A stretch of 64,000 nucleotides of DNA from Cupriavidus metallidurans CH34 (GTDB lineage: Bacteria; Pseudomonadota; Gammaproteobacteria; Burkholderiales; Burkholderiaceae), in assembly GCF_000196015.1 (NCBI RefSeq), contig NC_007974.2, positions 1,302,001 to 1,366,000 of the forward strand, written 5' to 3'. The first letter of the stretch is position 1, and each line of letters begins with the position of its first letter. This document shows positions 1-64,000 of the stretch, one piece after another. The notes under the pieces were generated by a model. It ran no database searches. It was not told where the DNA came from and saw only the letters and a program-made list of their open reading frames with translations. The position numbers were made by a program, and so were the translations under genes.

Positions 1-185
1 GACAGGTACAGGTGCGGCTGGGTTGTGACATAGCCAACCACCGCTGTCGCCAGCGCCAATGTCATGCCCTGCAGCGTAAACAGATGAATCAGTGACAGGA
101 TGCGGCGCTGCGAAATCATCGCAAACGCGAGTATCAGCAGGACCGCGCCGAGCAGGTTGACAAACTGGGCGAGTAGCATGCTCAT
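1..185 (-). CDS. hyfE: Hydrogenase-4 component E (HyfE-like), partial
   Basis: The gene starts at the ATG at 185 and runs off the left edge, so only about 61 N-terminal residues are present (MSMLLAQFVNLLGAVLLILA...). They form hydrophobic helices followed by SQRRILSLIHLFTLQG, which fits HyfE, the small NuoK-related membrane subunit of hydrogenase-4/formate hydrogenlyase complexes. The start codon lies 1 bp past the hyfC stop (187-189), so translation is probably coupled. The family call rests on a short hydrophobic stretch and on position after hyfB and hyfC, and is good but not certain. The rest of the operon, where hyfF, hyfG and hyfI would be expected, lies outside the window. Confidence 0.72.
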   Translation of the reverse strand, partial: MSMLLAQFVNLLGAVLLILAFAMISQRRILSLIHLFTLQGMTLALATAVVGYVTTQPHLYL

Positions 186-186
186 A

Positions 187-1134
187 TCAGTGGACCAGGA
201 GCAGATGCACAAGCAGGCCGATGACCGCCAGCAGGAAAGCGGTGGCGAGGAACTCGGGTACACGGAATATCCGCATCTTGGCGTTGACGGTCTCCAGCAG
301 CGCCAGCAGGAACCCGCCCAACAGCAGTTTTAACATCAGTGCCGGCAATGCCAGCAACACCGAGAGCGGTGCATTGGCCTCGCCCACGCCCCAGGGAATA
401 AACAGCGCCAGCCCGATACAGGAGTATGCGAACAATTTGAGACTGGCCGCCCACTCCAGCAGCGCCAGATGCCGCCCCGAGTATTCCAGGATCAACGCTT
501 CATGGATCATGGTCAGCTCCAGGTGAGTAGCGGGATTGTCCACCGGCACGCGCGCGTTTTCGGCCAGTGACACCATGGTGAATGCGACACCGGCGAAGGC
601 CATGCCGGGATAGATGGTCAGCTCACGATGGGCCAGCGTCTCGACAATCGTGGCGAGCGAGGTCGAGTGAGAGATAAGCGAGGCCGAGAACAGCACCATC
701 AGCAACGCCGGCTCCGCCAAGAAGCCGATCAGCATCTCTCGGCGCGCACCCATCGTGCCAAAGGCCGTGCCAACATCCATGGCAGCCAGCGAGATGAACA
801 CCCGTGCCAGCGCGAACAAGCTAACCAGGGCGATGGCATCGGCGGCGGGCGCCAGCGGCAGGTCGGTAGACAATGTGGGGATGATGGAACACGCCAGTGT
901 CATGCAGCCAAACACCACATAGGGGGTGACGCGGAATAGCGGCGAGGCATTGTCAGCCACCACCGATTCCTTGTTGAGGAGCTTGTGCAGCATGCGATAG
1001 GGCTGCCAGAAGCTCGGCGCGGACTTGTTCTGCAGCCAGGCACGCCACACATTGACCCAGCCGGAAAGCAACGGCGCCAGGACAATCGAGATCACTATCT
1101 CGAGCAGTTGTGCCAGCACGCCGGTTGCGCTCAT
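187..1134 (-). CDS. hyfC: Hydrogenase-4 component C (HyfC/HycD-like, NuoH family)
   Basis: A 315-aa polytopic membrane protein of the NuoH/HycD family, the membrane anchor that couples the hydrogenase arm to the ion-pumping subunits. Visible family features are about eight hydrophobic helices and the acidic loop SLAENARVPVDNPATHLELTMIHEA, typical of NuoH-like subunits (conserved Glu, Asn-Pro and His-Glu). The ATG at 1134 is preferred over an upstream in-frame start at 1173 because GAGG sits 8 nt before it, it leaves only 10 nt after the hyfB stop, and it gives the length known for Escherichia coli HyfC. It is part of the minus-strand hyf operon. Confidence 0.88.
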   Translation of the reverse strand: MSATGVLAQLLEIVISIVLAPLLSGWVNVWRAWLQNKSAPSFWQPYRMLHKLLNKESVVADNASPLFRVTPYVVFGCMTLACSIIPTLSTDLPLAPAADAIALVSLFALARVFISLAAMDVGTAFGTMGARREMLIGFLAEPALLMVLFSASLISHSTSLATIVETLAHRELTIYPGMAFAGVAFTMVSLAENARVPVDNPATHLELTMIHEALILEYSGRHLALLEWAASLKLFAYSCIGLALFIPWGVGEANAPLSVLLALPALMLKLLLGGFLLALLETVNAKMRIFRVPEFLATAFLLAVIGLLVHLLLVH

Positions 1135-1144
1135 GGGTATGGCC

Positions 1145-3169
1145 TCACCGCATGACCGCCAGCAGCACGGCAATCAACGTCAGAAAGCTGAACAGCAGAT
1201 ACGCTGAAATGCGCCCCTGCTGAATTGCACCGACCGCGCGTGCCATAACCGCGACCAGGCGGACCACGGGCAAGTACAGCCAGCGCCAGAACGGATCTGA
1301 CACTATCACCCGATATTGCGGGTGTTCGTCGAACGGGGTGGGCAGGTCACGCCTAATCTGAAAAAAGGGCTCGAAGATCTGCCGAATCGGCTGGCCGAAA
1401 CCCTCGGCGGTATCTTGCATGCGCGGGGTGCCCCACGGAAAGCCGCAGGCCCAGGCCACGCTGCGACGCAGCCTGCCATGGTAGAGACCGCGCACAAGAA
1501 GATAGGCAAGCGCGAAACTGGCAAGGATACCTAGCAGGAAGATGACCGGCCCGTAGCTGGCCTGCTCCGGACTGATCGGCGCAAGCAGCCAGCCGCTGGT
1601 CGCGACACGTGCGCCGAGGCCGCTGCCGACCAATTGCTGCGTCACTGCATCGATCAGGCCGATGAAAGGAGATGGCAATAGTCCAAGCGCGATGCTTCCC
1701 AGTGCCAGCCATAGCATGCCGGCGCGCTCCCAGCCGCCAGCGTCCTGCGCGTCGTTGAGTCTGGGCTCGCGCGGAAGGCCGAGAAAGATCACACCGAAGA
1801 ACTTCACCATCGTGTAGCCGGCCAGGGCCGCTACCAGCGCAATCAGCGCCGCCACCACGGGGATAAGCATGGTCAGGAGCGGCACCGGCAATCCGGTCGT
1901 AAACAGAAAGCTCTGCAGGAGCAACCACTCCGAGACGAACCCACCAAGCGGTGGCAGACCCGCGCTGGTCAGCACGCCCACCAGCGTGAGCCAGCCCACC
2001 CACGGCATCTGGCGTATCAAACCTCCCAGCTTGCCGAGGCTGCGCTCGGCAGTAGCATGCAGCACGCTGCCAGTACCAAGGAAAAGCAGGCTCTTGAAGA
2101 AGGCATGGCTGGCCACGTGATATAGCGCTGCGGTCAGTGCCAGAGCGGCCAACGGTTTCATGCCGTAGGCCGAGAAGATCAAAGCGAGGCCAATAGCAAC
2201 GAACAGCAGGCCCATGTTCTCAATCGATGAGTAGGCCAGCAACCGCTTCATGTCGGTTTGCACTGCGGCGAACACCACGCCATACAGCGCGGTGGCCAGG
2301 CCGGAGGCCAACAGTAGCCCGCCCCACCACCACAGATGTATCTGTGCCAGGTCCAGAACCACACGCAAGAGGCCATAAATGGCGGTGTTGAGCATGACGC
2401 CACTCATCATTGCCGACACCGGCGATGGCGCAGCCGGGTGCGCTTCGGGCAGCCACACATGCAGTGGAAGCAGACCGGCCTTGGCGCCGAAGCCGAACAT
2501 TGCAAGCAGGAACGCGACCGACGCCCAGAACGGCGTCAGCGTTTGGGCGCGCATGTTCGCGAAGGTGTAGTCGCCGGTATTGGCCTGCAGGACGCCAAAG
2601 CACAACAGGACCGCGATCGCCCCGATGTGTGCCATGGTGATGTACAGGTAGCCGGCGCTGCGAACCTCCGCGATGCGGTGGTTGGCGGTCGCCAGGAAGA
2701 ACGATGACAACGCCATGGTCTCCCACATCACCATGAACGCGTAGGCGTCGTCGGCCAGCACAACGCCAGCCATGCTGGCCAGGAACAGGTGATACTCCAG
2801 GCATAGCAAGCCGGGGGGCGTGCCCTCGCCTTGGCGGAAGTAACCCGCCGCGAACACGGAGATTCCGGCCGCTGCGGCACCGATTACCATCAGGAAATAG
2901 GCGGACAGGCTATCCAGCCGGAGATGGAAAGGCAGACGCGGCAGCCCGATGGAAAGCACTGCCACTTCGGGGCTGTTACCCACCGCCGCAAGAGCCAGCG
3001 CGCTGAGCACCAGCCCGAGCAGAGCGCCCAGAGGGAAGAGCAGGCGCGACACCAGTGCCAGACGATGCAGTGCGAGCACACCGGTTGCCCCGATCATCAG
3101 CCACGCGGCCGTGACAACGAGCATCCAGTCGAGCAACAACCACTGTCCGACCGCAGGCACGCCGTCCAC
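1145..3169 (-). CDS. hyfB: Hydrogenase-4 component B (HyfB-like proton-pumping subunit)
   Basis: A 674-aa antiporter-like membrane protein of the NuoL/MrpA/HyfB family. About 14-16 transmembrane helices are visible. Family signatures include the glutamate in FMVMWETMALSSFF, the lysine in FGAKAGLLPLHVWLPEAHPAAPSPVSAMMSG, and the conserved HVASHAFFKSLLFLGTGSV segment. These residues form the ion path in complex I and group 4 hydrogenases. The frame opens at a GTG at 3169, 3 bp after the preceding gene stops; an ATG 15 codons later is an alternative start. The length matches E. coli HyfB (about 672 aa). It probably works with hyfC, hyfE and catalytic subunits outside the window, either in a formate hydrogenlyase-like enzyme or in a related CO2-linked complex. 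Confidence 0.9.
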   Translation of the reverse strand: MDGVPAVGQWLLLDWMLVVTAAWLMIGATGVLALHRLALVSRLLFPLGALLGLVLSALALAAVGNSPEVAVLSIGLPRLPFHLRLDSLSAYFLMVIGAAAAGISVFAAGYFRQGEGTPPGLLCLEYHLFLASMAGVVLADDAYAFMVMWETMALSSFFLATANHRIAEVRSAGYLYITMAHIGAIAVLLCFGVLQANTGDYTFANMRAQTLTPFWASVAFLLAMFGFGAKAGLLPLHVWLPEAHPAAPSPVSAMMSGVMLNTAIYGLLRVVLDLAQIHLWWWGGLLLASGLATALYGVVFAAVQTDMKRLLAYSSIENMGLLFVAIGLALIFSAYGMKPLAALALTAALYHVASHAFFKSLLFLGTGSVLHATAERSLGKLGGLIRQMPWVGWLTLVGVLTSAGLPPLGGFVSEWLLLQSFLFTTGLPVPLLTMLIPVVAALIALVAALAGYTMVKFFGVIFLGLPREPRLNDAQDAGGWERAGMLWLALGSIALGLLPSPFIGLIDAVTQQLVGSGLGARVATSGWLLAPISPEQASYGPVIFLLGILASFALAYLLVRGLYHGRLRRSVAWACGFPWGTPRMQDTAEGFGQPIRQIFEPFFQIRRDLPTPFDEHPQYRVIVSDPFWRWLYLPVVRLVAVMARAVGAIQQGRISAYLLFSFLTLIAVLLAVMR

Positions 3170-3172
3170 GAC

Positions 3173-3457
3173 TCAGGCTCCGCGGCGAACCGTGCGCCGC
3201 CTGGCGGGCGAAGTCGTATCGCGCTGCGATGACTTCTTCCTGGCAGGCTTTTTAGCGGTGGCCGGTTTGCCCTCAACCGTCTCGTCCAGATTCAAGCCGC
3301 TGGGTACGTAGTCAACGCCGTGCTGAGTCAGGTAGTCGCGAATGAGTTGGCGTATCACCTGTGAGGCAGTCCGGTCCTGCTGCGCGCACAGGGCCTCGAA
3401 GGCGGCCTTTTTATTCGGGTCGATCAGGATCGTGAGCCGGGCCGTCTTGAGTTCCAT
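3173..3457 (-). CDS. CopG/Arc-type ribbon-helix-helix protein with basic tail
   Basis: A 94-aa protein. Residues 1-45 (MELKTARLTILIDPNKKAAF, then a helix-turn-helix ending IRQLIRDYL) match a ribbon-helix-helix DNA-binding fold: one beta strand with alternating polar residues, then two helices. The C-terminal third is a Lys/Arg/Ala/Pro tail (KPATAKKPARKKSSQR) like histone-H1-type tails. The ATG at 3457 is chosen over upstream in-frame starts because GAGG lies just before it; the longer versions begin with non-conserved sequence. It is first in the hyf run and stops 3 bp before hyfB, so it is probably co-transcribed and may autoregulate the operon. The regulatory role is inferred. Confidence 0.75.
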   Translation of the reverse strand: MELKTARLTILIDPNKKAAFEALCAQQDRTASQVIRQLIRDYLTQHGVDYVPSGLNLDETVEGKPATAKKPARKKSSQRDTTSPARRRTVRRGA

Positions 3458-3954
3458 GGAGCCTCGCATTGCAATGCCATGATCATATGCATCACATAGT
3501 AGTGCCATGTTCGTTGAAATACCAAGGCGTGTCGGCAATCGAGGGCAGGAGCAGAGCAAGACGCTTTCGCGCAGCGGGCCGGCGACCTGCTCGTCAAAGC
3601 TTTCTTTCGTGCCAGAGCCCTCACTCCCACGCGTGGCAGCCACGGCTTTTGTTGATCGATCGCTTTACACTTGAGGGCCGCCGTTACGGCAGGAATAGTG
3701 GAACGGCTGAGGTGGGTCGGGAGTCGCCTCTGGCGCCGCCGAGCCCCCTCCTAAGTGGACCGAAGGCCGAGACCGGCCATGAGCGGCCATCCGCCAGCGC
3801 TTGTGCCAATGACGGCTTTGGGTCGAGAGAGCCGGCATTGAAAGTTGGCTAACCTTTGAGTGCGGATACCCACGAAAGTCATCTCCGTTTATCGATACGC
3901 TGGAGCCTTCGCTGGGCGCTTCGAGCCCAGATTCTCATGTAAAAGGATGCGGCA
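3458..3954. other. Gene-free stretch between the hyf operon and an orphan gene
   Basis: About 500 bp without a convincing gene. Its left end holds the candidate hyf promoter. The segment at about 3755-3845 (ccgaaggccgagaccggcc ... gacggctttgggtcgagag) resembles a short sequence I associate with intergenic regions beside orphan genes in many proteobacteria. That association is from memory and not verified. No clear terminator or RNA gene is seen. Confidence 0.4.
3496..3525 (-). promoter_or_regulatory. Candidate promoter of the RHH-hyf operon
   Basis: Reading the minus strand, TTGGTA (3520-3525) and TACTAT (3496-3501) are separated by 18 bp and lie about 40 bp upstream of the RHH start. Each hexamer matches the sigma-70 consensus at 4 of 6 positions. 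No other obvious promoter lies between here and the gene. This is a weak sequence match only. Confidence 0.35.
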
Positions 3955-4383
3955 ATGGACCGGATTCGTTTGCTTTTGCTACTGACATTCACTGCGCTGC
4001 ACCCTCTCGCATGGGCGGCCGAGTTGTCGGAATCGGATGCAGGTACCTATGAGTGGCTAAAGGAAGATCGAACTCCGATGGGAGTCCTATACCGATTCAG
4101 CCGTTCCGGTAACAAATGGGTGGCTTTCGGCAAACTGCCAGGCAAAGACTGGAAAGCCGTATCCTGCGATCCTGGCTGTGAGTACAGGAACAGTACAGCG
4201 AAAGAGATCCAGACCTATTTCCCTCCGAGCTTTAGGGAACATAACGAGCTTGCATGCATCCAGAACATGGCTCAAGTATTTTGCCGATTCACACCTGTCA
4301 ATGAACCGCGTAGTAGAGGCTATATTTTCATCGTGCTCGTGACTGGAAAGCCGCTCCCTGTAAGGACTCGGCGGCTTAACTAG
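3955..4383 (+). CDS. Small exported protein of unknown function
   Basis: A 142-aa protein with a clear Sec signal peptide (MDRIRLLLLLTFTALHPLAWAA, cleavage likely after AWA-A). The mature part has four cysteines (in VSCDPGCEYR, ELACIQNM and VFCRFT), which could form two disulfides in the periplasm. AAAGGATG just upstream is a plausible ribosome-binding site. I do not recognise the family. The composition is less GC-rich than the neighbouring operons and nearby genes are also unrecognised, so this may be a recently acquired patch. The stop overlaps that of a small convergent frame on the other strand. Confidence 0.65.
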   Translation: MDRIRLLLLLTFTALHPLAWAAELSESDAGTYEWLKEDRTPMGVLYRFSRSGNKWVAFGKLPGKDWKAVSCDPGCEYRNSTAKEIQTYFPPSFREHNELACIQNMAQVFCRFTPVNEPRSRGYIFIVLVTGKPLPVRTRRLN

Positions 4384-4616
4384 TGCGGCAAAACCTTCTG
4401 GACAGCGCTCTCAACTTGCGGGAGGGCGCGAACGACTGCTGAGGCATCAGCGCCGGTCACTTGTGAAGGAACTGCCGAAGGGCGCAAATGGGTCGACTCC
4501 AGCCGACGGCGGCAAGCGCGGAAGATATCCTGGTCGATCAGGCTCTTGCCGGCCATGAGGCGACATTCCTGACCCTGGGCTGCCAAGGAGAAGTTGAGAT
4601 GACCTAGCTCCGGCAA
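4380..4616 (-). CDS. Possible small protein, unknown function
   Basis: A 78-aa frame opening at TTG (LNFSLAAQGQECRLMAGKSL...). Codons are mostly GC-ending and look like real coding sequence (CTC AAC TTC, AAG AGC CTG ATC GAC CAG). No good ribosome-binding site precedes the TTG. An internal ATG 21 codons in is an alternative, or the gene may be a degraded copy that lost its start. It is convergent with the exported-protein gene on the plus strand; the two stop codons overlap. I cannot name a family. Confidence 0.35.
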   Translation of the reverse strand: MPELGHLNFSLAAQGQECRLMAGKSLIDQDIFRACRRRLESTHLRPSAVPSQVTGADASAVVRALPQVESAVQKVLPH

Positions 4617-4715
4617 AGCTAGAATGCCTGGACGGCCCAGCGATTTCTGCGGCGCATGTCCATGTGGTAATAGCCTGCTTGCTCCTCAAACGAAGGCGTC
4701 CAACCTGGGGACGAT

Positions 4716-5213
4716 ATGCCGACTTTGGTGGTGGTTCCTTGCTGGAGACGTGCTCGGATTTGGCCAGCAGCGGCCTATTTCGCGCTGGCCTCCGCCGCTA
4801 GTTTCAGGCTGTACACGCTGAACCCGGTCGCAGCCCCATGGGCAGTTGCGTTGCTTGCGCTATTACTAGCCATCCCAACTGCTCGACTGTGCGTAAAGAA
4901 GCAGTACATCTTTTCGTGCGACCCGAAATCGATCCTCCGAGAAGTCAGGTTTCTCGGGCTGCTTCTCAAAAGAACGTCGATTGATCCGATGCCTTTTAGA
5001 TGGGTTCGCTCTCGCATGAGCTTGCTCGATCCTCGGGATACCATCATCGAACTTGGTAAGGAGCACCTTTACGGGGCTCTGCCAGTTCAAACGGCAAAGT
5101 ACGCGATGGGGGAGTCATCTGACGTCATAGCCACGCGTGCAACGATTGCGCGTGCCCTAGGTATTCTTGACCTCGGCCATGAGCGTTTGCCTAAGCAGCG
5201 AGCCATTTCCTAG
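4716..5213 (+). CDS. Hypothetical membrane protein
   Basis: A 165-aa protein with two hydrophobic segments in the first 55 residues (WPAAAYFALASAASF and PWAVALLALLLAIPTARLCV), then a cytoplasmic-looking domain of about 110 residues. This is the layout of a PH-like or small membrane-anchored domain, but no specific family is recognised. GGGGAC lies about 8 nt before the ATG at 4716. Codon use is less GC-biased than in surrounding operons. It is probably a real orphan gene of an accessory patch with 3955-4383. Confidence 0.5.
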   Translation: MPTLVVVPCWRRARIWPAAAYFALASAASFRLYTLNPVAAPWAVALLALLLAIPTARLCVKKQYIFSCDPKSILREVRFLGLLLKRTSIDPMPFRWVRSRMSLLDPRDTIIELGKEHLYGALPVQTAKYAMGESSDVIATRATIARALGILDLGHERLPKQRAIS

Positions 5214-5305
5214 GCAGCGCGCGGACAGTAGCGGCCATCGGGGTGATGAGCTTTGGATGACCGCCATGGGTCGTTTTCCGACACCCCGCGTCAATCGCGA
5301 AGAAG

Positions 5306-5342
5306 CAAAGAAAAAGCCCTCAGGCCGGGAGGAATGAGGGCT
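5306..5342 (-). terminator. Intrinsic terminator after the YdcF-like gene
   Basis: On the minus strand AGCCCTCA (5335-5342) pairs perfectly with TGAGGGCT (5315-5322) around a 12-nt loop and is followed by TTTTTC. It lies about 145 nt past the stop of the YdcF-like gene, the only minus-strand gene that could feed it. Confidence 0.7.
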
Positions 5343-5485
5343 GGAAGTGGTAGCAGGCGAGTCGCGGCAAACGCCTGTGGCGGCATGATGACCGGATCGC
5401 CTGCCGTTGCACATCGCTAATTCTGGGGATATGCACGGCCGGCGGCTCTGCTTATCGGACTTGCGGACGCCGTCCAAAATGTCTT

Positions 5486-6301
5486 TTAGTACTCTCCAAG
5501 CACCCAGCCGCTGATATAGGCGAAATACTCGCGCAGCCAGGCGTTGTAGCGGATATAGAGCGGCGTGGCGGCAGCCGCGCCGGAAAGTGTCGTAAAGCCC
5601 GCTTTGCGGGCGATCCGCTCGGCGCGCAGCAGATGGAAGTCGCTGGTCACCACCAGCACGGGATCGGTAGCGCGGACGCCGTGTCGGGCCAGTACCTCGC
5701 GGCTGAACTGCATGTTTTCCGCGGTGCTGGTGCTGCGGTCCTCGCGGATCAGGCGCTCCGGGACCAGGCCATGGGCCAGCAGGTAATCCCCCATGATGCC
5801 GGCCTCGGTGCAGGGCAACCGGCCAAAATCCTGCCCACCGCTGACGACCACCGATGCCGCCGGGAAACGGCTGGCCTGTTGCAGCCCTTCATCGAGCCGG
5901 GCCGCAAGCGTGGGCGATACCTCGCAGTTGGGTGAGCCGGAACCCAGAATGACGATCGCCACGGGGGCGCCCGCCGCCGAAGCGTTCGGCGCCAGGTCGG
6001 CGATGCCGTGACGCATGTGCTGGAAGAACATGGCGACGCTGACCAGCCACACGATCAACCCGGCCCAGCCGGCGCGCCAGAGCCATTGCCGCCAGGGCGC
6101 CGCCGCGCGCCACCGGGCGATGGCGGCCCAGCGCCAGGCCAGGCCCATCAGGGCGACACCCAGCGAAAACGGCAGCACGATACCGAAGTTGAACACGCCC
6201 ATCAGCATCAGGGCGATGCCGTCGCCCGCCAGCAAGGCTCCCACCACAGCCATGGCCAGTCGCCATGCAGGCTTGCCGCCGTACTGCTTGTCGATCATCA
6301 C
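5486..6301 (-). CDS. YdcF/ElyC/SanA-family (DUF218) membrane protein
   Basis: A 271-aa protein. Residues 1-95 hold three to four transmembrane helices. Residues 110-260 form a DUF218 domain with APVAIVILGSG, SVVVSGGQ, EDRSTSTAENMQFSREVL and VLVVTSDFHLLRAERIA, the standard motifs of ElyC/SanA/YdcF proteins. E. coli relatives affect envelope integrity and peptidoglycan or enterobacterial common antigen metabolism; the reaction is not settled. The usual tandem helices then a DUF218 domain are complete, with no sign of damage. It appears to be a single-gene unit ending at the terminator near 5306-5342. Confidence 0.85.
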   Translation of the reverse strand: MMIDKQYGGKPAWRLAMAVVGALLAGDGIALMLMGVFNFGIVLPFSLGVALMGLAWRWAAIARWRAAAPWRQWLWRAGWAGLIVWLVSVAMFFQHMRHGIADLAPNASAAGAPVAIVILGSGSPNCEVSPTLAARLDEGLQQASRFPAASVVVSGGQDFGRLPCTEAGIMGDYLLAHGLVPERLIREDRSTSTAENMQFSREVLARHGVRATDPVLVVTSDFHLLRAERIARKAGFTTLSGAAAATPLYIRYNAWLREYFAYISGWVLGEY

Positions 6302-6373
6302 CCGCCCGAGAAGTTGTCGTCAGGCGGGCAATGCTACCCGCACCGCGTGGCGGCGGGCAAATGACCGCTCGAA

Positions 6374-7153
6374 TCAGCTGCCGAGAAACGTCAGCACGGC
6401 CTGGGTGAAGCCCTCCACCTGCTGCAGATTCGACAGGTGGGCGGCATACAACTCCGTGTAGCGGGCGCCGGGGATCGTGTCGGCCAGATAGCGGCCGTCG
6501 GCGGGCGGCGTGGGGATATCGCCCGAGCCGGCGATCACCAGCGTCGGCGTCTGGATGCGCTGGATCTCCGCGCGCAGATCGGAATCGCGCACGGCCAGGC
6601 AGTTGGCGGCATAGCCGCTCGGACTGGTGGCCCCAAGCATGGTCTGCAGACGCTGCACCAGTTCCGGCTGCTGCGCGCTGAAGTCCGGCGTCAGCCATTT
6701 GTCGACCACGGCCGCCGTGATCGCAGCCATGCCCTCGCGTTCCACCAGCGCGGCGCGATTGGTCCAGTTCTCGGGCGGGCCGATATAGGCCGCGGTGTTG
6801 CACAGTACGAGGCGGTTCAGGCGATCGGCGTGATGCAGCGCCAGCCACATGCCGGTGATGCCGCCCATCGACAACCCGCAGAAATGCACGCGCTGCAGAC
6901 CCAGATGGTCGAGCAGCCCGATCACATCGCCGCCAAGCTGCGCGATGCTGTACGGGCCGGGCGTCACGCCCGACTCGCCATGGCCGCGCGTGTCATAGCG
7001 CAGCACGCGGAAGTGTTGGGACAGCGCGGCGATCTGCGGCTGCCACATGTCGAGGGTGGTGCCGAGCGAGTTGGACAGCACCAGCACCGGCAGGTGCTCG
7101 GCGCCATCCAGGCGGTAATGGATGCGGACGTCGGAGAGATCGGCAAAAGGCAT
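6374..7153 (-). CDS. pcaD: 3-oxoadipate enol-lactonase (PcaD-like alpha/beta hydrolase)
   Basis: A 259-aa alpha/beta hydrolase. It shows the family opening (MPFADLSDVRIHYRLDG), the oxyanion region SNSLGTTLDMWQPQ, the nucleophile motif GLSMGG (Ser95), and likely Asp212 (GSGD) and His239 (AAHLSN). Full length matches PcaD, which hydrolyses 3-oxoadipate enol-lactone to 3-oxoadipate in the beta-ketoadipate pathway. It follows the catC gene by 15 bp, so the order isomerase then lactonase matches consecutive pathway steps. It is the last gene of the 10219-6374 operon. Substrate preference could differ, because the upstream ring-cleavage enzymes are not here. Confidence 0.88.
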   Translation of the reverse strand: MPFADLSDVRIHYRLDGAEHLPVLVLSNSLGTTLDMWQPQIAALSQHFRVLRYDTRGHGESGVTPGPYSIAQLGGDVIGLLDHLGLQRVHFCGLSMGGITGMWLALHHADRLNRLVLCNTAAYIGPPENWTNRAALVEREGMAAITAAVVDKWLTPDFSAQQPELVQRLQTMLGATSPSGYAANCLAVRDSDLRAEIQRIQTPTLVIAGSGDIPTPPADGRYLADTIPGARYTELYAAHLSNLQQVEGFTQAVLTFLGS

Positions 7154-7168
7154 GACGGCTCCCGTGGC

Positions 7169-7453
7169 TCAGTTCTGCGCGATGGCCGAGCCGTGCTGCG
7201 CCAGTGCGGTGACCTTCATTTCCATGTACGGATACAGCGGCAGGCCGGTCAGCAGCGTGTGCAGTTCGTCGGCATCCTTCACGTCGAAGATGCTGACGTT
7301 GGCGTAAAGGCCAGCCACGCGCCACAGATGGCGCCACTTGCCGTCGCGCTGCAGTTGCTGTGAATAGGCTTTTTCCTTGGCCTTGATCGCATCGGCCACT
7401 TCCGGGTCGAGCGATTGGGGGATACGGACGGTCATTTCCACCATGAACAGCAT
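7169..7453 (-). CDS. catC: Muconolactone delta-isomerase (CatC-like)
   Basis: A 94-aa protein matching CatC in length and sequence (MLFMVEMTVRIPQSLDPEVADAIKAKEKAYSQQLQRDGKW, then LWRVAGLYANVSIFDVKDADELHTLLTGLPLYPYM). CatC forms a decamer that converts muconolactone to 3-oxoadipate enol-lactone, the substrate of the next gene's product. It sits in the middle of a minus-strand operon between the cyclase-family hydrolase and pcaD. catA and catB, the usual partners, are not in the window, so the muconolactone must come from elsewhere or the enzyme may act on a different lactone. Confidence 0.9.
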   Translation of the reverse strand: MLFMVEMTVRIPQSLDPEVADAIKAKEKAYSQQLQRDGKWRHLWRVAGLYANVSIFDVKDADELHTLLTGLPLYPYMEMKVTALAQHGSAIAQN

Positions 7454-7481
7454 GTGGGGGCTCCTTGTGAATCCGGCGAAA

Positions 7482-8540
7482 TCAGACGGTGGCGACGGGC
7501 GTCACCGGCGACCCCATCGCACCCGGCAGCCGCAGCGGCGGCGCCGACAGGAAAAAGTGATGACGACCCTCGGCACGCAGCCATGCGGCGAGATCGCGCA
7601 GGTACCACAGCTCGCCCAGCGGCAGGCCGAGCTTGAACAGGCAATGATGATGCAGGGGCAGCATCGGCACTGGCCCTGCTCCCTCCGGCGCCGGCCGTGC
7701 CGGATAGCGCTCCACGGCGTAGTTGTCCGCGGCGATTGCGGCGATGCCGGAATCGGTGATCCATTGCAGCAGGCGTTCGTCGCGGCCGTCCAGCGCGCAG
7801 CAGCTATGGTGCAGCACCTCGGCGTCGGGTTGCCCGGCCATCTCCATCACCATCTCGGCAAACCCGGTGCGCAGCACAAGGATGTCGCCGGGTTCGACCA
7901 CGATGCCATCGGCCTCGATCACGCGCATCAGGTCGTCGTATCCGACCGTGCGGCACTCGCGCCCGTAATGCGCGGCCAGGTCGACCAGCACGCCACGCGC
8001 CTGGATACCGTGCGCGGCGAAGGTCTCGATGCCGAGCGCGTCGGCGTGGCTGTGGTCATGGCCGCACGGGTGCGCGGAGAAATGATCGTCTTCCGCGTAG
8101 TCCACCGGGCCGACGATGTCGGTATTGGGGCGAAAGCCGTTGTAGTAGACCCGCTCGGCCACGCCGTCGCCGTCGGCATCGAACAGCGCGCCGACGTGCG
8201 CCAGGGAATCCCACTGCGTCGAGTACTGCATCGACAGCAGTACCTGGTCGTCGCTCAGGACATCAAGCGCGTTTGGGTCGACCTTGGCCAGCGGAAAGTT
8301 GACGTACGCCACGTCGTCACGGAACGTGGGACGCAGCACCGGCGGATGCCGGCGTGGATTGAGAACATTGCCGCCCGGCAGATCGAGCGGCAGAGACAGG
8401 CAGAACGTCTTGCCGCTGCGAATTTCGCGCGCGGCGGCAAGCACGCGGTCCGCGGTAATCAGGTTCAGGCGGCCGAGTTGGTCGTCATCGCCGAAATCGC
8501 CCCAGTTGGCGCCTTCGGGCCGTTGCTTCCATCGTTTCAT
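7482..8540 (-). CDS. Cyclase-family (KynB-like) metal-dependent hydrolase
   Basis: A 352-aa member of the cyclase/kynurenine formamidase superfamily. The metal site region reads YSTQWDSLAHVG, a divergent form of the family's HxGTHxDxPxH motif that keeps the Asp and final His. Later family features include GVLVDLAAHYGRE and GDILVLRTGF. Members hydrolyse amides or lactones with Mn or Zn. The ATG at 8540 is used rather than an in-frame codon at 8582 because GGAG lies 8 nt upstream and the longer form would overlap the preceding gene. Together with catC and pcaD this suggests ring-opening or hydrolysis of a cyclic catabolic intermediate; the substrate is unknown. Confidence 0.82.
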   Translation of the reverse strand: MKRWKQRPEGANWGDFGDDDQLGRLNLITADRVLAAAREIRSGKTFCLSLPLDLPGGNVLNPRRHPPVLRPTFRDDVAYVNFPLAKVDPNALDVLSDDQVLLSMQYSTQWDSLAHVGALFDADGDGVAERVYYNGFRPNTDIVGPVDYAEDDHFSAHPCGHDHSHADALGIETFAAHGIQARGVLVDLAAHYGRECRTVGYDDLMRVIEADGIVVEPGDILVLRTGFAEMVMEMAGQPDAEVLHHSCCALDGRDERLLQWITDSGIAAIAADNYAVERYPARPAPEGAGPVPMLPLHHHCLFKLGLPLGELWYLRDLAAWLRAEGRHHFFLSAPPLRLPGAMGSPVTPVATV

Positions 8541-8562
8541 CGCTGGCGCTCCGGACTGGCGT

Positions 8563-8859
8563 TCAGAGACGGCAGACGCCATCCAGATACGCCTTGCGCC
8601 AGCGCACGATCCGGATGTCGGCGAACAGGCCGGCCGTGAAGAACGGATCGGCCTCGATCAGTGCCCGCGCGGCCTCGCGTGTGTCCACGTCGACGATGTA
8701 GATGCCACCGCCGCCATCGCTGCCGTCATCATTGAGCTTGGCCCCGCAGGCCAGCAGCAGCTTGCTGTTCTCCGCCAGGAACTCCAGGTGCGCGGGCCGG
8801 TTGGCCTGGCGAACGTGCTGGTGTTCGGGCTTGTCGAAGGTCTCAATGAGGTACGGCAT
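8563..8859 (-). CDS. YciI-like protein
   Basis: A 98-aa protein with a YCII-related domain (MPYLIETFDKP, then RPAHLEFLAENSKLLLACGAK, GGIYIVDVDTREAARALIEADPFFTAGLF). This ferredoxin-like fold resembles muconolactone isomerase, and some members are chlorohydroxyquinol or catechol pathway dehydrochlorinases or isomerases. It is the second gene of the catabolic operon, 22 bp before the cyclase-family gene. A role as an isomerase or accessory enzyme in the same pathway is plausible from context only. Confidence 0.82.
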   Translation of the reverse strand: MPYLIETFDKPEHQHVRQANRPAHLEFLAENSKLLLACGAKLNDDGSDGGGGIYIVDVDTREAARALIEADPFFTAGLFADIRIVRWRKAYLDGVCRL

Positions 8860-8881
8860 CGAATGTCTCCTGTATCGGTTG

Positions 8882-10219
8882 TCAGATCTGCGCGCCCCAG
8901 GCCAGCATGGCGACGATATAGATCGCGCCGACCCAGAACATCATGATCACGGTGTAGCCCATCACGTCCTTGAGCTTCAGCTTCGACAGCGCCAGCGCCG
9001 GCAGAATCCAGAACGGCTGCACCAGGTCATTCCAGGCGTTGCCGAGCATGACCGACATCGACGTCTGCGCCACCGAGCTGTTGATGGCCTTGGCCGCGTC
9101 GATCATGAACGGACCCTGGATCACCCAGTGGCCACCGCCGGACGGCGCGAAGAAGTTGATCACGAACGAGCTGACCAGACCCCAGAACGGCAGCGTCTGC
9201 GGCGTGGCGATATCGACGAACACGCGCGAGATGCTGTCCACCAGCCCGGAGCCGGCCATGACCGCCATGATGCCTGCGTAGAACGGATACTGCAGGATGA
9301 TGCCGGAGATCGTCTTGATGCCTTCGTTCAGCTTGGCCACGTAGTTGGCCGGGGTGCCCAGCAACAGCACGCCGATAAACAGGATCAGGAAGTTGATCAG
9401 GTTCAGGTCCAGCGAACCACCCTGCGAGAAATGCAGACCCGCGTAGGCCAGCCCGCACAGGCCGATGATCAGGCTCAGCAGGCGGCTGTTGTTCATGCGC
9501 GTGGCAAGCGTGTTCTCGATGCCCATGCTGTGGCCGTGCCCGGCGGCGCGGTCCTCGGAGCTGTTCTCCTCGCGGATTTCCACCACTTCCTTGGCGTCAC
9601 GCGGGTGCAGCATCGCGTTGAGCAGCGGCAGCGTGACGATGACGGCAAGGCTCGTCAGCAGCATCGGTGTGGAGAAGATCGTCTCCTTGAGACCGATCAC
9701 GCCCATCAGCTTTTCCATCGGGTGGCCCGGGGTGGAGATCAGTACCGGGATGCTGGCAGACAGGCCCAGGCCATACATCGTGAAGCCGCTGTAGGCCGAG
9801 GCGATGATCAGGGGGTAATGCACGCCCTTGACCTTCAGCGCCAGCTTGCGGGCGATGATGCCGCCGATCACCAGGCCGAAGCCCCAGTTCAGGTAGCTGC
9901 CGATACCGCCGACCAGTGTGGCCACGATGATGGCGCCGCGCGGCGTCTGCACGCGGGCGACGATGGCATTGAGGAAGCGGTCGACCAGCGGCGCGGTGGC
10001 CAGCACGTAGCCCATCGCCAGAATCACCGCCATCTGGGTGGTGAACGAGAGCAGGTTCCAGAACCCCTTGCCCCAGTTCGTGATGACCGCCTGGGCGGCC
10101 TGTCCTTCTACCAGCATTGCCATGACCATCGTCAGCAACGTCAGGCCGATGGCGAATACAAAGGGGTCCGGCAAATACCGGCGCATCAGTTCAGTAAAGA
10201 ACCCGGCGACCTTACTCAA
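8882..10219 (-). CDS. atoE: AtoE-family short-chain fatty acid transporter
   Basis: A 445-aa polytopic membrane protein matching AtoE in length and motifs (FFTELMRRYLPDPFVFAIGLTL near the N-terminus; FAPSGGGHWVIQGPFM, then MLGNAWNDLVQPFWILPALA near the C-terminus). About 12 hydrophobic helices are visible. AtoE-type carriers import short-chain fatty acids such as acetoacetate or butyrate. It is first in the operon, with a good sigma-70-like promoter upstream at 10299-10327. In front of a cyclase-family hydrolase, CatC and PcaD it may import the unknown substrate of this pathway, or an acid product. Confidence 0.88.
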   Translation of the reverse strand: MSKVAGFFTELMRRYLPDPFVFAIGLTLLTMVMAMLVEGQAAQAVITNWGKGFWNLLSFTTQMAVILAMGYVLATAPLVDRFLNAIVARVQTPRGAIIVATLVGGIGSYLNWGFGLVIGGIIARKLALKVKGVHYPLIIASAYSGFTMYGLGLSASIPVLISTPGHPMEKLMGVIGLKETIFSTPMLLTSLAVIVTLPLLNAMLHPRDAKEVVEIREENSSEDRAAGHGHSMGIENTLATRMNNSRLLSLIIGLCGLAYAGLHFSQGGSLDLNLINFLILFIGVLLLGTPANYVAKLNEGIKTISGIILQYPFYAGIMAVMAGSGLVDSISRVFVDIATPQTLPFWGLVSSFVINFFAPSGGGHWVIQGPFMIDAAKAINSSVAQTSMSVMLGNAWNDLVQPFWILPALALSKLKLKDVMGYTVIMMFWVGAIYIVAMLAWGAQI

Positions 10220-10298
10220 GATCTGTCTCCTACGAAATCCGAAATGAACGCATATCGAACTAGCGTTCTACATGCGAACGTCTTGTATGAAGATCGGG

Positions 10299-10327
10299 AG
10301 CGTAAGAGTCCGAATGCGCAAAGTCAA
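10299..10327 (-). promoter_or_regulatory. Promoter of the atoE-catC-pcaD operon
   Basis: On the minus strand TTGACT (10322-10327) is followed after exactly 17 bp by TACGCT (10299-10304), about 80 bp before the atoE start. The -35 is near-consensus and the -10 is weak, as expected for a regulated promoter. An AT-rich imperfect palindrome (ttaatgaattgcttaatta, about 10329-10347) lies directly upstream of the -35 and could bind an activator. Confidence 0.6.
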
Positions 10328-10524
10328 GTTAATGAATTGCTTAATTAGTGCGAAAGTCACAACTATCCGATGCTGCATTGCAGCGCGACATGCTCTGCGT
10401 GACCCAGGGCTTCTGGCCTTGTAAATACGCCAGCAATCGGATTGCGCAGTGCAGCATTGACGTGCGGACGGACGGCCTAGATCTGGCCGATATCCGCACA
10501 GAACCGCCATGCAGAAAGGAGAAT

Positions 10525-10550
10525 GCCCCGGCCAACGAGCGTGCCGGGGC
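10525..10550 (-). terminator. Candidate terminator of the buf-doxX operon
   Basis: GCCCCGGC (10525-10532) and GCCGGGGC (10543-10550) form a perfect 8-bp stem with a 10-nt loop about 55 nt after the doxX stop. The downstream minus-strand sequence (ATTCTCCTTTC) has only a poor U-tract, so termination may be partial. Confidence 0.5.
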
Positions 10551-10603
10551 GGAAGGAGAAGACGCGAGAGGTTTCTCGGGCCAGGTTGAGGTCCACTTGA
10601 GGG

Positions 10604-11074
10604 CTACTTGATGCCGAATCGGCGGTCGAGCGAAAAGGCGCCGGCACCCCGGCCAATCAGGAAGAGTTGCAACGCGGCCCAGGTCAGGTGCGTGGGCCAG
10701 GCATCGGGATAGACAAAGATCTCGATGACCAGCGTCATCCCCAGCAGCGCGAACGCCGAAAATCGCGTGAACAGGCCGAGCACCAGCAGCACCGGAAACA
10801 GGTGCTCGGCGTACGCGGCCAGATGGGCCGCGAGTTCGGGCGGGATCAGCGGCAAGTTGTACTCCTGCTCGAACAGCGAATAGGTGCTGTCCTTGATCGT
10901 CAGCAGCCCGGTGACCTTGGTGCGGCCCGACAGGAAGAACACCGAGGCAATTGCCAGCCGTGCCAGCAATGCCAGAAACGAGTCGCTGATCAGCCGCGAG
11001 GCCCGCGTTGTAAGGTTCGACCAGAGCGTGGTATCGGCCCGCACTGGGGAATCGGTATGAGATACGTTTGACAT
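10604..11074 (-). CDS. DoxX-family membrane protein of the buf operon
   Basis: A 156-aa protein with four hydrophobic segments and the DoxX core ([22 protein letters not shown], then [33 protein letters not shown]). ATG at 11074 has GAGG 6 nt upstream; a longer frame to 11290 only overlaps the previous gene. DoxX-like proteins are common last genes of bufferin-type operons. The role there is not established; suggestions include a redox or quinone-linked membrane partner. It starts 25 bp after the bufC stop and is probably co-transcribed with bufA, bufB and bufC. Confidence 0.82.
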
Positions 11075-11099
11075 GGCTACCTCGGCAAGCTGGATAGGC

Positions 11100-11876
11100 T
11101 CAGTGAATGTCTGCGCCGTGAATGTCTGCGAAAACCCGCGCGCCAAGCAGCGTGGCCAGCAGGCGGGCGATGTCGATGCCGGGCTCGGCAACCATGGCGG
11201 ACTGGCTGGCGATCTGAAGGTTGGCGCCTGCGGCGCAGGCATCCAGAAAGGCGCACATGCCCTGCGTGGCGTGTTGCCAGACCACGGCACCTTCTGGCCG
11301 CGTCAGCAAGGCGCCCTCCCCGATCCATTCGAGTTCGCCATCAAGGTCACGCTGCTCCCGATTTGCCCGCCAGATCGTGAAGGCAGGCGTTTCGAACCAG
11401 CGCCAGCGCACGCTGGCGCATGGCCGTAGCGCCGCGCCAAGGAGATCGCCCCCGTTCAGCGTGGCCAGTGCCGCCGCGTCCAGCGCCTCGTCATCGGCGG
11501 CCAGGTGGGACTCGGTCCAGAGGCGATCCAGACGTGCCACGTCCGGCAGGTATGGCAGTGCCGCGGCAGGCTCGAATCCCGACAGGAAATCCGCGAATTC
11601 CTGCCCATACTCAATCAGGCAGACGCTGCGCGGGGGCTCCGCGCAGACGTGGATCAGCGCCGCCGCGCGAAACCAGTCCTCTCCTACCAGCCGCAGGACC
11701 GTCGGGAAATTCGCGGCCAGCGCATCCACACAGCCCTTGAGCACGGTGTTGCGATAGACCTTGAAGCCGGGCTGCTGCGTCAGCGGCGTGATTGGGGTCC
11801 ACGGCGGCGCGATGCCCGGCGGCGCCAGAATGGCGCGCAGGAAATCGTCCTGAAAGTGATGTCCGTTGGCGTTCAT
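11100..11876 (-). CDS. bufC: BufC/HvfC-type RiPP partner protein (DUF2063)
   Basis: A 258-aa protein. The first 95 residues match the DUF2063 domain ([49 protein letters not shown]), which recruits the precursor peptide to its DUF692 enzyme. The rest is a less conserved C-terminal domain. Its start overlaps the bufB stop by ATGA, typical of coupled BufB-BufC pairs. BufC-type proteins are needed with BufB for peptide modification in characterised relatives. The last residues read ADIHGADIH because of a 15-bp duplication at 11103-11130. Confidence 0.88.
11103..11130. repeat. 15-bp tandem duplication at the 3' end of bufC
   Basis: GTGAATGTCTGCG occurs at 11103-11115 and again at 11118-11130, a period of 15 bp. 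It lengthens the BufC C-terminus by five residues without shifting frame. Confidence 0.7.
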
Positions 11877-12709
11877 GATGTGGCGACCTCCGCGTCCAGG
11901 ATGGACTGTGCGCGATCCCGCTCGTCAAGCAAGTCGGCGAATTCGGGAATGTTGTCGTCCCGTTCGATCAGCGTCGGACGCTCACCTACCCGCGCCACGA
12001 AGCGGCGATATAGCGACCAGACGGCCTCCGCCACCGGCGCATCGTGCGAGTCGATCAGCAGTGACGCGCCGAACTCGTCGTCGAAGCTGTGTCCGGCCAG
12101 ATGAATCTCCCGCACGGCTTCGGCCGGCACGCGGGTCAGGTAGTCCCACGCGTCGTAACCCATGTTTCGGGCGCTGACGTAAACGTTGTTAATGTCCAGC
12201 AGCAGCCCGCAACCGGTGCGCCGCACCAGTTCGGCCAGAAAATCGGTCTCGCTCCAGTCGTGCTCGTCCATGCGCAGGTAGTGCGACGGGTTCTCCAGCG
12301 CGATGGCACATCCAAGGCGGTCCTGAACGCGGGAGATATTGGCCGCCACTTTCGCCAGTCTTGCCGTGGTCCGCGCCACCGGCAATAGATCCGGCACGTA
12401 GCGCCCGTCCAGCGTCGACCACGCCAGATGCTCGGAAACCAGCACCGGCTCGATCCGCCGCAACAGTGCGTGAAGCCGATCGAGATGCGCCTCGTCCGGC
12501 GGGGCATCGCCCGCCAATGACAGCGACACGCCGTGCAGTGCCACCGGATGGCGCTCCCTGATGGCCGTCAGCCACGCCAGGCGCGGACCGCCGGCCATCA
12601 GGTAGTTCTCCGGGTGGACCTCGAACCACAGGCCCGGCTCGGCGCATTGCAGCGCCTGCTCGAAGTGTTGCGGCTTGAGTCCAAGCCCCGCGCGTGGTGT
12701 CGCTGTCAT
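11873..12709 (-). CDS. bufB: BufB, DUF692 peptide-modifying enzyme (MbnB/TglH relative)
   Basis: A 278-aa TIM-barrel protein of the DUF692 family, the multinuclear iron enzymes that modify cysteine in RiPP precursors. Visible signatures: [39 protein letters not shown] (iron ligands His/Glu), [20 protein letters not shown] and REIHLAGHS. In bufferin systems the product converts cysteines to 5-thiooxazoles. The ATG at 12709 is chosen over an upstream in-frame TTG (12724) because GGAG lies 8 nt before it. It is second in the buf operon, 31 bp after bufA. Confidence 0.92.
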
Positions 12710-12740
12710 GGTAGACGTCTCCAACGGGCTGCTATCCGGC

Positions 12741-13025
12741 TTACATCGGCTTCAGCGTGCCCATGCCGTGCGGCGTCTTGATCGTCGCGCAGGTACCAAC
12801 GGGCACGGACTTGAAGTGGTCGCGCTCGTAATCGGTCTTCTGGGTACCGGCGCACGTCGTGCCCGCCCCCGCCTTGCAATCGTTCTGGCCGGCCATGGCC
12901 ACGCCGTAGCACTTCTCCATGGCGGGCTTGTCCTTGGACGGCTGCATGGTGCTGTTCTGCGCCAGGGCGACGCCCGAAGTCAGGGCGGCCAGGGTCACGG
13001 CGGCGGCGAGCTTGATGGTGTTCAT
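12741..13025 (-). CDS. bufA: BufA1-type bufferin precursor peptide (DUF2282)
   Basis: A 94-aa precursor with a Sec signal peptide (residues 1-22, ending SGVALA) and four cysteines (C39, C50, C58, C79) in [22 protein letters not shown] and VGTCATI. This pattern and the [14 protein letters not shown] box define the DUF2282 bufferin precursors, secreted copper-buffering RiPPs modified at central cysteines by BufB and BufC. AAGGAG lies 7 nt before the ATG at 13025. The promoter about 120 bp upstream has the TGTAACC-N16-CGAA form expected for the neighbouring ECF sigma factor, so expression is probably metal- or stress-induced. Confidence 0.92.
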
Positions 13026-13142
13026 GGCGATACTCCTTGAGAGCGGATCAATGTGAAGGGAAGTCAGATATCCGTGGTCCCGCCCGGCCTGCCTTGCGAC
13101 GCAAGGTTGTTGGGCTCGGTGGTCGGATGATCTGACTGTCAA

Positions 13143-13169
13143 TTCGCGGGGGATCCGTCACCGGTTACA
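13143..13169 (-). promoter_or_regulatory. ECF (SigF-type) promoter of the buf operon
   Basis: On the minus strand TGTAACC (13163-13169) is separated by exactly 16 bp from CGAA (13143-13146). This equals the consensus I recall for Caulobacter SigF-dependent promoters, and SigF is the family with NrsF/DUF1109 anti-sigmas. It lies about 120 bp before bufA. The mirror-image element at 13202-13228 drives the opposite unit. Confidence 0.82.
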
Positions 13170-13201
13170 GCCGCCCGGGAGAATATTTTTTTGTGGTCCG
13201 C

Positions 13202-13228
13202 TGTAACCGGATGGCGCCCGCCGACGAA
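13202..13228 (+). promoter_or_regulatory. ECF (SigF-type) promoter of the sigma/anti-sigma operon
   Basis: TGTAACC (13202-13208), a 16-bp spacer, then CGAA (13225-13228), identical in form to the divergent promoter at 13143-13169. The two -35 elements lie within a 10-bp inverted repeat (CCGGTTACAG / CTGTAACCGG). The arrangement implies autoregulation by the ECF sigma factor. Confidence 0.82.
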
Positions 13229-13242
13229 TAACGGAGAAGCAC

Positions 13243-13302
13243 ATGCACGCGGATTGTCGCCATGGGTGCACTCACATATCATTTCGAAGCGATCACCCCT
13301 GA
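13243..13302 (+). CDS. Possible His/Cys-rich leader peptide
   Basis: A 19-codon frame (MHADCRHGCTHISFRSDHP) with a good ribosome-binding site (ACGGAGAAGCAC directly before ATG), starting about 15 nt after the CGAA element of the sigma operon promoter. It has two cysteines and five histidines, closely spaced (HADCRHGCTH). It is out of frame with, and overlaps, the first codons usually assigned to the sigma factor, whose upstream-most start has no ribosome-binding site. It may be a regulatory leader; chance cannot be excluded. Confidence 0.35.
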   Translation: MHADCRHGCTHISFRSDHP

Positions 13303-13936
13303 ACCTCGTGACGATGTTGATCGATCAAATCTCCGCGCAGTCGTCGCCTGCATGAAGCCCGCTCCCGAGCGCGCCGGCATGGAGGCGATGGATGCGGTGG
13401 AGCAGCGCCTGCGTGCGCTGCTCCTGGCCGGCCTGGGTGGCGATCAGGCCGCCTATCATGCATTCCTGACCGAACTGACCGGCCGGCTGCGCGCCTTTGT
13501 CCGGCGGCGGCTCTATCAGTTGCAGGATGAAGTCGAGGACATCGTCCAGGAAACGCTTCTGGCGGTGCACAACGCCCGGCACACCTACCGCGCCGAGGAA
13601 CCGCTGACGGCGTGGGTCTACGCGATTGCCCGCTACAAGCTGCTGGATTTCCTGCGTAGCCGTTCCCGTCACGGGGCGACGGAGTCGCTGGACGATGTCG
13701 CGGACATCCTCTGCCATAGCGACGACGCGCCGGCGCACGATGCACGACTCGACCTGAGCGGCCTGCTCGAGCAACTGCCGGACAAGCAGCGGCTACCGAT
13801 CCTGCACGTGAAACTGGAGGGCCTGTCGGTGGCGGAGACCGCCCGGCTGACGGGGCTGTCCGAATCGGCGGTCAAGGTAGGTATTCATCGCGGGCTCAAG
13901 GCATTGGCCGCCAAAGCCCGCCTGTTCACATCATGA
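13262..13936 (+). CDS. ECF sigma factor (SigF-type)
   Basis: Up to 224 aa. Region 2 spans about residues 70-135 (ELTGRLRAFVRRRL, DIVQETLLAVHNARHTYR, LTAWVYAIARYKLLDFLRSRSRH) and region 4 about 165-220 (LLEQLPDKQRLPILHVKLEGLSVAETARLTGLSESAVKVGIHRGLKAL). The ATG at 13262 lacks a ribosome-binding site; starts at 13352, 13379 or 13388 would keep all conserved regions. It overlaps the NrsF gene by ATGA, a standard sigma/anti-sigma pair. The divergent promoters match the motif recognised by SigF proteins, so it probably controls itself and the buf operon in response to copper or related stress. Confidence 0.9.
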   Translation: MGALTYHFEAITPEPRDDVDRSNLRAVVACMKPAPERAGMEAMDAVEQRLRALLLAGLGGDQAAYHAFLTELTGRLRAFVRRRLYQLQDEVEDIVQETLLAVHNARHTYRAEEPLTAWVYAIARYKLLDFLRSRSRHGATESLDDVADILCHSDDAPAHDARLDLSGLLEQLPDKQRLPILHVKLEGLSVAETARLTGLSESAVKVGIHRGLKALAAKARLFTS

Positions 13937-14574
13937 AGACAGACGATCTCATCTCCCTGCTGGCCACCGGCATCCGCCCGGTGGACCCGCACATCATGCA
14001 CCGGGCATTCGTCCGGGCGCTCTGCGCCGGTGCCGCCGGCGCGCTCCTGCTGCTGACCATGACGTATGGGGTGCGCCCAGACATCCGCGTGATGCTGGTC
14101 ACGCCGATCTTCTGGCTCAAGGTGGCGTTTCCGCTGTCGCTGGCAATCGGCGCATTCGTTGTGCTGAAACGGCTGGTGGTGCCCGGCGCGCAGGTGGGTA
14201 CCCGTTGGGCGGTGCCCGGCGTGCCGGTGCTGGCGGTGTGGATCGGCGCCCTGGCGGTGCTGGCCAATGTGCCGGCAACCGAGCGGCTGTCACTGATGCT
14301 CGGCATGACGTGGAGGACCTGCCCGTTCAATATCGTGTTCCTGTCCTTGCCGCTGTGCGTGGCGCTGGTCTGGGCGGTTCGGCAGATGGCCCCAACGAAC
14401 CTCCGCGCCGCCAGCGCCCTGGCCGGACTGCTCGCCGGTTCGGTGGCGACTATCGTCTATTGCCTGCATTGCCCCGAAATGGAGGTCCCGTTCTGGGCAA
14501 TCTGGTATCTGGCCGGGATGCTGATTCCGGCGGCGCTGGGCTGGCTGCTCGGCCCGCGCCTGCTGCGCTGGTGA
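13933..14574 (+). CDS. nrsF: NrsF-type (DUF1109) anti-sigma factor
   Basis: A 213-aa protein with six hydrophobic helices after a short cytoplasmic N-terminus (MKTDDLISLLATGIRPVDP), the typical layout of DUF1109/NrsF negative regulators of SigF. Two conserved cysteine-bearing loops are present: TWRTCPFNIVFLSLP and YCLHCPEMEVPFW. In Caulobacter, cysteines in the equivalent protein are needed to sense heavy-metal stress. ATGA overlap with the sigma gene indicates coupled translation. It should hold the sigma factor at the membrane until a signal arrives. Confidence 0.88.
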   Translation: MKTDDLISLLATGIRPVDPHIMHRAFVRALCAGAAGALLLLTMTYGVRPDIRVMLVTPIFWLKVAFPLSLAIGAFVVLKRLVVPGAQVGTRWAVPGVPVLAVWIGALAVLANVPATERLSLMLGMTWRTCPFNIVFLSLPLCVALVWAVRQMAPTNLRAASALAGLLAGSVATIVYCLHCPEMEVPFWAIWYLAGMLIPAALGWLLGPRLLRW

Positions 14575-14742
14575 GACGCCACGGCCACACCCTGCCCCCC
14601 GCGCGTGGCCCGTCTCAGATCTGATCTGCAAGATATCGAATTCCGCAAACGCGCGGACTGAATATATTGGCTGTGTCCCGGGACGCTGCCCGTGACCCCG
14701 TTTCTTGCAAACAATCAGAACATTCTCTGAAAGGGGGCTGCG

Positions 14743-17700
14743 ATGGTCAGCAGAGTCCCGCGCAAGCCGACGCCGGCCGCCGGCAAGACAACTTCAGTCC
14801 AGACGCGTGTCGATGGCCCCGTGGTAATCCGGCCGATTCCGATCCCGATCCCGCTCCCTGTCGCGCCCGATCCCAATCAGAATTTCTTCGACGCGGGCCG
14901 CCCCGGTCAGCCAGTGGTCCGGCAGGACGACCTGCTCGTGCTGCGGGTGGAACTGAACAATCTGACCGTGCAGCGAGGCAGCCCGCCTCGGCTGCGCAAG
15001 ACTGGCAGCGGTGTGGCCACGCTGGTCCTGCATTTTCCACCTCAGTCGATCTTCGAGCAGGCGTTCGCCGAATCCTCCCCGCCAGCCGTAGATCCCCCCG
15101 TCACGCTGCCCGCGCGCGCGCGTATCGCGGGGGAATCGCGGATCGCGTTTGCCGTGCCTGATGGCTTCGATATCCCATACACGCTTGAAGGCGTGCTTAC
15201 GGCCGTGCGCGATCTGCCACTGGCCGTGGGCGCCAATGCCCTGCCGCCCACGGCCGCGCAACCGCCCCTGTCTTTTCCCGAATGGCTCGGCGGACTGATC
15301 GCGCAGGCAACCGGCAGCCTGACGCTGGCCCAGCGCGCCGCCCTGCCGAGCATCACGCTACGCAACCTGAAGCTCGCATCGGTCCAGCGCGATACGTCGA
15401 CGCTTGAGCGGCGGCAGGTGGCCCCGGCTACGGCACGGCGCCGTGCGGCCCTGCCGGCCATCGACGTTCGCCGGGGCGTTACCACGGACGTCGGGCTCGG
15501 TCCGATCCTGTCGGGCCTGAAACCCCGTCCCGCCGAGCCTACCGCCCAGCAGACCGCGCTGGAGGTACCCTGGCGCCTGATCCTGAGCCCCGATGCCGAT
15601 GAGCGCTGGCATCACGCGGTGGCGCCAGTCACCACGCCGGACGGGCATACGGAGCTATGGCACACCCAGCTCGTGGCACCCACCGATCAGGGCACCATCG
15701 TGCCCCCGCACCCCGACCCCAACCGCATCGTGCGCGCGGTCTGGGCGCTGGCGGGTGAAGGGACGTCGAAGCCGATGCAGGCCAAGTTTCCGGCCGCCGT
15801 CGGGGAACTGCCCGCTCCCGTGGACATGCCGTTCAAGGCAGCACTCAACGACATGGACCGCTACAGCATTGTCCATCTGTCGTCCAACTTCTCGCGCTCT
15901 GGCTACACCCCCGCCGCGATTCCTGCCGATCAGTTGATGCTCTCCGCGCTGGGCGCGTGGATCAACGTGCGTGGCGTATGGGACGGCCCCCAGTCGATCG
16001 ACCTCGTCGCCTGGACCCATCGCGGCAGCATGGGGCGCGACCACTACGTGCGCACGGTCAAGCGCGGGTTTCTATGGCCCTTCGGGCACCGCGCGGTGCT
16101 GGTCGAAGTCACCGAGCGAAAATTCCAGCATGGCGGTGTGCCCGGCAATGCGGCGGTGCTACGCAAGCGTACGTTCATCATCGTGCGCGAACGCGAGCGG
16201 GCCTTCACGGAGACCGATCTGCGCAGCGGTACCGATGGCCGTACGCAACTGCACCTGCAGATGCCCCTGACCAGCGTGCGCATCCTGAGCCTGGTGACGC
16301 CGGACCTGAGCCCGGTAACGCCGACGACGGCCCCGATCTGGCCCCTGGTCGGCGGCGTGCCGTTTCCGTTCCGCTGCGAAGGCACGGATCTCGACGGGCG
16401 CGCCATCCGCTTCGACCTGCCGATGGTGTTCATGTATGAATCCATCGCCATGGACCCGAGCACTGCGAACGACACGTTCGCCAAAGCGCAGACGCTTTGG
16501 GATCAAGGGCTGCCACCCGGCGAGGTCCCCGGCACGGGACGTGGCGCGACGATGGCGCCGCAATCGATGACGCTGGCGCGCAGCGCCCAGCCCGGTGACA
16601 CGATGCTGGAGGTGCGCGAGCTACGCTTCGGCGCGGAAGCCGGCACCGGCAATCCAACGCTGAAGGCGTACGGCCAGACCCAGCAGCGTCCCGCCTTCTA
16701 TCCGAAGGTGGTTCGGGCCACGGTGCGCATTCCTGCATTGGCGCAGCTTACCGGCAGCGGCGACGCCAACGTGGTGGAATGGAACAACACCTACCTGGCC
16801 AGCGAGTTCGGCGCGGACAACAAGGGACAGGTGTTCGTCAACATCGTGCCAGGCGATCCGAAGAACCAGGCCCGGCTCGATTTCTCCGCACAGGGGGATC
16901 GCGCCGGCGGCTTCGTCCAGCCGAACCTCAGTCCGAGCGCGGTGTCTCGCCTGACCGGGCCGGTCACCGGCTCTGTCAACGATTTCGTGGGCGGGCGCAT
17001 GACCGGGTCGGATGCCTTCCCCGGCGCCGGACTGCCCAACCTTCCGTTGCTGTTCGGATGCATTCCACTCGGCGCGGTCATTGAGACAGTGACGTCGTTG
17101 GTGGACACGCCCGAGCAGGTGCCGCGCTTTGTCTCGGAGTGCGGCAGCCAGGCCGAACTATTCCTGAACGGTCTGGCGCAGCTTTATGCCGCCTTGACTG
17201 GGCTGGCCGGGCAGACAGGCAGCGCCGCCACGGGCGGGGTGAGCGCCATTGGCTCGACGGTGGCAGACCTGAAACAGCAGGCCGCCACCTACGCGCCGGG
17301 CCTCGTTGCCGATGCGCAGGCGCGACTGGACGCCCTGCAAGCCGCGCTGACCGCACTCAGCAACGCTATCGCGCCGCTGGTCAACACGTCGATCGACGCA
17401 GCGCCTGCTCTGCCCAATCTCGCCACGGCGATCACGGCTGTGCAGAGCGCCTCGGATCAATTGCGCGCCACCGCAGGTGCGACGGTCGCCGGTGTCTCGC
17501 TACCCGCTGGCCTGCGTCAGTCGCTGATTCAGGCCGCCAACGTTGCCACGGCGCTTGCCGGCGACCTCGGCACGGTGGCCGCGCTGGTGGCCGAAGGCAA
17601 GGCGCTGTTCGCCGCGCTCGATGCGATCCTCGGCGACCCGAAGGCGTTCCAGGCCCTGCTGAGCGATGCGGATGCGCTTTTTGCCCACCTCAAGGCCGTG

Positions 17701-18900
17701 CAGAACGCGCTGGCGCCGCTGCGGGATACCCTCGCCAACTTCCGGCTGCTCGAAGGCGCGGCGCGGCAGACGCTGTTGAACGTACTCGACGCGATGATGC
17801 TGGCGCTCGCAGTGAGCGATGATGTGCTCCGCACGCTTTTGCAGGTGCTGTTCGGCGATGAACTGACCATCCGCTTCAACTGGAACCCGCGCATCGCCAG
17901 TTGGCCAGCCTCCGGCCCGATCTTTCACCCCAACGACCCCGCCGGCTTCTCGGTGGCCGTGGAGGCCAAGGTCAAGAAATCAGGCGGCGGGCAGCCGAAG
18001 CTCACGGTCGTCAGTTCGCTCAAGCATTTCGACCTGATCCTGATAGGCGCTGCCGGCTTCCTGGAACTGAATTTCGAGAAGATCGAATTCCGCGTTGGCA
18101 CCGCCGACAAGATGAACGTCGACGTGCTGCTCAACGACATCAAATTTATCGGCCCGCTCTCATTCGTGGAGACGCTGCGCGACCTGATACCGCTCGACGG
18201 CTTCTCCGACCCGCCCTACCTGGATATTTCCACCCAGGGGATAGATGCGGGCTTCAATGTGGCCCTGCCGTCGATCTCGGTGGGCATGTTCAATCTCAGC
18301 AACCTCGCGCTGGGCGCCGGGTTCACGGTGCCGTTCATTGGCCAGCCGCTGGCGGTGCGGTTCAATTTCTGCACGCGCGAGCAGCCGTTCAATCTGTCGG
18401 TCTGCATGTTTGGCGGCGGCGGGTTCTTCGGCATCACGCTTGATCCGGGCGGCATCCAGCTGCTGGAAGCCTCGTTCGAGTTTGGCGCCAGCATCTCGGT
18501 CAACCTCGGCGTGGCATCCGGTGGTGTCCATGTCATGGCCGGCATCTACTTCCGCATGGAGCAGGACAACTGCGCCCTGACCGGCTATTTCCGCCTTGGC
18601 GGCAGCGTCAGCGTGCTGGGGCTGATCACGGCGTCGATCGAACTGTACCTTGCGCTGGCGTACGAATCGCAAAGCGGCAAGTGCGTGGGGCGCGCGCAGT
18701 TGACGATCGAAGTCGAGGTGTTCCTGTTCTCCACCAGCGTCACGATCAGCTGCGAGCGAAAGTTCGCCGGCGCGAACGGCGACCCGACCTTCCGCGAACT
18801 CATGGGGCTGCAGCCGGCCCTGCCGCTGACGGACGAACTGGCGCTGATCCACGACGACACCGAGTACGCCTGGCGGCAGTACGCCGAGGCATTTGCCTGA
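14743..18900 (+). CDS. Giant protein of unknown function (1385 aa)
   Basis: No signal peptide or membrane anchor is seen, and I do not recognise a family. Residues 1-60 are Pro-rich (IRPIPIPIPLPVAPDPNQNFFD). About 60-770 is mixed alpha/beta with many Trp/His-containing strands. About 775-1045 is Ala/Leu-rich and helical (LNGLAQLYAALTGLAG, ADLKQQAATYAPGLVADAQARLDALQAALTALSNAI), probably coiled coil. About 1045-1340 is Gly-rich with alternating hydrophobic residues (ISVGMFNLSNLALGAGFTVP, LEASFEFGASISVNLG), resembling beta-sandwich or barrel sequence. AAAGGGGGCTGCG precedes the ATG. It is followed at 29 bp by a second giant gene with the same GGGGGCTGCG leader, then a patatin gene, suggesting one operon and joint function. 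Confidence 0.75.
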   Translation: MVSRVPRKPTPAAGKTTSVQTRVDGPVVIRPIPIPIPLPVAPDPNQNFFDAGRPGQPVVRQDDLLVLRVELNNLTVQRGSPPRLRKTGSGVATLVLHFPPQSIFEQAFAESSPPAVDPPVTLPARARIAGESRIAFAVPDGFDIPYTLEGVLTAVRDLPLAVGANALPPTAAQPPLSFPEWLGGLIAQATGSLTLAQRAALPSITLRNLKLASVQRDTSTLERRQVAPATARRRAALPAIDVRRGVTTDVGLGPILSGLKPRPAEPTAQQTALEVPWRLILSPDADERWHHAVAPVTTPDGHTELWHTQLVAPTDQGTIVPPHPDPNRIVRAVWALAGEGTSKPMQAKFPAAVGELPAPVDMPFKAALNDMDRYSIVHLSSNFSRSGYTPAAIPADQLMLSALGAWINVRGVWDGPQSIDLVAWTHRGSMGRDHYVRTVKRGFLWPFGHRAVLVEVTERKFQHGGVPGNAAVLRKRTFIIVRERERAFTETDLRSGTDGRTQLHLQMPLTSVRILSLVTPDLSPVTPTTAPIWPLVGGVPFPFRCEGTDLDGRAIRFDLPMVFMYESIAMDPSTANDTFAKAQTLWDQGLPPGEVPGTGRGATMAPQSMTLARSAQPGDTMLEVRELRFGAEAGTGNPTLKAYGQTQQRPAFYPKVVRATVRIPALAQLTGSGDANVVEWNNTYLASEFGADNKGQVFVNIVPGDPKNQARLDFSAQGDRAGGFVQPNLSPSAVSRLTGPVTGSVNDFVGGRMTGSDAFPGAGLPNLPLLFGCIPLGAVIETVTSLVDTPEQVPRFVSECGSQAELFLNGLAQLYAALTGLAGQTGSAATGGVSAIGSTVADLKQQAATYAPGLVADAQARLDALQAALTALSNAIAPLVNTSIDAAPALPNLATAITAVQSASDQLRATAGATVAGVSLPAGLRQSLIQAANVATALAGDLGTVAALVAEGKALFAALDAILGDPKAFQALLSDADALFAHLKAVQNALAPLRDTLANFRLLEGAARQTLLNVLDAMMLALAVSDDVLRTLLQVLFGDELTIRFNWNPRIASWPASGPIFHPNDPAGFSVAVEAKVKKSGGGQPKLTVVSSLKHFDLILIGAAGFLELNFEKIEFRVGTADKMNVDVLLNDIKFIGPLSFVETLRDLIPLDGFSDPPYLDISTQGIDAGFNVALPSISVGMFNLSNLALGAGFTVPFIGQPLAVRFNFCTREQPFNLSVCMFGGGGFFGITLDPGGIQLLEASFEFGASISVNLGVASGGVHVMAGIYFRMEQDNCALTGYFRLGGSVSVLGLITASIELYLALAYESQSGKCVGRAQLTIEVEVFLFSTSVTISCERKFAGANGDPTFRELMGLQPALPLTDELALIHDDTEYAWRQYAEAFA

Positions 18901-18929
18901 CCCGACGTTGGTCAAACAGGGGGCTGCGC

Positions 18930-21900
18930 ATGGCCACGCAAACGATTCTCTGGACGGTCCTGCCCGCCGGGCGTGTGACCGAGGGGGCCTTGAAGGGGCG
19001 CCTCAAGGTGTCGGTCGTCGCTTCGCCGCGACTGACACCCGAACGCGCGAACGAGCGACAACTCCGGGCCTTTCCTGAATGGCTGCTCTGGCCAAGGACC
19101 GTGGCCGAGGCAAAGTTCGGGCTACGCATCGGCACCACGTTGCTGCCACTCGAGCCACTTGGGCCGCTTGCCGGTCAGGCACAGCCCGACGTCGATCTGT
19201 GGAGCCAGCTCTTCGCGCCGGAGACGCCGGTTGATGGCTTCGTCTTCAAGGACATGAGCCGGGTCAACCTGCGCTCCTACGCCGTGCGCAACGTGCTCGG
19301 TCTGGCGCGCAAGTACTACGCGCAACTGGCCGTGGGCGCCACCAGCCGGCACCCGACGTTGTTGCCCTGGTCATCGGCCAATCCGGCACTACGCGCCATG
19401 CTGATCGACATGGGGGCACCGCGCGAGGTGGGCGCGGAGCGCCAGGGTGGCTTCGCCCGTTTCTTCAACGATGGCGATGGTGGCATCGAGCAGGTGCTGC
19501 GCAATAGCGTATTCGGCCCTAACTCGAAATACTCGGGCACCGCGGCCGGCATCGGTGTCGACAGGGGTGGCAACCCGGTCAACGGGGCAAGTTTCCCGGT
19601 GCGCGTGCTGCCGCCGGACTGGCAGCCGCCCAACGGCACGCCCGATACGGCGTTGATGGCCAACTGGGCCACCGCCGCCGAATACACGCTGTACCAGGCC
19701 GACCGCTTTTATCGCCGGGAACCCCTCTCGGCGGATGCGCTTGCCATGCGCCGGCCGAGCGGCAAGGGCATTCCCCCGCCGCCCGAGACCCAGACGCTCG
19801 ACTTCCACAAGCGTCTGGCGTCCTACAGCGACTACCCAGCCCTGCTGCGCAGACTTGGTGTGCTGCTCGACTTCGTCCTGCCCGCCGAAAACCCGATCGA
19901 TCAGCAGGTCGGCCAGCAAGGCAACGCGCAAGGGACGATGCAACTCGATCTGCGCTGGGCCAATGATCACGATCCCGGCGTGGATGGCTGCCCGGCCACC
20001 GCGTGGCAGGCCGACTCGCAACGTTTCACGGCCCGCCCGCGCACCAACGATCACCACATGGGAATGCTGCGGCTGGGCGGCGCCAATGATCGCTGGGATC
20101 AGTCGAAGCGCATTCCGTTCGACGTCTATCAGGTAGACCCCGACGGCACCGCGCTGAAGACCGTGGATTTCGTGCTGTCGGCGCAGCGGCTGATCGACAA
20201 GAGCCACAAGACCGGCACCGATGGCGCGGTGACCTACACCACCGGGGACGACCAGCCCGTTGCCGCGTTGCGTGCCGGGGGGATCGGTGTCTCCCGCCAT
20301 GGGCGTGCCGCCGCGCTGGCCTTCGGGGCCGCCAGCAGCGCCGCCAAGGATGGCGCCGTCCGCAGCGGCGCGGCGGCTTCGGCCGGGATTGCCCTGTTCA
20401 CGGAAGATGTGCTGCGCGGGTATAGGGTCGACGTGCAGCCGATCATCGGAGGCAAGCCGGGTCGCTGGCAATCGCTGTGTCGGCGGCAAGGCGCATACCA
20501 GATTGCCGCGACGGGCGCGAAGCTCTCGCTGCCTGCCGATGACGAGGGCTACGTCAAGGGCGCATCGACGACAAGTACCGCCAACCCTGCCAGCGGCGCC
20601 GACCCTGACGATCACTATCTGCACGAATCGTTGTTCCGCTGGGCTGGATGGAGCCTGGTGGTGCCGCGTCCGGGCCGCACGCTGCGCGCGCAGGATGGCG
20701 ATTCGGGCGTGCAGGCCGAAGTGCCGACCGATGTGACCGATGCCGCGGCCGCTACCGATGGGAACGGCATCCTGGCCAGCTTCGTGGCCGCGAAAGGCAG
20801 TCTGCCCCGGCTGCGCTTCGGCTTTGCCTATCGCTTGCGCGCGCGGCTGGTCGATCTCGCCGGTAACAGCCTCGATGTCGACGACCCCTCGCTCGGTGAC
20901 GGAGAAAACGAACTGGAGGTCACGCAGCCAGTCACGTACTGGCGTTTCGAGCCGGTGGACCCGCCCGTGCTGGTGCAACGCGCGCGTGCCAGCGAGGGGG
21001 AGTCGCTGGAACGCATGGTCATTCGCAGCAACTACGACGCCGATCCGGCCACCTTTTTGACGACCGGCGCGTTTGCCGATGCGATCAAGCTGCCGGCTTC
21101 CGCCGATTTCGCCTACACACCCGCGAACGAGCGGCATGTGGTACCGCCCAAGGCGTCGCAAACGCTGTGCGAGACCCACGGCCTGTTCGATCCGATGTTC
21201 GGGTCCGCATCGGGAATCCGCGATGCGTACGCGCTAGCCGCGCGCGAATCGGGCACGCTCTACGACGCCGGTCCGGGCGCTGACGTGGCGTTGATCACCC
21301 CCACGGCGCTGGCGAACGTTGCCACCACCGTCGCGGTGCCGCCAGCCCTGCCGTCGCCGGACAACCCGACTGGCGACCGGCTCGCGGCTGGCCAGTACGT
21401 GATCCATCGCGAGGCACGGGTGCCAACGCCGTGGCTGCCCGATGTCGCAGCCGGGGGCATCGCGCTGCGCGCCGCGCCGGGCAGCCGGCTGCCCGGCGTG
21501 ACCGGGCCGATGTCACTGGGCGCGGGCGCCGAGATCGTCGCCATTCCGGGTAACGAACTCGTCCTGATGGTGGCGTTCGACCAGCGCTGGCCCGATACAC
21601 GTGGGCTGCGCATCGTGCTGGCGGAACGCATCGGACTGCTCGCCGACCCACCTTGTCAGGTCACGTATCCCGACGACGGCGCACCACGCTGGGACGCCGA
21701 CGCCCGCACGCTGACGTTCCTTCTGCCCAAGGGCCAGATCGCGAGGCTGACCTATGCCAGCTTTGTCCATCCCGACCTGATCGGCACGTTCGGCCTGCCA
21801 GACTGGGTGGATACCGCCGCCGAAAAGGCGCTGCTACAGCAGATGGCACTGACGGGCGCGGCATGGATGCTCACGCCGTACCGGCCGCTGGTACTGGTTC

Positions 21901-23612
21901 ACGCGACGCAGCAACCGGTTTGCACGCCGGAATTCCTGACCGGACTGGGCACAGCACGCAGCCCGGGCGATCGCTTTGCCAAACTTGGCGCGCGTGTGCG
22001 GGTGCATGGGCCGAGCACGGGCAAGCTGGAGTTGCAGGCGACATGGACCGAATGGATCGATGACCCCGCAGACGCAGCAGGCCCCCGGATCGCGCAATGC
22101 GAGGGCACGCTGGCGGAGATCGCCCTGCCGGAGAACGGACCCAACCTCGACAGTCTCGGCCCACTTGTCGATGCGATGATCGCTGATCCGCAACGACCCC
22201 GCGCGCGCGGCGACCAGCACGAATTCGGCGATACGAAATGCCGTCTGGTGTCGTACTGCCTGCGGGCTACGACGCGCTTCCGCGAGTACCTGCCGGCGGC
22301 CCTTTATGCGGACCCGAACGCCATCACCCGTACCGGGCAATTCGCCCAGGGGCCGCGCATGGTGCGTGGCGCCGACGACGATCCGGGCGCACCGATGCTG
22401 CGGGCTGCCGATGGCACCGACGCCTATACCGTCATACCCGCCAGCGCTCCGCCGGATGCGCCGCGCGTGCGCTACTGCGTGCCGACGTTCCGTTGGAGCG
22501 GCACGCCCACCAGCACGGACTTCGACACCACCCGGCTCGGCAACGGCGTGCGCGTATGGCTGGATCGCCCGTGGTTCACGTCCGGCGAAGGCGAACTGCT
22601 CGGCGTCGTGTTGCCGGCCAGCGGGGATTTCGCCAGCATCCCGCTGCCGCTTGAGGGGCTCGTGACCCAGTGGGGCGCCGATCCGCTCTGGGATTCGGTA
22701 CTGCCGAAAATGTCGATCCACGACACCGACTTCCCGGCGCGGGTGACATCGGCATTGGCCCCACTGCAGGAAGCGGGCAATCCCAAGGTCATGGTGGTCG
22801 GGCATCGGGTTCACTGGCACGCCGAACGCAGTTGCTGGTACTGCGATATCGAGCTGGACCCGGGGTTGACCTATATGCCGTTCGTGCGGCTGGCGCTGGT
22901 CCGCTACCAGCCAAATGCGATCGACGAGGCGCTGGTGTCGAAAGTCGTGCTCTGCGAGTTCGCCCAGGTCCTGCCGCGCCGACGCGCCACCTTCGCCCGC
23001 ACGGGGACGCAGGTCAACGTCAGCCTGCGCGGTACGGTGCCGGCCCACGGGCCGATGAAGTGGTCGGCCGATGGCGAATATCTCGACATCTCGTTTATCC
23101 CGCCATTCGGCACCGAGGGCGAGACCGGGCGCAACAAGGTGGAAGTCGTGCTGCAGACGCGGGATCCGGCCATCGACAGCGATCTGGCCTGGCAGGATGT
23201 TCGCGTGCTGGCGGACAGCCTGCTGGACCCGAAGGCCCCGCTGAATATCGGCACCGTCGGCCAGCATCTGGTGGGGCAGGCGCCGCAGCGCATCGTCCCG
23301 GAAGTGCTAGGGCTTGGCCGCATCGCACCGCCCGCTGCCGTCACCGGGGCTATTGGGGCTATTGGGGCTATTGGCGCCATTGGAGCAATCGACGTGACAC
23401 GGCCATCGCTGGGCGACCTGCTCGATCCGGTGATCTGGTCCGGCACGGTCACACTGCCCGATGTCGCAGGCAAGCCCGCGCGGCTGGCCATCCGGGAGTT
23501 CGAGCGGTATTACACCGACCGCACCGTGCCAGAAGTCCGGGCCGGCAAATCGTTGCGGCGCCGGGTGGTGGAGGAACGTCTGGTCTACACGACATTCTTT
23601 CCGCTTGCCTAA
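18930..23612 (+). CDS. Giant protein of unknown function (1560 aa)
   Basis: A 1560-aa protein without an evident signal peptide or membrane helix and not assignable to a known family. It is rich in Pro, Trp, Asp and short beta-like segments (YRLRARLVDLAGNSLDVDDP, GKLELQATWTEWIDDPADA, VSLRGTVPAHGPMKWSADGEYLDIS) that look like a chain of immunoglobulin-like or phage-structural-like modules, though this is only an impression. Residues 1473-1487 are five GAI triplets encoded by 9-bp tandem repeats. The ATG at 18930 follows AGGGGGCTGCGC; a longer frame back to 18681 only overlaps the previous gene. Probably co-expressed with the 1385-aa protein and the patatin. Confidence 0.75.
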   Translation: MATQTILWTVLPAGRVTEGALKGRLKVSVVASPRLTPERANERQLRAFPEWLLWPRTVAEAKFGLRIGTTLLPLEPLGPLAGQAQPDVDLWSQLFAPETPVDGFVFKDMSRVNLRSYAVRNVLGLARKYYAQLAVGATSRHPTLLPWSSANPALRAMLIDMGAPREVGAERQGGFARFFNDGDGGIEQVLRNSVFGPNSKYSGTAAGIGVDRGGNPVNGASFPVRVLPPDWQPPNGTPDTALMANWATAAEYTLYQADRFYRREPLSADALAMRRPSGKGIPPPPETQTLDFHKRLASYSDYPALLRRLGVLLDFVLPAENPIDQQVGQQGNAQGTMQLDLRWANDHDPGVDGCPATAWQADSQRFTARPRTNDHHMGMLRLGGANDRWDQSKRIPFDVYQVDPDGTALKTVDFVLSAQRLIDKSHKTGTDGAVTYTTGDDQPVAALRAGGIGVSRHGRAAALAFGAASSAAKDGAVRSGAAASAGIALFTEDVLRGYRVDVQPIIGGKPGRWQSLCRRQGAYQIAATGAKLSLPADDEGYVKGASTTSTANPASGADPDDHYLHESLFRWAGWSLVVPRPGRTLRAQDGDSGVQAEVPTDVTDAAAATDGNGILASFVAAKGSLPRLRFGFAYRLRARLVDLAGNSLDVDDPSLGDGENELEVTQPVTYWRFEPVDPPVLVQRARASEGESLERMVIRSNYDADPATFLTTGAFADAIKLPASADFAYTPANERHVVPPKASQTLCETHGLFDPMFGSASGIRDAYALAARESGTLYDAGPGADVALITPTALANVATTVAVPPALPSPDNPTGDRLAAGQYVIHREARVPTPWLPDVAAGGIALRAAPGSRLPGVTGPMSLGAGAEIVAIPGNELVLMVAFDQRWPDTRGLRIVLAERIGLLADPPCQVTYPDDGAPRWDADARTLTFLLPKGQIARLTYASFVHPDLIGTFGLPDWVDTAAEKALLQQMALTGAAWMLTPYRPLVLVHATQQPVCTPEFLTGLGTARSPGDRFAKLGARVRVHGPSTGKLELQATWTEWIDDPADAAGPRIAQCEGTLAEIALPENGPNLDSLGPLVDAMIADPQRPRARGDQHEFGDTKCRLVSYCLRATTRFREYLPAALYADPNAITRTGQFAQGPRMVRGADDDPGAPMLRAADGTDAYTVIPASAPPDAPRVRYCVPTFRWSGTPTSTDFDTTRLGNGVRVWLDRPWFTSGEGELLGVVLPASGDFASIPLPLEGLVTQWGADPLWDSVLPKMSIHDTDFPARVTSALAPLQEAGNPKVMVVGHRVHWHAERSCWYCDIELDPGLTYMPFVRLALVRYQPNAIDEALVSKVVLCEFAQVLPRRRATFARTGTQVNVSLRGTVPAHGPMKWSADGEYLDISFIPPFGTEGETGRNKVEVVLQTRDPAIDSDLAWQDVRVLADSLLDPKAPLNIGTVGQHLVGQAPQRIVPEVLGLGRIAPPAAVTGAIGAIGAIGAIGAIDVTRPSLGDLLDPVIWSGTVTLPDVAGKPARLAIREFERYYTDRTVPEVRAGKSLRRRVVEERLVYTTFFPLA
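23346..23390. repeat. 9-bp coding tandem repeat (GAI)5
   Basis: Three perfect copies of GGGGCTATT (23346-23372) followed by two degenerate copies (GGCGCCATT, GGAGCAATC) encode five Gly-Ala-Ile triplets in the second giant protein. Copy-number change would keep frame. Confidence 0.85.
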
Positions 23613-23677
23613 GTTGCAGCGCAACACAAATAATAGAGCGGCTTGTACCTCACGTGATTCACCCAACGGAGAGACAC

Positions 23678-24730
23678 ATGGCCGACGATGGCAAGACCGC
23701 CGCACCGCCGCCAGGGCGGGAGCCGCTGCTGATCGACCTGGCGCTACAGGGCGGCGGCGCGCACGGCGCCTTCACCTGGGGCGTGCTCGATCGGCTGCTC
23801 GAAGAGCCGTGGCTGGAGATCGACGGCATTTCCGGCACCTCGGCCGGCGCCATGAACGCCGCGGTGCTCGTGCATGGCCACGCGCTTGGCGGCGCCGAAG
23901 GCGCCCGGCAGGCGTTGTCGGACTTCTGGCAGCGCGTCTCCGAGACGGCGCGTTTCAGCCCGTTCCGCCGCAGTCCGCTGGACGTGATCCTGGGCCGCTG
24001 GACCCTCGACGATTCCCCGCTGTTCGTCGCCGCCGATCTGGCGGCTCGGATCTGGTCGCCCTATGACCTGAACCGCGCCGGCAGCAATCCGCTGGCCGAT
24101 ATCCTGCAGGCCAGCATCGACTTCGAGCTGCTGGCGCGCGCGCCTATCCACCTGTTCGTCACCGCCACCAATGTGGAAACCGGCCGCGGACGCGTGTTCA
24201 AGAACGCGGAGGTCACGTCCGAGGTGCTGCTGGCCTCGGCGTGTCTGCCCACGGTATTCCAGGCCGTGGAAATCGACGGGGTGCCGTACTGGGATGGCGG
24301 CTACGCCGGCAATCCGACGATCACGCCGCTGGTGCGGGAATGCTGCTCGCACGACACGATCCTTGTGCAGATCAACCCCGTGGCCCGCCCCGGCGCGCCA
24401 CGCAGCGCCCGGGACATCGTGAACCGCCTCAACGAAATCTCGTTCAACGCCGCGCTGCTCAAGGAGTTGCGGATGATGGCGGTGCTGCAGCGCGTGGCCG
24501 ATCCCGGTGACGCGGAAGGAGCTCAATGGGCCAATATGCGCATCCACCGCATTGCCAGCGACAAGATCGCCGAGTACGGCACGGCATCGAAGATGAATGC
24601 AGAGTGGTCGTTCCTGTGCCTGCTGCGCGACGAAGGGCGTGAAGCGGCTGCGCAATTCCTGGCCGAGCACGGCGACGCGCTCGGTCAGCGCTCTTCGTTC
24701 AATCTCGACGAACTGCTCGAGGAGATCTGA
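23678..24730 (+). CDS. Patatin-like phospholipase (RssA-like)
   Basis: A 350-aa patatin-family lipid acyl hydrolase. It shows the oxyanion loop LALQGGGAHGAFTWGVLDRLL, nucleophile motif GTSAG (Ser55) and the catalytic Asp in WDGGYAGNP (Asp206). These form the Ser-Asp dyad of patatins. No signal peptide is seen, so it is cytoplasmic or membrane-associated unless exported otherwise. GGAGAGACAC precedes the ATG at 23678. It follows the second giant gene by 65 bp and precedes the permease by 3 bp. Patatins close to poly(3-hydroxybutyrate) or lipid genes are common in Burkholderiaceae, but here the partners are the unknown giants. Confidence 0.88.
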   Translation: MADDGKTAAPPPGREPLLIDLALQGGGAHGAFTWGVLDRLLEEPWLEIDGISGTSAGAMNAAVLVHGHALGGAEGARQALSDFWQRVSETARFSPFRRSPLDVILGRWTLDDSPLFVAADLAARIWSPYDLNRAGSNPLADILQASIDFELLARAPIHLFVTATNVETGRGRVFKNAEVTSEVLLASACLPTVFQAVEIDGVPYWDGGYAGNPTITPLVRECCSHDTILVQINPVARPGAPRSARDIVNRLNEISFNAALLKELRMMAVLQRVADPGDAEGAQWANMRIHRIASDKIAEYGTASKMNAEWSFLCLLRDEGREAAAQFLAEHGDALGQRSSFNLDELLEEI

Positions 24731-24733
24731 ACC

Positions 24734-26191
24734 ATGGGTCTCCTTGGCATCGTCATCGCCCTGGGGGCGATGATCTGGCTCGCGTTTCGCGGCTGGAGCA
24801 TCCTGATCATCGCGCCGGCGGCGGCCCTGCTGGCCGCGGCCACGGCGGGCGAACCGCTGCTGGCTCACTGGACCCAGACCTTCATGGGCACGGCGGCGGG
24901 GTTCGTCGCCCAGTTCTTCCCGTTGTTCCTGCTCGGCGCCCTGTTCGGCAAGCTGATGGACGACAGCGGCTCCGTCACGGCCATCGCCGAATGGATGACG
25001 CGCGTGCTCGGTCCCCAGCGTGCGATGCTGGCCGTGGTGCTTGCGGGCGCGCTGCTGACCTACGGCGGCGTGAGCCTGTTCGTGGCGTTCTTTGTGCTGG
25101 CGCCGATGGCGCACGCGCTGTTTCGCGCGGCGGACATCCCGCCACGCCTGATGCCCGCCGCCATCGTACTGGGTACGTCGACGTTCACGATGTCGGCGCT
25201 GCCGGGAACGCCGGCGATCCAGAACGCGATTCCCATGCCGTTCTTCAGCACCACGCCGTTCGCCGCGCCCGGCCTGGGTATCGTGGCCAGCGCGATCATG
25301 CTGACGTTCGGGCTGTGGTGGCTGTCGCAGCGCGAGAACGCTGCGCGCCGCAGGGGCGAGGGTTACGCCATTGCCGAGGAGGAGGCTTCGCCCGATGAGG
25401 TGGCGGAGCGCCCGCTGATCCGTGAGCTTGCCAGTACCGCACGCGAATTCGACCCGGCCGAGGCGCTGCAAGGCAGTCGCAGCGACGAGCCGCCAGCAGC
25501 CTTTATCGCGCTGCTGCCGCTGGCCGTGGTGATCGTGGTGAACCTGCTCATGAGCTTCGTGGTGCTGCCACGGGTGGATGCCGACTACCTCGGCCTGCCC
25601 GAGTGGGGCGCGACCACGCTGCAGGCAGTCAGCGGCGTGTGGTCCGTTATCGTCGCACTGACCGCTGCCATTCTCTGCCTGATTGCGCTGAATTTCCGGC
25701 GCCTGCCGGAGCTGCGCGACAGCATGGGGGCTGGCGCTCACGCCGCCGCCCTGCCGGTGCTCAGCGTGGCCAGTCTGGTGGGATTCGGCGCGGTGGTCGC
25801 CAGCCTGCCCGGGTTCGGCGTCGTGCGGGACTGGGTATTGTCGATCGAGGGAGGCCCGCTCGTGTCGCTGGCCGTGGCAACAAACGTATTGTCGGCGCTG
25901 ACCGGCTCCGCCTCTGGCGGCCTGACCATTGCGCTCGATGCGCTGGGTGGCACCTACCTGACACGTGCCTTCGACCTGGGCATCGATCCCGCCATCCTGC
26001 ATCGCGTGGCCGTGATGAGCGCTGGCACACTCGACACGCTGCCGCACAACGGGGCCGTGGTCACGCTGCTGGCCGTATGCGGCGCCACGCATCGGGAAAG
26101 CTACGGCGGCATCGTGATGGTGGGGATCGTCGGCCCGATGCTGGCGCTGGCGGCGGTGATCGCGCTGGGGAGTTGGGTTGGGTCGTTCTGA
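24734..26191 (+). CDS. GntP-family permease
   Basis: A 485-aa polytopic membrane protein of the GntP/CitMHS-like group. Family cues are FFPLFLLGALFGKLMDDSGSVTAIAEWM, LLTYGGVSLFVAFFVLAPMAHALF, TMSALPGTPAIQNAIPMPFF and, late, ASGGLTIALDALG ... GTLDTLPHNGAVVTLL. Such carriers import gluconate-like sugar acids or hydroxy acids such as 3-hydroxybutyrate. It starts 3 bp after the patatin gene, so a lipid- or hydroxyacid-related substrate is an attractive but unproven idea. About residues 205-245 form a charged cytoplasmic loop (RRRGEGYAIAEEEASPDEVAERP). Confidence 0.82.
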   Translation: MGLLGIVIALGAMIWLAFRGWSILIIAPAAALLAAATAGEPLLAHWTQTFMGTAAGFVAQFFPLFLLGALFGKLMDDSGSVTAIAEWMTRVLGPQRAMLAVVLAGALLTYGGVSLFVAFFVLAPMAHALFRAADIPPRLMPAAIVLGTSTFTMSALPGTPAIQNAIPMPFFSTTPFAAPGLGIVASAIMLTFGLWWLSQRENAARRRGEGYAIAEEEASPDEVAERPLIRELASTAREFDPAEALQGSRSDEPPAAFIALLPLAVVIVVNLLMSFVVLPRVDADYLGLPEWGATTLQAVSGVWSVIVALTAAILCLIALNFRRLPELRDSMGAGAHAAALPVLSVASLVGFGAVVASLPGFGVVRDWVLSIEGGPLVSLAVATNVLSALTGSASGGLTIALDALGGTYLTRAFDLGIDPAILHRVAVMSAGTLDTLPHNGAVVTLLAVCGATHRESYGGIVMVGIVGPMLALAAVIALGSWVGSF

Positions 26192-26225
26192 AGCCTGATG
26201 AACCAAAGCCCGATGAACCGAGGGG

Positions 26226-26804
26226 TCAGGCGGCCCCCTCCCCGCCGACCTGGGGCTGCACGATGCCCATCCGGCGCGCGGCCAGCTTCATTTGCGTGAA
26301 CTGGATGCCGAACAGCGCAAGCTTCGATGCCAGCGGAAACACGCCGATAAAGAGCGGCCACGATGCCGTGAACGCCACTGCCACCACCAGGTTCAGCAAG
26401 CCGGTGAGCAGCATCAGCCCGGCCCACAGGTAGCCATAACGGGTCAGCAGATCGCCCATGCGCTCCCGCGCGACCGGTGGCACGTAGCGGTGCATCCAGC
26501 CGCCGCGCAGCATGACCACGCCGACCAGCACATACAGCACGCTGGGCTTGCCCATCACGAAGCGGGGGTCGTTCGTCAGTAACGTGGCAGCGGCCGATAC
26601 CAGCACGCTGATCAGGCTGATCCATTGCAGCGCGGCAATGGGCTCACCGCGAAACCTCGCCCAGAGCACCACGCCGACCGCCACGGCAGTACCTGCCGCA
26701 GTGGCCACCACGACATCGACTTTCATGGCAAACAGTACGGCAAAGACGATCACGCCAAGCGAGTCGAACAATACCGGTCGTAATGCGTAGAAGAATGCGC
26801 TCAT
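26226..26804 (-). CDS. YciB/IspZ-like inner membrane protein (VC0807 family)
   Basis: A 192-aa protein with about five hydrophobic helices. ALRPVLFDSLGVIVFAVLFAMKVDVVVATAAGTAVAVG and MGKPSVLYVLVGVVMLRGGWMHRYVPP resemble the septation-protein-A-like VC0807/YciB group. ATG at 26804 is preferred since AAAGGA lies 7 nt upstream; the longer frame to 26882 has a cysteine-rich non-conserved start. Function is unclear in most relatives. It is convergent with the GntP-like permease with 34 bp between stops. Confidence 0.7.
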   Translation of the reverse strand: MSAFFYALRPVLFDSLGVIVFAVLFAMKVDVVVATAAGTAVAVGVVLWARFRGEPIAALQWISLISVLVSAAATLLTNDPRFVMGKPSVLYVLVGVVMLRGGWMHRYVPPVARERMGDLLTRYGYLWAGLMLLTGLLNLVVAVAFTASWPLFIGVFPLASKLALFGIQFTQMKLAARRMGIVQPQVGGEGAA

Positions 26805-26989
26805 GCGGGTCCTTTCCCAGTCTCCAACTGGCGGTGCGTCGCAGCAAGTGATCCGGACGCCAGAGCGCGTCAAACTGATCATTGCATAGTTCTGCGAAGT
26901 GTCGGAGACGCGCCTGCCCGCGTCAAGGTAAACATGAGTGAATCAGGGTTGGCCCGGAGTGCGCAAACGCTGCACGGGGCGCCAGGAAC

Positions 26990-27021
26990 CCCACAATCCC
27001 TACAACTCCCACAATCCCTAC
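26990..27021. repeat. 14-bp direct repeat upstream of the transglycosylase gene
   Basis: CCCACAATCCCTAC is present at 26990-27003 and 27008-27021 (period 18) in the leader region of the lytic transglycosylase gene, about 70-100 bp before its start. It could be an operator pair or a small slippage duplication. Confidence 0.6.
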
Positions 27022-27092
27022 TGCGTCATGGGGATACTTCCTCCTGCCGCAATGGGTCGGGACGTACCAGAATGTACTGGGAGGGGACGCCA

Positions 27093-27719
27093 ATGACTGA
27101 GCGCAAGCCATCAACGTTGCCGAGGACCATCCTTTTCACGGTCGTGGTGATCGTGGGGCTTGCCTTTGCGCGCGTGGCACGGGCCCAGATCTTCGGCGCG
27201 GTCAGTGCGGACGGGTCCATCACGCTGACCAATACGGCGGGAAATCCACATCTGCACCTGCTGGTCGCCGGCAATCCACCGGCCGAGCGCAAGCCCCGGG
27301 AGCCGAGGGATCTGCCCACCGACGCCGCGCTGTTCGCGACTTTCATTTCGGAAGCCAGCCGCAACTCCCACCTGCCGCCGGAACTGATCCGTGCCGTGAT
27401 TGCCATCGAATCGCGCTTCAATCCCAATGCGGTATCCAGAAAGGGCGCGATCGGACTGATGCAACTGATGCCGGATACCGCCAAGCGGTTCTCGACCGGC
27501 GACATGCTGAATCCGCGCGACAACATACTCGCGGGCGCACAGTACCTGCGCTATCTGCTGGACCTGTTCCGCGATGATCTGGAACTTGCGCTGGCGGCCT
27601 ACAACGCTGGCGAGAATGCGGTGATCCAGGCGGGAAACCGGATCCCGGCCTACGCGGAAACGCAGGCCTACGTACCGATGGTCATGGCGCACTACCGCAG
27701 GCTGCTGGCCTCGGGGTAA
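27093..27719 (+). CDS. Exported lytic transglycosylase (SLT domain)
   Basis: A 208-aa protein: N-terminal signal anchor (TILFTVVVIVGLAFARVARAQ), a short DUF4124-like segment (GAVSADGSITLTNTAGNPHLHLLV), then an SLT domain at about 75-200. The SLT motifs are clear: PELIRAVIAIESRFNPNAVSRKGAIGLMQLMPDTA (catalytic Glu in IESRF), ILAGAQYLRYLL and ALAAYNAGENAV. It cleaves peptidoglycan glycan strands; such small enzymes often open the wall for pili or secretion machines. GAGGGG precedes the ATG at 27093. It is convergent with the parvulin gene and near the T2SS-like cluster, which may be relevant. Confidence 0.88.
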   Translation: MTERKPSTLPRTILFTVVVIVGLAFARVARAQIFGAVSADGSITLTNTAGNPHLHLLVAGNPPAERKPREPRDLPTDAALFATFISEASRNSHLPPELIRAVIAIESRFNPNAVSRKGAIGLMQLMPDTAKRFSTGDMLNPRDNILAGAQYLRYLLDLFRDDLELALAAYNAGENAVIQAGNRIPAYAETQAYVPMVMAHYRRLLASG

Positions 27720-27755
27720 TGCGCCGGCGATGGCCGGTGCTGCTGCTTTACTGCC

Positions 27756-27803
27756 CTACGGCTCTACGGCTCTACGGCTCTACGGCTCTACGGCTCTACG
27801 GCT
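27756..27803. repeat. 8-bp tandem repeat, six copies of CTACGGCT
   Basis: Six perfect copies of CTACGGCT, followed by CTAC. On the minus strand the repeat begins directly after the stop codon of the parvulin gene (27804-27806) and lies between two convergent genes. It is a microsatellite-like tract that can vary by slippage. Confidence 0.95.
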
Positions 27804-28679
27804 CTACTGCCGGATCGTCGCCGCCTGCATCAGATTGCCGACCACATCCGCCCTGGCCTTGTTGAGCGCCACAATATGCAGTTGCCTGCGGATGTCGTCT
27901 TTGACGTCGTCAAATGCCGGGACCTGCGTGGCACGCTTCGCATCGAGCCTGACGATGACACGAAGATTGTCGACCACGACTGGCTCCTGCGTGACCGCAC
28001 CAACCTCCAGATGGGAGACGGCTTCGGCCACGGCTACCGGCACGCCCTGGCTCTTGCCTTCGACCACGGGCACCCGGAACGTGATCCACGGCATCTCGCC
28101 CCCGCCCTCCTTGCTCGACGCCACGCTGTACATCCGGACCAGCTCATCGAAGGACACGCCCGCCCTGAGCTTTTCCAGCACGGTACGGGCGGTCCGATCG
28201 TCCGCCACCGAAATGATGCGGACCTTGTACTCCTCCTTCCCCATCATGCTGACTACCTCGTCATACCGCGCCTTGACCTGCGCATCGGTAATCGGATCGA
28301 GGCGCAGGTTGTCGCGCAGGTAAAGCTCCGCCTCCGCCGACGCCTTCGCGGTGTTGGCGGCCTGCACGACTTCCGGCCTCCGGTCATACCCATCCTTTTC
28401 CGCCGACTGCCGCAGCACTTCGCGCACGATCAGTTCCTGTGTGAAGAACTGGCGCATCTGCGGGGTGTCTGCCTGGCGCGCCACACGCAAGGCGTCGTCG
28501 AGCTGCGTCTGCGCAATCGGCACGCCGTTGACGACGGCGAGCGTTCCGGGCGGCAGGCCTGTGCCCGCCCCGCTCCCGCTGTCATCCGCTGCCTGACATG
28601 GCGCAAGGCACGCAGCGAGCATCAGGCCGAGCGCCAGACGTGCCGGACCTGACAGACGAGACAGGGCAATCGCATTCAT
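27804..28679 (-). CDS. Exported parvulin-type peptidyl-prolyl isomerase
   Basis: A 291-aa periplasmic PPIase related to SurA/PrsA/EpsD. The signal peptide (LALGLMLAACLAPCQAAD) may be a lipobox (AACLAPC is atypical). An N-terminal SurA-like helical part (VVNGVPIAQTQLDDALRVA, then EVLRQSAEKDG) leads to a rotamase domain at about 150-255 (YKVRIISVADDRTARTVLEKLRAGVSFDELVRMYS, VGAVTQEPVV). GGAGG lies upstream of the ATG at 28679. As the last gene of the oxidase-secretion cluster it may fold the giant exported oxidase, as suggested for the PPIase-like gene next to Leptothrix mofA. That parallel is from memory. Confidence 0.85.
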   Translation of the reverse strand: MNAIALSRLSGPARLALGLMLAACLAPCQAADDSGSGAGTGLPPGTLAVVNGVPIAQTQLDDALRVARQADTPQMRQFFTQELIVREVLRQSAEKDGYDRRPEVVQAANTAKASAEAELYLRDNLRLDPITDAQVKARYDEVVSMMGKEEYKVRIISVADDRTARTVLEKLRAGVSFDELVRMYSVASSKEGGGEMPWITFRVPVVEGKSQGVPVAVAEAVSHLEVGAVTQEPVVVDNLRVIVRLDAKRATQVPAFDDVKDDIRRQLHIVALNKARADVVGNLMQAATIRQ

Positions 28680-28731
28680 GGTGGGCCTCCGCATTCGGAC
28701 GACTGGCGCGATGTTCGTGCGCCCGGCGAGA

Positions 28732-29355
28732 TCAGTTCGACGCCATCAGATGGTGGTACGCATGGAGGATCTCGTCCGCCGTCGCGAAACCATCTATCCG
28801 CAGCCAGGGCTTGCCCGGCGCCGCGCGCAGCAGGACCACCGGACTGTGATTCATCTTGTCTTCGTGATAAACGTTGAAGGCCTTCTGGGCGGCAACGCTG
28901 GCCGACACTGCGCCGGTGTAGTGCTGCCACTCCGGGCCCGCGCCGAACTTCGCCGCATATTCCCGCAACCGTCCCGGGGTGTCGTGCTCGGGGTCGATCG
29001 AGATGGAGACCAGATGCACCTTGTCCCGGTCAGGACCCAGTTCCGCCTGAAGCTGTGACAGCGTCTGGCTGATGACCGGACAGATCGACGTGCACGTGGT
29101 GTAGATGAAGGTCAGTACCACGGGCCGGCCATCATCGAGTTCATTGGCCAGCGACACGGCCTGCCCATCGTCACGCACCAGCGTCACCGGCGGCAGGCGA
29201 TAGTCCACCGTGGACGTATGCATCTCCCGTTTCATCTCGTGATGGGAATGCGGATCGTCGGATTCATGACCGACGGCGCCCATCGAGACGCACACGATCA
29301 GCCCAACGGCGGTCACTGCCGCCACTTTGCTCCAACGCTTTGCGTACGCTTTCAT
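28732..29355 (-). CDS. SCO1/SenC-type copper chaperone
   Basis: A 207-aa protein with an N-terminal signal anchor and a thioredoxin-like SCO domain. The copper site CTSICP (Cys88, Cys92) and a later His170 (in MNHSPVVLL) are all present. SCO proteins deliver or reduce copper at periplasmic cuproenzymes, classically the CuA site. A His-rich stretch (HESDDPHSHHE) follows the anchor and may bind metal. GAGGAGGGGACTCCC precedes the ATG at 29355. Within a cluster of multicopper-oxidase-like proteins, a role in metallating them is likely. Confidence 0.9.
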   Translation of the reverse strand: MKAYAKRWSKVAAVTAVGLIVCVSMGAVGHESDDPHSHHEMKREMHTSTVDYRLPPVTLVRDDGQAVSLANELDDGRPVVLTFIYTTCTSICPVISQTLSQLQAELGPDRDKVHLVSISIDPEHDTPGRLREYAAKFGAGPEWQHYTGAVSASVAAQKAFNVYHEDKMNHSPVVLLRAAPGKPWLRIDGFATADEILHAYHHLMASN

Positions 29356-29449
29356 GGGAGTCCCCTCCTCGACGTTTCGCTGACGCGCACCCTGGCGGGT
29401 GTTTACTCCATTGTGGGCAAGCAGCGCCAAGGGCGGCATGGGGAACCCT

Positions 29450-29466
29450 CCCCTAACTGGGATAGG
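29450..29466. promoter_or_regulatory. CCCTAA-type palindromic site upstream of the SCO gene
   Basis: CCCCTAACTGGGATAGG lies about 95 bp upstream of the SCO gene, in the 131-bp gap after the cytochrome gene. It shares the CCCCTAA half-site with the site at 57166-57180. Possible response-regulator binding site; inferred. Confidence 0.35.
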
Positions 29467-29486
29467 TAAACCTCCGCCCGGCGCGC

Positions 29487-31112
29487 CTAGGGCACCGTCC
29501 AGTCCCCATCCGCCGCAACCCGGGTGCCATCCGGCCCCGAGAAGCGGACCATGTAGCCGCCCTTGGATGCGAATCGCTGCCCTGGCGCGAGAGTCAGGCG
29601 CGGATAGTATCCGGTGATGACGCGGCGCTCGATCATGTCCTCCACGCGCTCCACGAGGTAGTCGCGCTGGAAGGTATCGGCCATATGGTTCAGGGTCTCG
29701 GCTAGCAGCCCGCAAGCCAGGAACGTATCCGCCTGCACCTGTTCGGCCACCAGCGGGATGCGCCGGATCGTGAACCATCCGAGCGCATAGTCGACGCGCA
29801 CACGCCGGCGTTCGGGCAAGTCGACGGGATACGCCAACTCGGTGACCGCTCGCCAGCCCGCAGGGACAGGCGTATGTTCCAGCCCGCCCATCAGCCCCGA
29901 CATCAGCACGGTCGTTCCGGGCGGTGGGCTGCCGCCAAGCGCCGCCACATCCGGCGGGCGCAGCCAAAGCACCAGTACGTTGCCCTTTGGCACCTTGCGC
30001 AGTGCGCTGGCGATGCTCTCGTGCGCCTTCAGCACGCGGTTCGACACCGTAACGCCTGCGGGCATGAGCGCTGCCGCGAGCGCCCTGGCGCCAGCGTCAC
30101 CGCTATCGCCCTCGCGGTATACCTGAAGCACCGGGCCAACTGCCTTGCCGTCCTGGCCGCGCAGGATCGACCGTGCCATCAACTGCGCCTCAAGGGTGAC
30201 GCCATTGGAAAAGTAGAGCGAATAGAACCCCTTGCCCTCCTCGGCGGGCACCTCGACATTGGGAAACAGGCACGGCACGGCTGCCTGCTCGCAGAACGCG
30301 TGCACCGGCGCCCAGTTCGAACCGCCAAGCCCGGATACCACGGCGAGCACGGGCTGTTCCGCGAGATGTTTCTGCAATTGCGCCTGCCACGTGGAGGGCG
30401 CACCGCTCAGTTCCCAGACATGCAGCTGCCAGCGCCGGTTCACCATGAACATCATGCTGCGCGACGCGCGCAGACGCGGCGTGGGGCCCAGCGGGAACGC
30501 GTTCTTGTCAGCGAAATAGTGCTGCAACACGTCCAGCATTCCCTGGCGTTTGACCGGGTCCGCGTCTGGCGTGATGATCGTGGCGAAGTGCAGCATGGTC
30601 CCATCGACGCCGGGCAGCGTGCGTGCGTCAAGGCGCTTCAAAAAGCCGATCAGCGCCGCCATATCGGCATCGTCCAATGCGAAATGCGGCATCAGGTAGC
30701 TCAGTGGCCGGCCTTCCGAGTCGAGCCCGCTGCGGATGGCCCGTGCCAGCGTAGCCTCCGTGTAGGGCTCGCGGTCGATACGGATGCCATCGACAAATGG
30801 CAGGTCGAGATCGTCGGGATTAGTTGCGCGCGGGTGAAAGAGATACCTGCCCGTAATCGGGGGAATCGCCGTCAGGCCGGCACGCGCGCCGAGCCCGCTG
30901 CGCCGGTGGCAGTTCATGCAGGCGGCGGCCTGGCCCTCCATGCGCATCCCGCCATCGCGGATGGCCTGAAGCGGCTCGCCCGAGGCCAGCGTGCCCTGCC
31001 GGAAAATCCGCTCGCCAGCGTCTGGCGGCGGGTCGGCACGGACTAGGCCCGCCAGCAATAGCAGCGCCAGCCACGCGGCAATCCGCCAGAGTCGGCAAGC
31101 AAGCGGGTTCAT
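29487..31112 (-). CDS. Cytochrome c fused to a periplasmic-binding-like domain
   Basis: A 541-aa exported protein. A signal peptide (residues 1-26) is followed by a class I cytochrome c domain with one haem site CMNCH (65-69) and a likely Met ligand in SYLMPHF. About residues 175-500 look like a type 1 periplasmic-binding (leucine-binding-like) domain: AVVSGLGGSNWAPVHAFCEQAAVPCLFPNVEVP and YSLYFSNGVTLEAQLMARSI. The fusion suggests an electron-transfer protein with a ligand-sensing or docking module. The start overlaps the preceding LolA-like gene by ATGA. A haem-binding protein accompanies mofA in Leptothrix, as I recall. Confidence 0.85.
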   Translation of the reverse strand: MNPLACRLWRIAAWLALLLLAGLVRADPPPDAGERIFRQGTLASGEPLQAIRDGGMRMEGQAAACMNCHRRSGLGARAGLTAIPPITGRYLFHPRATNPDDLDLPFVDGIRIDREPYTEATLARAIRSGLDSEGRPLSYLMPHFALDDADMAALIGFLKRLDARTLPGVDGTMLHFATIITPDADPVKRQGMLDVLQHYFADKNAFPLGPTPRLRASRSMMFMVNRRWQLHVWELSGAPSTWQAQLQKHLAEQPVLAVVSGLGGSNWAPVHAFCEQAAVPCLFPNVEVPAEEGKGFYSLYFSNGVTLEAQLMARSILRGQDGKAVGPVLQVYREGDSGDAGARALAAALMPAGVTVSNRVLKAHESIASALRKVPKGNVLVLWLRPPDVAALGGSPPPGTTVLMSGLMGGLEHTPVPAGWRAVTELAYPVDLPERRRVRVDYALGWFTIRRIPLVAEQVQADTFLACGLLAETLNHMADTFQRDYLVERVEDMIERRVITGYYPRLTLAPGQRFASKGGYMVRFSGPDGTRVAADGDWTVP

Positions 31113-31957
31113 TGCATCGGGGCCGGGCGGAAGCCGTATGGGGGCGCCGCAGTGGGTCGTGCCGCTTCTTCGCTGCCACGCATCGACGGCGGCTTGGCGA
31201 ACATGATGTCTTGCAATGGCGGATTCATCTGGATGCGATCGATCACGAGCCGTTCCCCGGCACGCGCCATGCCCTCGCCGCTCTCAATGACGAATGGCAG
31301 GCGCACGCCGTCCACCTCCCGGTAATCGCGGTAGTACACGGTCACCAGATGCGCCTGTCCGGCGGCGTTGCGGGACTGCCGCTCCGACTTGATATCGAGA
31401 TAGGTCTGCGCGTCGATCCACTCGCGGCGCGAACTGCCGGAGGGCAAGGTGACACCGAGCCGGTAGGCCTTGTGCCCGTCAACCTCGTCAGTGCCCTCCA
31501 TCACCACGGTAATGCCCTTGGCCTCGCAGTCGATCAGCGGCCCGTCGATGACCTGCTCGTCGTGCGCGAACTTGTCCTCTTCCGGCGTGTAGGGCGTCAG
31601 GCTCGGCTTGCCCTGCGCCGAACGCACCTTCCAGCCGCGATTGCCGTCGAAGATCCGCACGGCCTGTTGACTGCCGCCGCGAATCTCGAAGCGCGTCTTG
31701 TTGGGCCGCTTGAGGGCCAGCACGAACTGGGCGGGGGCCTGCGCGCTTTCCACGTGCCCGACCCATACCATGGCATCGATCTTGCGCCAGGCTTCCGCGC
31801 CGCCAATGGCCTTGCCATGCTTCTCGACGACCTCGGCAGCGGTAGGCTCCGCCGCGCAGCCCTGCGCGCCTGCCAGTACCAGCAGACAGGCGGCCAGCGC
31901 GTTACCAGCCATCGCCCTGGTGCCCATGGTCCGGGCGCGTGTTGCTATGGTGCTCAT
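31109..31957 (-). CDS. LolA-like exported protein, paralogue 2
   Basis: A 282-aa protein with an N-terminal signal (LAACLLVLAGAQGC; possibly a lipoprotein, though the lipobox is imperfect) and a LolA/outer-membrane-lipoprotein-sorting-like beta domain (KHGKAIGGAEAWRKIDAMVWVG, KRPNKTRFEIRGGSQQAVRIFDGNRGWKV, REWIDAQTYLDIKSE). It ends in a Pro-rich tail. It is about the same layout as the product of the next upstream gene (31973-32752), so the pair looks like a tandem duplication. Possible role in chaperoning or localising an exported partner; no direct evidence. Confidence 0.78.
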   Translation of the reverse strand: MSTIATRARTMGTRAMAGNALAACLLVLAGAQGCAAEPTAAEVVEKHGKAIGGAEAWRKIDAMVWVGHVESAQAPAQFVLALKRPNKTRFEIRGGSQQAVRIFDGNRGWKVRSAQGKPSLTPYTPEEDKFAHDEQVIDGPLIDCEAKGITVVMEGTDEVDGHKAYRLGVTLPSGSSRREWIDAQTYLDIKSERQSRNAAGQAHLVTVYYRDYREVDGVRLPFVIESGEGMARAGERLVIDRIQMNPPLQDIMFAKPPSMRGSEEAARPTAAPPYGFRPAPMQ

Positions 31958-31972
31958 GGCGTTCGCCCCCTG

Positions 31973-32752
31973 CTACTGGCCTGCGGCTCCCGGAACGGCA
32001 GCCTGCGGCTTGGCGAACGCCGCATCGTCTACCGGCGGATTCACGGCCACTCGCTGGATCTTCATCTTGTGCCCCGGCTTGACGCCAACAACCACGGTTT
32101 CCACGACGTGCGGCATCATCAGGCCGTTCTCCTTGCCGTATTCGCGGTAGTAGATCGCAACCGGACGCGGCCGTCCGTCCATCACGCGGGGTTCGCCGTC
32201 CATCTTCACCTCCAGGAAGCTCGACGCATCTACCCACACCCTGCGTTGCACCCTATCCTTCGTCGTCAGCCTGAGCCGGTAAGCACGATGGCCTTCCACG
32301 GTGTCAGTGCCTTCAAGTTCGACGGTAGACCCCTTGCGGGCGTAATCGACCAGCGGCCCGTCGAGCTCAGCCCATTCGGCCGCTGCCTTTGCCTCGGCGG
32401 GCGTGAACGGTTCGGCGCCGTCCCGCCCCAGGAACGGCCGGACCTTCCACCCTTGCGTGCCGTCGTAGACCTGCACCGCCGTCTGGTCCTGGAACCGCAA
32501 CTCGAATCGCACCTTGTGGGGGCGCTTCATGGTGGCCACGAACGGTAGCTTCGTCTCCTTCTTGCCACCCGCGTCCAGTTCGCCCGACATGGTCAGCGTA
32601 TTGACCGCCCGCCAGGCCGCAAGGCCGCCCCGCGCGGCCACGTTCCGGTCGACGATCTGGGCGGCGGACATCCGGCCTGCATCGGCGGCGGCGGCCGCGA
32701 CCGGTGTCACGAGCACGGCCAGACCCAGCGCCACAAAGAGATTTCGGTTCAT
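31973..32752 (-). CDS. LolA-like exported protein, paralogue 1
   Basis: A 259-aa exported protein (signal MNRNLFVALGLAVLVTPVAAAA) with the same domain as 31109-31957: VDRNVAARGGLAAWRAVNTLTMSG, KRPHKVRFELRFQDQTAVQVYDGTQGWKV, RRVWVDASSFLEVKMDGEP, and a shared C-terminal MNPP/VNPPVDDAAFAKP segment. GGGGAGGAGAAACCC precedes the ATG. Domains of this type carry lipophilic cargo in LolA, or act as envelope scaffolds. Two copies beside a giant secreted protein suggest a specific envelope role. Confidence 0.78.
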   Translation of the reverse strand: MNRNLFVALGLAVLVTPVAAAAADAGRMSAAQIVDRNVAARGGLAAWRAVNTLTMSGELDAGGKKETKLPFVATMKRPHKVRFELRFQDQTAVQVYDGTQGWKVRPFLGRDGAEPFTPAEAKAAAEWAELDGPLVDYARKGSTVELEGTDTVEGHRAYRLRLTTKDRVQRRVWVDASSFLEVKMDGEPRVMDGRPRPVAIYYREYGKENGLMMPHVVETVVVGVKPGHKMKIQRVAVNPPVDDAAFAKPQAAVPGAAGQ

Positions 32753-32800
32753 GGGTTTCTCCTCCCCGGTTCAGGCGTCGACTTGTCCGAGCCCGTCCAC

Positions 32801-33289
32801 CTATTCCACCACCAGGCCGTCGATGCGATACGTGCCAACCAGTATGCTGACCCGGTCGCCGGCCTTGATCACGTTGCCCTTGTTGGAAAACACCATCCAG
32901 TACTCCTGGCCAGCTTCCAGTTGCCCGGTCTGCCGCAACTGGCCGATCTTGTCCATCACCGGAATCTCGAGCAGTGCGTGGGTGCGCTGGCCAATCAGAT
33001 ACGGCGTGGCGTTCTTGTCGCCCAGCACCTGAGCGATTTCAGGCTGGACGACGCGAAAACTGAAGCGCAGCAGGTTGCCCGACGCCGTGCGGCGTACCCG
33101 CAGGTTGTCCACGCCGCGATTCAGCTCGTAGTAGGACTGGGCCCGTTTCGGCACATTGACGGGCCGATACGCGGACGCGGAGCCTGCCTTGGCCGCCGTC
33201 GCATCGCCCGACGCGGCCAGCGCGCCGGGCACGGCGCCGCTGGCAAGCAGCAACGCCGTGGTGGTCAGGATGCATGCGAAACAGGTCAT
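32801..33289 (-). CDS. Small exported protein of unknown function
   Basis: A 162-aa protein with a signal peptide (TTTALLLASGAVPGALAAS). The mature part is one beta-rich domain (YELNRGVDNLRVRRTASGNLLRFSFRVVQPEIAQVLGDKNATPYLIG, then WMVFSNKGNVIKAGDRVSILVG). I do not recognise the family. It starts 12 bp after the giant gene's stop and precedes the LolA-like pair, so it is probably co-transcribed. The genomic position suggests a partner of the giant protein. Confidence 0.72.
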   Translation of the reverse strand: MTCFACILTTTALLLASGAVPGALAASGDATAAKAGSASAYRPVNVPKRAQSYYELNRGVDNLRVRRTASGNLLRFSFRVVQPEIAQVLGDKNATPYLIGQRTHALLEIPVMDKIGQLRQTGQLEAGQEYWMVFSNKGNVIKAGDRVSILVGTYRIDGLVVE

Positions 33290-33301
33290 TTCGTTGCCGC
33301 C

Positions 33302-36300
33302 TTATTTCGAGGGCACGTACTCGACCGCGCCGATGTCCACCCCACCGCCTTGCGGCCGTGGCGTCCCGAAGAAGTCGTGGTCCGGCGCACCCGCCCCTGC
33401 CGCATTGATCGCCGGAGACGCGCCCGTAATCGAGTAATTGCCAAGCGGCACGCCGTACCCCGCGCTGCCCGCGGTGACGGAGGCATTCACCAGCGACAAC
33501 GGACCGTAGGACATGTTGATCCACTGGTTACCCTCGTCCGGCGTGGCCGACGGCGTCAGGCTGAACAGCGGGTTCGGGATCACCGCATCGGCAATGCCCG
33601 GTGGCACCGAGATGCCGTTGCCACCCGCTTCCGGCGGCTTGCGCGAGCCATTGCAGTACTGGCTCACCAGGGCCGGATTGGAGCCCAGATTCCCCTGCCC
33701 CTGATAGTCGGCGGCATCCGTCAGGATCGACTGCCGTGGCGCAAGCGTCAGTCCCGACGAGTGGTCGCTCGGCCCCTGGTCGCCATAGGCGCCGATGTCC
33801 CAGTACACCGCTTTGGGCGCGCAGTAGCCGGTGGCATGTCCCGACTGGTTCAGCGTCGGGATCAGGGTCACGATGTTCTGCAGGCCGGGTATCCCTTGGT
33901 CGAGCGCGCCCACCTTGATGTAGAAGGACCGGTTCTGCCAGAACAGGTTATTGGCGATCACCGGGTTCGAGTACGTCTTGCACCCCGGGAGCCCGGCCGG
34001 ACAGTTCACGCTCTGTCCATTGAACGCGCCGAGCAGGTTCTGCGTATGCCGCGCGGTCTCCAGTCCCGCTGGCTGATAGGTGGATGTCGTGATCGGGTCA
34101 CAGGTCGTTTCCGCACCCACGGTGGTGCAGTTGGTCGGCGGTGGTACGTTGGCCTGGCTTGCCGCGGCGGTGTTGAACAGCACGCCGGCGGACGCCGTCG
34201 AGTCATTCGACACAACCGTGTTGTTGATGAAGCTCACGTACACCGCATCCTGAATCGACACCCCGCCTCCAGCCCAACCCGCCACGTTGTTGGCGATGAT
34301 GTTGTTGGTGACGGACACCTGGTACCAGCGGCTCGGGTTCGTCGGGCTACGCGCCACGTCGGTGCCGTTGACCGACTGGAGCCGCAGCCCGCCACCCTTG
34401 CCGCTTTCCGCCGTGTTGCCGACGATCAGGTTGCTGTCGATCTTTATCCCCGGGCCCGCGCCATCGGACAACTGCGGCGCGCAATCCAGGTCGGTTGCCG
34501 AGTTTTCGCAGAAGGTGCCATCCGGCGGAACCCCCTGAACGATGATGCCGCCGCCATAGGTGGGTAGCGTGGGGTTGTTGCTCTGGTTGAAGAGCACCCA
34601 GTTATGCGACATCTCGCCGAAGTAGCTGAAGCCGAAGTGAGCCACGCCGCCACCGTCGCCGCTGCTGATGTTCCCGCACACCCAGTTGTAGTCGAACTTG
34701 TAGTTGTCGGCACCCGAGCAGAACGTCACCCCACCCGCCGAAGACGGCGTGGTGGAGTTGATCTCGTCGCCGTAGGAGGCATTCGACGTGACAGCGTTGT
34801 GGTGCACCTTCACGTTGGTGTTGTAGGCAAACGGCTGCTGCGTGAAGCCGTCGGCGGCGATGGTGCCGTCAGGCACTTCCACCTGCCCCACCGTGATGCC
34901 ACCTGTCAGCGTTCCGGCGTTGCCGAACACGCGGTTGTTGGAGACCTCCATGTTGTGGTTCCAGCCGTGCAGGAAAATCCCGCCACCGCCTTGCGAACTA
35001 TTGGTAAAGGTGATGCCATCAATCCGCGACGGGTTGCAGAGGAAGTTGCTCGGATAGGTGGAGCAATCCGCCGCGCTGCTGGTCAGCGGCGTGCAGATGC
35101 CGTTGGCGCTGCAGTTCGGGTCGGATTGCAGCACGCCGTTCACGGACACGTCACGTACCCCCTTGGCCAGGACCGTGATCGCCGCCCCTTCGTAGGCGCC
35201 CATCAGCGTCGGCTCGATAAGCAGCTCGCCCAGGTTGCCATTCAGCGTGCCATCCCAGCCGATCACCGGTTCGAGCGGAATCGCATCCACCTGCCGCTGC
35301 ATGTTCGCCGGGCAGGTGTACGTTCCCGACTTGTCATACGGATTGGTCGCGGAGATCAGACCGCCGTTCGTCGCCACGCCAAACAGGCACTGCACCTGCC
35401 TGCGCCACGGATCGAGCTTGCCCGAAGGATGCGTATTGGCGTTGACCACGACCGACGGAGCGCCGACACCTTGCAGGCGCACAGGCTTCCACATCAGCAG
35501 CATCTCGTTGTACGTGCCGGGGCCCACCAGGATCATGTCGCCCGGGCTCGCCTTGTCGATGGCAGTCTGGATGGCATTGTTGGATCCGTTCTCTCCGTTG
35601 ACGAACGTCGGCGCCTTGCCACCGATAGTGACGGTAACGGTGTCGATCGACGTCTTGCCATTGGCCGCCACGATCGAAAGTTCGCCGCACTGGGCCGCAG
35701 ACTGACCCGCCTGCTGCACCGAGCACGCCGCCACGCCGGCGGGCACCTTGCCCGTGATGCTGAGGTCGCTCCACGTCACGTCGGTCATCGGCTTGCCGCC
35801 GATGGTCACGTTCGGACACGGACCCGAAGCCGGGCAACCGGCAGGCCGGCTACCAAAGCCGTAATGCCGGCTGATGGACTTCGCGTTGAACGGCGCCGTC
35901 GTGGCCGATGGGCCGCTGTAGGCGTGGTTGGTCACCGTCTGATCGCCAAGCGCCTTGATGGTCAGGCTGTTGCCTGCCGCCTGCACCCATGGCCCGCTGC
36001 CAGTACCCACCGTATCGCCTTGCACGGTCGAAATGGCTGGCGTGGCGTCGGGATAGGCGCAGTCCGGCTGGTTGTAGCCATCCGCGAACGCCTGGACAGG
36101 CACCACTGGCGTGTCCATGTACTGCGTCTGGCCCGGCATGAACGGGATCTCGTAGCAGAACTGGCTGTAGCCGGGGTTGTAGAGCGGGTCGCGCATGGTC
36201 TTGCCGGGGTGCGCCGGGTCGGGCATATCCGGATCGTTCATGCACGCCACCATCATGGTCGGCGCGTAACCAGTCGGATTGGGCGGATTGACCTCCCAGG

Positions 36301-39300
36301 TGGAATAGTTCAGGCCGTTGAAAATGCCCCATTGGTCCGAGTAGACGCGCGCCACTTCGGTGCCGCCGAAATCCTTGATCGAGATCGGCACATTGGGCAC
36401 GGCGAACTTCTCACCGAACTGCGGCGAGTATGGATCGAACTCGGACGAGAAGTCGTCCAGCATGAAGCCCGTATAGTGCGCGGCCACATGGGTGGAGCTG
36501 AAGACCCAGAACTTGGCCAGTACGGTCATCTGGTCGGTCAGGATGACTTCCTTGCGATCGCACAGGTTCCGCGAAGCACCTGCAAACGGCGCCACCTCCT
36601 TCGAGCCCGGGAACAGGCTGATGTAGTCCGGCACGACGCGCAACGCGCCAACGCACGGCCAGAACGTTTCCACGCTGCCCGTGTCGCCCTCATGCCGTGG
36701 CGACGAACCGAGGCCCGTGGTCGGATTCTGGGCATTGAAGCGGTTGTAGGTGGCGTTTACCGCGGCCTGGTCGGGCAGGATGAAGATATTGCCAAGCGCG
36801 CCGAACTGCTGCGTGACCGGCGCGATGTAGTTGTCGCCAATCAGGATGTTCTTGTCCTCTTCCTTGACCAGCTCGTATCCGGGTGGAAGGATGACTTCCA
36901 CCACATACTTGCCCGGGGGCAGCATCATGGTGCCGTCGCCGGTCGGGTTTTTCACGCAGATCGTGCAGTTGGTCCCGGTGGCATTCCCGTTGCCAGGGTT
37001 GCGGCCGGTAACGCTCGGGAAGCTGTACATCCCATCGTACGGCGCAGGCTGCAGCTGGTTGAAGGCGTGCATCCCGTCATAGCATTTGAACTGCGCGTTC
37101 GACGGCAACTGCTTCTGGGTCGGGTCCAGCCACTGCGTGCTGTTGCGCAACGTGAAGAAGAACGGGTCCTTGGCCTGCGTCTCCTGCCCAGGGCAGTTCA
37201 TGTTCGGCACGTTGTTGGTGCGGAAGCCCTGCGCGAAGTCGTCCCAGCTACTGGTCTTCGTAGTATCGACCAGCGTGAGCGCAACCGAGCCGTCAGCCGC
37301 AACCGTCTTCTGGTAGAGATTCACCGTCACGTTCGGCACGTTCGGCGTCCAGCTCGTATGGATCAGCAGCGCTGGATCATCAAACGGACGCGTCGAGGCG
37401 TAGATGACCTCGCCACGGATGCCACCGTTCTCGTTCGCGGCGAATGGCTGTTTGCCGAACTCGATGAATCCGCTTTGGCCCGAGAAGCCCTGCCAGCCCA
37501 TGGTGGTGATCCACGGCGGATCGATACGGCCCGTGGATGGCTGGTGCGCGCTGCTGCCGGGTCCGTTCTGGATCGAGTATCCATTGCAGTCCGCGTTGTC
37601 GCAGTACACCGATCCCGGTACCCGCAGGGGGTTCGGCAGATGAGCCGTGCTCGATTCCAGGGTGTTGGCATAGTTCGACGCGATCGAAGACGTCCCCCCG
37701 CCCGGCGTGCCGTCCGGCGGACCACCCGAGTCATAGACCACGTGCACGCCCGTCTGCTTGAAGCGTGTGGTATCGGCTTCGACTACGTACCAGTTGAACA
37801 GCGGGAACACCTCGTTGAACGCCGCATAGCCGTTGAGATCGGTGTTGTTGAAGTTCGAGTAGCTGCCGTCGCGGAACCGGATATTGGTGGGAACAAGCGT
37901 CAACCCCGGTTCACCGCTCTGGGACACGCCATCCTTGTTCGTGTCGATGAAGGTGCGCGTGTACAGGTTGGTGTGCCATTGCAATACCGGGATATCGCCC
38001 AGGACCATGTTCTGACCGCCCTTCACCTGGAATGCGGTAGCCAGGCCATCGACGATCTGGTCGTTCCATTGGTCGAAGACGGTCAGGCGGTATGTCCCGT
38101 CCGGAATGCCCGATACGGAGAAGGTGCCGTCGGCATTGCACTTCGCGAAGGCAATATCCTCCCCGTCGGGGTCACCCACGCTCACATAGCATTGCGTGAA
38201 GCCAAGCGAATCGCGCGATCCGCTGCCGTACAGATGCTGGTTGGGCGGCCGGCTGTAGTGCAGGTTGGTGATCCTGCCTTTCACACTGTTGACGCAGCCT
38301 GACCCCGCGCTTGCGCAGATTGCCTTCAGGCGGGCATTGATGATCTTCGGATTGGCAAAGCCGACCGATACATGGAAGCCAGCCGGCCCGAACTCCTGGA
38401 AGTAGGACGGCCCGCCAACCTTGATGAACGCATCGTGTGCTTTCTGGCCGTCAAGCGTATTGGTCTGGAGCCACTCCTCGCCCCGGCCGATCCGATCGGC
38501 TGCGGGCGTTGCCACAACGCCGTAGCGGCCCGGCATCAGGTTGGCGATGATCGCCTGCCCCACCAGTGGCGACAGCGTCTTGCCATCGGATTCGAATTTC
38601 GGGCAGGTCGGGATCATGCCGACCAGCGTGCCATTGGGCGGAGACTTCGAAATCGGGCAGGCATCCAGCCCCGTGAGCGGATCGATCGTTCCCTGCAGAG
38701 AGTTCGACAACGGCATGTTGAACATGTCGTAGGTCATCTGTCCGGTCGGATCGCCCGTGCCGCCGGCATCGTCGAAGAGCTTGATCTCGAAGCCGCCCAG
38801 GCCCGGTTCGCGGGCCGTGCCGAAGCCGTCCGTGCCGCCGCTGACATCGACTTCGCCATTGAGCGGCGCGTCGTCCTCGAACACGAACACCGAGATCTTC
38901 GCGGTCTGCAAGGGCGTCTGCTGCAGCAGGACGTTCACCGTTTTCTGGCCCGCCGCGATGGGCGCGCCGCCCATGCCGTGGCCACAGGTACCCGAGCCCG
39001 GCGCGAAATCCGCGCCTGCGGGGCCGGACGGACAATCCGCGGCAATGCTGAACGGCCGCAGCGGGCTGTTCGCGTTGTTCGGGTCCACCGGCTTCGGCGC
39101 GCCCGCCCCGGCGCTGAACGGATTGCCGGCATCGCCTGGCAGGATCGAGATGTAGTAGCGCTTGGCGGGGTCCAGCACCACCTGACTCGGGTCCAGCGGG
39201 GTTTTCTGCGCGGCATCGGTACGGCAAGTACCGTTGCCGACATCGCAGGTCGCTGCCGAATGCGTGCCGGTGTTCGGGTCAAGCACCGACTGCCCGGATT

Positions 39301-41398
39301 CGCAAGCCACCACGCCGACGCATCCCGAGGCAACCACAGGCATGTAGCTGGTGTGGAAGTTGGTGCCCAGACTCGGCACGGGCAGCGGCGGACAGTTGGC
39401 CGGTCGCTTCGTGCTGTTAACCTGACAGGCAGGATCGATGTAGAAAGTGCGGTCTTCCTCGATGATCCAGCGGTAGTCGTTGATCGGTGTTCCGGTCGGG
39501 GCATCCTTGACGGCCACGACAAGCCCGCTTCCGCCCGCGAATGTCACGGTCACCGTGGCCGGCTTGCTGGATGTCTTCTGCGAGTTTACGGCCGTGTAGC
39601 TGAAACGTACCGTTGCCGTACCGTTGCCCGACGGCGGCGCCGAGGGAATGGCCGTAAACGATCCATCCTGATTCAGCGTCACCGTGCCGCCCTGCACGGC
39701 GCCAGAAATGGCAGCCGTCAGAAGCAGACCCGAAGGATCAGTGTCGTTGGCCAGTACGCCGGGCGCGCCTGACTGGTAGCGCGAGGCCGTACTGCTGGAG
39801 AAGGCGTCGTCCACCGCCACGGGCGCCTTGCCCAGGCATTTTGAATTGGAGGTGCAGGCAGCCAGCGTGACCTTGGCCTTGATCGCTGGATTGCCATTGG
39901 CCTGATAGATGAAGCTGTCAGTGGTGGTGCCACTAGCCGGGCTGTATGTAAACGTCCCATCCGGGTTCAATGTCAGCGTACCGCCAGAAGGCCCCTGCTG
40001 CACCGTCACCCCATAGACGCCAACATCATTGGCGATCACGCCTTTGGCCGGGTCCGCCACGATGACCGGATTGCCGGGGACCAGGAAATACGTATCAGGG
40101 TTGGCCACCGCATTCGTCGACGACGACGCCTGAGGCAGCGCGCCACCATTGACCGCGATGTAGGCCTGCATGCCGCCATCGCGCTGGTTGTTCGTCGACA
40201 GACTGAGTTGCCGGTCGAACACCGGCAGGGCCAGCGCGCCACTCGCAGGCGCGTTCATCATCACGTCGTAGGCCTTGCCGGCAGCCAGGAACGTGGCGCT
40301 CTGCACCTTGGGCGTGCCGGGCAGCACGTTGCCGTCCTCAGCGATCAACGCAACACCGGACGAGCCGGCGTTGCCGGTCTGGGCACCCACGATCACCGGC
40401 ACGTGCGCGCGCAGCCCTGCATTGACATAGCGCACGAGAATCCTGCCCGTGGTGGGCGTGGTGCTGACCGGGAAGCTGGACCGGTTCTGGTTCGTGCGAT
40501 CGAAGGCCACGCCATTGATCATGTAGTAGCGTGGATCGTAGTTCACGGCAGGCGGGTAGCAGGTGCCGAACGTTGGGGACTTCGGGTCCCCGCAACTGCC
40601 GGCCTGCCCCGACCAGACTGCGGTCTCGCTGAAGTTCGGCGTCGCCACCGCCGCTGCCACCGCAGCGTTCTGCACGGGGTCGACTTCGCTCAGCAGCAGC
40701 GGCAGGTCAGCGTCATAAGGGACGTTGGTGTATGCCAGCGCGGGGTTGCCGGCACTGGCCGGCGTGGTCACGATCAGCATCCCGTAGAGCCCCATGGGAC
40801 CCTGAATCGACGGGTGCGTGCCCGATTCGATGAGATAGGTGCCAGGCTTGAGGTTGCTCCACGTCAGCGTAGCCATCCCGCCCGTCGCCACTTCGGTCGA
40901 GAACGACTGGACGCGCGCGGCCTGTTGGGGCGGCGTGAACTGTGCGGATCCGCCGGCAATCGGCCACGTTGCGCTTTGCACCGGGTGGGCCGGGCTGGCC
41001 GTGGTCGTGGCCGTCTTGCCGAGGCCGCCTCCCAGCTGTCCCGCGATGACCAGCGAGGTCGGAACCCCGCTCGTGGCGTTCTTGGGCACCGGCAGGCTGT
41101 TGGTGAGGTTGATGGTCAACGTGGTCGCGGCGCCAATGTATGGCACCCGGATAATGACCGGCGACCAGCCCGTACCGGCGTTCGCATTGGACGCCACGCA
41201 TGTCGCGCCGGTGGCGGTGCCGCACTTGTAGCCCCACATCGGCACGACCTGGCCATCAGGCATTGCCGCCGTGGCCGCCTGGGCCGTGAGGTTGACGGTT
41301 TGTGCAAGAGACTCGCCGCTCGCCACGAGCAGCAGCGACACCGCGAGTCCTGCCTTGACCAGGTCAAGCACCCTGGCCCTGAACTGATCGGATCTCAT
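33302..41398 (-). CDS. Giant exported cupredoxin/beta-helix protein (2698 aa)
   Basis: A 2698-aa exported protein (signal MRSDQFRARV to GESLAQT). Residues 35-420 are multicopper-oxidase-like, but the usual HSH copper motif is replaced (GTYLIESGTHPSIQGP, 187-202). About 435-625 are two cadherin/VCBS-like repeats (GTLTLNPDGTFTYSPASG; GTVTLNQDGSFTA). About 1050-1250 hold SdrD-B/Cna-B-like segments (FIDTNKDGVSQSGEPGL; DGTYRLTVFDQW). About 1940-2650 form a right-handed beta-helix (SPGDMILVGPGTYNEML; HNMEVSNNRVFGN) ending in SPAINAAGAGAPDHDFFGTP, typical of such ends. It resembles MofA/MnxG-like giants. It probably binds or oxidises metal outside the cell, or anchors the oxidase. Confidence 0.82.
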   Translation of the reverse strand: MRSDQFRARVLDLVKAGLAVSLLLVASGESLAQTVNLTAQAATAAMPDGQVVPMWGYKCGTATGATCVASNANAGTGWSPVIIRVPYIGAATTLTINLTNSLPVPKNATSGVPTSLVIAGQLGGGLGKTATTTASPAHPVQSATWPIAGGSAQFTPPQQAARVQSFSTEVATGGMATLTWSNLKPGTYLIESGTHPSIQGPMGLYGMLIVTTPASAGNPALAYTNVPYDADLPLLLSEVDPVQNAAVAAAVATPNFSETAVWSGQAGSCGDPKSPTFGTCYPPAVNYDPRYYMINGVAFDRTNQNRSSFPVSTTPTTGRILVRYVNAGLRAHVPVIVGAQTGNAGSSGVALIAEDGNVLPGTPKVQSATFLAAGKAYDVMMNAPASGALALPVFDRQLSLSTNNQRDGGMQAYIAVNGGALPQASSSTNAVANPDTYFLVPGNPVIVADPAKGVIANDVGVYGVTVQQGPSGGTLTLNPDGTFTYSPASGTTTDSFIYQANGNPAIKAKVTLAACTSNSKCLGKAPVAVDDAFSSSTASRYQSGAPGVLANDTDPSGLLLTAAISGAVQGGTVTLNQDGSFTAIPSAPPSGNGTATVRFSYTAVNSQKTSSKPATVTVTFAGGSGLVVAVKDAPTGTPINDYRWIIEEDRTFYIDPACQVNSTKRPANCPPLPVPSLGTNFHTSYMPVVASGCVGVVACESGQSVLDPNTGTHSAATCDVGNGTCRTDAAQKTPLDPSQVVLDPAKRYYISILPGDAGNPFSAGAGAPKPVDPNNANSPLRPFSIAADCPSGPAGADFAPGSGTCGHGMGGAPIAAGQKTVNVLLQQTPLQTAKISVFVFEDDAPLNGEVDVSGGTDGFGTAREPGLGGFEIKLFDDAGGTGDPTGQMTYDMFNMPLSNSLQGTIDPLTGLDACPISKSPPNGTLVGMIPTCPKFESDGKTLSPLVGQAIIANLMPGRYGVVATPAADRIGRGEEWLQTNTLDGQKAHDAFIKVGGPSYFQEFGPAGFHVSVGFANPKIINARLKAICASAGSGCVNSVKGRITNLHYSRPPNQHLYGSGSRDSLGFTQCYVSVGDPDGEDIAFAKCNADGTFSVSGIPDGTYRLTVFDQWNDQIVDGLATAFQVKGGQNMVLGDIPVLQWHTNLYTRTFIDTNKDGVSQSGEPGLTLVPTNIRFRDGSYSNFNNTDLNGYAAFNEVFPLFNWYVVEADTTRFKQTGVHVVYDSGGPPDGTPGGGTSSIASNYANTLESSTAHLPNPLRVPGSVYCDNADCNGYSIQNGPGSSAHQPSTGRIDPPWITTMGWQGFSGQSGFIEFGKQPFAANENGGIRGEVIYASTRPFDDPALLIHTSWTPNVPNVTVNLYQKTVAADGSVALTLVDTTKTSSWDDFAQGFRTNNVPNMNCPGQETQAKDPFFFTLRNSTQWLDPTQKQLPSNAQFKCYDGMHAFNQLQPAPYDGMYSFPSVTGRNPGNGNATGTNCTICVKNPTGDGTMMLPPGKYVVEVILPPGYELVKEEDKNILIGDNYIAPVTQQFGALGNIFILPDQAAVNATYNRFNAQNPTTGLGSSPRHEGDTGSVETFWPCVGALRVVPDYISLFPGSKEVAPFAGASRNLCDRKEVILTDQMTVLAKFWVFSSTHVAAHYTGFMLDDFSSEFDPYSPQFGEKFAVPNVPISIKDFGGTEVARVYSDQWGIFNGLNYSTWEVNPPNPTGYAPTMMVACMNDPDMPDPAHPGKTMRDPLYNPGYSQFCYEIPFMPGQTQYMDTPVVPVQAFADGYNQPDCAYPDATPAISTVQGDTVGTGSGPWVQAAGNSLTIKALGDQTVTNHAYSGPSATTAPFNAKSISRHYGFGSRPAGCPASGPCPNVTIGGKPMTDVTWSDLSITGKVPAGVAACSVQQAGQSAAQCGELSIVAANGKTSIDTVTVTIGGKAPTFVNGENGSNNAIQTAIDKASPGDMILVGPGTYNEMLLMWKPVRLQGVGAPSVVVNANTHPSGKLDPWRRQVQCLFGVATNGGLISATNPYDKSGTYTCPANMQRQVDAIPLEPVIGWDGTLNGNLGELLIEPTLMGAYEGAAITVLAKGVRDVSVNGVLQSDPNCSANGICTPLTSSAADCSTYPSNFLCNPSRIDGITFTNSSQGGGGIFLHGWNHNMEVSNNRVFGNAGTLTGGITVGQVEVPDGTIAADGFTQQPFAYNTNVKVHHNAVTSNASYGDEINSTTPSSAGGVTFCSGADNYKFDYNWVCGNISSGDGGGVAHFGFSYFGEMSHNWVLFNQSNNPTLPTYGGGIIVQGVPPDGTFCENSATDLDCAPQLSDGAGPGIKIDSNLIVGNTAESGKGGGLRLQSVNGTDVARSPTNPSRWYQVSVTNNIIANNVAGWAGGGVSIQDAVYVSFINNTVVSNDSTASAGVLFNTAAASQANVPPPTNCTTVGAETTCDPITTSTYQPAGLETARHTQNLLGAFNGQSVNCPAGLPGCKTYSNPVIANNLFWQNRSFYIKVGALDQGIPGLQNIVTLIPTLNQSGHATGYCAPKAVYWDIGAYGDQGPSDHSSGLTLAPRQSILTDAADYQGQGNLGSNPALVSQYCNGSRKPPEAGGNGISVPPGIADAVIPNPLFSLTPSATPDEGNQWINMSYGPLSLVNASVTAGSAGYGVPLGNYSITGASPAINAAGAGAPDHDFFGTPRPQGGGVDIGAVEYVPSK

Positions 41399-41415
41399 CG
41401 CGTTTCTCCCGCCCG

Positions 41416-43047
41416 CTAGTTGCCTTCGTTAATCGTGAATGCCTGTGGGTCCACAAGCATCATCATCATCATTCCGCCCGGGAAAATATTGTTCGTGGTG
41501 ATCTCGCGCTCATTGTGCGAATGCCACATGAAGGCGAAGCCAGCCTCGCTCGTAGGCGAATTGGCGATGGTCCCGGAAGGCGGTGTGGTGCCATTGGCGC
41601 CCACGGCGCGGATCGTGGCGTCCGGGCCGAGGTATGGACTGCCGCCGTACCACGCGCCGTTGGTCAGGATGTTGGCGTCGGGTAGCGTCACCGGCCCGCC
41701 ACTGGCGACATTGCCGAACGGATGCGCCTCGAGCGCCTTGTTATGGTCGGCGCACCACTCGTAGTAGTTCGGCGCGTGCGGATCGACCGTGTAATAGCCA
41801 TTCGCGTCCGGCTGGCACACCACCGGCTTGCCGGCGTACGCGGGGAAAGCCGGATCGGTGTAGACAGCGCCAGCCACATGGCCGTACACGTCCCAGTTCA
41901 GGCCCTTGCCCGTCCAGTAGAAGATGCCGTCCATGGCCAGCCCCGGCGTGGTCGTGGTGGTGAACAGCAGCGGCCCGGCCAGCTTGGTCGAATCGGTCTG
42001 GCTCAACAGCAGGTTGCCGTCCCTGGCCAGCACGCGCACGTGATTGCCGTGCTCGTGGAAGGGGTGCTGCCAGCGGCCAGTCCCGATAATCCGCAACAGC
42101 ACCAGTTCCCCAGGATGCATATGCGGATTGCCGTTATAGGGCTGATGCGGGTACTGCACGGCATAGTTCGGGTCCATGAGGTCCGGCATCGAGCGACCGT
42201 TGATCATGAAGTACGCCGGATGGTACGGCTCGGTGACCACGGACATGCACCCGTTGGGCTGGTTGCACGTCTTGGCGGCCTGCTGCTCCGCCTGCTCATG
42301 GATACGCGGATCGAGCTCGGAGAACTGAAACAGGTACTCACGGTCGTAGCAGGCCGACGGATTGTTGTAGGCGGCTGCCGCATTGCGGTAGTCGGTCTGG
42401 CCATCCGGCAGCGTGGCAGCCACCGCGCGGCATCCGGGCGGCACGACCGTCGCGCCACCGCCACCCGATGTGGGCAGTACGATGAGCGCCCCATACATCC
42501 CCATCTCGATCTGCAGATCGCCCTGCGTGCCGCTGTAGTAGGAATGGGTACCCGGCGTGGTGGCAACGAAGCTGTAGGTCACCGTGCCACCACCGTTGGC
42601 CGCTTCGCGCGTCAGGAGGCCCGGGACACCGGTCGGTGTGTTCGGGCAGGTCTTGTCCGGTTTCAGCGCCGCCGCGCAGACCTGGAAGCCCGGAAACAGG
42701 ATCGACGTGGTACCGGCCGCCGCAGGAAGGTTGTTGGTCAGCGTGACGGTGACGGTGTCCCCCTGCCTGACGATAAGCGTCGGCCCCGGAATCTGCATCG
42801 AGGAGCACGTACCCGTGATGTTGGCAGGAAGGAAGCCGGTCGGCGTGGTCTTGCAACCATAGCCCCATGAATAGATGCTCGATCCGTCAGGCTGGCTGAT
42901 GCGGTTCGCTTCGGCGTTCAGGTTGAACACCGGGCCAGTGATGCCGGGCGCCGCGGCCTGCACCGATGCGCAGGCCAGTGCAACCACACCGGCACAGGCC
43001 AGCGATGCCACCCTGGACGCCCCCCTGTTTCTGGATAGTTGGCTCAC
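41416..43047 (-). CDS. Multicopper-oxidase-like protein, C-terminal copper half
   Basis: A 543-aa exported protein (signal ends VQAAAPG). Its first cupredoxin domain has lost the HSH copper site (THSYYSGTQGDLQIEMGMYG). The copper motif HPFHEHGNH (328-336) is intact, and the C-terminus reads MWHSHNEREITTNNIFPGG (507-525) followed by MMMMM. At the usual type-1 copper position (HCH) the Cys is a Ser, so this polypeptide lacks a normal type 1 centre. It begins with GTG at 43047, with TAGGAG upstream. It lies 10 bp after the other MCO-like gene, and the two may form one active enzyme. Confidence 0.85.
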   Translation of the reverse strand: MSQLSRNRGASRVASLACAGVVALACASVQAAAPGITGPVFNLNAEANRISQPDGSSIYSWGYGCKTTPTGFLPANITGTCSSMQIPGPTLIVRQGDTVTVTLTNNLPAAAGTTSILFPGFQVCAAALKPDKTCPNTPTGVPGLLTREAANGGGTVTYSFVATTPGTHSYYSGTQGDLQIEMGMYGALIVLPTSGGGGATVVPPGCRAVAATLPDGQTDYRNAAAAYNNPSACYDREYLFQFSELDPRIHEQAEQQAAKTCNQPNGCMSVVTEPYHPAYFMINGRSMPDLMDPNYAVQYPHQPYNGNPHMHPGELVLLRIIGTGRWQHPFHEHGNHVRVLARDGNLLLSQTDSTKLAGPLLFTTTTTPGLAMDGIFYWTGKGLNWDVYGHVAGAVYTDPAFPAYAGKPVVCQPDANGYYTVDPHAPNYYEWCADHNKALEAHPFGNVASGGPVTLPDANILTNGAWYGGSPYLGPDATIRAVGANGTTPPSGTIANSPTSEAGFAFMWHSHNEREITTNNIFPGGMMMMMLVDPQAFTINEGN

Positions 43048-43057
43048 GGCATCTCTC

Positions 43058-44572
43058 CTAGGAACAGACCTTGCTGGCGGGGTCGACGGCGTTGCAGATA
43101 TGGACTTCCGTCATCAGGCCACCGAAGTTCTCCGCATCGTTCGAGAGGTGATCGAGGTTCGGCGTGTACAGGTAGAAGGTCGAACCGACCGGGAACCTGT
43201 TCACATCGCTGGCATCGAGGATCACGTCGATCGATTCGCCACCGCCGAGCGTGATCGAGTTGGTGTAGTAGGTCATGTCATTGCCGGCCATGTCGCGCAG
43301 CAGGCGCGCATTGACGGCAATCACGTGCATCGGGATGCCGAGCGACGCCAGCGTCTGGAACTCGCTGACGTCGAGGTCCGAGATCCGCAGCAGTGCCTTC
43401 CCGCCAACGGGAATGTTGATCAGCGTCGGCAGCGGCTGCGAGAAGTGCTCGGTACCGTCCGCCACCTGGGTATGCATCGCCGCCTGGTTGATCGTATCGG
43501 GGTAGCTCCGTCCGTTCAGCAGGAAGTACTTGTCTTTCATGTCGGTGAACGGCTCGGGATTGAAGGTCATCCCCACGAAGTGGAAGTTCGGGTCGAAGCC
43601 GTGGATCTGGATCGGGTACTCGACGTCATAGGCGGTGGATCCATCGCCATCGTTGTAGGCATAAAGGGTGGGCGTTCCGCTCTTGTTCGGCACGCGCTTG
43701 AATGTGTTCTGCGGTGGCAGCGGCGTGGCGCAGAGAATGTCCGTGCCACAGCGGGTGCGCGGGTCCGCCTGCTGCGACATCAGTGCGGCGTACAGCGTGG
43801 TGGTGCCGTCCATTGGCACGCGGTTCTGGCGCGGCCGAACGTAGATCTGCCCGACCATGCCCATCTGCAAATGCTCCGGTGGCGTGATATGGCAGTGCCA
43901 GAAGTACGTTCCGGCGTCCGGCGCCAGGTAGTAGTACGTGAAGCTTCCGCCGATATTGATCGCGACCGATGCGTCCGGCACGCCGTCATAGAACGACGAG
44001 GCATTCGGGTAGCCGTGGAAGTGCACGGTGTGCTGCTCGAACAGGTCTGGGCGCATGATCATCCCGACGTTCGTCAACGTGAGGAAGAACTCGTCGTCTT
44101 CGTCGATCGCCATCGTCGGCGCCGGCATGTTGCCGTTCATGACGCCTACGTCCATGATCTGCTTCGGATCGACGTGACCGGTCAGCGGATGGTTGGCGTC
44201 CGTTGCCTCCGGATCCGGCACCAGACCCACCGCGCCGTTGTAGGTCGGATCGGTCTGTGGGCTGCCCACGGTATTGAACACGGAGTTTGGCTGGGTGCCG
44301 GGCAGGCCTTTCTTGATATCGGCCAGCCCAGACAGTGGCCCGAACGAGAACAGGTAGGTCTGTGTGCCATCGCCCATCGTGGCGTAGCCATCGCCGCCGG
44401 AGATCTGCTGGCATTTGATGCCTGCCGCGACGCCACCGCCCTGCGCGGGTGCCGGATGCAGTGTCGTGCTGTCCGGACACTGGACCCGGAACGACTGTGC
44501 CAGTGCGGGCAAGGCGATGCTGGTCAGCAGCAGCGCGGTGAACGCGCTGCGCAATATGCGGGAACTCGACAT
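43058..44572 (-). CDS. Multicopper-oxidase-like protein, N-terminal copper half
   Basis: A 504-aa exported protein (signal ALLLTSIALPALAQ). It has HTVHFHG (181-187) and HCHITPPEHLQMGM (226-239), that is type 2/3 histidines plus a full type 1 set (Cys227, His234, Met237 or 239). The spacing between Cys and His is two residues longer than the usual HCHxxxH. The last 250 residues continue a cupredoxin-like fold but lack an HPxHxHG motif. GGAAGGAGG precedes the ATG at 44572. It is first of three MCO-type genes. Its copper set is complementary to that of the next gene. Confidence 0.87.
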   Translation of the reverse strand: MSSSRILRSAFTALLLTSIALPALAQSFRVQCPDSTTLHPAPAQGGGVAAGIKCQQISGGDGYATMGDGTQTYLFSFGPLSGLADIKKGLPGTQPNSVFNTVGSPQTDPTYNGAVGLVPDPEATDANHPLTGHVDPKQIMDVGVMNGNMPAPTMAIDEDDEFFLTLTNVGMIMRPDLFEQHTVHFHGYPNASSFYDGVPDASVAINIGGSFTYYYLAPDAGTYFWHCHITPPEHLQMGMVGQIYVRPRQNRVPMDGTTTLYAALMSQQADPRTRCGTDILCATPLPPQNTFKRVPNKSGTPTLYAYNDGDGSTAYDVEYPIQIHGFDPNFHFVGMTFNPEPFTDMKDKYFLLNGRSYPDTINQAAMHTQVADGTEHFSQPLPTLINIPVGGKALLRISDLDVSEFQTLASLGIPMHVIAVNARLLRDMAGNDMTYYTNSITLGGGESIDVILDASDVNRFPVGSTFYLYTPNLDHLSNDAENFGGLMTEVHICNAVDPASKVCS

Positions 44573-44730
44573 ACGGCCTCCTTCCTGGCGGCAGCCTCGG
44601 TCCTGGTCCGGTGCCCCCGGCTGTCTGCGCGCGCAGCCGAACGATCCGGGCGAATGGCCGATGTCCAGGACATCCATCGCCCGATGCTTCCATTCTGGAA
44701 AGCGCGACGAAAGCTTGGCATGGGGCAACA

Positions 44731-44749
44731 CCCTACTGATGCGGTAGGG
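44731..44749. promoter_or_regulatory. CCCTAC palindrome upstream of the oxidase genes
   Basis: CCCTACTGATGCGGTAGGG is a 6-bp inverted repeat (CCCTAC/GTAGGG, 7-bp spacer) about 160 bp before the first MCO gene, in a 211-bp gap that separates it from the secretion genes. Either a response-regulator site or a weak hairpin; no U-tract follows. Confidence 0.4.
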
Positions 44750-44783
44750 CAATCCATCAAAGACTGCCCCGTCTTCGACACCC

Positions 44784-45395
44784 TCAACCGCCCGGCCGCA
44801 ATGGCGCGAATGGAGAGGTCCTGTTCCCGTTGCCCGGCACTGCCCCTTTCCCACCGCGCGTGTTCGGCGCTGGCGTCTGCGGCCCGGGGTTCGTGCCCGG
44901 AATGCCGCGGCCAGGAGGCACATAGAAAAACTGCCATTCGGCGTAGGTCTTGGCGTTCGCGAACTCGGCGTAGCGTCTGGGAAACCTCGCCCGTTTGATC
45001 GTCTCGGCGGTCGAGCTGCTGTAGACGCCGTAGATCCGGCCACCTTCGATCAACAGTTTCCAGTCGGCCTTGCCCGTCATCGGGTCCGGATAGGCGCGTC
45101 GCAAGTGGTGCAACGGCACGGGAAACCGTTTGTCCTCGAGCAGATCGTCGATGGATGCCGGAAGCGCGCGTCCCACCAGGTAATAGCTCTGGATCGCCTG
45201 CCTGTACTGTTCGCCAACGAAGAGCAGTTCTTCTTCCATCTGTCGCTGTCGTTGCAGCGCCCACACGTCCAGCGCCCCTTCCATCGCGATCGCCATCAGC
45301 AACAGCGCGATCAAAAGCGACAGCAGGACCAGCCCCTGCCCTCGCCTGCGACGAAGGCATCCACGCACCAGACGCGCACTAGGCATCGGGCTCAT
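44784..45395 (-). CDS. Atypical pseudopilin-like protein
   Basis: A 203-aa protein with a pilin-like N-terminus (RRRRGQGLVLLSLLIALLLMAIAMEGALD): a basic leader then a long hydrophobic helix, but lacking the canonical Phe and Glu5 of type IV pilins. The soluble domain (AIQSYYLVGRALPASIDDLLEDKRFP, RRAYPDPMTGKADWKLL) is like GspG/PulG-type pseudopilins. The end is Pro/Gly-rich. It is last of the secretion genes; its start overlaps the preceding stop by ATGA. Atypical leaders may mean a minor pseudopilin or one not processed in the usual way. Confidence 0.7.
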   Translation of the reverse strand: MSPMPSARLVRGCLRRRRGQGLVLLSLLIALLLMAIAMEGALDVWALQRQRQMEEELLFVGEQYRQAIQSYYLVGRALPASIDDLLEDKRFPVPLHHLRRAYPDPMTGKADWKLLIEGGRIYGVYSSSTAETIKRARFPRRYAEFANAKTYAEWQFFYVPPGRGIPGTNPGPQTPAPNTRGGKGAVPGNGNRTSPFAPLRPGG

Positions 45396-45838
45396 TGGCT
45401 TGGCCGTTCGGCTGCAGCAGTTGCCGCGGAAGCTCCCCCGGCTGCGGTAGTCGTGGCAGCGGCGGGCTTTACCGCCTCCGGCGCGCTGGCGGGAGCCAGG
45501 TCGTACACGCCGGGTTTCTCGCCGTCTGGCGATGCAACGACCACCCAGTCGCGGCTGCCGCTGACCGGATCGTCGGGCACATTGCGCAGGTAGCGCCGGG
45601 TCACCAGCTCGTCGAGTGTCTCGGGATAGCGCCCGTTGTCGCCGTAGAACTTGTCAATGGCATCGCGCATCACCGCAAGGTTCTGCCGCTGAACCTGCTC
45701 CTTGCCACGGTCGATCGCGTGAAGGTAGCGTGGCAGCGCGATGGTCAGCAGCAATCCAAGGATCGCCATCACGACCACGATCTCGATCAGCGTGAATCCT
45801 CGCCGCCACGTGAAAGCCGGAAATCGCATGGCCGTCAC
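45392..45838 (-). CDS. Pseudopilin (GspG/PulG-like)
   Basis: A 148-aa pseudopilin with a canonical prepilin peptidase site (RRGFTLIEIVVVMAILGLLLTIALP). The domain (GKEQVQRQNLAVMRDAIDKFYGDNGRYPETLDELVTRRYLRNVPDDPVSGSRDWVVV) matches GspG-type major pseudopilins. The Ala/Thr-rich tail (AAATTTAAGGASAATAAAE) is unusual. It begins with GTG (45838) overlapping the previous stop, so translation is coupled to the upstream pseudopilin. Part of the T2SS-like unit. Confidence 0.85.
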   Translation of the reverse strand: MTAMRFPAFTWRRGFTLIEIVVVMAILGLLLTIALPRYLHAIDRGKEQVQRQNLAVMRDAIDKFYGDNGRYPETLDELVTRRYLRNVPDDPVSGSRDWVVVASPDGEKPGVYDLAPASAPEAVKPAAATTTAAGGASAATAAAERPSQ

Positions 45839-46365
45839 CAGTCCTTGTACGGAATGCCGTTGAGGCCAACGCGCGTGGACGTCGACGACACATCATAGAC
45901 ATCGGCACTGCCCGCCTGGCTGCCGTCTGGCGCCTTGCCGTAGGCGCGGACATTCCACGTACTCTCGGGTGGCACATCGACATCGCCCGCATAGAACGGA
46001 TCGCGCGGCACCCGTCGCAGAAACTGCAGCAGCCCACCCTTCGGGTCCTTGGCATCGACGACGCCAGTCGCCAGCACGTCGAGCGTTGGCGGATAGCCGG
46101 ACATATCTGCCTTCTTCTCGATGGAGCCGAAGTCGCTGGCCTCCTTGTACGCATCCAGCGCTGTTCTGATCTCGCGCAGGGCAACGCGGAGCTCCTGCTC
46201 CTTCTGGCGCTGCACAATCAGCTCGGAGAACGGCAACACCGCCAGCGCCACGATGCCCACCAGCGCCAGGGTCACCACCAGCTCGATCAGCGTGAAGCCG
46301 CGCCCCCCGCATCCCGTCAGCGGGCCGCGACGCGCAATGCAGAGAGATCCGGGCCTGGCATTCAT
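45835..46365 (-). CDS. Pseudopilin (GspG-like) with a processed leader
   Basis: A 176-aa pseudopilin: leader ends CGGRGFTLIELVVTLALVGIVALAVLP, the full class III site with Glu5. The mature domain includes SELIVQRQKEQELRVALREIRTALDAYKEASD and RRVPRDPFYAG. The start at 46365 lies 3 bp after the gspD stop. It is third from the end of the secretion operon and coupled by overlap to the next pseudopilin. Together the cluster has four pseudopilin-like proteins (GspG and these three), fewer than a classical T2SS but all of one type. Confidence 0.85.
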   Translation of the reverse strand: MNARPGSLCIARRGPLTGCGGRGFTLIELVVTLALVGIVALAVLPFSELIVQRQKEQELRVALREIRTALDAYKEASDFGSIEKKADMSGYPPTLDVLATGVVDAKDPKGGLLQFLRRVPRDPFYAGDVDVPPESTWNVRAYGKAPDGSQAGSADVYDVSSTSTRVGLNGIPYKDW

Positions 46366-46368
46366 GGT

Positions 46369-48573
46369 TCAGGGGCTGCCGCCGGGGATCGAGTACAGCG
46401 GATTGTCGCTGGGGATGTCCGTCGGCTGCCGGGGCATTGGCGCGGGCGGCGTCGGTGGAATCAGCTCCACCTGCACCGGACCACGTGGCGCTGGCGGCGG
46501 CGCCGTATTTTCGGCCGAGCCGTCGGCGTTGCCAGACGCCGGCACGGGTGGTGGCGGCGCCGGCTCGGCTGTGCCGGCTGGCGCTGCCTGCCCCTGCGGC
46601 ACCGCAGGCGTGCCCGAGAAGCGACCGTTATAGGGAGCCGGTGGCGGCGTGGTCCGCATCGGCGGCGGAGGCTGCCCGAATGCACTCTTTGGCGTTGCTG
46701 CAGCGCTGCCGCTTGCGGCCGGTGGCGGCCCCATGGTTCCGCCACCTACCTGTCCAGGCTTGACCGGCGTATAGGGCAACGCAGGCGCGCCGGATGCCGT
46801 CGATGCGACGGGACGGCTCGGGTCCAGCCGCAATTGTTCGGTGCGGACATTGGTATCGGTGCCGGACCAGAGCTCGCGCGTGTCGCTATCCATCGTCAGT
46901 TGCGGGCGTACGATATGCGGCGTGATCTGCAGCACGATCTCGGTCTTGACGTGGTCACCATTGTGGTCGGAGAACAGCCTCCCAACCACCGGCAACTGCC
47001 CCAGCCCGGGCACCTTGTCGGCAGACGTCCGATCCTGATCCGAGATCAGCCCGCCGAGTATCTGCGTTTCGCCGTCCCGCAGTCGCAGGCTCGTGGACGC
47101 GCTGCGCGTGCCAATCTGGTAAGCCAGCGAACTCAGGCCCGTCTGCGCGTTGCCGCTCTGGATCGTCTTGGTGATATTGCTGACCTCCAGGGCCAGTTTG
47201 ATGCCCACGTCGTTGTCGCGATACACCTGGGGCTCCACTTCCAGCTTGATGCCGACATCCAGATACTGGATCGTCTGGGTGAACGATGGTCCGCTCGTGC
47301 TGGGCGTGCTGGAACTGGAGATCACCGGCACCTTGTCGCCAATCAGGATCCTTGCCTTCTCCTTGTTTCGCGTACGAATCCGCGGGCTGGCGAGCAGATT
47401 GGCATCGGTATCGGTCAGCTTGAAGTTGGCTGTCGCCGACAACGGACTCACTTCAAGCTCGTTGGCGGTCAGGTGGTGCAGCACGCCCCATGTCGTCGCA
47501 GAGGCTGGTGTGGCCATCGTGAACGAATTTGGCCATGCGATGCCAAGGTCGGTCAGACGCTCGCGCGACACCTCCAGAACCTGGACTTCGAGCATGACTT
47601 CCGGCTCCGGCAGGTCCTGCGCGGCGATCATCTGCTCCGCCACGCGAATCGTGTCTGGCGTACCGCGAATGGTCACGGTGTTCGCGCGTTCGTCGACCAC
47701 GACTTCCTTGATCTTCAGCAGACTCTTCAGCAGCGACTGGACCTGCTTGGAGTCGACATTCGACAGCTGGAATGTGCGGACCTTGAGCTCCTGATACTCC
47801 TGCTGCTTGGCGGGCGTGGCTGGGTAGATGAACAGCGTGTTGGCGTTCAGCACCTTCTTGTCGAGCTGGCTTTGCAGCAGGATCAGATCCACCGCGTCCT
47901 CGATTGCCGCATTGGTCACGAAAATCGTGGTCTTGAGATCGGCACGCACATCCCGGTCGAAGATGACATTGAGACCGGAGGTACGGGATAGTGCTTCGAA
48001 CACCATGCGGATGTTGGCATCGCGGAACTGCAGGGTCACCGGCGTGCGCATGATGGACCCCGCCGCGCGCTGTTCCTCACGCGCAAGCCGCAGCAGACGG
48101 CGTTGCTCCTCGATACGCTGGGCCAGTTGTCTGCCGGCAATGCTGTTCGGATTCTCGGCAAGCACGTAGCGGACGCGCTCCGCTGCAATATCGTAGGAGC
48201 CACGATCGAACATACGCTCCGCTTCCTGCAGGATGGCCGCGTCGCGCCAGTCACGCTGCAGCGCCGCGCCAAGAATGCGCGCGCGCTCGTTGGTGGGGTC
48301 CAGCTGGTTCGCCGCGCCAAGCAGCGGAACGGCGTCCTGGTACTGGCCTGCCGCGCGTAGTCGCTCCGCCTCCTCGAGCAGTGCATTGACCTGCCTGTCC
48401 CGCTCGCGCAGCGCGCCGACGATCTGCTCTGCATTGGTGCTCGGGTCCGGCGGGAATCGCTGGTACATGGGCGAGCAACCGGCAAGGCAGGTTCCCAACA
48501 GGATGACGCCGATGCAGATGGGCTGCGCTTTGCATCTCGCCCGGATCAGCCTGGGCCCACGTGAGGTATGCAT
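46369..48573 (-). CDS. gspD: Type II secretion secretin (GspD/MshL-like)
   Basis: A 734-aa outer-membrane secretin lipoprotein (LLGTCLAGC, Cys33). It has TPR-like helices at about 60-150, N-domains (VTLQFRDANIRMVFEALSRTSGLNVIFD; VRTFQLSNVDSKQVQSLLKSLL), and a secretin domain at about 330-570 (VPVISSS, QYLDVGIKLEVEPQVY, SLRLRDGETQILGGLISD, KTEIVLQITPHIVRP). The final 150 residues are Pro/Gly/Ala-rich and disordered. This is the outer-membrane channel of the machine. GAGGGG precedes the ATG. The TPR-like start and the partner genes are more like MSHA/type IV pilus secretins than classical GspD. Confidence 0.92.
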   Translation of the reverse strand: MHTSRGPRLIRARCKAQPICIGVILLGTCLAGCSPMYQRFPPDPSTNAEQIVGALRERDRQVNALLEEAERLRAAGQYQDAVPLLGAANQLDPTNERARILGAALQRDWRDAAILQEAERMFDRGSYDIAAERVRYVLAENPNSIAGRQLAQRIEEQRRLLRLAREEQRAAGSIMRTPVTLQFRDANIRMVFEALSRTSGLNVIFDRDVRADLKTTIFVTNAAIEDAVDLILLQSQLDKKVLNANTLFIYPATPAKQQEYQELKVRTFQLSNVDSKQVQSLLKSLLKIKEVVVDERANTVTIRGTPDTIRVAEQMIAAQDLPEPEVMLEVQVLEVSRERLTDLGIAWPNSFTMATPASATTWGVLHHLTANELEVSPLSATANFKLTDTDANLLASPRIRTRNKEKARILIGDKVPVISSSSTPSTSGPSFTQTIQYLDVGIKLEVEPQVYRDNDVGIKLALEVSNITKTIQSGNAQTGLSSLAYQIGTRSASTSLRLRDGETQILGGLISDQDRTSADKVPGLGQLPVVGRLFSDHNGDHVKTEIVLQITPHIVRPQLTMDSDTRELWSGTDTNVRTEQLRLDPSRPVASTASGAPALPYTPVKPGQVGGGTMGPPPAASGSAAATPKSAFGQPPPPMRTTPPPAPYNGRFSGTPAVPQGQAAPAGTAEPAPPPPVPASGNADGSAENTAPPPAPRGPVQVELIPPTPPAPMPRQPTDIPSDNPLYSIPGGSP

Positions 48574-49182
48574 TTATTTCCCCTCGCTCTGGGTGGGCAG
48601 GACCTGCTTCATATTGAGCGGCAGGTAGGTAAACGTGATGCTCTCGGTCGCAATCGCGTCGATACGGTACTGCCCGTCGATCACGTCGCCGCGAGAGACA
48701 ATCAACAGGCGGTCGCCGTTGCCCAGGAAAATCTGCGGCTTGGGCGTATTGCCGTCCAGCGCACCAAGGAAGCTGAACGGCAGGGGCGGCGGCGTTGGCG
48801 GTGGCTCGACGACCGGTTCCGGAGGCGGCGGTGGGGGCGGCGGCGGCAACCACGATGACGCCGTGAAGGGATCGTGCCCCGGCTCGGCGGACATCGGCTT
48901 GCGCAGCTTCTCCAGCTGCTCGCGTGGTGCGGCATGGGTCTGCGTCTGGGCCACGGCGGCGCTGGCGGGTGGGTGCTTCGCCGCGGAATGATGCGCGTGA
49001 CTGGCCGCTGCGGCATCACTGGAGGCGCCGTGCCGCGTCATCGTGCCCCAGGAAGGGCCGGTATTGATCGCTGCAAGTGCCGGGTTGGTGCGCGGATCGG
49101 GCATCACCGACCAGGAAACGACGGCGGCCAACACGAAGCCAGTCGTGCCGATCAGGATCTTTCGGGCGAGATCGTGCGTCAT
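48574..49182 (-). CDS. PilP/GspC-like inner membrane protein
   Basis: A 202-aa protein with one N-terminal membrane helix (KILIGTTGFVLAAVVSWSV), a long flexible Ala/His/Pro region (including PPPPPPPPPEPVVEPPPTPPPLP), and a small C-terminal HR-like beta domain (FSFLGALDGNTPKPQIFLGNGDRLLIVSRGDVIDGQYRIDAIATESITFTYLPL). This matches PilP/GspC inner-membrane partners that contact the secretin. It ends immediately before gspD. Order PilM-N-O-P-secretin is that of type IV pilus assembly operons. Confidence 0.8.
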   Translation of the reverse strand: MTHDLARKILIGTTGFVLAAVVSWSVMPDPRTNPALAAINTGPSWGTMTRHGASSDAAAASHAHHSAAKHPPASAAVAQTQTHAAPREQLEKLRKPMSAEPGHDPFTASSWLPPPPPPPPPEPVVEPPPTPPPLPFSFLGALDGNTPKPQIFLGNGDRLLIVSRGDVIDGQYRIDAIATESITFTYLPLNMKQVLPTQSEGK

Positions 49183-49745
49183 GGCCGCTCCGTCCGATAG
49201 ATCAAGGCAAAGCGGATACGCGCCTCGATCTGATTGCCATCCACGGCCGGCCGCTCGACGTGAATCTCCTGCAAGGCCGCGTTAGGCACACTGTTCAGCA
49301 CCGACGCGATAAAGCGCCGAATCGCGCCGTACTGATCCTTGACCGGCAGCGTGACCTGATAGCGCACGAAGCGCGCGCCCGGCTCGGCACTGAACTGGTA
49401 CTGGGCCGAGCCGAGCGTCAGGTGGCTCTCCCGCGCCTGGGCAAAGATGACGGTCAGGTCTTCGCCGCTGCCGGAGAAGGTCGAGAATAGTTCGGGGAAT
49501 TTGTCCGGCGCGCTGATATCGGCCTTTGCCTGCGCCGCCTCGGCGGCACGAATTCCTGCCACCTTGCGGGCCTGCCATGTCTGCGCATGAAGTGCCTTCG
49601 TGTCCGCCATCAGGTCGGGCACCATTGACCAGACCACAATCGCCGCCGCTAGAACGGCGATGCCAAGCAGCCCTGGGGTCCCCAGTGTCCGCCAGAGCGC
49701 GAAACGGATCGTCAGCAGGCGATCGCGTACCTGGGCGGCTGTCAT
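49179..49745 (-). CDS. PilO/GspM-like inner membrane protein
   Basis: A 188-aa bitopic protein with one helix (GLLGIAVLAAAIVVWSMVP) and a periplasmic ferredoxin-like part (FARESHLTLGSAQYQF, RFVRYQVTLPVKDQYGAIRRFIASVLNSVPNAALQEIHVERP), characteristic of PilO and GspM. Its ATGA overlaps both neighbours' stops (with 49182 and with the upstream gene), so the set is translated as one unit. Its likely partner is the PilN-like protein from the gene before. Confidence 0.8.
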   Translation of the reverse strand: MTAAQVRDRLLTIRFALWRTLGTPGLLGIAVLAAAIVVWSMVPDLMADTKALHAQTWQARKVAGIRAAEAAQAKADISAPDKFPELFSTFSGSGEDLTVIFAQARESHLTLGSAQYQFSAEPGARFVRYQVTLPVKDQYGAIRRFIASVLNSVPNAALQEIHVERPAVDGNQIEARIRFALIYRTERP

Positions 49746-50272
49746 GGCTTTCTCCAGACAGCGGCAACCTGAAACCGTATTGGCGTGCCAGGCACATTGG
49801 TTTCCACCAGATGCGCGTTCAGGACCGCCTCGCGCAACAGCGCGCTACTCTGCAGGTACTTGAGATAGGCGATCATCGCATCGGCGTCCTTGGCTTCCGC
49901 GACGATCCGAATCTGCCCCTGCGCCGGATTCTGGTCGATGCCGATCAGCGCCACATCGTGCTCGGGATAGTTCTCGACAATCGACAACAGGTCCTGCCAG
50001 GGCACCGTCAGCTCCCGCAGGATCGCCTGAGACTGCTTCTCGGCCAGCTTCGCGGCTGGCGTGGAGGCAACAGCGATGGTGTGCCTCGCCGGGCTGGCAC
50101 GGCGCATGACGGTTTCGAGATCCGTTCGCGCGATCTCGTTGCTCTCGCCCGCCCGCCAAAGCTCCCACACCCCCGACCCAAGCAGGATGCCGGACACGAG
50201 CAACAGTACGATGCCAGCCAGTGGCGGCTGCCAGCGTGCCGCGCAGAAGTCGATGTCCAGGCGCGGCTTCAT
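49742..50272 (-). CDS. PilN/GspL-C-like inner membrane protein
   Basis: A 176-aa protein with one N-terminal helix (PPLAGIVLLLVSGILLGSG) and a soluble domain (VPWQDLLSIVENYPEHDVALIGIDQNPAQGQIRIVAEAKDADAMIAYLKYLQ) of the PilN type. The ATG at 50272 overlaps the preceding stop; a longer frame to 50428 only overlaps that gene. The protein is expected to form an inner-membrane platform with the PilM-, PilO- and PilP-like neighbours, linking the ATPase to the secretin. Confidence 0.8.
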   Translation of the reverse strand: MKPRLDIDFCAARWQPPLAGIVLLLVSGILLGSGVWELWRAGESNEIARTDLETVMRRASPARHTIAVASTPAAKLAEKQSQAILRELTVPWQDLLSIVENYPEHDVALIGIDQNPAQGQIRIVAEAKDADAMIAYLKYLQSSALLREAVLNAHLVETNVPGTPIRFQVAAVWRKP

Positions 50273-51183
50273 GATGCAAGCCCCATCAGGCCTAACGCCG
50301 GCGAGGCATACGTGGCATCCATCCCCGTCGCCCGATGCACCTTGGCGAAGCAGCGCTCGAACGGTGCCGTGTCCACCGCATTGCCGCTGAGAAAGACCGT
50401 GCACGTACTCGCACTCTCGTCCGACCACCTCTCCAACATCGTGCGGGCCTGATCGGCGAGCCGCGTATCGCTAGCCGTCTCGCCGGGAAACAATCGCTGC
50501 GCGTCATAGGCAACCCAGTGGCTGCCATCGGTCATGGCCACCTGCAGCAGATCGTCCGCTACCACGACGATCATGCCCGGAAGATCCGGCATATCGCGCT
50601 GGGTCCGGTCGAGCAGTCGGGGCAGCCTGGGAGACAGGCACGTCACCTTGATGTCGGCTTCGGCACAGGTTTCCTGGATGCCTGTCAGCAATGATCTCGG
50701 CATCGCGCTGGCAAAGACAGCGTCACCGCCAGCTTGCACTGCGATGGCGATCGCCAGACTCACACCCTCAAGGCCGAACGCATCCGAGAAGTACGCGCGC
50801 GCAACCTCTTCCACGTCCCGCTTGCGCATACTGCGGAAATCGCCACGCAGCACCCCATGATTCACCCAGAAGTCGTCCAGTACGATCGCAGCATGGTGTC
50901 TGCGCCCCGCCAAAGGCGGGTTGGACGGGGAATGCGCCTCGGCAAGTGCCATGCGCAGGCTATCGAGCGCGCCCTCCTCGTTATACCAGCGGTCGGACGG
51001 CGTCTCGACGCTGCGGTGCGAAACGATAGCCAGCGGCGCCGTGAGGCCGCCCAGCGACAGCGCCTTGACTTCGCGTCGCTGCAACAGCGTCCACAGACGC
51101 TCGGCCCTGGACTGGCACACGCCGACCGCGACATCGCACGTGCCAATGCCGATGGCAAGACGGTTACTCGGAGATCGTGACAC
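50269..51183 (-). CDS. PilM/GspL-like cytoplasmic platform protein
   Basis: A 304-aa protein without membrane helices, starting at a GTG (51183) with AGGAG 8 nt before it and overlapping the end of gspE by 20 nt. The actin-like PilM/GspL pattern is only weak (RLAIGIGTCDVAVGV; LPGMIVVVADDLLQVAMTDGSHWVAYDAQRL, FLSGNAVDTAPFERCF). Its place between the ATPase and the PilN-like protein supports this call. It would attach the ATPase to the membrane platform. Earlier in-frame starts to 51288 would deeply overlap gspE and are rejected. Confidence 0.65.
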   Translation of the reverse strand: MSRSPSNRLAIGIGTCDVAVGVCQSRAERLWTLLQRREVKALSLGGLTAPLAIVSHRSVETPSDRWYNEEGALDSLRMALAEAHSPSNPPLAGRRHHAAIVLDDFWVNHGVLRGDFRSMRKRDVEEVARAYFSDAFGLEGVSLAIAIAVQAGGDAVFASAMPRSLLTGIQETCAEADIKVTCLSPRLPRLLDRTQRDMPDLPGMIVVVADDLLQVAMTDGSHWVAYDAQRLFPGETASDTRLADQARTMLERWSDESASTCTVFLSGNAVDTAPFERCFAKVHRATGMDATYASPALGLMGLAS

Positions 51184-52870
51184 GATTGATCTCCTCGAGC
51201 GTTGTTTCCCCTGCGGCCGCCATCTCGATCGCGGCCTTGCGCAGCGTTTGCATACCTTGCCGCAGTGCCACGCTCTTGATGCGCGCAAGTGGCGCGCGCT
51301 CCGAGAGCAGCGCCCGGAGTTCGTCGTTCATCCGCAGCGCTTCCGCAATCGCGCGCCGGCCACGATAGCCACTGCCACGGCAGGCCGCGCAACCCAGTCC
51401 GCGCCGGAAGCGGAACCCGTCCGCCATGTCCGGGTCGATGCCAGATCGTGCCAGCAAGTCCCGATCACCGGCTTCCTCGACCACGCAGCCATCGCAACAC
51501 TTGCGCACCAGCCGTTGGGCGACCACGCCATTCAGCGCCGAGACGAAGCTGTATGGATCCACCCCCATGTTCGTGAAACGACCGATCACGTCGAACACGT
51601 TGTTCGCGTGGACGGTCGTGAACACCTGGTGTCCGGTCAGCGCCGCCTGCACCGCGATCTGCGCGGTCTCCGCATCGCGGATCTCGCCCACCATGATCTT
51701 GTCCGGGTCATGACGCAGGATGGAGCGCAGGCCACGCGCGAAGGTCAGGCCCTTGGCCTCGTTGACCGGGATCTGCAGGATGTCCCCGAGCTGGTACTCG
51801 ACCGGGTCCTCGATGGTCACGATCTTGTCCAGACCATCGTTTATCTCGGTCAGGATGGCGTACAGCGTCGTGGTCTTGCCGCTACCGGTTGGGCCGGTCA
51901 CCAGCAACATGCCATAAGGCATTGACGCCACCGACCGCATGAAACCGGTATCGGCAGCCTGAAAACCCAGTGTTTCGAGCGTCAGGCCCTGCGCGGACTG
52001 CGATAGCTGGTAGCGGTCCAGAATGCGCAGGACGGCGTCCTCCCCGAACAGGTTCGGCATGATCGATACGCGGAAGTCGATCTCCCGCCCGGCATACTGC
52101 GCCTTGAAGCGACCATCCTGCGGCACGCGCCGCTCGGCGATATCGAGTTCCGAGATGACCTTGACACGCGACAGCACCTGATCGGCGGGTGCGCGTCCGT
52201 CGACCCTGCCCACCACCGCCAGCACGCCGTCGATGCGGCACTTGATCACCAGGCCGTTAGCGCGGCATTCCAGATGGATATCGCTGGCCTGCATCTTCAA
52301 GGCGTCATAGATGGTCGAATTGAGCAACCTGACGACCGAGCTGTCGTCATTGCTGATGCCCTGCAGACTCAGCGCCAGCGCGGACGATTCCGCCGCGCGG
52401 TGCTCCAGTTCCTCGAAGGCAACGGTATCCAGCGCGTGGACGTCTTTCTCACGCGCCGCAAGATAGGCCGTCACGTCGCCGACGGTCGCCAGGCGCCATT
52501 CGTAACGCACGTGCGGCCGGGCACGCATCCGCTGGTCAACCCGCCCGCGCGACTGCGCATCGAGCGGGTCCGCGATCACGAACACGAGCCCGTCCCCGGA
52601 CCGGAAGCAAACACACAGGCGTGCCACGGCCTCGACGAATGGAATGATCTCGAAGTCTGGCTCCATCTCCTGCAGGTCGCGAATGCCGATGGGCTCCATC
52701 CGGAAGGCGCTTGCCAGCTCGGCAAGGCTCTCGTCCGCGCCCACGCCGCTCTGGGACATATACGCTTCCAGCGCGCGGGTGCCCGACCCGTAGGACGCCG
52801 CGAGTTCGCGCAGCGTTGCGCGGAGGGTGGTCCCCCCATGCTGCTCCGGATGCGTGCCGATCGGGTCCAT
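51164..52870 (-). CDS. gspE: Type II secretion/pilus assembly ATPase (GspE/PilB)
   Basis: A 568-aa AAA-type secretion ATPase: an N-terminal GspE_N/MshEN-like part (residues 20-150), then the ATPase core with Walker A GPTGSGKTTTLY (about 325), Asp box DPVEYQLGDILQ, Walker B IMVGEIRDAETA, His box TTVHANN, and a zinc-like tetracysteine CCDGC ... CAAC. Such ATPases drive pseudopilus assembly. Its stop overlaps the PilM-like gene, and it lies 6 bp after the gspF stop. All catalytic motifs are intact. Confidence 0.95.
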   Translation of the reverse strand: MDPIGTHPEQHGGTTLRATLRELAASYGSGTRALEAYMSQSGVGADESLAELASAFRMEPIGIRDLQEMEPDFEIIPFVEAVARLCVCFRSGDGLVFVIADPLDAQSRGRVDQRMRARPHVRYEWRLATVGDVTAYLAAREKDVHALDTVAFEELEHRAAESSALALSLQGISNDDSSVVRLLNSTIYDALKMQASDIHLECRANGLVIKCRIDGVLAVVGRVDGRAPADQVLSRVKVISELDIAERRVPQDGRFKAQYAGREIDFRVSIMPNLFGEDAVLRILDRYQLSQSAQGLTLETLGFQAADTGFMRSVASMPYGMLLVTGPTGSGKTTTLYAILTEINDGLDKIVTIEDPVEYQLGDILQIPVNEAKGLTFARGLRSILRHDPDKIMVGEIRDAETAQIAVQAALTGHQVFTTVHANNVFDVIGRFTNMGVDPYSFVSALNGVVAQRLVRKCCDGCVVEEAGDRDLLARSGIDPDMADGFRFRRGLGCAACRGSGYRGRRAIAEALRMNDELRALLSERAPLARIKSVALRQGMQTLRKAAIEMAAAGETTLEEINRVTISE

Positions 52871-52876
52871 GATGGT

Positions 52877-54079
52877 CTACTGAACGCTGGAGGCGAGCTC
52901 GAAGATCGGCATGTACATCAGCACGACAATGCCGCCGATCACGACGCCGATGAAAATCATCATCACCGGCTCGATCAACCGCGATATCAGGTCGATGGCG
53001 CGCGAGACATGCGACTCCTGGAATCCGGCAATCTTGTCCAGCACCGGGCCGAGGCCACCGGTCTTCTCCGCGACGGTCAGCAAACGAGAAGTGATGGCAT
53101 TGGCCAATCCACACTGCTGGAAGGCTTCCGAAATCTTCCTGCCGCTGCGTACCGCGTGCAGTGCCGTGCTCAGCGCGGCGCGATCGGATTGGCTCACGAG
53201 CCCTTGCGACAGCTCGAAGGCGTGTACCGCGGGAATCCCTCCTTCCACCAGCATCGCCGACGTTCGGAAAAATTGGGATTGGCGATAGATGCGGAAATGC
53301 GGCCCGATGCCAGGCAGCGCAAGCAGCCGGTCGGCCAGCAGATCGCGTATGGACTGACGCTGTAGCGCAACGATGCCGGCCAGAAGCAGTATGGCGAATG
53401 TCAATGCGATGGCTGAGCCGTGCCGGTGCACCGCGCCGCCCCACATCATCAACCAGCGCGACATCAACGGCAGTTCGCGGCCGCTGTGCTCGAGCAGCGC
53501 GGCGAACCGTGGCACCACGAACGCCAGCAGGAACAGGACTACCGCCATCCCCACCACCAGCAGAACCGACGGATAGATGGCTGCAGAGATCACGCGCGCG
53601 CGCAACGCCTGCAGCGTGGCACTGTTGCGTGAGTAGCGCCGCAGGCTGTCCGCGAGACCACCGGTCTGTTCGCTGGCCTTGACGCAGGCGATCAGCACAT
53701 CGGGAAACACGTTCGCGGCGTTCACCATGGCTGCGGATAGCGAATGGCCTTCCTCAAGCTGCCGGAGCAGATTCCCGTAGACACGTGCCGACGCCTCCCT
53801 GCGATCGTTGCCGCCCAGCGTGCGCAAGGCGTCGATCACGCCAACACCGGCATCGAGCAGTGCGGCAAGCTCCCGCGCGAACAGTTCCACGTCGAACCGC
53901 ACACCCGGCAGCACGCGCCATCCGCGGAGACTGTTCGTGGTCGTGACGGTGGAACGGACGGATGCCACGCGCAGGCCTCGGGATTCCGCCTGCGTCACCA
54001 CATTGGCAGCGGACTCGCCGTCCAGATAGATGGTCTTGACCCGGCCACCGCTGTCGAACACGCACAACATGTAGGTCAC
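52877..54079 (-). CDS. gspF: Type II secretion/pilus platform protein GspF
   Basis: A 400-aa GspF/PilC-type inner membrane protein: N-terminal cytoplasmic segment, GspF domain 1 (FARELAALLDAGVGVIDALRTLGG ... EQTGGLADSLRRY), a membrane pair (SAAIYPSVLLVVGMAVVLFLLAFVVPRFA), domain 2 (FFRTSAMLVEGGIPAVHAFELSQG, TVAEKTGGLGPVLDKIAGF) and a C-terminal helix (IFIGVVIGGIVVLMYMPIF). A GTG at 54079 with GGAG upstream is the best start; a later ATG four codons on is possible. It is second gene of the operon. Confidence 0.93.
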   Translation of the reverse strand: MTYMLCVFDSGGRVKTIYLDGESAANVVTQAESRGLRVASVRSTVTTTNSLRGWRVLPGVRFDVELFARELAALLDAGVGVIDALRTLGGNDRREASARVYGNLLRQLEEGHSLSAAMVNAANVFPDVLIACVKASEQTGGLADSLRRYSRNSATLQALRARVISAAIYPSVLLVVGMAVVLFLLAFVVPRFAALLEHSGRELPLMSRWLMMWGGAVHRHGSAIALTFAILLLAGIVALQRQSIRDLLADRLLALPGIGPHFRIYRQSQFFRTSAMLVEGGIPAVHAFELSQGLVSQSDRAALSTALHAVRSGRKISEAFQQCGLANAITSRLLTVAEKTGGLGPVLDKIAGFQESHVSRAIDLISRLIEPVMMIFIGVVIGGIVVLMYMPIFELASSVQ

Positions 54080-54122
54080 CGTCGTTCTCCACGTCAGGCC
54101 GGCGGGCCGGCCCCTCACGCTT

Positions 54123-54623
54123 TCACCACGAAGTAATGTCTGAGTTCTCTCCCGTCCCTCCCGGCTGTCCGTCCTTGCCAAACGACATGAGGTCGTAGTC
54201 GCCATGCTCCCCCGGCGACCTGTACTGATAGGGCCGATCCCATGGGTCCAGCGGCACACGCTTCTGCAGATAGGGGCCATTCCAGCGCGGCGCGTTCTGG
54301 GGCCGGGTGACCAGCGCGTCGAGACGCTCCTCGGTAGTGGGGTATGCCCCCACGTCGAGGCGATATGCGTCCAGCGCCTTGCTCAACGAGTCGACCTGCG
54401 CCTTGGCCACGTTGGTGTTCGACTTGCCGATCTGTTCGAAGTAGCGCGGCGCCACCAGCCCGGCCAGCAAGCCGATGATGACCATGACGACAAGCAACTC
54501 GAGCAACGTGAACCCTGGCGGGCATCCCACCGCCAGCCGATATGGGCGATGATCCGGGAAGCGGCGCGTTACCCATCGCCATCGGCGCTGCGCCAGCCGC
54601 TTCGGTTGCGTGTCGATACGCAT
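54123..54623 (-). CDS. gspG: Major pseudopilin GspG
   Basis: A 166-aa GspG: leader ends PPGFTLLELLVVMVIIGLLAGLVAP (class III site). The C-terminal domain is the classical GspG form (SLSKALDAYRLDVGAYPTTEERLDALVTRPQNAPRWNGPYLQKRVPLDPWDRPYQYRSPGEHGDYDLMSFGKDGQPGGTGENSDI) with the calcium-binding loop at the end. The leader is long (about 37 residues before the cleavage site). GGAAGGG lies just upstream of the ATG at 54623. This is the first gene of the secretion run, divergent from the kinase gene. Confidence 0.94.
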   Translation of the reverse strand: MRIDTQPKRLAQRRWRWVTRRFPDHRPYRLAVGCPPGFTLLELLVVMVIIGLLAGLVAPRYFEQIGKSNTNVAKAQVDSLSKALDAYRLDVGAYPTTEERLDALVTRPQNAPRWNGPYLQKRVPLDPWDRPYQYRSPGEHGDYDLMSFGKDGQPGGTGENSDITSW

Positions 54624-54936
54624 GGCAAATCCCTTCCTCCTGGTGGAGAGCTGCGATCCAACCTGGGGCCTTAGTGACATTCTTGGATACAGGGCGGGTG
54701 CCAAGTAGTAGGGAGGTCCGCCTTTAGGCATGGGTAGAGACCCTCCTTCTTCCTCCGACGGGCCGCTTTCATGGCATTGCATTTTTCACGCGCCTAGAAT
54801 GATCACAAACGATACAAGGCACGCATCGGGAGTGCCGGCCCGTCGCAGTCGGGAACACAGGCCCGCGTGGTCCGGGCCACCATGGCGCGCCTTTCATCGG
54901 AACGTGGGAATCGCGCGAATCTGTATCGGAGGGCCA
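54624..54936. other. Divergent promoter region between gspG and the kinase gene
   Basis: About 310 bp without a gene. It contains CCCTA/TAGGG-like elements at 54708-54746 (GTAGGG at 54708-54713; GGGTAGAGACCC at 54732-54743). The two genes it separates point away from each other, so it must hold both promoters. I could not fix a confident -35/-10 pair. Confidence 0.55.
54708..54746. promoter_or_regulatory. TAGGG/CCCTA-type sites in the gspG-kinase region
   Basis: GTAGGG (54708-54713) and the inverted repeat GGGTAGAGACCC (54732-54743) lie between divergent gspG and the kinase gene. They resemble the palindromes at 29450, 44731 and 57166, and could bind the NarL-like regulator encoded nearby. 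Confidence 0.35.
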
Positions 54937-56073
54937 ATGGAAGACAAGCCATCCCATGGAGCCGAGCCCCTGAAGTTGCGTGACGTCACGGATGCGATGC
55001 GCCGGATGAGCGCGGCCATCGAAACGGGTCACCGGTGCTTTCGTGCCATTACCGACGGACGAGGCACGGCGCTCGCAGTTCTGGCGCCTGACGGGTACTT
55101 CGTATCTGTCAACCATGGCGCCGCCAGATTGCTCGGCTACACCTGCGCGGAGCTGATCGGCCGGTCACTGGCCGACATGGCAGACGACGGCGATCGCGCA
55201 TGGATCGTGGATTGCCTGGCCGCGAGCATCTCCTGCACCCTCCGCTCGTTCAATGTCGTGCTGCATGGCCGTGACAATCGAGCAGCCAGTGTCCTGCTGC
55301 ATTTTCAGCCGGTGATGGATGGCAGGGGCAACTGCAGCGCGGTGCTTGTCATCTTCGAGGAGCCTGTCGTGCTGCAGCAGGGGCTGGTGGATGCCCTGAT
55401 GCGGTCGGAAGCGGATTTCCGGCGTCTGTACACGCACCTGCTGACCGGTCAGGAACACGAGCGCAAGCGCCTGTCTTCAGAGCTTCACGACGGCCTTGGG
55501 CAGGCGCTGACGCTGGTCAAGCTGATGGTGGAGGATGCGCTTGGGCGGATGCGCCATGGCAGCGCCGAGCAGGCGGAGTCACTGCTCGAAACCACGCTGC
55601 TACGCATCAGGGAAACCATCGGCGAGGTCCGGCACATCTGCAATGACCTGCGCCCACGGCTGCTGGACGATCTGGGCCTGGTGCCGGCGCTGGAGGCGCT
55701 GTGCAAGCAGACGCAGCAATGCACCGGCAATCTGCTGGTGGTCTTCGACTGTCGCATCGTTGAAAACGAGGTGCCCGACAACCTCAAGGCGGACATTTTC
55801 CGGATTGCCCAAGAGGCGATCAACAACATCATCAAGCACGCGCTGGCCACGGAGATCAACATCGTCCTGCGCCGCGCCGCGAAGGAGATTCTGCTGACGA
55901 TTCAGGACAATGGCATTGGCTTCGACGATCTATCCAGCTCACCCGACGGCCCGACATTCTCCGGCCTTGGTCTTCTGGGCATGCGCGAGCGGGTCGAATC
56001 GAACGGAGGGAGCTTTGCGCTGACGTCAGGCCAAGGTAGCGGAACCCTGGTCAGCGCTGCATGGAGGGTCTGA
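54937..56073 (+). CDS. NarX/UhpB-type sensor histidine kinase with PAS domain
   Basis: A 378-aa cytoplasmic kinase: PAS domain at about 40-145 (DGRGTALAVLAPDGYFVSVNHGAARLLGYTCAELIGRSLADM), HisKA_3 domain with phospho-acceptor ERKRLSSELHDGLGQALTLVK (His about 184), and an HATPase domain (IFRIAQEAINNIIKHA; IQDNGIGFDDLSSS; GLGLLGMRERVESNGG). No transmembrane segment is seen, so it senses an internal signal through the PAS domain. ATCGGAGGGCCA just before the ATG at 54937 supports the start. Convergent with the LuxR-type regulator at 56114, its probable partner. Confidence 0.92.
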   Translation: MEDKPSHGAEPLKLRDVTDAMRRMSAAIETGHRCFRAITDGRGTALAVLAPDGYFVSVNHGAARLLGYTCAELIGRSLADMADDGDRAWIVDCLAASISCTLRSFNVVLHGRDNRAASVLLHFQPVMDGRGNCSAVLVIFEEPVVLQQGLVDALMRSEADFRRLYTHLLTGQEHERKRLSSELHDGLGQALTLVKLMVEDALGRMRHGSAEQAESLLETTLLRIRETIGEVRHICNDLRPRLLDDLGLVPALEALCKQTQQCTGNLLVVFDCRIVENEVPDNLKADIFRIAQEAINNIIKHALATEINIVLRRAAKEILLTIQDNGIGFDDLSSSPDGPTFSGLGLLGMRERVESNGGSFALTSGQGSGTLVSAAWRV

Positions 56074-56113
56074 TCGGGCAGACCCTCCCGCTACCCTGTC
56101 ACTCGTTCCGCAG

Positions 56114-56908
56114 TCATGGGGAAGCCTCACCATCCGAACCGGCGGCGCGCCCCTCGTCCAGCATCTGCCGGCGTACTGCGGGAAGTGGTACGGCATCCAG
56201 CCCGTCATGGTTCGTCACGGATGGATGATTGTCGTCGCAATACTTCCGCGCCAACGATGTGATCAGCCCCATGCTGATGGCGATCAGCACCAGTTCCGTC
56301 AGGTTGGTGATGCCGAGCTTGCGCATCAAGCTCGCCCGATACTTCTCGATCGTCTTCGGGCTGAGATTCATGTAGATGCCGACTTGCCGGTTCGAGCGCC
56401 CTTCGGCCACCAGCTTGAGAACGCTGCGCTCCCGTGCCGTCAGCAGGTCCCATCCGGTCTTGGCGGTCGACATTTCATGGCCGCTGACGTAGGACTCCAC
56501 AAGATTGCCGTAGAGCTCCGGGCTCAGATGTTTCTTGCCCAGCAGGACGACGCGCATCGCGGTCACCAGATCATCGAAGGAGGTGTCTTTCAGTACATAG
56601 CCGTCGACGCCTGCCCGCAATGCCTCGCGCACATATTCGTCGTTCTGGTGCACCGAAAGCGCAATTATCCGAATACCAGGAGATCGGCGCTTGATTGCTG
56701 CAATGGCATCGATACCGTTCATGCCGGGGAGCGAAAGATCCATCAATATCAGATCCGGGCACAGCGAGATTGCCAATTGGCAGGCCTCCCGGCCATCTCT
56801 TGCCTCCCCCGCCACGTGATATCCCATTTGCGCGGACAGCATCGAACGCAAACCCGCGCGCAGAAGATTATGGTCTTCCACGATCAGCACACTGCAGTTG
56901 TTATTCAT
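56114..56908 (-). CDS. NarL/FixJ-type response regulator
   Basis: A 264-aa regulator: receiver domain 1-125 (VLIVEDHNLLRAGLRSML; Asp57 in LILMDLSLPGMNG; Thr/Lys switch in LSVHQ and YVLKD) and LuxR HTH at about 155-215 (LTARERSVLKLVAEGRSNRQVGIYMNLSPKTIEKYRASLMRKLGI). The tail of 40 residues is unique. AGTGGGAGGCGCAA precedes the ATG at 56908. The two-component pair is convergent (40 bp between stops) and sits at the head of the secretion-oxidase region, so it likely controls it. Confidence 0.93.
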   Translation of the reverse strand: MNNNCSVLIVEDHNLLRAGLRSMLSAQMGYHVAGEARDGREACQLAISLCPDLILMDLSLPGMNGIDAIAAIKRRSPGIRIIALSVHQNDEYVREALRAGVDGYVLKDTSFDDLVTAMRVVLLGKKHLSPELYGNLVESYVSGHEMSTAKTGWDLLTARERSVLKLVAEGRSNRQVGIYMNLSPKTIEKYRASLMRKLGITNLTELVLIAISMGLITSLARKYCDDNHPSVTNHDGLDAVPLPAVRRQMLDEGRAAGSDGEASP

Positions 56909-57165
56909 TTGCGCCTCCCACTTCGAACTACGCGGAAGTGCGAGCGGCATCCACATTGAAAACGTGTCCGAGGCGACACGTATTTCAACGCGGGGGCAGC
57001 ATGAATCAGCCTGTCAGGTGGTGATACTGCCTGGGACAGATCGGGCCCGCGGAGGCCCGCCCGGCAATGCTTGGGGCAGTCACGAACCGAACTGGAATCC
57101 CTTGCTGGCTCACAGGATTCCGCGCTGTCCAGGTGCCCGGCGCGCGTCACACAGGACGCGGCCTC

Positions 57166-57180
57166 CCCCTAATTCAGGGG
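57166..57180. promoter_or_regulatory. CCCCTAATTCAGGGG palindrome
   Basis: A 15-bp near-perfect palindrome about 260 bp upstream of the response-regulator gene. Shares CCCCTAA with the SCO-gene site and TAGGG/CCCTA halves with other sites in the cluster. Probably an operator of a regulator of this region. Confidence 0.45.
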
Positions 57181-57426
57181 TGCATTGCGTGCTTCGACTT
57201 CTGTCCGCTTGAGGCAGCGGCGCCCTCCCGGTTCGGCTTTCCATGTCTTGGTCATGGTGACGCCGCGCGTTCTCCTTCCCTGAGTCAAGATTAGGAGAGA
57301 AACACCAGAAAAGATACCAATCTGAGGAATGAATAATGCATTTTTCATTAGACATCCGGCGTTATTTTGAATGTCTGTAGAAAATACATTAATGAAAAAT
57401 TAAGAAGTGAGGAAAACCGCTTAATT

Positions 57427-57482
57427 ATATATCGATTGTGGATATATCAATGATTATGAGGTGATATATACCACGATATATG
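57427..57482. repeat. Four GATATAT-type octamers in AT-rich DNA
   Basis: TATATATCGA (57426-57435), GATATATC (57441-57448), GATATATA (57463-57470) and GATATATG (57475-57482) occur within 57 bp. Possible binding sites for an AT-preferring protein (H-NS/MvaT-type), or simple-sequence drift. Confidence 0.6.
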
Positions 57483-57517
57483 TCGCGCAGCTTGCAGCAC
57501 TCTGGTATCCGATCCGC

Positions 57518-57964
57518 CTAACAGCCAAGCTGACCACGCTGATTCACGATGGCCTGGCGGTTGGCCTTGAGTTGCGCCATGTTGTCCCAGGCGTTGCCCT
57601 GACGCATGGCGAGGTCGTTCTGGCGGAGCTGATTGAACAGCATGGTGCAACTGGAGCGGCGGTTGTTCTCCGCGGCGATCGTCATCTGCTGTTCACGGGC
57701 GCTGGCCTGCTGCAACTGCCTGGCTTCGACGTCGTGGCGACGGAGGTAGGTTTCCTCCTGCTGCCGGGTGACCGCCGTCTTGCCGATGATCGAGAGCGTG
57801 CCACCTGGCTCGCCGGTATTGCGGTAGCCGGTCGGACACGTCACGCCATCGTCGAGATAGAGAACCTTGTGGTCTGGGCCATCGCACCGGGTAGCCGCGA
57901 ACGCGGTCATCGCATTCGTGGCGCAAAGCAGGACAGCCAGCAGGACAGCGTTCCGTGCATTCAT
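57518..57964 (-). CDS. Small exported protein of unknown function
   Basis: A 148-aa protein: signal peptide (MNARNAVLLAVLLCATNAMTAFAATRC), a DUF4124-like start (CDGPDHKVLYLDDGVTCPTGYRN), then a Gln/Arg-rich helical part (RQQEETYLRRHDVEARQLQQASAREQQM). ATG at 57964 is in frame after a longer open stretch; GAGG lies about 9-12 nt upstream. Five cysteines may form disulfides. No function recognised. Its downstream side is the AT-rich gap. Confidence 0.72.
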   Translation of the reverse strand: MNARNAVLLAVLLCATNAMTAFAATRCDGPDHKVLYLDDGVTCPTGYRNTGEPGGTLSIIGKTAVTRQQEETYLRRHDVEARQLQQASAREQQMTIAAENNRRSSCTMLFNQLRQNDLAMRQGNAWDNMAQLKANRQAIVNQRGQLGC

Positions 57965-58024
57965 GGTGAATTGGCCTCGTTGATCGGACGGACAGGACAG
58001 GTAAGGCAAGCGCCGGGCCGATGC

Positions 58025-58540
58025 CTATGCCTTGCCCAGCCGGGTAATCAACGCGGCGTGACGTGGATGGGATGACGCCAGCCGCGCCAGTTCATCGCGG
58101 TCCGCCAGCTCGAACTCGCTGAACTCGAATCCCGGCGCTACCGTGCAACCGGCCAGGGCATAGCCGGCCGCGCCCACCACGCGTTCCGCGGCAAACCAGC
58201 AGCCGGCCGGCACCACCGCCTGGAAGACGGTCCCTGGCTGGAACAGCGGATTACCCAACCGGTGCGTGGTGAACGCGCCGTCAGGTGCCAGCACGTGGAC
58301 ATTGAGCACATCGCCTGCGTAAAAGTGCCATGCTTCGTCGGACTGGATGCGGTGCCAAGCCGAATAGGCGCCATCGCACAGCAGGTAGTAGATGGCCGTG
58401 GATGCAGAGCGCTCGGCTCCGTCGGCCACGCGTGTGATACGCGCGGGGTCCCGGTAGGTCTCGCGGTAATAGCCGCCTTCCGGGTGCGGGACCAGGGACA
58501 GTTCGTCGATCAGGCGTTGCTGCGGTGAGCGCGTAGGCAT
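58025..58540 (-). CDS. Cupin-like DUF985 protein
   Basis: A 171-aa single-domain cupin of the DUF985 family (LVPHPEGGYYRETYRD, YYLLCDGAYSAWHRIQSDEAWHFYAGD, VPAGCWFAAERV, CTVAPGFEFSEFEL). The His/Glu residues in the central strands fit a metal-binding beta barrel. Its function is unknown in most bacteria. ATG at 58540 is preferred since the upstream sequence (to 58678) is low-complexity. It is divergent from the DMT exporter gene. Confidence 0.85.
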   Translation of the reverse strand: MPTRSPQQRLIDELSLVPHPEGGYYRETYRDPARITRVADGAERSASTAIYYLLCDGAYSAWHRIQSDEAWHFYAGDVLNVHVLAPDGAFTTHRLGNPLFQPGTVFQAVVPAGCWFAAERVVGAAGYALAGCTVAPGFEFSEFELADRDELARLASSHPRHAALITRLGKA

Positions 58541-58794
58541 GACTTGTTTCCGGGGCTGCAGGGGCTGCGGGGGGCTGGTGTGTGGATCGGATGACTGACA
58601 CGCCACCTTACCCGAAAGCCAGGCATGACAGAATGTCGGCCGATGGCGGCATGGCCCCGGCATTGCAGGATTCGCCAAGACGACCCGGCACGTGGCGGGT
58701 TAGGCTCCCGGACAATGCGGACCATTCCGCGGACCATTCCGGCCCAAGAAATGCCATCCCGAGGCTCCACCAAGGCCCTACCCGATTCGAACCG

Positions 58795-59703
58795 ATGTCG
58801 CGCCCCTTCCCCGCCTGGCTCCCGGCCATGGCTTTCGTCCTGATCTGGTCCACCGGCTTCATCGTCGGCAAGGCCGTCGTTCCGGTTGCCGACGCCAACC
58901 TGTTCCTGCTGGCCCGCTTCACGCTGGCCGCGCTGATGTTTGCCCTGGCGGCGATGGCCAGCGGCGTCACGTGGCCTGCGCTCAAGCAGGTGCCACGCCA
59001 TCTGCTGGCCGGCGCGCTGATGCAGGGCATCTACCTGTGCGCGGGCTACGGCGCGGTGGCGCATGGACTGTCTCCTTCGATCATGGCGCTGCTTGGCGCC
59101 TTGCAGCCGCTGCTGACCGCCCTGCTTGCGATCCCGCTGCTGAAGGAGCAACCTTCGTCCCGTACCTGGCGCGGCCTTGGGCTCGGCGCGTTGGGCGTCG
59201 GGCTGGTGGTGCTTCCGGCCATGCAGGCTGGCACGCCGCAGACCGTGTCGCCATGGATCATACTGACGGGCGTGCTCGCCATTCTCTCCATCACGATGGG
59301 AACCCTCCTCCAGAAAACCTCGATCGCCCGCGCGGATATCCGCGCTAGCTCGGCCTGGCAGAATGTCGGCGCCATGCTTGTGGCCGGGGTGCTGGTCTGC
59401 GCCACGGGCGGGATCGGCGCGTTGCGCTGGGAAACCGGCCCGACGCTGTGGGCATCGCTGGCCTGGGCTGCGTTCGTGCTGTCTGGGATCGGCACCTGGC
59501 TGCTGCTCAGCCTGGTGCGCCGTGGTCAGGCCGCCAATGCGGCGGCGCTGATGTTCCTGGCTCCACCACTTGCCGCCGTGCAGGCCGCGCTATTGTTCGG
59601 CGATCGGCTCGCCCCGCTCCAGTGGCTCGGCATGGCCGTGGCCGGTATTGGCGTGTGGCTCTGTCAGACGCAGGGCAACCCCCGACATGCCCAAGCTCGT
59701 TGA
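58795..59703 (+). CDS. DMT-family (EamA) transporter
   Basis: A 302-aa membrane protein with ten hydrophobic helices in two EamA repeats (LIWSTGFIVGKAVVP; LLGALQPLLTALLAIPLLKE; second half LSGIGTWLLLSLVRRGQAANAAALMFLAPPLAAVQAALLFGDRL). These carriers export amino acids or other metabolites. An ATG at 58795 is the first good start of the conserved protein; no strong ribosome-binding site precedes it. It overlaps the AraC-type gene by 17 bp, so the regulator probably controls this exporter. Confidence 0.87.
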   Translation: MSRPFPAWLPAMAFVLIWSTGFIVGKAVVPVADANLFLLARFTLAALMFALAAMASGVTWPALKQVPRHLLAGALMQGIYLCAGYGAVAHGLSPSIMALLGALQPLLTALLAIPLLKEQPSSRTWRGLGLGALGVGLVVLPAMQAGTPQTVSPWIILTGVLAILSITMGTLLQKTSIARADIRASSAWQNVGAMLVAGVLVCATGGIGALRWETGPTLWASLAWAAFVLSGIGTWLLLSLVRRGQAANAAALMFLAPPLAAVQAALLFGDRLAPLQWLGMAVAGIGVWLCQTQGNPRHAQAR

Positions 59704-60454
59704 ACACGCCTCGCCGTTGGTCGAGCCGCGCCGTTATTCGCCGCGGCCCTTCGGTCATGCGCATGACTACCATCAGTTGCTGTTCGGCGTGGACGGGGCC
59801 ATCGAACTCCAAATTGACGGCCATGCGTACCGCGTCGATGACCAACACGGCCTGGTTGTGCCTGCGGGCGCCCACCATGTCTGCGCGGGCCTGACCGAAA
59901 ACCTCCAGCTCGTGGCGGACTTTCCGGCCAGTTCCGTCGCCCTGCCTGCGCGGCTAATGGAGAACCCGCGTGCCTTCGCCATGGATGCCAGCTTCGCTGC
60001 CCGCGTCCGCGCGTTGGCGACGCATCGCCCGTCTGGCGACCTGCCACTCCAGCACGCGTGGCATTGCGCAACGGCGCTCGCGGGCAATCTGGCATCGGCG
60101 CTGGGTCTCGATGCGGCCCGTAACGATGCCACGCATTTTCCGGCAATGGCCATCGATGCATGGCTGCGCGCCAATCTCGCGTCGCCGTTGCGGGTAGACC
60201 AGCTTGCCGCGCGCATGGGCTGGGGCGCGCGTCGGTTCCACACGCTGTTTTGCGAGGCGTTTGGCGATACCCCGCACGGCTATCAGACACGGCTGCGGCT
60301 GGACCAGGCCGTGCAATGGTTGATGGCCGGTACGATGCCGCTCGCCGATATCGCCTATGGCGTTGGCTATCCCGATCAGACCACCTTCACACGCGCATTC
60401 GCCCGTCGGTTCGGCAAGCCGCCCGGTGCGTGGCGGGCCGCCGCGCTGGCCTGA
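59687..60454 (+). CDS. AraC-family regulator
   Basis: A 255-aa protein with an N-terminal cupin-like sensor domain (GHAHDYHQLLFGVDGAIELQIDG, GLVVPAGAHHVCAG) and a C-terminal AraC HTH pair (LRVDQLAARMGWGARRFHTLFCEAFGDTPHGYQTRLRLDQAVQWLMAG; IAYGVGYPDQTTFTRAFARRFGKPPGAWR). It starts inside the DMT exporter gene, a typical coupling. It probably binds a small ligand and regulates the exporter. Confidence 0.9.
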   Translation: MPKLVEHASPLVEPRRYSPRPFGHAHDYHQLLFGVDGAIELQIDGHAYRVDDQHGLVVPAGAHHVCAGLTENLQLVADFPASSVALPARLMENPRAFAMDASFAARVRALATHRPSGDLPLQHAWHCATALAGNLASALGLDAARNDATHFPAMAIDAWLRANLASPLRVDQLAARMGWGARRFHTLFCEAFGDTPHGYQTRLRLDQAVQWLMAGTMPLADIAYGVGYPDQTTFTRAFARRFGKPPGAWRAAALA

Positions 60455-60534
60455 TCTGCAGATTTCTCCCGCCGCGCGTATGATGCGCGCGTGTTCGAGC
60501 CAGCGAACCAGCGAACCAAAACGGGGAGACAACC

Positions 60535-61635
60535 ATGAAGACAACGATCACGACGGTCGGGCTCAAGCGCCTCGCCGTTGCCACGCTATTCGCCTGCGGG
60601 ATAGTCCATGCGCAATCGACGGTGCCGGTGATGCAACCCACCGAAGGCGATTTCGAAGCACGCGACTTCCACTTCCAGAGCGGCCAGACGCTGCCGACCG
60701 TCAAGCTTCACTACGCGACACTGGGCACGCCCACTCGCGGCGCCGACGGCAAGGTCAACAACGCCGTGCTTCTGCTCCACGGCACTACCGGCACCGGACG
60801 CGCGTACCTGACGCCGCTGATGCAGAAGGAACTGTTCGCGGCGGGACAGCCGCTCGACGCCTCGCGTTACTACATCATCATGCCCGACGGCATCGGCCGT
60901 GGCGGATCGAGCAAGCCCAGCGACGCCCTGCGCGCGAACTTTCCGCGCTATGGCTACAACGATGTGGTGGAAGGCCACTACCGCCTGCTGACCGAGGGAC
61001 TCAAAGTCGATCACCTGCGGTTGATACTGGGCACGTCGATGGGCGGCATGCAGACGTGGGTCTGGGGTGAACGGCATCCGGACATGATGGATGCGCTGAT
61101 GCCGATCGCCAGCCAGCCCGTGGCGATGTCGGGCCGCAACTGGTTGTGGCGCCGGATGCTGATCGACGCGATCCGGAATGACCCGGACTGGAACGGCGGC
61201 AACTACACGCGGCAGCCCACGCACTGGACCCGCACCACGCCGGTATTCGCCCTGATGACGCAAAGCGCGGCCACGTTGCAGAAGGCCGCTCCTACGCGCG
61301 ACCAGGTCAACCAGTACGTCGACAAGACCGTGGCGGACAGCCGCGGCGTGGACGCCAATGACTACCTGTACTGGTTCGAATCATCATGGGACTACAACCC
61401 CGAGCCGGATCTGGGCATGATCCGCGCGCCGCTTTACGCGGTGAACTTCGCCGACGACATGATCAACGCGGTGGACCTCGGCGTCATGCAACGCACCGTG
61501 CCGAAGGTACGGCAAGGCAAGTACGTGGAGATGCCGGAGAGCGTGAACACATATGGCCATCAGACGTTGCAACACCCCGAGGTCTGGAAGCCGTATCTCG
61601 TTGAACTGCTGAAGTCGCTACCCGCGCAAAAGTAG
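60535..61635 (+). CDS. Exported MetX-like alpha/beta hydrolase
   Basis: A 366-aa protein with a signal peptide (residues 1-26, cleavage after VHA). The fold is homoserine-acetyltransferase-like: HYATLGTP, NAVLLLHGTTGTGRAYL, nucleophile elbow GTSMGG (Ser168), and the His in TYGHQTLQHP. Known MetX proteins are cytoplasmic, so this one is probably a periplasmic esterase or hydrolase of unknown substrate. GGGGAGACAACC precedes the ATG. A single-gene unit. Confidence 0.85.
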   Translation: MKTTITTVGLKRLAVATLFACGIVHAQSTVPVMQPTEGDFEARDFHFQSGQTLPTVKLHYATLGTPTRGADGKVNNAVLLLHGTTGTGRAYLTPLMQKELFAAGQPLDASRYYIIMPDGIGRGGSSKPSDALRANFPRYGYNDVVEGHYRLLTEGLKVDHLRLILGTSMGGMQTWVWGERHPDMMDALMPIASQPVAMSGRNWLWRRMLIDAIRNDPDWNGGNYTRQPTHWTRTTPVFALMTQSAATLQKAAPTRDQVNQYVDKTVADSRGVDANDYLYWFESSWDYNPEPDLGMIRAPLYAVNFADDMINAVDLGVMQRTVPKVRQGKYVEMPESVNTYGHQTLQHPEVWKPYLVELLKSLPAQK

Positions 61636-61658
61636 CGCCACGTTCGCCCGTCCCGCCC

Positions 61659-61677
61659 GTGCGGCCGAGTGCCGCAC
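61659..61677 (+). terminator. Hairpin after the MetX-like gene
   Basis: GTGCGGC (61659-61665), a 5-nt loop, GCCGCAC (61671-61677) about 25 nt past the stop. Strong stem but no T-tract, so a weak or factor-assisted terminator. Confidence 0.4.
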
Positions 61678-61933
61678 TGCAACGTGCGAGGCGTGGCGAG
61701 CGCCTGCGCAGCAAGCCCGGCACGCTTTGTCGCGGGGCCGCAATACGGGTATTTCGCTAGGCTTCAACGCTAGATCGCGCCTGCCCCGCTGCCTATACTG
61801 ACTTCGCACCGTACACAGCATCACGCTGTCTACGAGTGTGCCCGATAACACTAGCGGGCAGGCTCTGGCGGCCCAGGGAGGATGCCACGGATGATCATGT
61901 CCATTCGGCCTGCCATTGAAGAGGAAAGTGAAG

Positions 61934-62359
61934 ATGGACATGCCCAGCGAACAGTTCCTTGCAATCCAGGAAACCCGCCGCTTGGGGCTCCGGGCATTGC
62001 GCGCGGCGCTGCTCCAGGTTCACAAGGAAGTCATCGGTTATGACCGTGGCCAGTACGAGCGGCTGCACGGTCCGATTCCAGCCGGCCAGTTCGTGCAACT
62101 CGTGACCGAGGAGTCCTTCTTCCGCTGGCTCGATCCGCTATCGAGACTGATCATCGAGATCGACGAAGAACTCGATGGTGAAGAACATCACGACGAAACC
62201 TGCCGGGCCGTGGCTGCCGCCGCGCAGAAGCTGTTCAGCGAACGTGGCGACGCGGACTTCCGCAAGCGCTATCAGGAAGCGCTGCAGGATGAAGCCGCGG
62301 TCACCGTCGCGCACGGCCGGCTGATGTCCGTCATCGGGCAATTGCGCCAGTTGCCCTAA
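61934..62359 (+). CDS. Conserved small protein of unknown function
   Basis: A 141-aa mostly helical soluble protein (FLAIQETRRLGLRALRAALLQVHKEVIGYDRGQYERLHGPIPAGQFVQLVTEESFFRWLDPLSRLIIEIDEELDG). GAGGAAAGTGAAG precedes ATG at 61934, better than the in-frame ATG at 61916. A -10-like TATACT lies at 61794-61799 in the 300-bp leader. No family function recognised. Confidence 0.72.
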   Translation: MDMPSEQFLAIQETRRLGLRALRAALLQVHKEVIGYDRGQYERLHGPIPAGQFVQLVTEESFFRWLDPLSRLIIEIDEELDGEEHHDETCRAVAAAAQKLFSERGDADFRKRYQEALQDEAAVTVAHGRLMSVIGQLRQLP

Positions 62360-62419
62360 ATTGCCCTGGTTGCCCTGGTTGCCTGGCCACTTTCGCTAAC
62401 GCTCTCCGACGCCCTCCAA

Positions 62420-63156
<737 letters not shown>

Positions 63157-63246
63157 CACAACCTCCTGTCGATACCCGGTCGGAATTGACTTCCGACAGT
63201 CACTTAGACAGTAGCTGCATCGAGAAGTCCAAATTTCGGAATCTTC

Positions 63247-63266
63247 CGATTCTCGTATGAGAATCG
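63247..63266. promoter_or_regulatory. Palindrome CGATTCTC-GTAT-GAGAATCG
   Basis: An 8-bp perfect inverted repeat with a 4-bp spacer, 90 bp before the lipoprotein gene and just upstream of a TACACT -10-like element (63273-63278) reading the other way. It looks like an operator in a divergent promoter region. Confidence 0.55.
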
Positions 63267-63284
63267 TCTTCTTACACTGCCCCT

Positions 63285-63390
63285 CGCCCGTGCAATACGG
63301 GCGACCCACCCGGTTTCAGGGTCGACCCCTCCCCCTGAGACTCAGGCTTCACGATGCCACGCGGTCCCCGCCCCGTGGCATCTTTTTTTT
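63285..63390 (+). ncRNA. Candidate small RNA with CCCCUCC loop and terminator
   Basis: No plus-strand gene ends here, yet a strong plus-strand terminator does. Upstream of it GUUUCAGGG (63313-63321) pairs with CCCUGAGAC (63333-63341) with one G-U, presenting an 11-nt loop UCGACCCCUCC that is complementary to Shine-Dalgarno sequences. A possible promoter (TACACT at 63273-63278) and operator precede. The 5' end is estimated. This two-hairpin form resembles Hfq-type or anti-SD sRNAs. Confidence 0.55.
63353..63390 (+). terminator. Strong intrinsic terminator (plus strand)
   Basis: GATGCCACG (63353-63361) pairs with CGTGGCATC (63374-63382), followed by eight Ts (63383-63390). It overlaps the stop of the minus-strand TetR gene. 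On the minus strand no T-tract follows, so it serves plus-strand transcription. Confidence 0.85.
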
Positions 63391-64000
63391 ACAGGCCCTT
63401 CTCCACCAGGTCGAGCAGTCGTTGGCCGAGCACTCCCGCCTGCTCCCTTGCCCGGCCGCGCAGCGGCCCGTCGATGAGCAGGATCGCCAGGCCATGTACG
63501 GCCGACCACGCAAGGTACTCCGCACCCGGACGTCGTTCGACTGGCAGCAGGCCTGCCTCTACCCAGCGATCCAGTGCGGCGCCAAGCAGTTCGAACGGGT
63601 TCAGTCCGCTATTGCCGGCTTTTGCCGGATCGGAATCTTCCTCCACATCGTCGGGAACCGAGAATGCGGTGCGAAACAGCCCTGTCTCACCCAAGGCAAA
63701 GCGCAGGTAGCCCGCGCCTACCGCCCGCAGGCTCGCCCGCGCGCGCTCGGCAGGCGCGGCATCAGAAGGAATCGTCGCCAACTCCGCTTCCATCGCCATC
63801 GCCAGGCCGGACAGCGCGTGCGCGCGCACTGCCTGCAAAAGATCCTGCCGGTTCGCGAAGTGCCGGTATGCCGCATTCGGCACCACGCCCGCTCGGCGTG
63901 TCGCCTCGCGCAGGACAACGGCATCTGGCCCGCCCTGCCGTGCCAGATCGATGCCTGCTTCGAGCAGGGCGCGGCGCAGGTCACCATGGCGATAAGTGGT
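63389..64000 (-). CDS. TetR-family regulator, 5' end cut by the window edge
   Basis: At least 203 residues. The N-terminal HTH is present (YRHGDLRRALLEAGIDLARQGGPDAVVLREATRRAGVVPNAAYRHFANRQDLLQAV), then an all-helical ligand domain that fits TetR_C (LGETGLFRTAFSVPDD; GAALDRWVEAGLLP). The frame is open to 64000, so the start lies outside. An internal GTG at 63886 would remove half the HTH and is not a credible start. The stop (63389-63391) overlaps the plus-strand terminator. Confidence 0.88.
   Translation of the reverse strand, partial: TTYRHGDLRRALLEAGIDLARQGGPDAVVLREATRRAGVVPNAAYRHFANRQDLLQAVRAHALSGLAMAMEAELATIPSDAAPAERARASLRAVGAGYLRFALGETGLFRTAFSVPDDVEEDSDPAKAGNSGLNPFELLGAALDRWVEAGLLPVERRPGAEYLAWSAVHGLAILLIDGPLRGRAREQAGVLGQRLLDLVEKGL

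Follow-up and report, generated by a model that had tools for sequence, protein, structure and literature searches.

In Sideroxydans lithotrophicus ES-1, the gene cluster Slit_1812–1818 encodes three tandem cupredoxin proteins together with SCO1 and a cytochrome; in the published excerpts available, two of the three carry oxidase motifs, while the third, of far greater size, has adhesin- and polysaccharide-lyase-like domains (PMC12016527; He et al. 2017, PMC5566968). Similar cupredoxin clusters were noted there for Paraburkholderia, Ralstonia and other Burkholderiales (Keffer et al. 2025, PMC12016527). The locus studied here has, by description, a like layout, with two oxidase-motif proteins, a large motif-less protein that has adhesin-like and lyase-like domains, SCO1 and a cytochrome. 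While the trio is already published, the available sections of these accounts mention neither secretion genes nor a trinuclear ligand split (PMC12016527, PMC5566968), and it is the split site and the linked exporter that the present analysis would add.

Other multicopper oxidases offer further points of comparison. MnxG, MofA/OmpB and ceruloplasmin are, in the portion of the source at hand, single chains with a trinuclear site between domains 1 and 6 or 2 and 3 (PMC3600357), and MofA/OmpB clusters are described, in part of PMC5566968, as having a MofC-like cytochrome and SCO1 close by and, in some cases, a PPIase. In Geobacter, according to an excerpt of PMC3543383, an atypical type II secretion system (T2SS; Oxp/Pul) is needed to secrete OmpB (Mehta et al. 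2006, cited therein), a multicopper protein with a role with insoluble metal oxides; its pul genes adjoin cell-division and DNA-uptake genes, not the oxidase. Among the open-licence papers listed, titles and opening abstract lines yielded no split or heteromeric multicopper oxidase, and no work on C. metallidurans that connects a multicopper oxidase with type II secretion. Structures 3g5w (Nitrosomonas europaea) and 2zwn (metagenome) are what we take to be type C two-domain multicopper oxidases.

The window analysed, a stretch of 64,000 nt of Cupriavidus metallidurans DNA, contains a run of minus-strand genes (27804–54623) that begins with GspG-, GspF- and GspE-like genes, continues with PilM/N/O/P-like genes, a secretin and pseudopilins, and ends with three cupredoxin-fold proteins, two weakly LolA-like proteins, a cytochrome c, SCO1 and a PPIase (Table 1). 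This bears out the sequence-only reading, which had described a T2SS-like core followed on the same strand by oxidase-side genes. The run is not a product of chance: its genes match known families, and stretches fetched from relatives show the block again in several genera, in varied arrangements. The neighbouring response regulator has matches of 55–69% near the module in Paraburkholderia, Burkholderia, Pandoraea, Trinickia and Collimonas, and lower ones elsewhere. A bufferin-like operon is also present in the window, which gave no Rfam match at the gathering threshold and no tRNA by tRNA scan. A promoter and terminator scan of 27600–47000 returned fewer sites than shuffled sequences, and sigma-54 control was rejected, the window holding 41 near-matches where 38 would arise by chance.

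Table 1. Features of the secretion and oxidase run and its recurrent neighbours, in window positions.
Feature	Position	Strand	Evidence or remark
SLT lytic transglycosylase, recurrent neighbour	26934..27719	+	SLT E 4e-30; 41–60% in relatives' modules
PpiC-type PPIase	27804..28679	-	Rotamase_2 E 5e-15
SCO1/SenC copper chaperone	28732..29355	-	PF02630 E 4e-22; found in relatives
Monohaem cytochrome c with larger C-terminal part	29487..31112	-	Cytochrom_C E 7e-4; one CxxCH (CMNCH); MofC-like by description
LolA-like protein 2	31109..31957	-	PF17131 E 1e-3, below cut-off; present in relatives
LolA-like protein 1	31973..32752	-	PF17131 E 3e-4, below cut-off; 37–74% matches in many relatives
Giant protein, 2698 aa	33302..41398	-	predicted copper-less two-domain cupredoxin N-terminus; adhesin-like remainder
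MCO2	41416..43047	-	Cu-oxidase_3 E 3e-11; degenerate first domain, other trinuclear half in second domain
MCO1	43058..44572	-	Cu-oxidase_3 E 6e-16; type 1 copper domain with half trinuclear site, degenerate second domain
Pseudopilin-position protein C	44784..45395	-	no Pfam match; present in every full secretion block inspected
Pseudopilin B	45392..45838	-	N_methyl E 7e-8, weak T2SSG
Pseudopilin A	45835..46365	-	N_methyl E 2e-6
Secretin, weak N-terminal TPR-like match	46369..48573	-	Secretin E 7e-41, Secretin_N, STN
PilP-like, proline-rich protein (weak)	48574..49182	-	gene order; PDB PilP pilot protein E 0.36
PilO-like protein (weak)	49179..49745	-	PF04350 in 3/14 orthologues, best 0.057; gene order
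PilN-like protein	49742..50272	-	weak: PF05137 E<=1 in 12/14 orthologues, best 6e-4
Protein in PilM position	50269..51213	-	gene order alone; start uncertain
GspE-like ATPase	51164..52870	-	T2SSE E 3e-119
GspF-like inner-membrane protein	52877..54070	-	T2SSF E 1e-43; start uncertain, ORF extends to 54280
GspG-like pseudopilin, first gene of secretion operon	54123..54623	-	translation with FTLLELLVVMVIIGLLAGL; gene order
PAS histidine kinase, recurrent neighbour	54730..56073	+	HisKA_3, HATPase_c, PAS; relatives at 33–53%
LuxR/NarL-type response regulator, recurrent neighbour	56114..56956	-	Response_reg E 3e-29, GerE E 1e-17

Judged by sequence, the three cupredoxin proteins are paralogues, their two-domain units being spread over three genes and not joined in one six-domain chain. 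MCO1 carries the motifs HTVHFHG and HCHITPPEHLQMGM; both of its HxH motifs lie in domain 1, with none further along the protein, and this domain aligns in a profile match with domain 1 of 3g5w and 2zwn, including HxxHxHG and HCHxxxxEH. MCO2 harbors HPFHEH and HSH in its second domain and lacks the ligand cysteine; domain 2 of 3g5w aligned weakly with its HPFHEHG region (10.7 bits, i-E 1.2). Half of the eight trinuclear histidines fall on MCO1 and half on MCO2, and the aligned ligand positions in the second domain of MCO1 and the first of MCO2 are substituted. This split is kept in every complete gene among 80 loci, namely those retained by a pattern scan out of 150 relatives found; one scan pattern, WQHPFHE, overlaps the MCO2 motif, so that the selection itself accounts for some of this motif's conservation, but not for that of the remaining motifs. 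The AF2 model of MCO1 was poor (mean pLDDT 49.7).

MCO1 and MCO2 might instead act independently, as two enzymes or copper proteins that form homo-oligomers and have copper sites of an unusual type, the giant being a surface adhesin related to them by ancestry alone and no cluster being formed jointly. In the available text of Keffer et al. (PMC12016527), two Sideroxydans proteins are each credited with canonical multicopper oxidase motifs, and further invariant histidines occur in both proteins here (MCO1 H322 and H329; MCO2 H309, H311 and H336), as this reading would have it. We nevertheless consider it unlikely, given that each protein holds just half of the trinuclear ligands and has those of its other domain replaced, that the two genes are adjacent in 80 of 80 loci (all found via MCO2), and that they co-occur in the family sample (18/18 vs. 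0/62).

The giant had been taken for the copper oxidase itself. That assignment was rejected: neither an HxH motif nor an HC or CH pair occurs anywhere in the protein, and the predicted oxidase consists of MCO1 and MCO2. As modelled, the N-terminus of the giant is a two-domain cupredoxin fold free of copper ligands, followed by cadherin/Ig and SdrD-like domains, a beta-helix and a choice-of-anchor Q C-terminus.

With the type C two-domain oxidases, MCO1 shares two cupredoxin domains per chain and a domain 1 that unites the type 1 site with a trinuclear half. Those enzymes, however, are trimers in which a single type of chain provides both halves, whereas here two proteins and a copper-free third are concerned and the second half is located on MCO2, not on MCO1's own chain. 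MnxG, MofA/OmpB and ceruloplasmin combine six cupredoxin domains with one trinuclear site, as proposed for the trio, but the trio comprises three chains, with the halves in domains 1 and 4 by gene order. The MnxG/MofA/OmpB layout, with type 1 copper in domain 2 and the trinuclear site between domains 2 and 3, was not found, as the type 1 site lies in the first domain of MCO1; the idea that the trio is MofA or MnxG simply divided in three was rejected because the ligand layout differs from that described in the available part of PMC3600357. The likeness to MofA/MnxG that the sequence-only reading had seen extends to the accessory genes (MofC-like cytochrome, SCO1 and PPIase, as in MofA/OmpB clusters) and not to the enzyme layout.

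On the secretion side, a type II core set of GspE, GspF, GspG-type pseudopilin and secretin is present by Pfam (GspG by translation and gene order); matches to the GspG-like protein (55–83%) adjoin gspF in relatives. GspF is the top NCBIfam model for the GspF-like protein, yet the score stays under its cut-off. The secretin falls below the cut-offs of all nine NCBIfam models matched, e.g. GspD (183.3 bits vs. 351.35) and the type IVa pilus/MSHA models PilQ (164.7 vs. 284.35) and MshL (109.3 vs. 250.2). The PilM/N/O/P-like series named earlier was recovered in part: PilN weakly, PilO very weakly and PilP through a single PDB match, while a Pfam match was found in none of nine orthologues of the PilM-position protein; profile searches with the PilN- and PilO-like alignments against the PDB returned nothing meaningful. 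Two of the three pseudopilins claimed besides GspG carry N_methyl and the third is assigned by position. For GspC, GspL and GspM, the block's genes gave no Pfam match, with weak single-member GspL_C and T2SSM matches among PilN-like orthologues.

The PilM/N/O/P-type layout resembles that of type IV pili, and a canonical GspD is encoded in the C. metallidurans genome. Together with acidobacterial trios that, as far as the fetched stretches reach, come without the complete machine, this would suit a type IV-filament-like neighbour, the oxidase leaving through the housekeeping T2SS or remaining periplasmic. Yet both blocks stay together across differing arrangements, all 62 oxidase-negative genomes tested in the family lack a secretin orthologue, and pseudopilins A and B score highest with the GspG model (below its cut-off), so that we regard a mere neighbour as distinctly improbable. 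From these sequence comparisons we infer an atypical type II secretion system that would export the adjoining oxidase.

Of 18 oxidase-bearing genomes sampled in the family, 17 have the cluster secretin, as against none of 62 that lack the oxidase, the latter being a subset of 230 MCO2-negative genomes; more distant secretins (38–45%) occurred in four of the 62. For linkage, 40 of the 80 loci were taken and 37 loci from 36 genomes analysed. A secretin lay at most 29 kb from the oxidase in 29 of these 36 genomes, four of the 29 being of an acidobacterial kind with a lone secretin; chance linkage was calculated for 35 kb on each side, the 36-genome set partly overlaps the 80-genome co-occurrence set (G014 and G150, for example, are the same place), and both statistics are inflated by shared ancestry. 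The data support that the exporter tracks the oxidase.

The proposed grouping of the two blocks is supported, and strengthened by this co-occurrence and linkage, with exceptions outside the family. Within the family, 10 of 17 genomes carry MCO2 and secretin on one contig, and in the other seven, which are draft assemblies, the contigs differ; outside it, the secretin of G446 sits on a different contig from the oxidase. In four acidobacterial neighbourhoods fetched, none of the window's secretion proteins found a counterpart except the secretin (28–30%). No secretin was detected within 29 kb in G026, G030 or G035: G030 is acidobacterial, the G026 contig stops ~8 kb downstream of MCO2, and the G035 assembly contains no secretin match but shows three pseudopilin matches before MCO1 on its 15-kb contig. 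An attached secretion machine had previously been deemed unusual; the trio itself is already published (PMC12016527), and in the excerpts available a T2SS for multicopper OmpB is known in Geobacter, which is likened here by description and, unlike that of the window, is unlinked to its oxidase (PMC3543383).

Among the accessory genes, the two LolA-like proteins are present as previously named, their PF17131 scores of 20.9 and 18.9 bits falling below the cut-off of 30. For the PPIase, the stretches fetched from relatives gave no match. One relative of the cytochrome c bears the annotation "ABC transporter substrate-binding protein". The metal-tolerant host, SCO1 in the block, the bufferin-like operon and CopA and CueO among the weak NCBIfam matches could point to a periplasmic copper-handling or copper-resistance system in place of an extracellular metal or phenol oxidase. 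We give this very little credence: scores for CopA (36–40 vs. 479 bits) and CueO (15–19 vs. 525) are far under their cut-offs, and the linked secretion system and giant adhesin-like partner suggest an outward role. The most likely substrate of the oxidase would be an extracellular metal, e.g. Fe(II) or Mn(II), or phenolics.

We think it probable that the three paralogous two-domain subunits form one hetero-oligomeric oxidase of six cupredoxin domains, with a trinuclear site between chains, exported by the adjoining T2SS. Electrons would enter at the type 1 copper of MCO1 domain 1, and the O2-reducing trinuclear cluster would be complete only where this domain contacts domain 2 of MCO2, each contributing four histidines. 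The N-terminus of the giant may supply a copper-free third subunit of the ring and its remainder a surface- or mineral-binding scaffold. To judge from the look of their N-termini, the subunits would cross the inner membrane via Sec, fold in the periplasm and be loaded with copper by SCO1 and accessory proteins, and the folded complexes would leave through the neighbouring atypical system, with the adjacent two-component system possibly controlling the cluster. The fuller picture of a ceruloplasmin-like ring in three pieces, with a two-chain trinuclear cluster and a copper-free giant scaffold, exported assembled by a co-evolved T2SS, we hold to be evenly poised.

If correct, a trinuclear copper site would be common to different proteins, in an arrangement intermediate between two-domain oxidases, which are homotrimers, and six-domain enzymes such as ceruloplasmin, and the cargo of a secretion system could be guessed from genomics. 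A testable reading would also follow for the cupredoxins that an iron oxidiser increases on magnetite, whose two oxidase-motif proteins should be halves of one enzyme. This would represent a new way to build and export a multicopper oxidase, in a system carried by Cupriavidus metallidurans, a bacterium available in culture.

The run at 27804–54623 lies on the minus strand throughout. Between 54623 and 44784, the genes running from GspG through pseudopilin C overlap or are almost contiguous, with the spacing at GspF and PilM subject to uncertain start positions. About 210 bases further on begins the trio MCO1, MCO2 and giant (spaced by 10 and 17 bases), followed after 549 bases by two LolA-like genes, a monohaem cytochrome c, SCO1 and a PPIase. 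All parts named in the sequence-only reading are present: Pfam backs GspE, GspF, the secretin, two pseudopilins, both oxidase proteins, cytochrome c, SCO1 and PPIase. Less well backed are PilN (weak support), PilO and PilP (scant), PilM (called from gene position only) and both LolA-like proteins, whose matches fall under the Pfam cut-off. The stretch 30000–54600 matches C. metallidurans replicon NZ_CP046333.1 at 100% identity across 24.6 kb.

Features of the window discussed in the text, including neighbors that recur beside the module (secretion block, trio and accessory genes) in relatives
Feature	Position	Strand	Remark
MbnB/TglH/ChrH enzyme + DUF2063 partner	11100-12724	-	MbnB/TglH/ChrH match E 8e-101
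Long ORF, 1385 aa	14743-18900	+	overlaps 18681-23612
Long ORF, 1643 aa	18681-23612	+	overlaps 14743-18900
Lytic transglycosylase	26934-27719		recurs beside module in relatives
PAS histidine kinase	54730-56073		recurs beside module in relatives
LuxR-type regulator	56114-56956		recurs beside module in relatives

Outside the module, a short Cys-rich secreted ORF on the minus strand just upstream of the MbnB/TglH/ChrH gene pair looks like a RiPP precursor, and we take the two together to be a bufferin-like RiPP operon. Neither of the two overlapping long ORFs had a Pfam match at E≤1e-4, and at least one of them may not be a gene.

Nine NCBIfam models matched the window's secretin, each below its cut-off, and the source genome encodes both a PilQ and a canonical GspD at other sites; the secretion block is therefore an additional, atypical system. 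Two more secretins in this genome likewise fall below model cut-offs.

Scanning species genomes for MCO2 relatives yielded 150 confirmed places, the best 80 of which were used. Hosts were chiefly Burkholderiales and Acidobacteria, besides MAGs labeled Delta-, Gamma-, Beta- or plain Proteobacteria and one actinobacterium. In these loci MCO1 always adjoined MCO2 (80/80), and a giant-gene match lay downstream in 79/80; in the remaining locus, L046, the sole giant match was a 26% match to the MCO2 gene itself, where the available sequence stops. MCO1 carried HTxHFHG in 78/80 loci (both misses being genes truncated at a contig end) and HCHxxxxEHLQMGM in 80/80, while MCO2 carried HPxHEH and HSHNERE in 79/80 (one broken frame). 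The conservation of HPxHEH is partly built in because WQHPFHE, one of the two scan patterns, includes part of it; that of the remaining copper motifs is independent of the search patterns. HCH was absent from MCO2 and from the giant in all 80 loci. Some HxH occurred within the first 430 residues of 4/80 giant-labeled frames, one of them the L046 frame that is really MCO2, and the window's giant contains none anywhere. The copper motifs sit on MCO1 and MCO2, contrary to the initial view of the giant as a copper oxidase, and were divided likewise in a divergent copy from outside the family (48–54% identity). The alignment of MCO2 domain 2 was weak. MCO2 H309, H311 and H336 and MCO1 H322 and H329 (alignment numbering) are invariant and lie outside the expected copper ligands, possibly forming a substrate-metal site. 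Two to five MCO2 copies occur in some acidobacterial or MAG genomes (G030, G033, G027, G029), where the trio has therefore expanded.

Within the Burkholderiaceae, MCO2 was found in 19/249 genomes, including the source genome, spread across 7 of 25 genera. This survey listed 20 genomes of the same genus, all lacking it; two Cupriavidus basilensis loci from the MCO2 scan do carry it. Among 80 family genomes, a secretin orthologue (≥66% identity) was present in 17/18 MCO2-positive vs. 0/62 MCO2-negative genomes (Fisher 1.8e-16) and MCO1 in 18/18 vs. 0/62 (Fisher 2.8e-18), both values being inflated by relatedness among genomes. This strengthens, within the family, the proposal of an exporter dedicated to the oxidase. 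A more distant secretin (38–45%) occurred in 4/62 MCO2-negative genomes, and in G284, the sole MCO2-positive genome lacking the secretin, the MCO2 match contains a stop codon. Where both were present, they shared one contig in 10/17 genomes and lay on separate contigs in 7/17. Several drafts break off ~14–17 kb downstream of MCO2 (genomes G070, G154, G166, G205, G231 and G235; loci L009, L011, L017 and L036), a possible sign of a mobile or repeated element there.

In 36 genomes reached via 37 loci, a secretin relative lay ≤29 kb from MCO2 in 29, against 2.7 expected (35-kb window either side). It was ≥41% identical to the window's secretin in 25 of the 29 and 31–33% identical in four, all acidobacterial. 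In four of the seven remaining genomes a contig ends within ~17 kb of MCO2, on the side where relatives carry the secretion block. Also without linked secretin were G030 (five MCO2 copies, none with a secretin near), G026 (contig stops ~8 kb downstream of MCO2) and G035 (short contig with three pseudopilin matches ahead of MCO1). The block lies upstream at a gap of ~3–4 kb in C. basilensis, Trinickia symbiotica, Pandoraea and two MAGs, and downstream at ~21–29 kb in Paraburkholderia, Burkholderia, Trinickia terrae and Collimonas; other layouts have gaps of 15–18 kb. Gene order has therefore been rearranged, yet oxidase and secretion blocks were kept together. In the order survey, MCO2 occurred in 2/399 sampled genomes besides the source genome, both outside the family: one has almost the entire module in a single run, the other its secretin on a different contig.

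The full exporter is not universal for the trio, since in four acidobacterial neighborhoods (L098, L099, L100, L104) the secretin, at 28–30%, was the sole match to the window's secretion proteins. In two of them a lone divergent secretin with a TPR-like N-terminus (L098:12981-15035; L099:11281-13494) stands beside MCO1 in divergent orientation, again ~3–4 kb from MCO2, and the stretches examined around it held no GspE or GspF matches.

According to Keffer et al. 2025 (PMC12016527), the proteins of the Sideroxydans lithotrophicus ES-1 cupredoxin cluster (Slit_1812-1818; see also He et al. 2017, PMC5566968) rise on magnetite, canonical oxidase motifs occur in two proteins and not in the larger one, and similar clusters exist in Paraburkholderia, Ralstonia and other bacteria. 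Neither "secretion" nor "pilus" appears in the main text of that paper. In Geobacter, according to work cited in PMC3543383, secretion of the multicopper protein OmpB depends on a T2SS. A phrase search of open-licence papers turned up none on multicopper oxidases that are split or heteromeric. The gene-block observation stands. The weak alignment of MCO2 domain 2, the bias in the scan pattern and the exceptions noted above are too small to shift the odds. In our judgement MCO1 and MCO2 are the predicted halves of one oxidase, of which the giant would be a copper-free partner.
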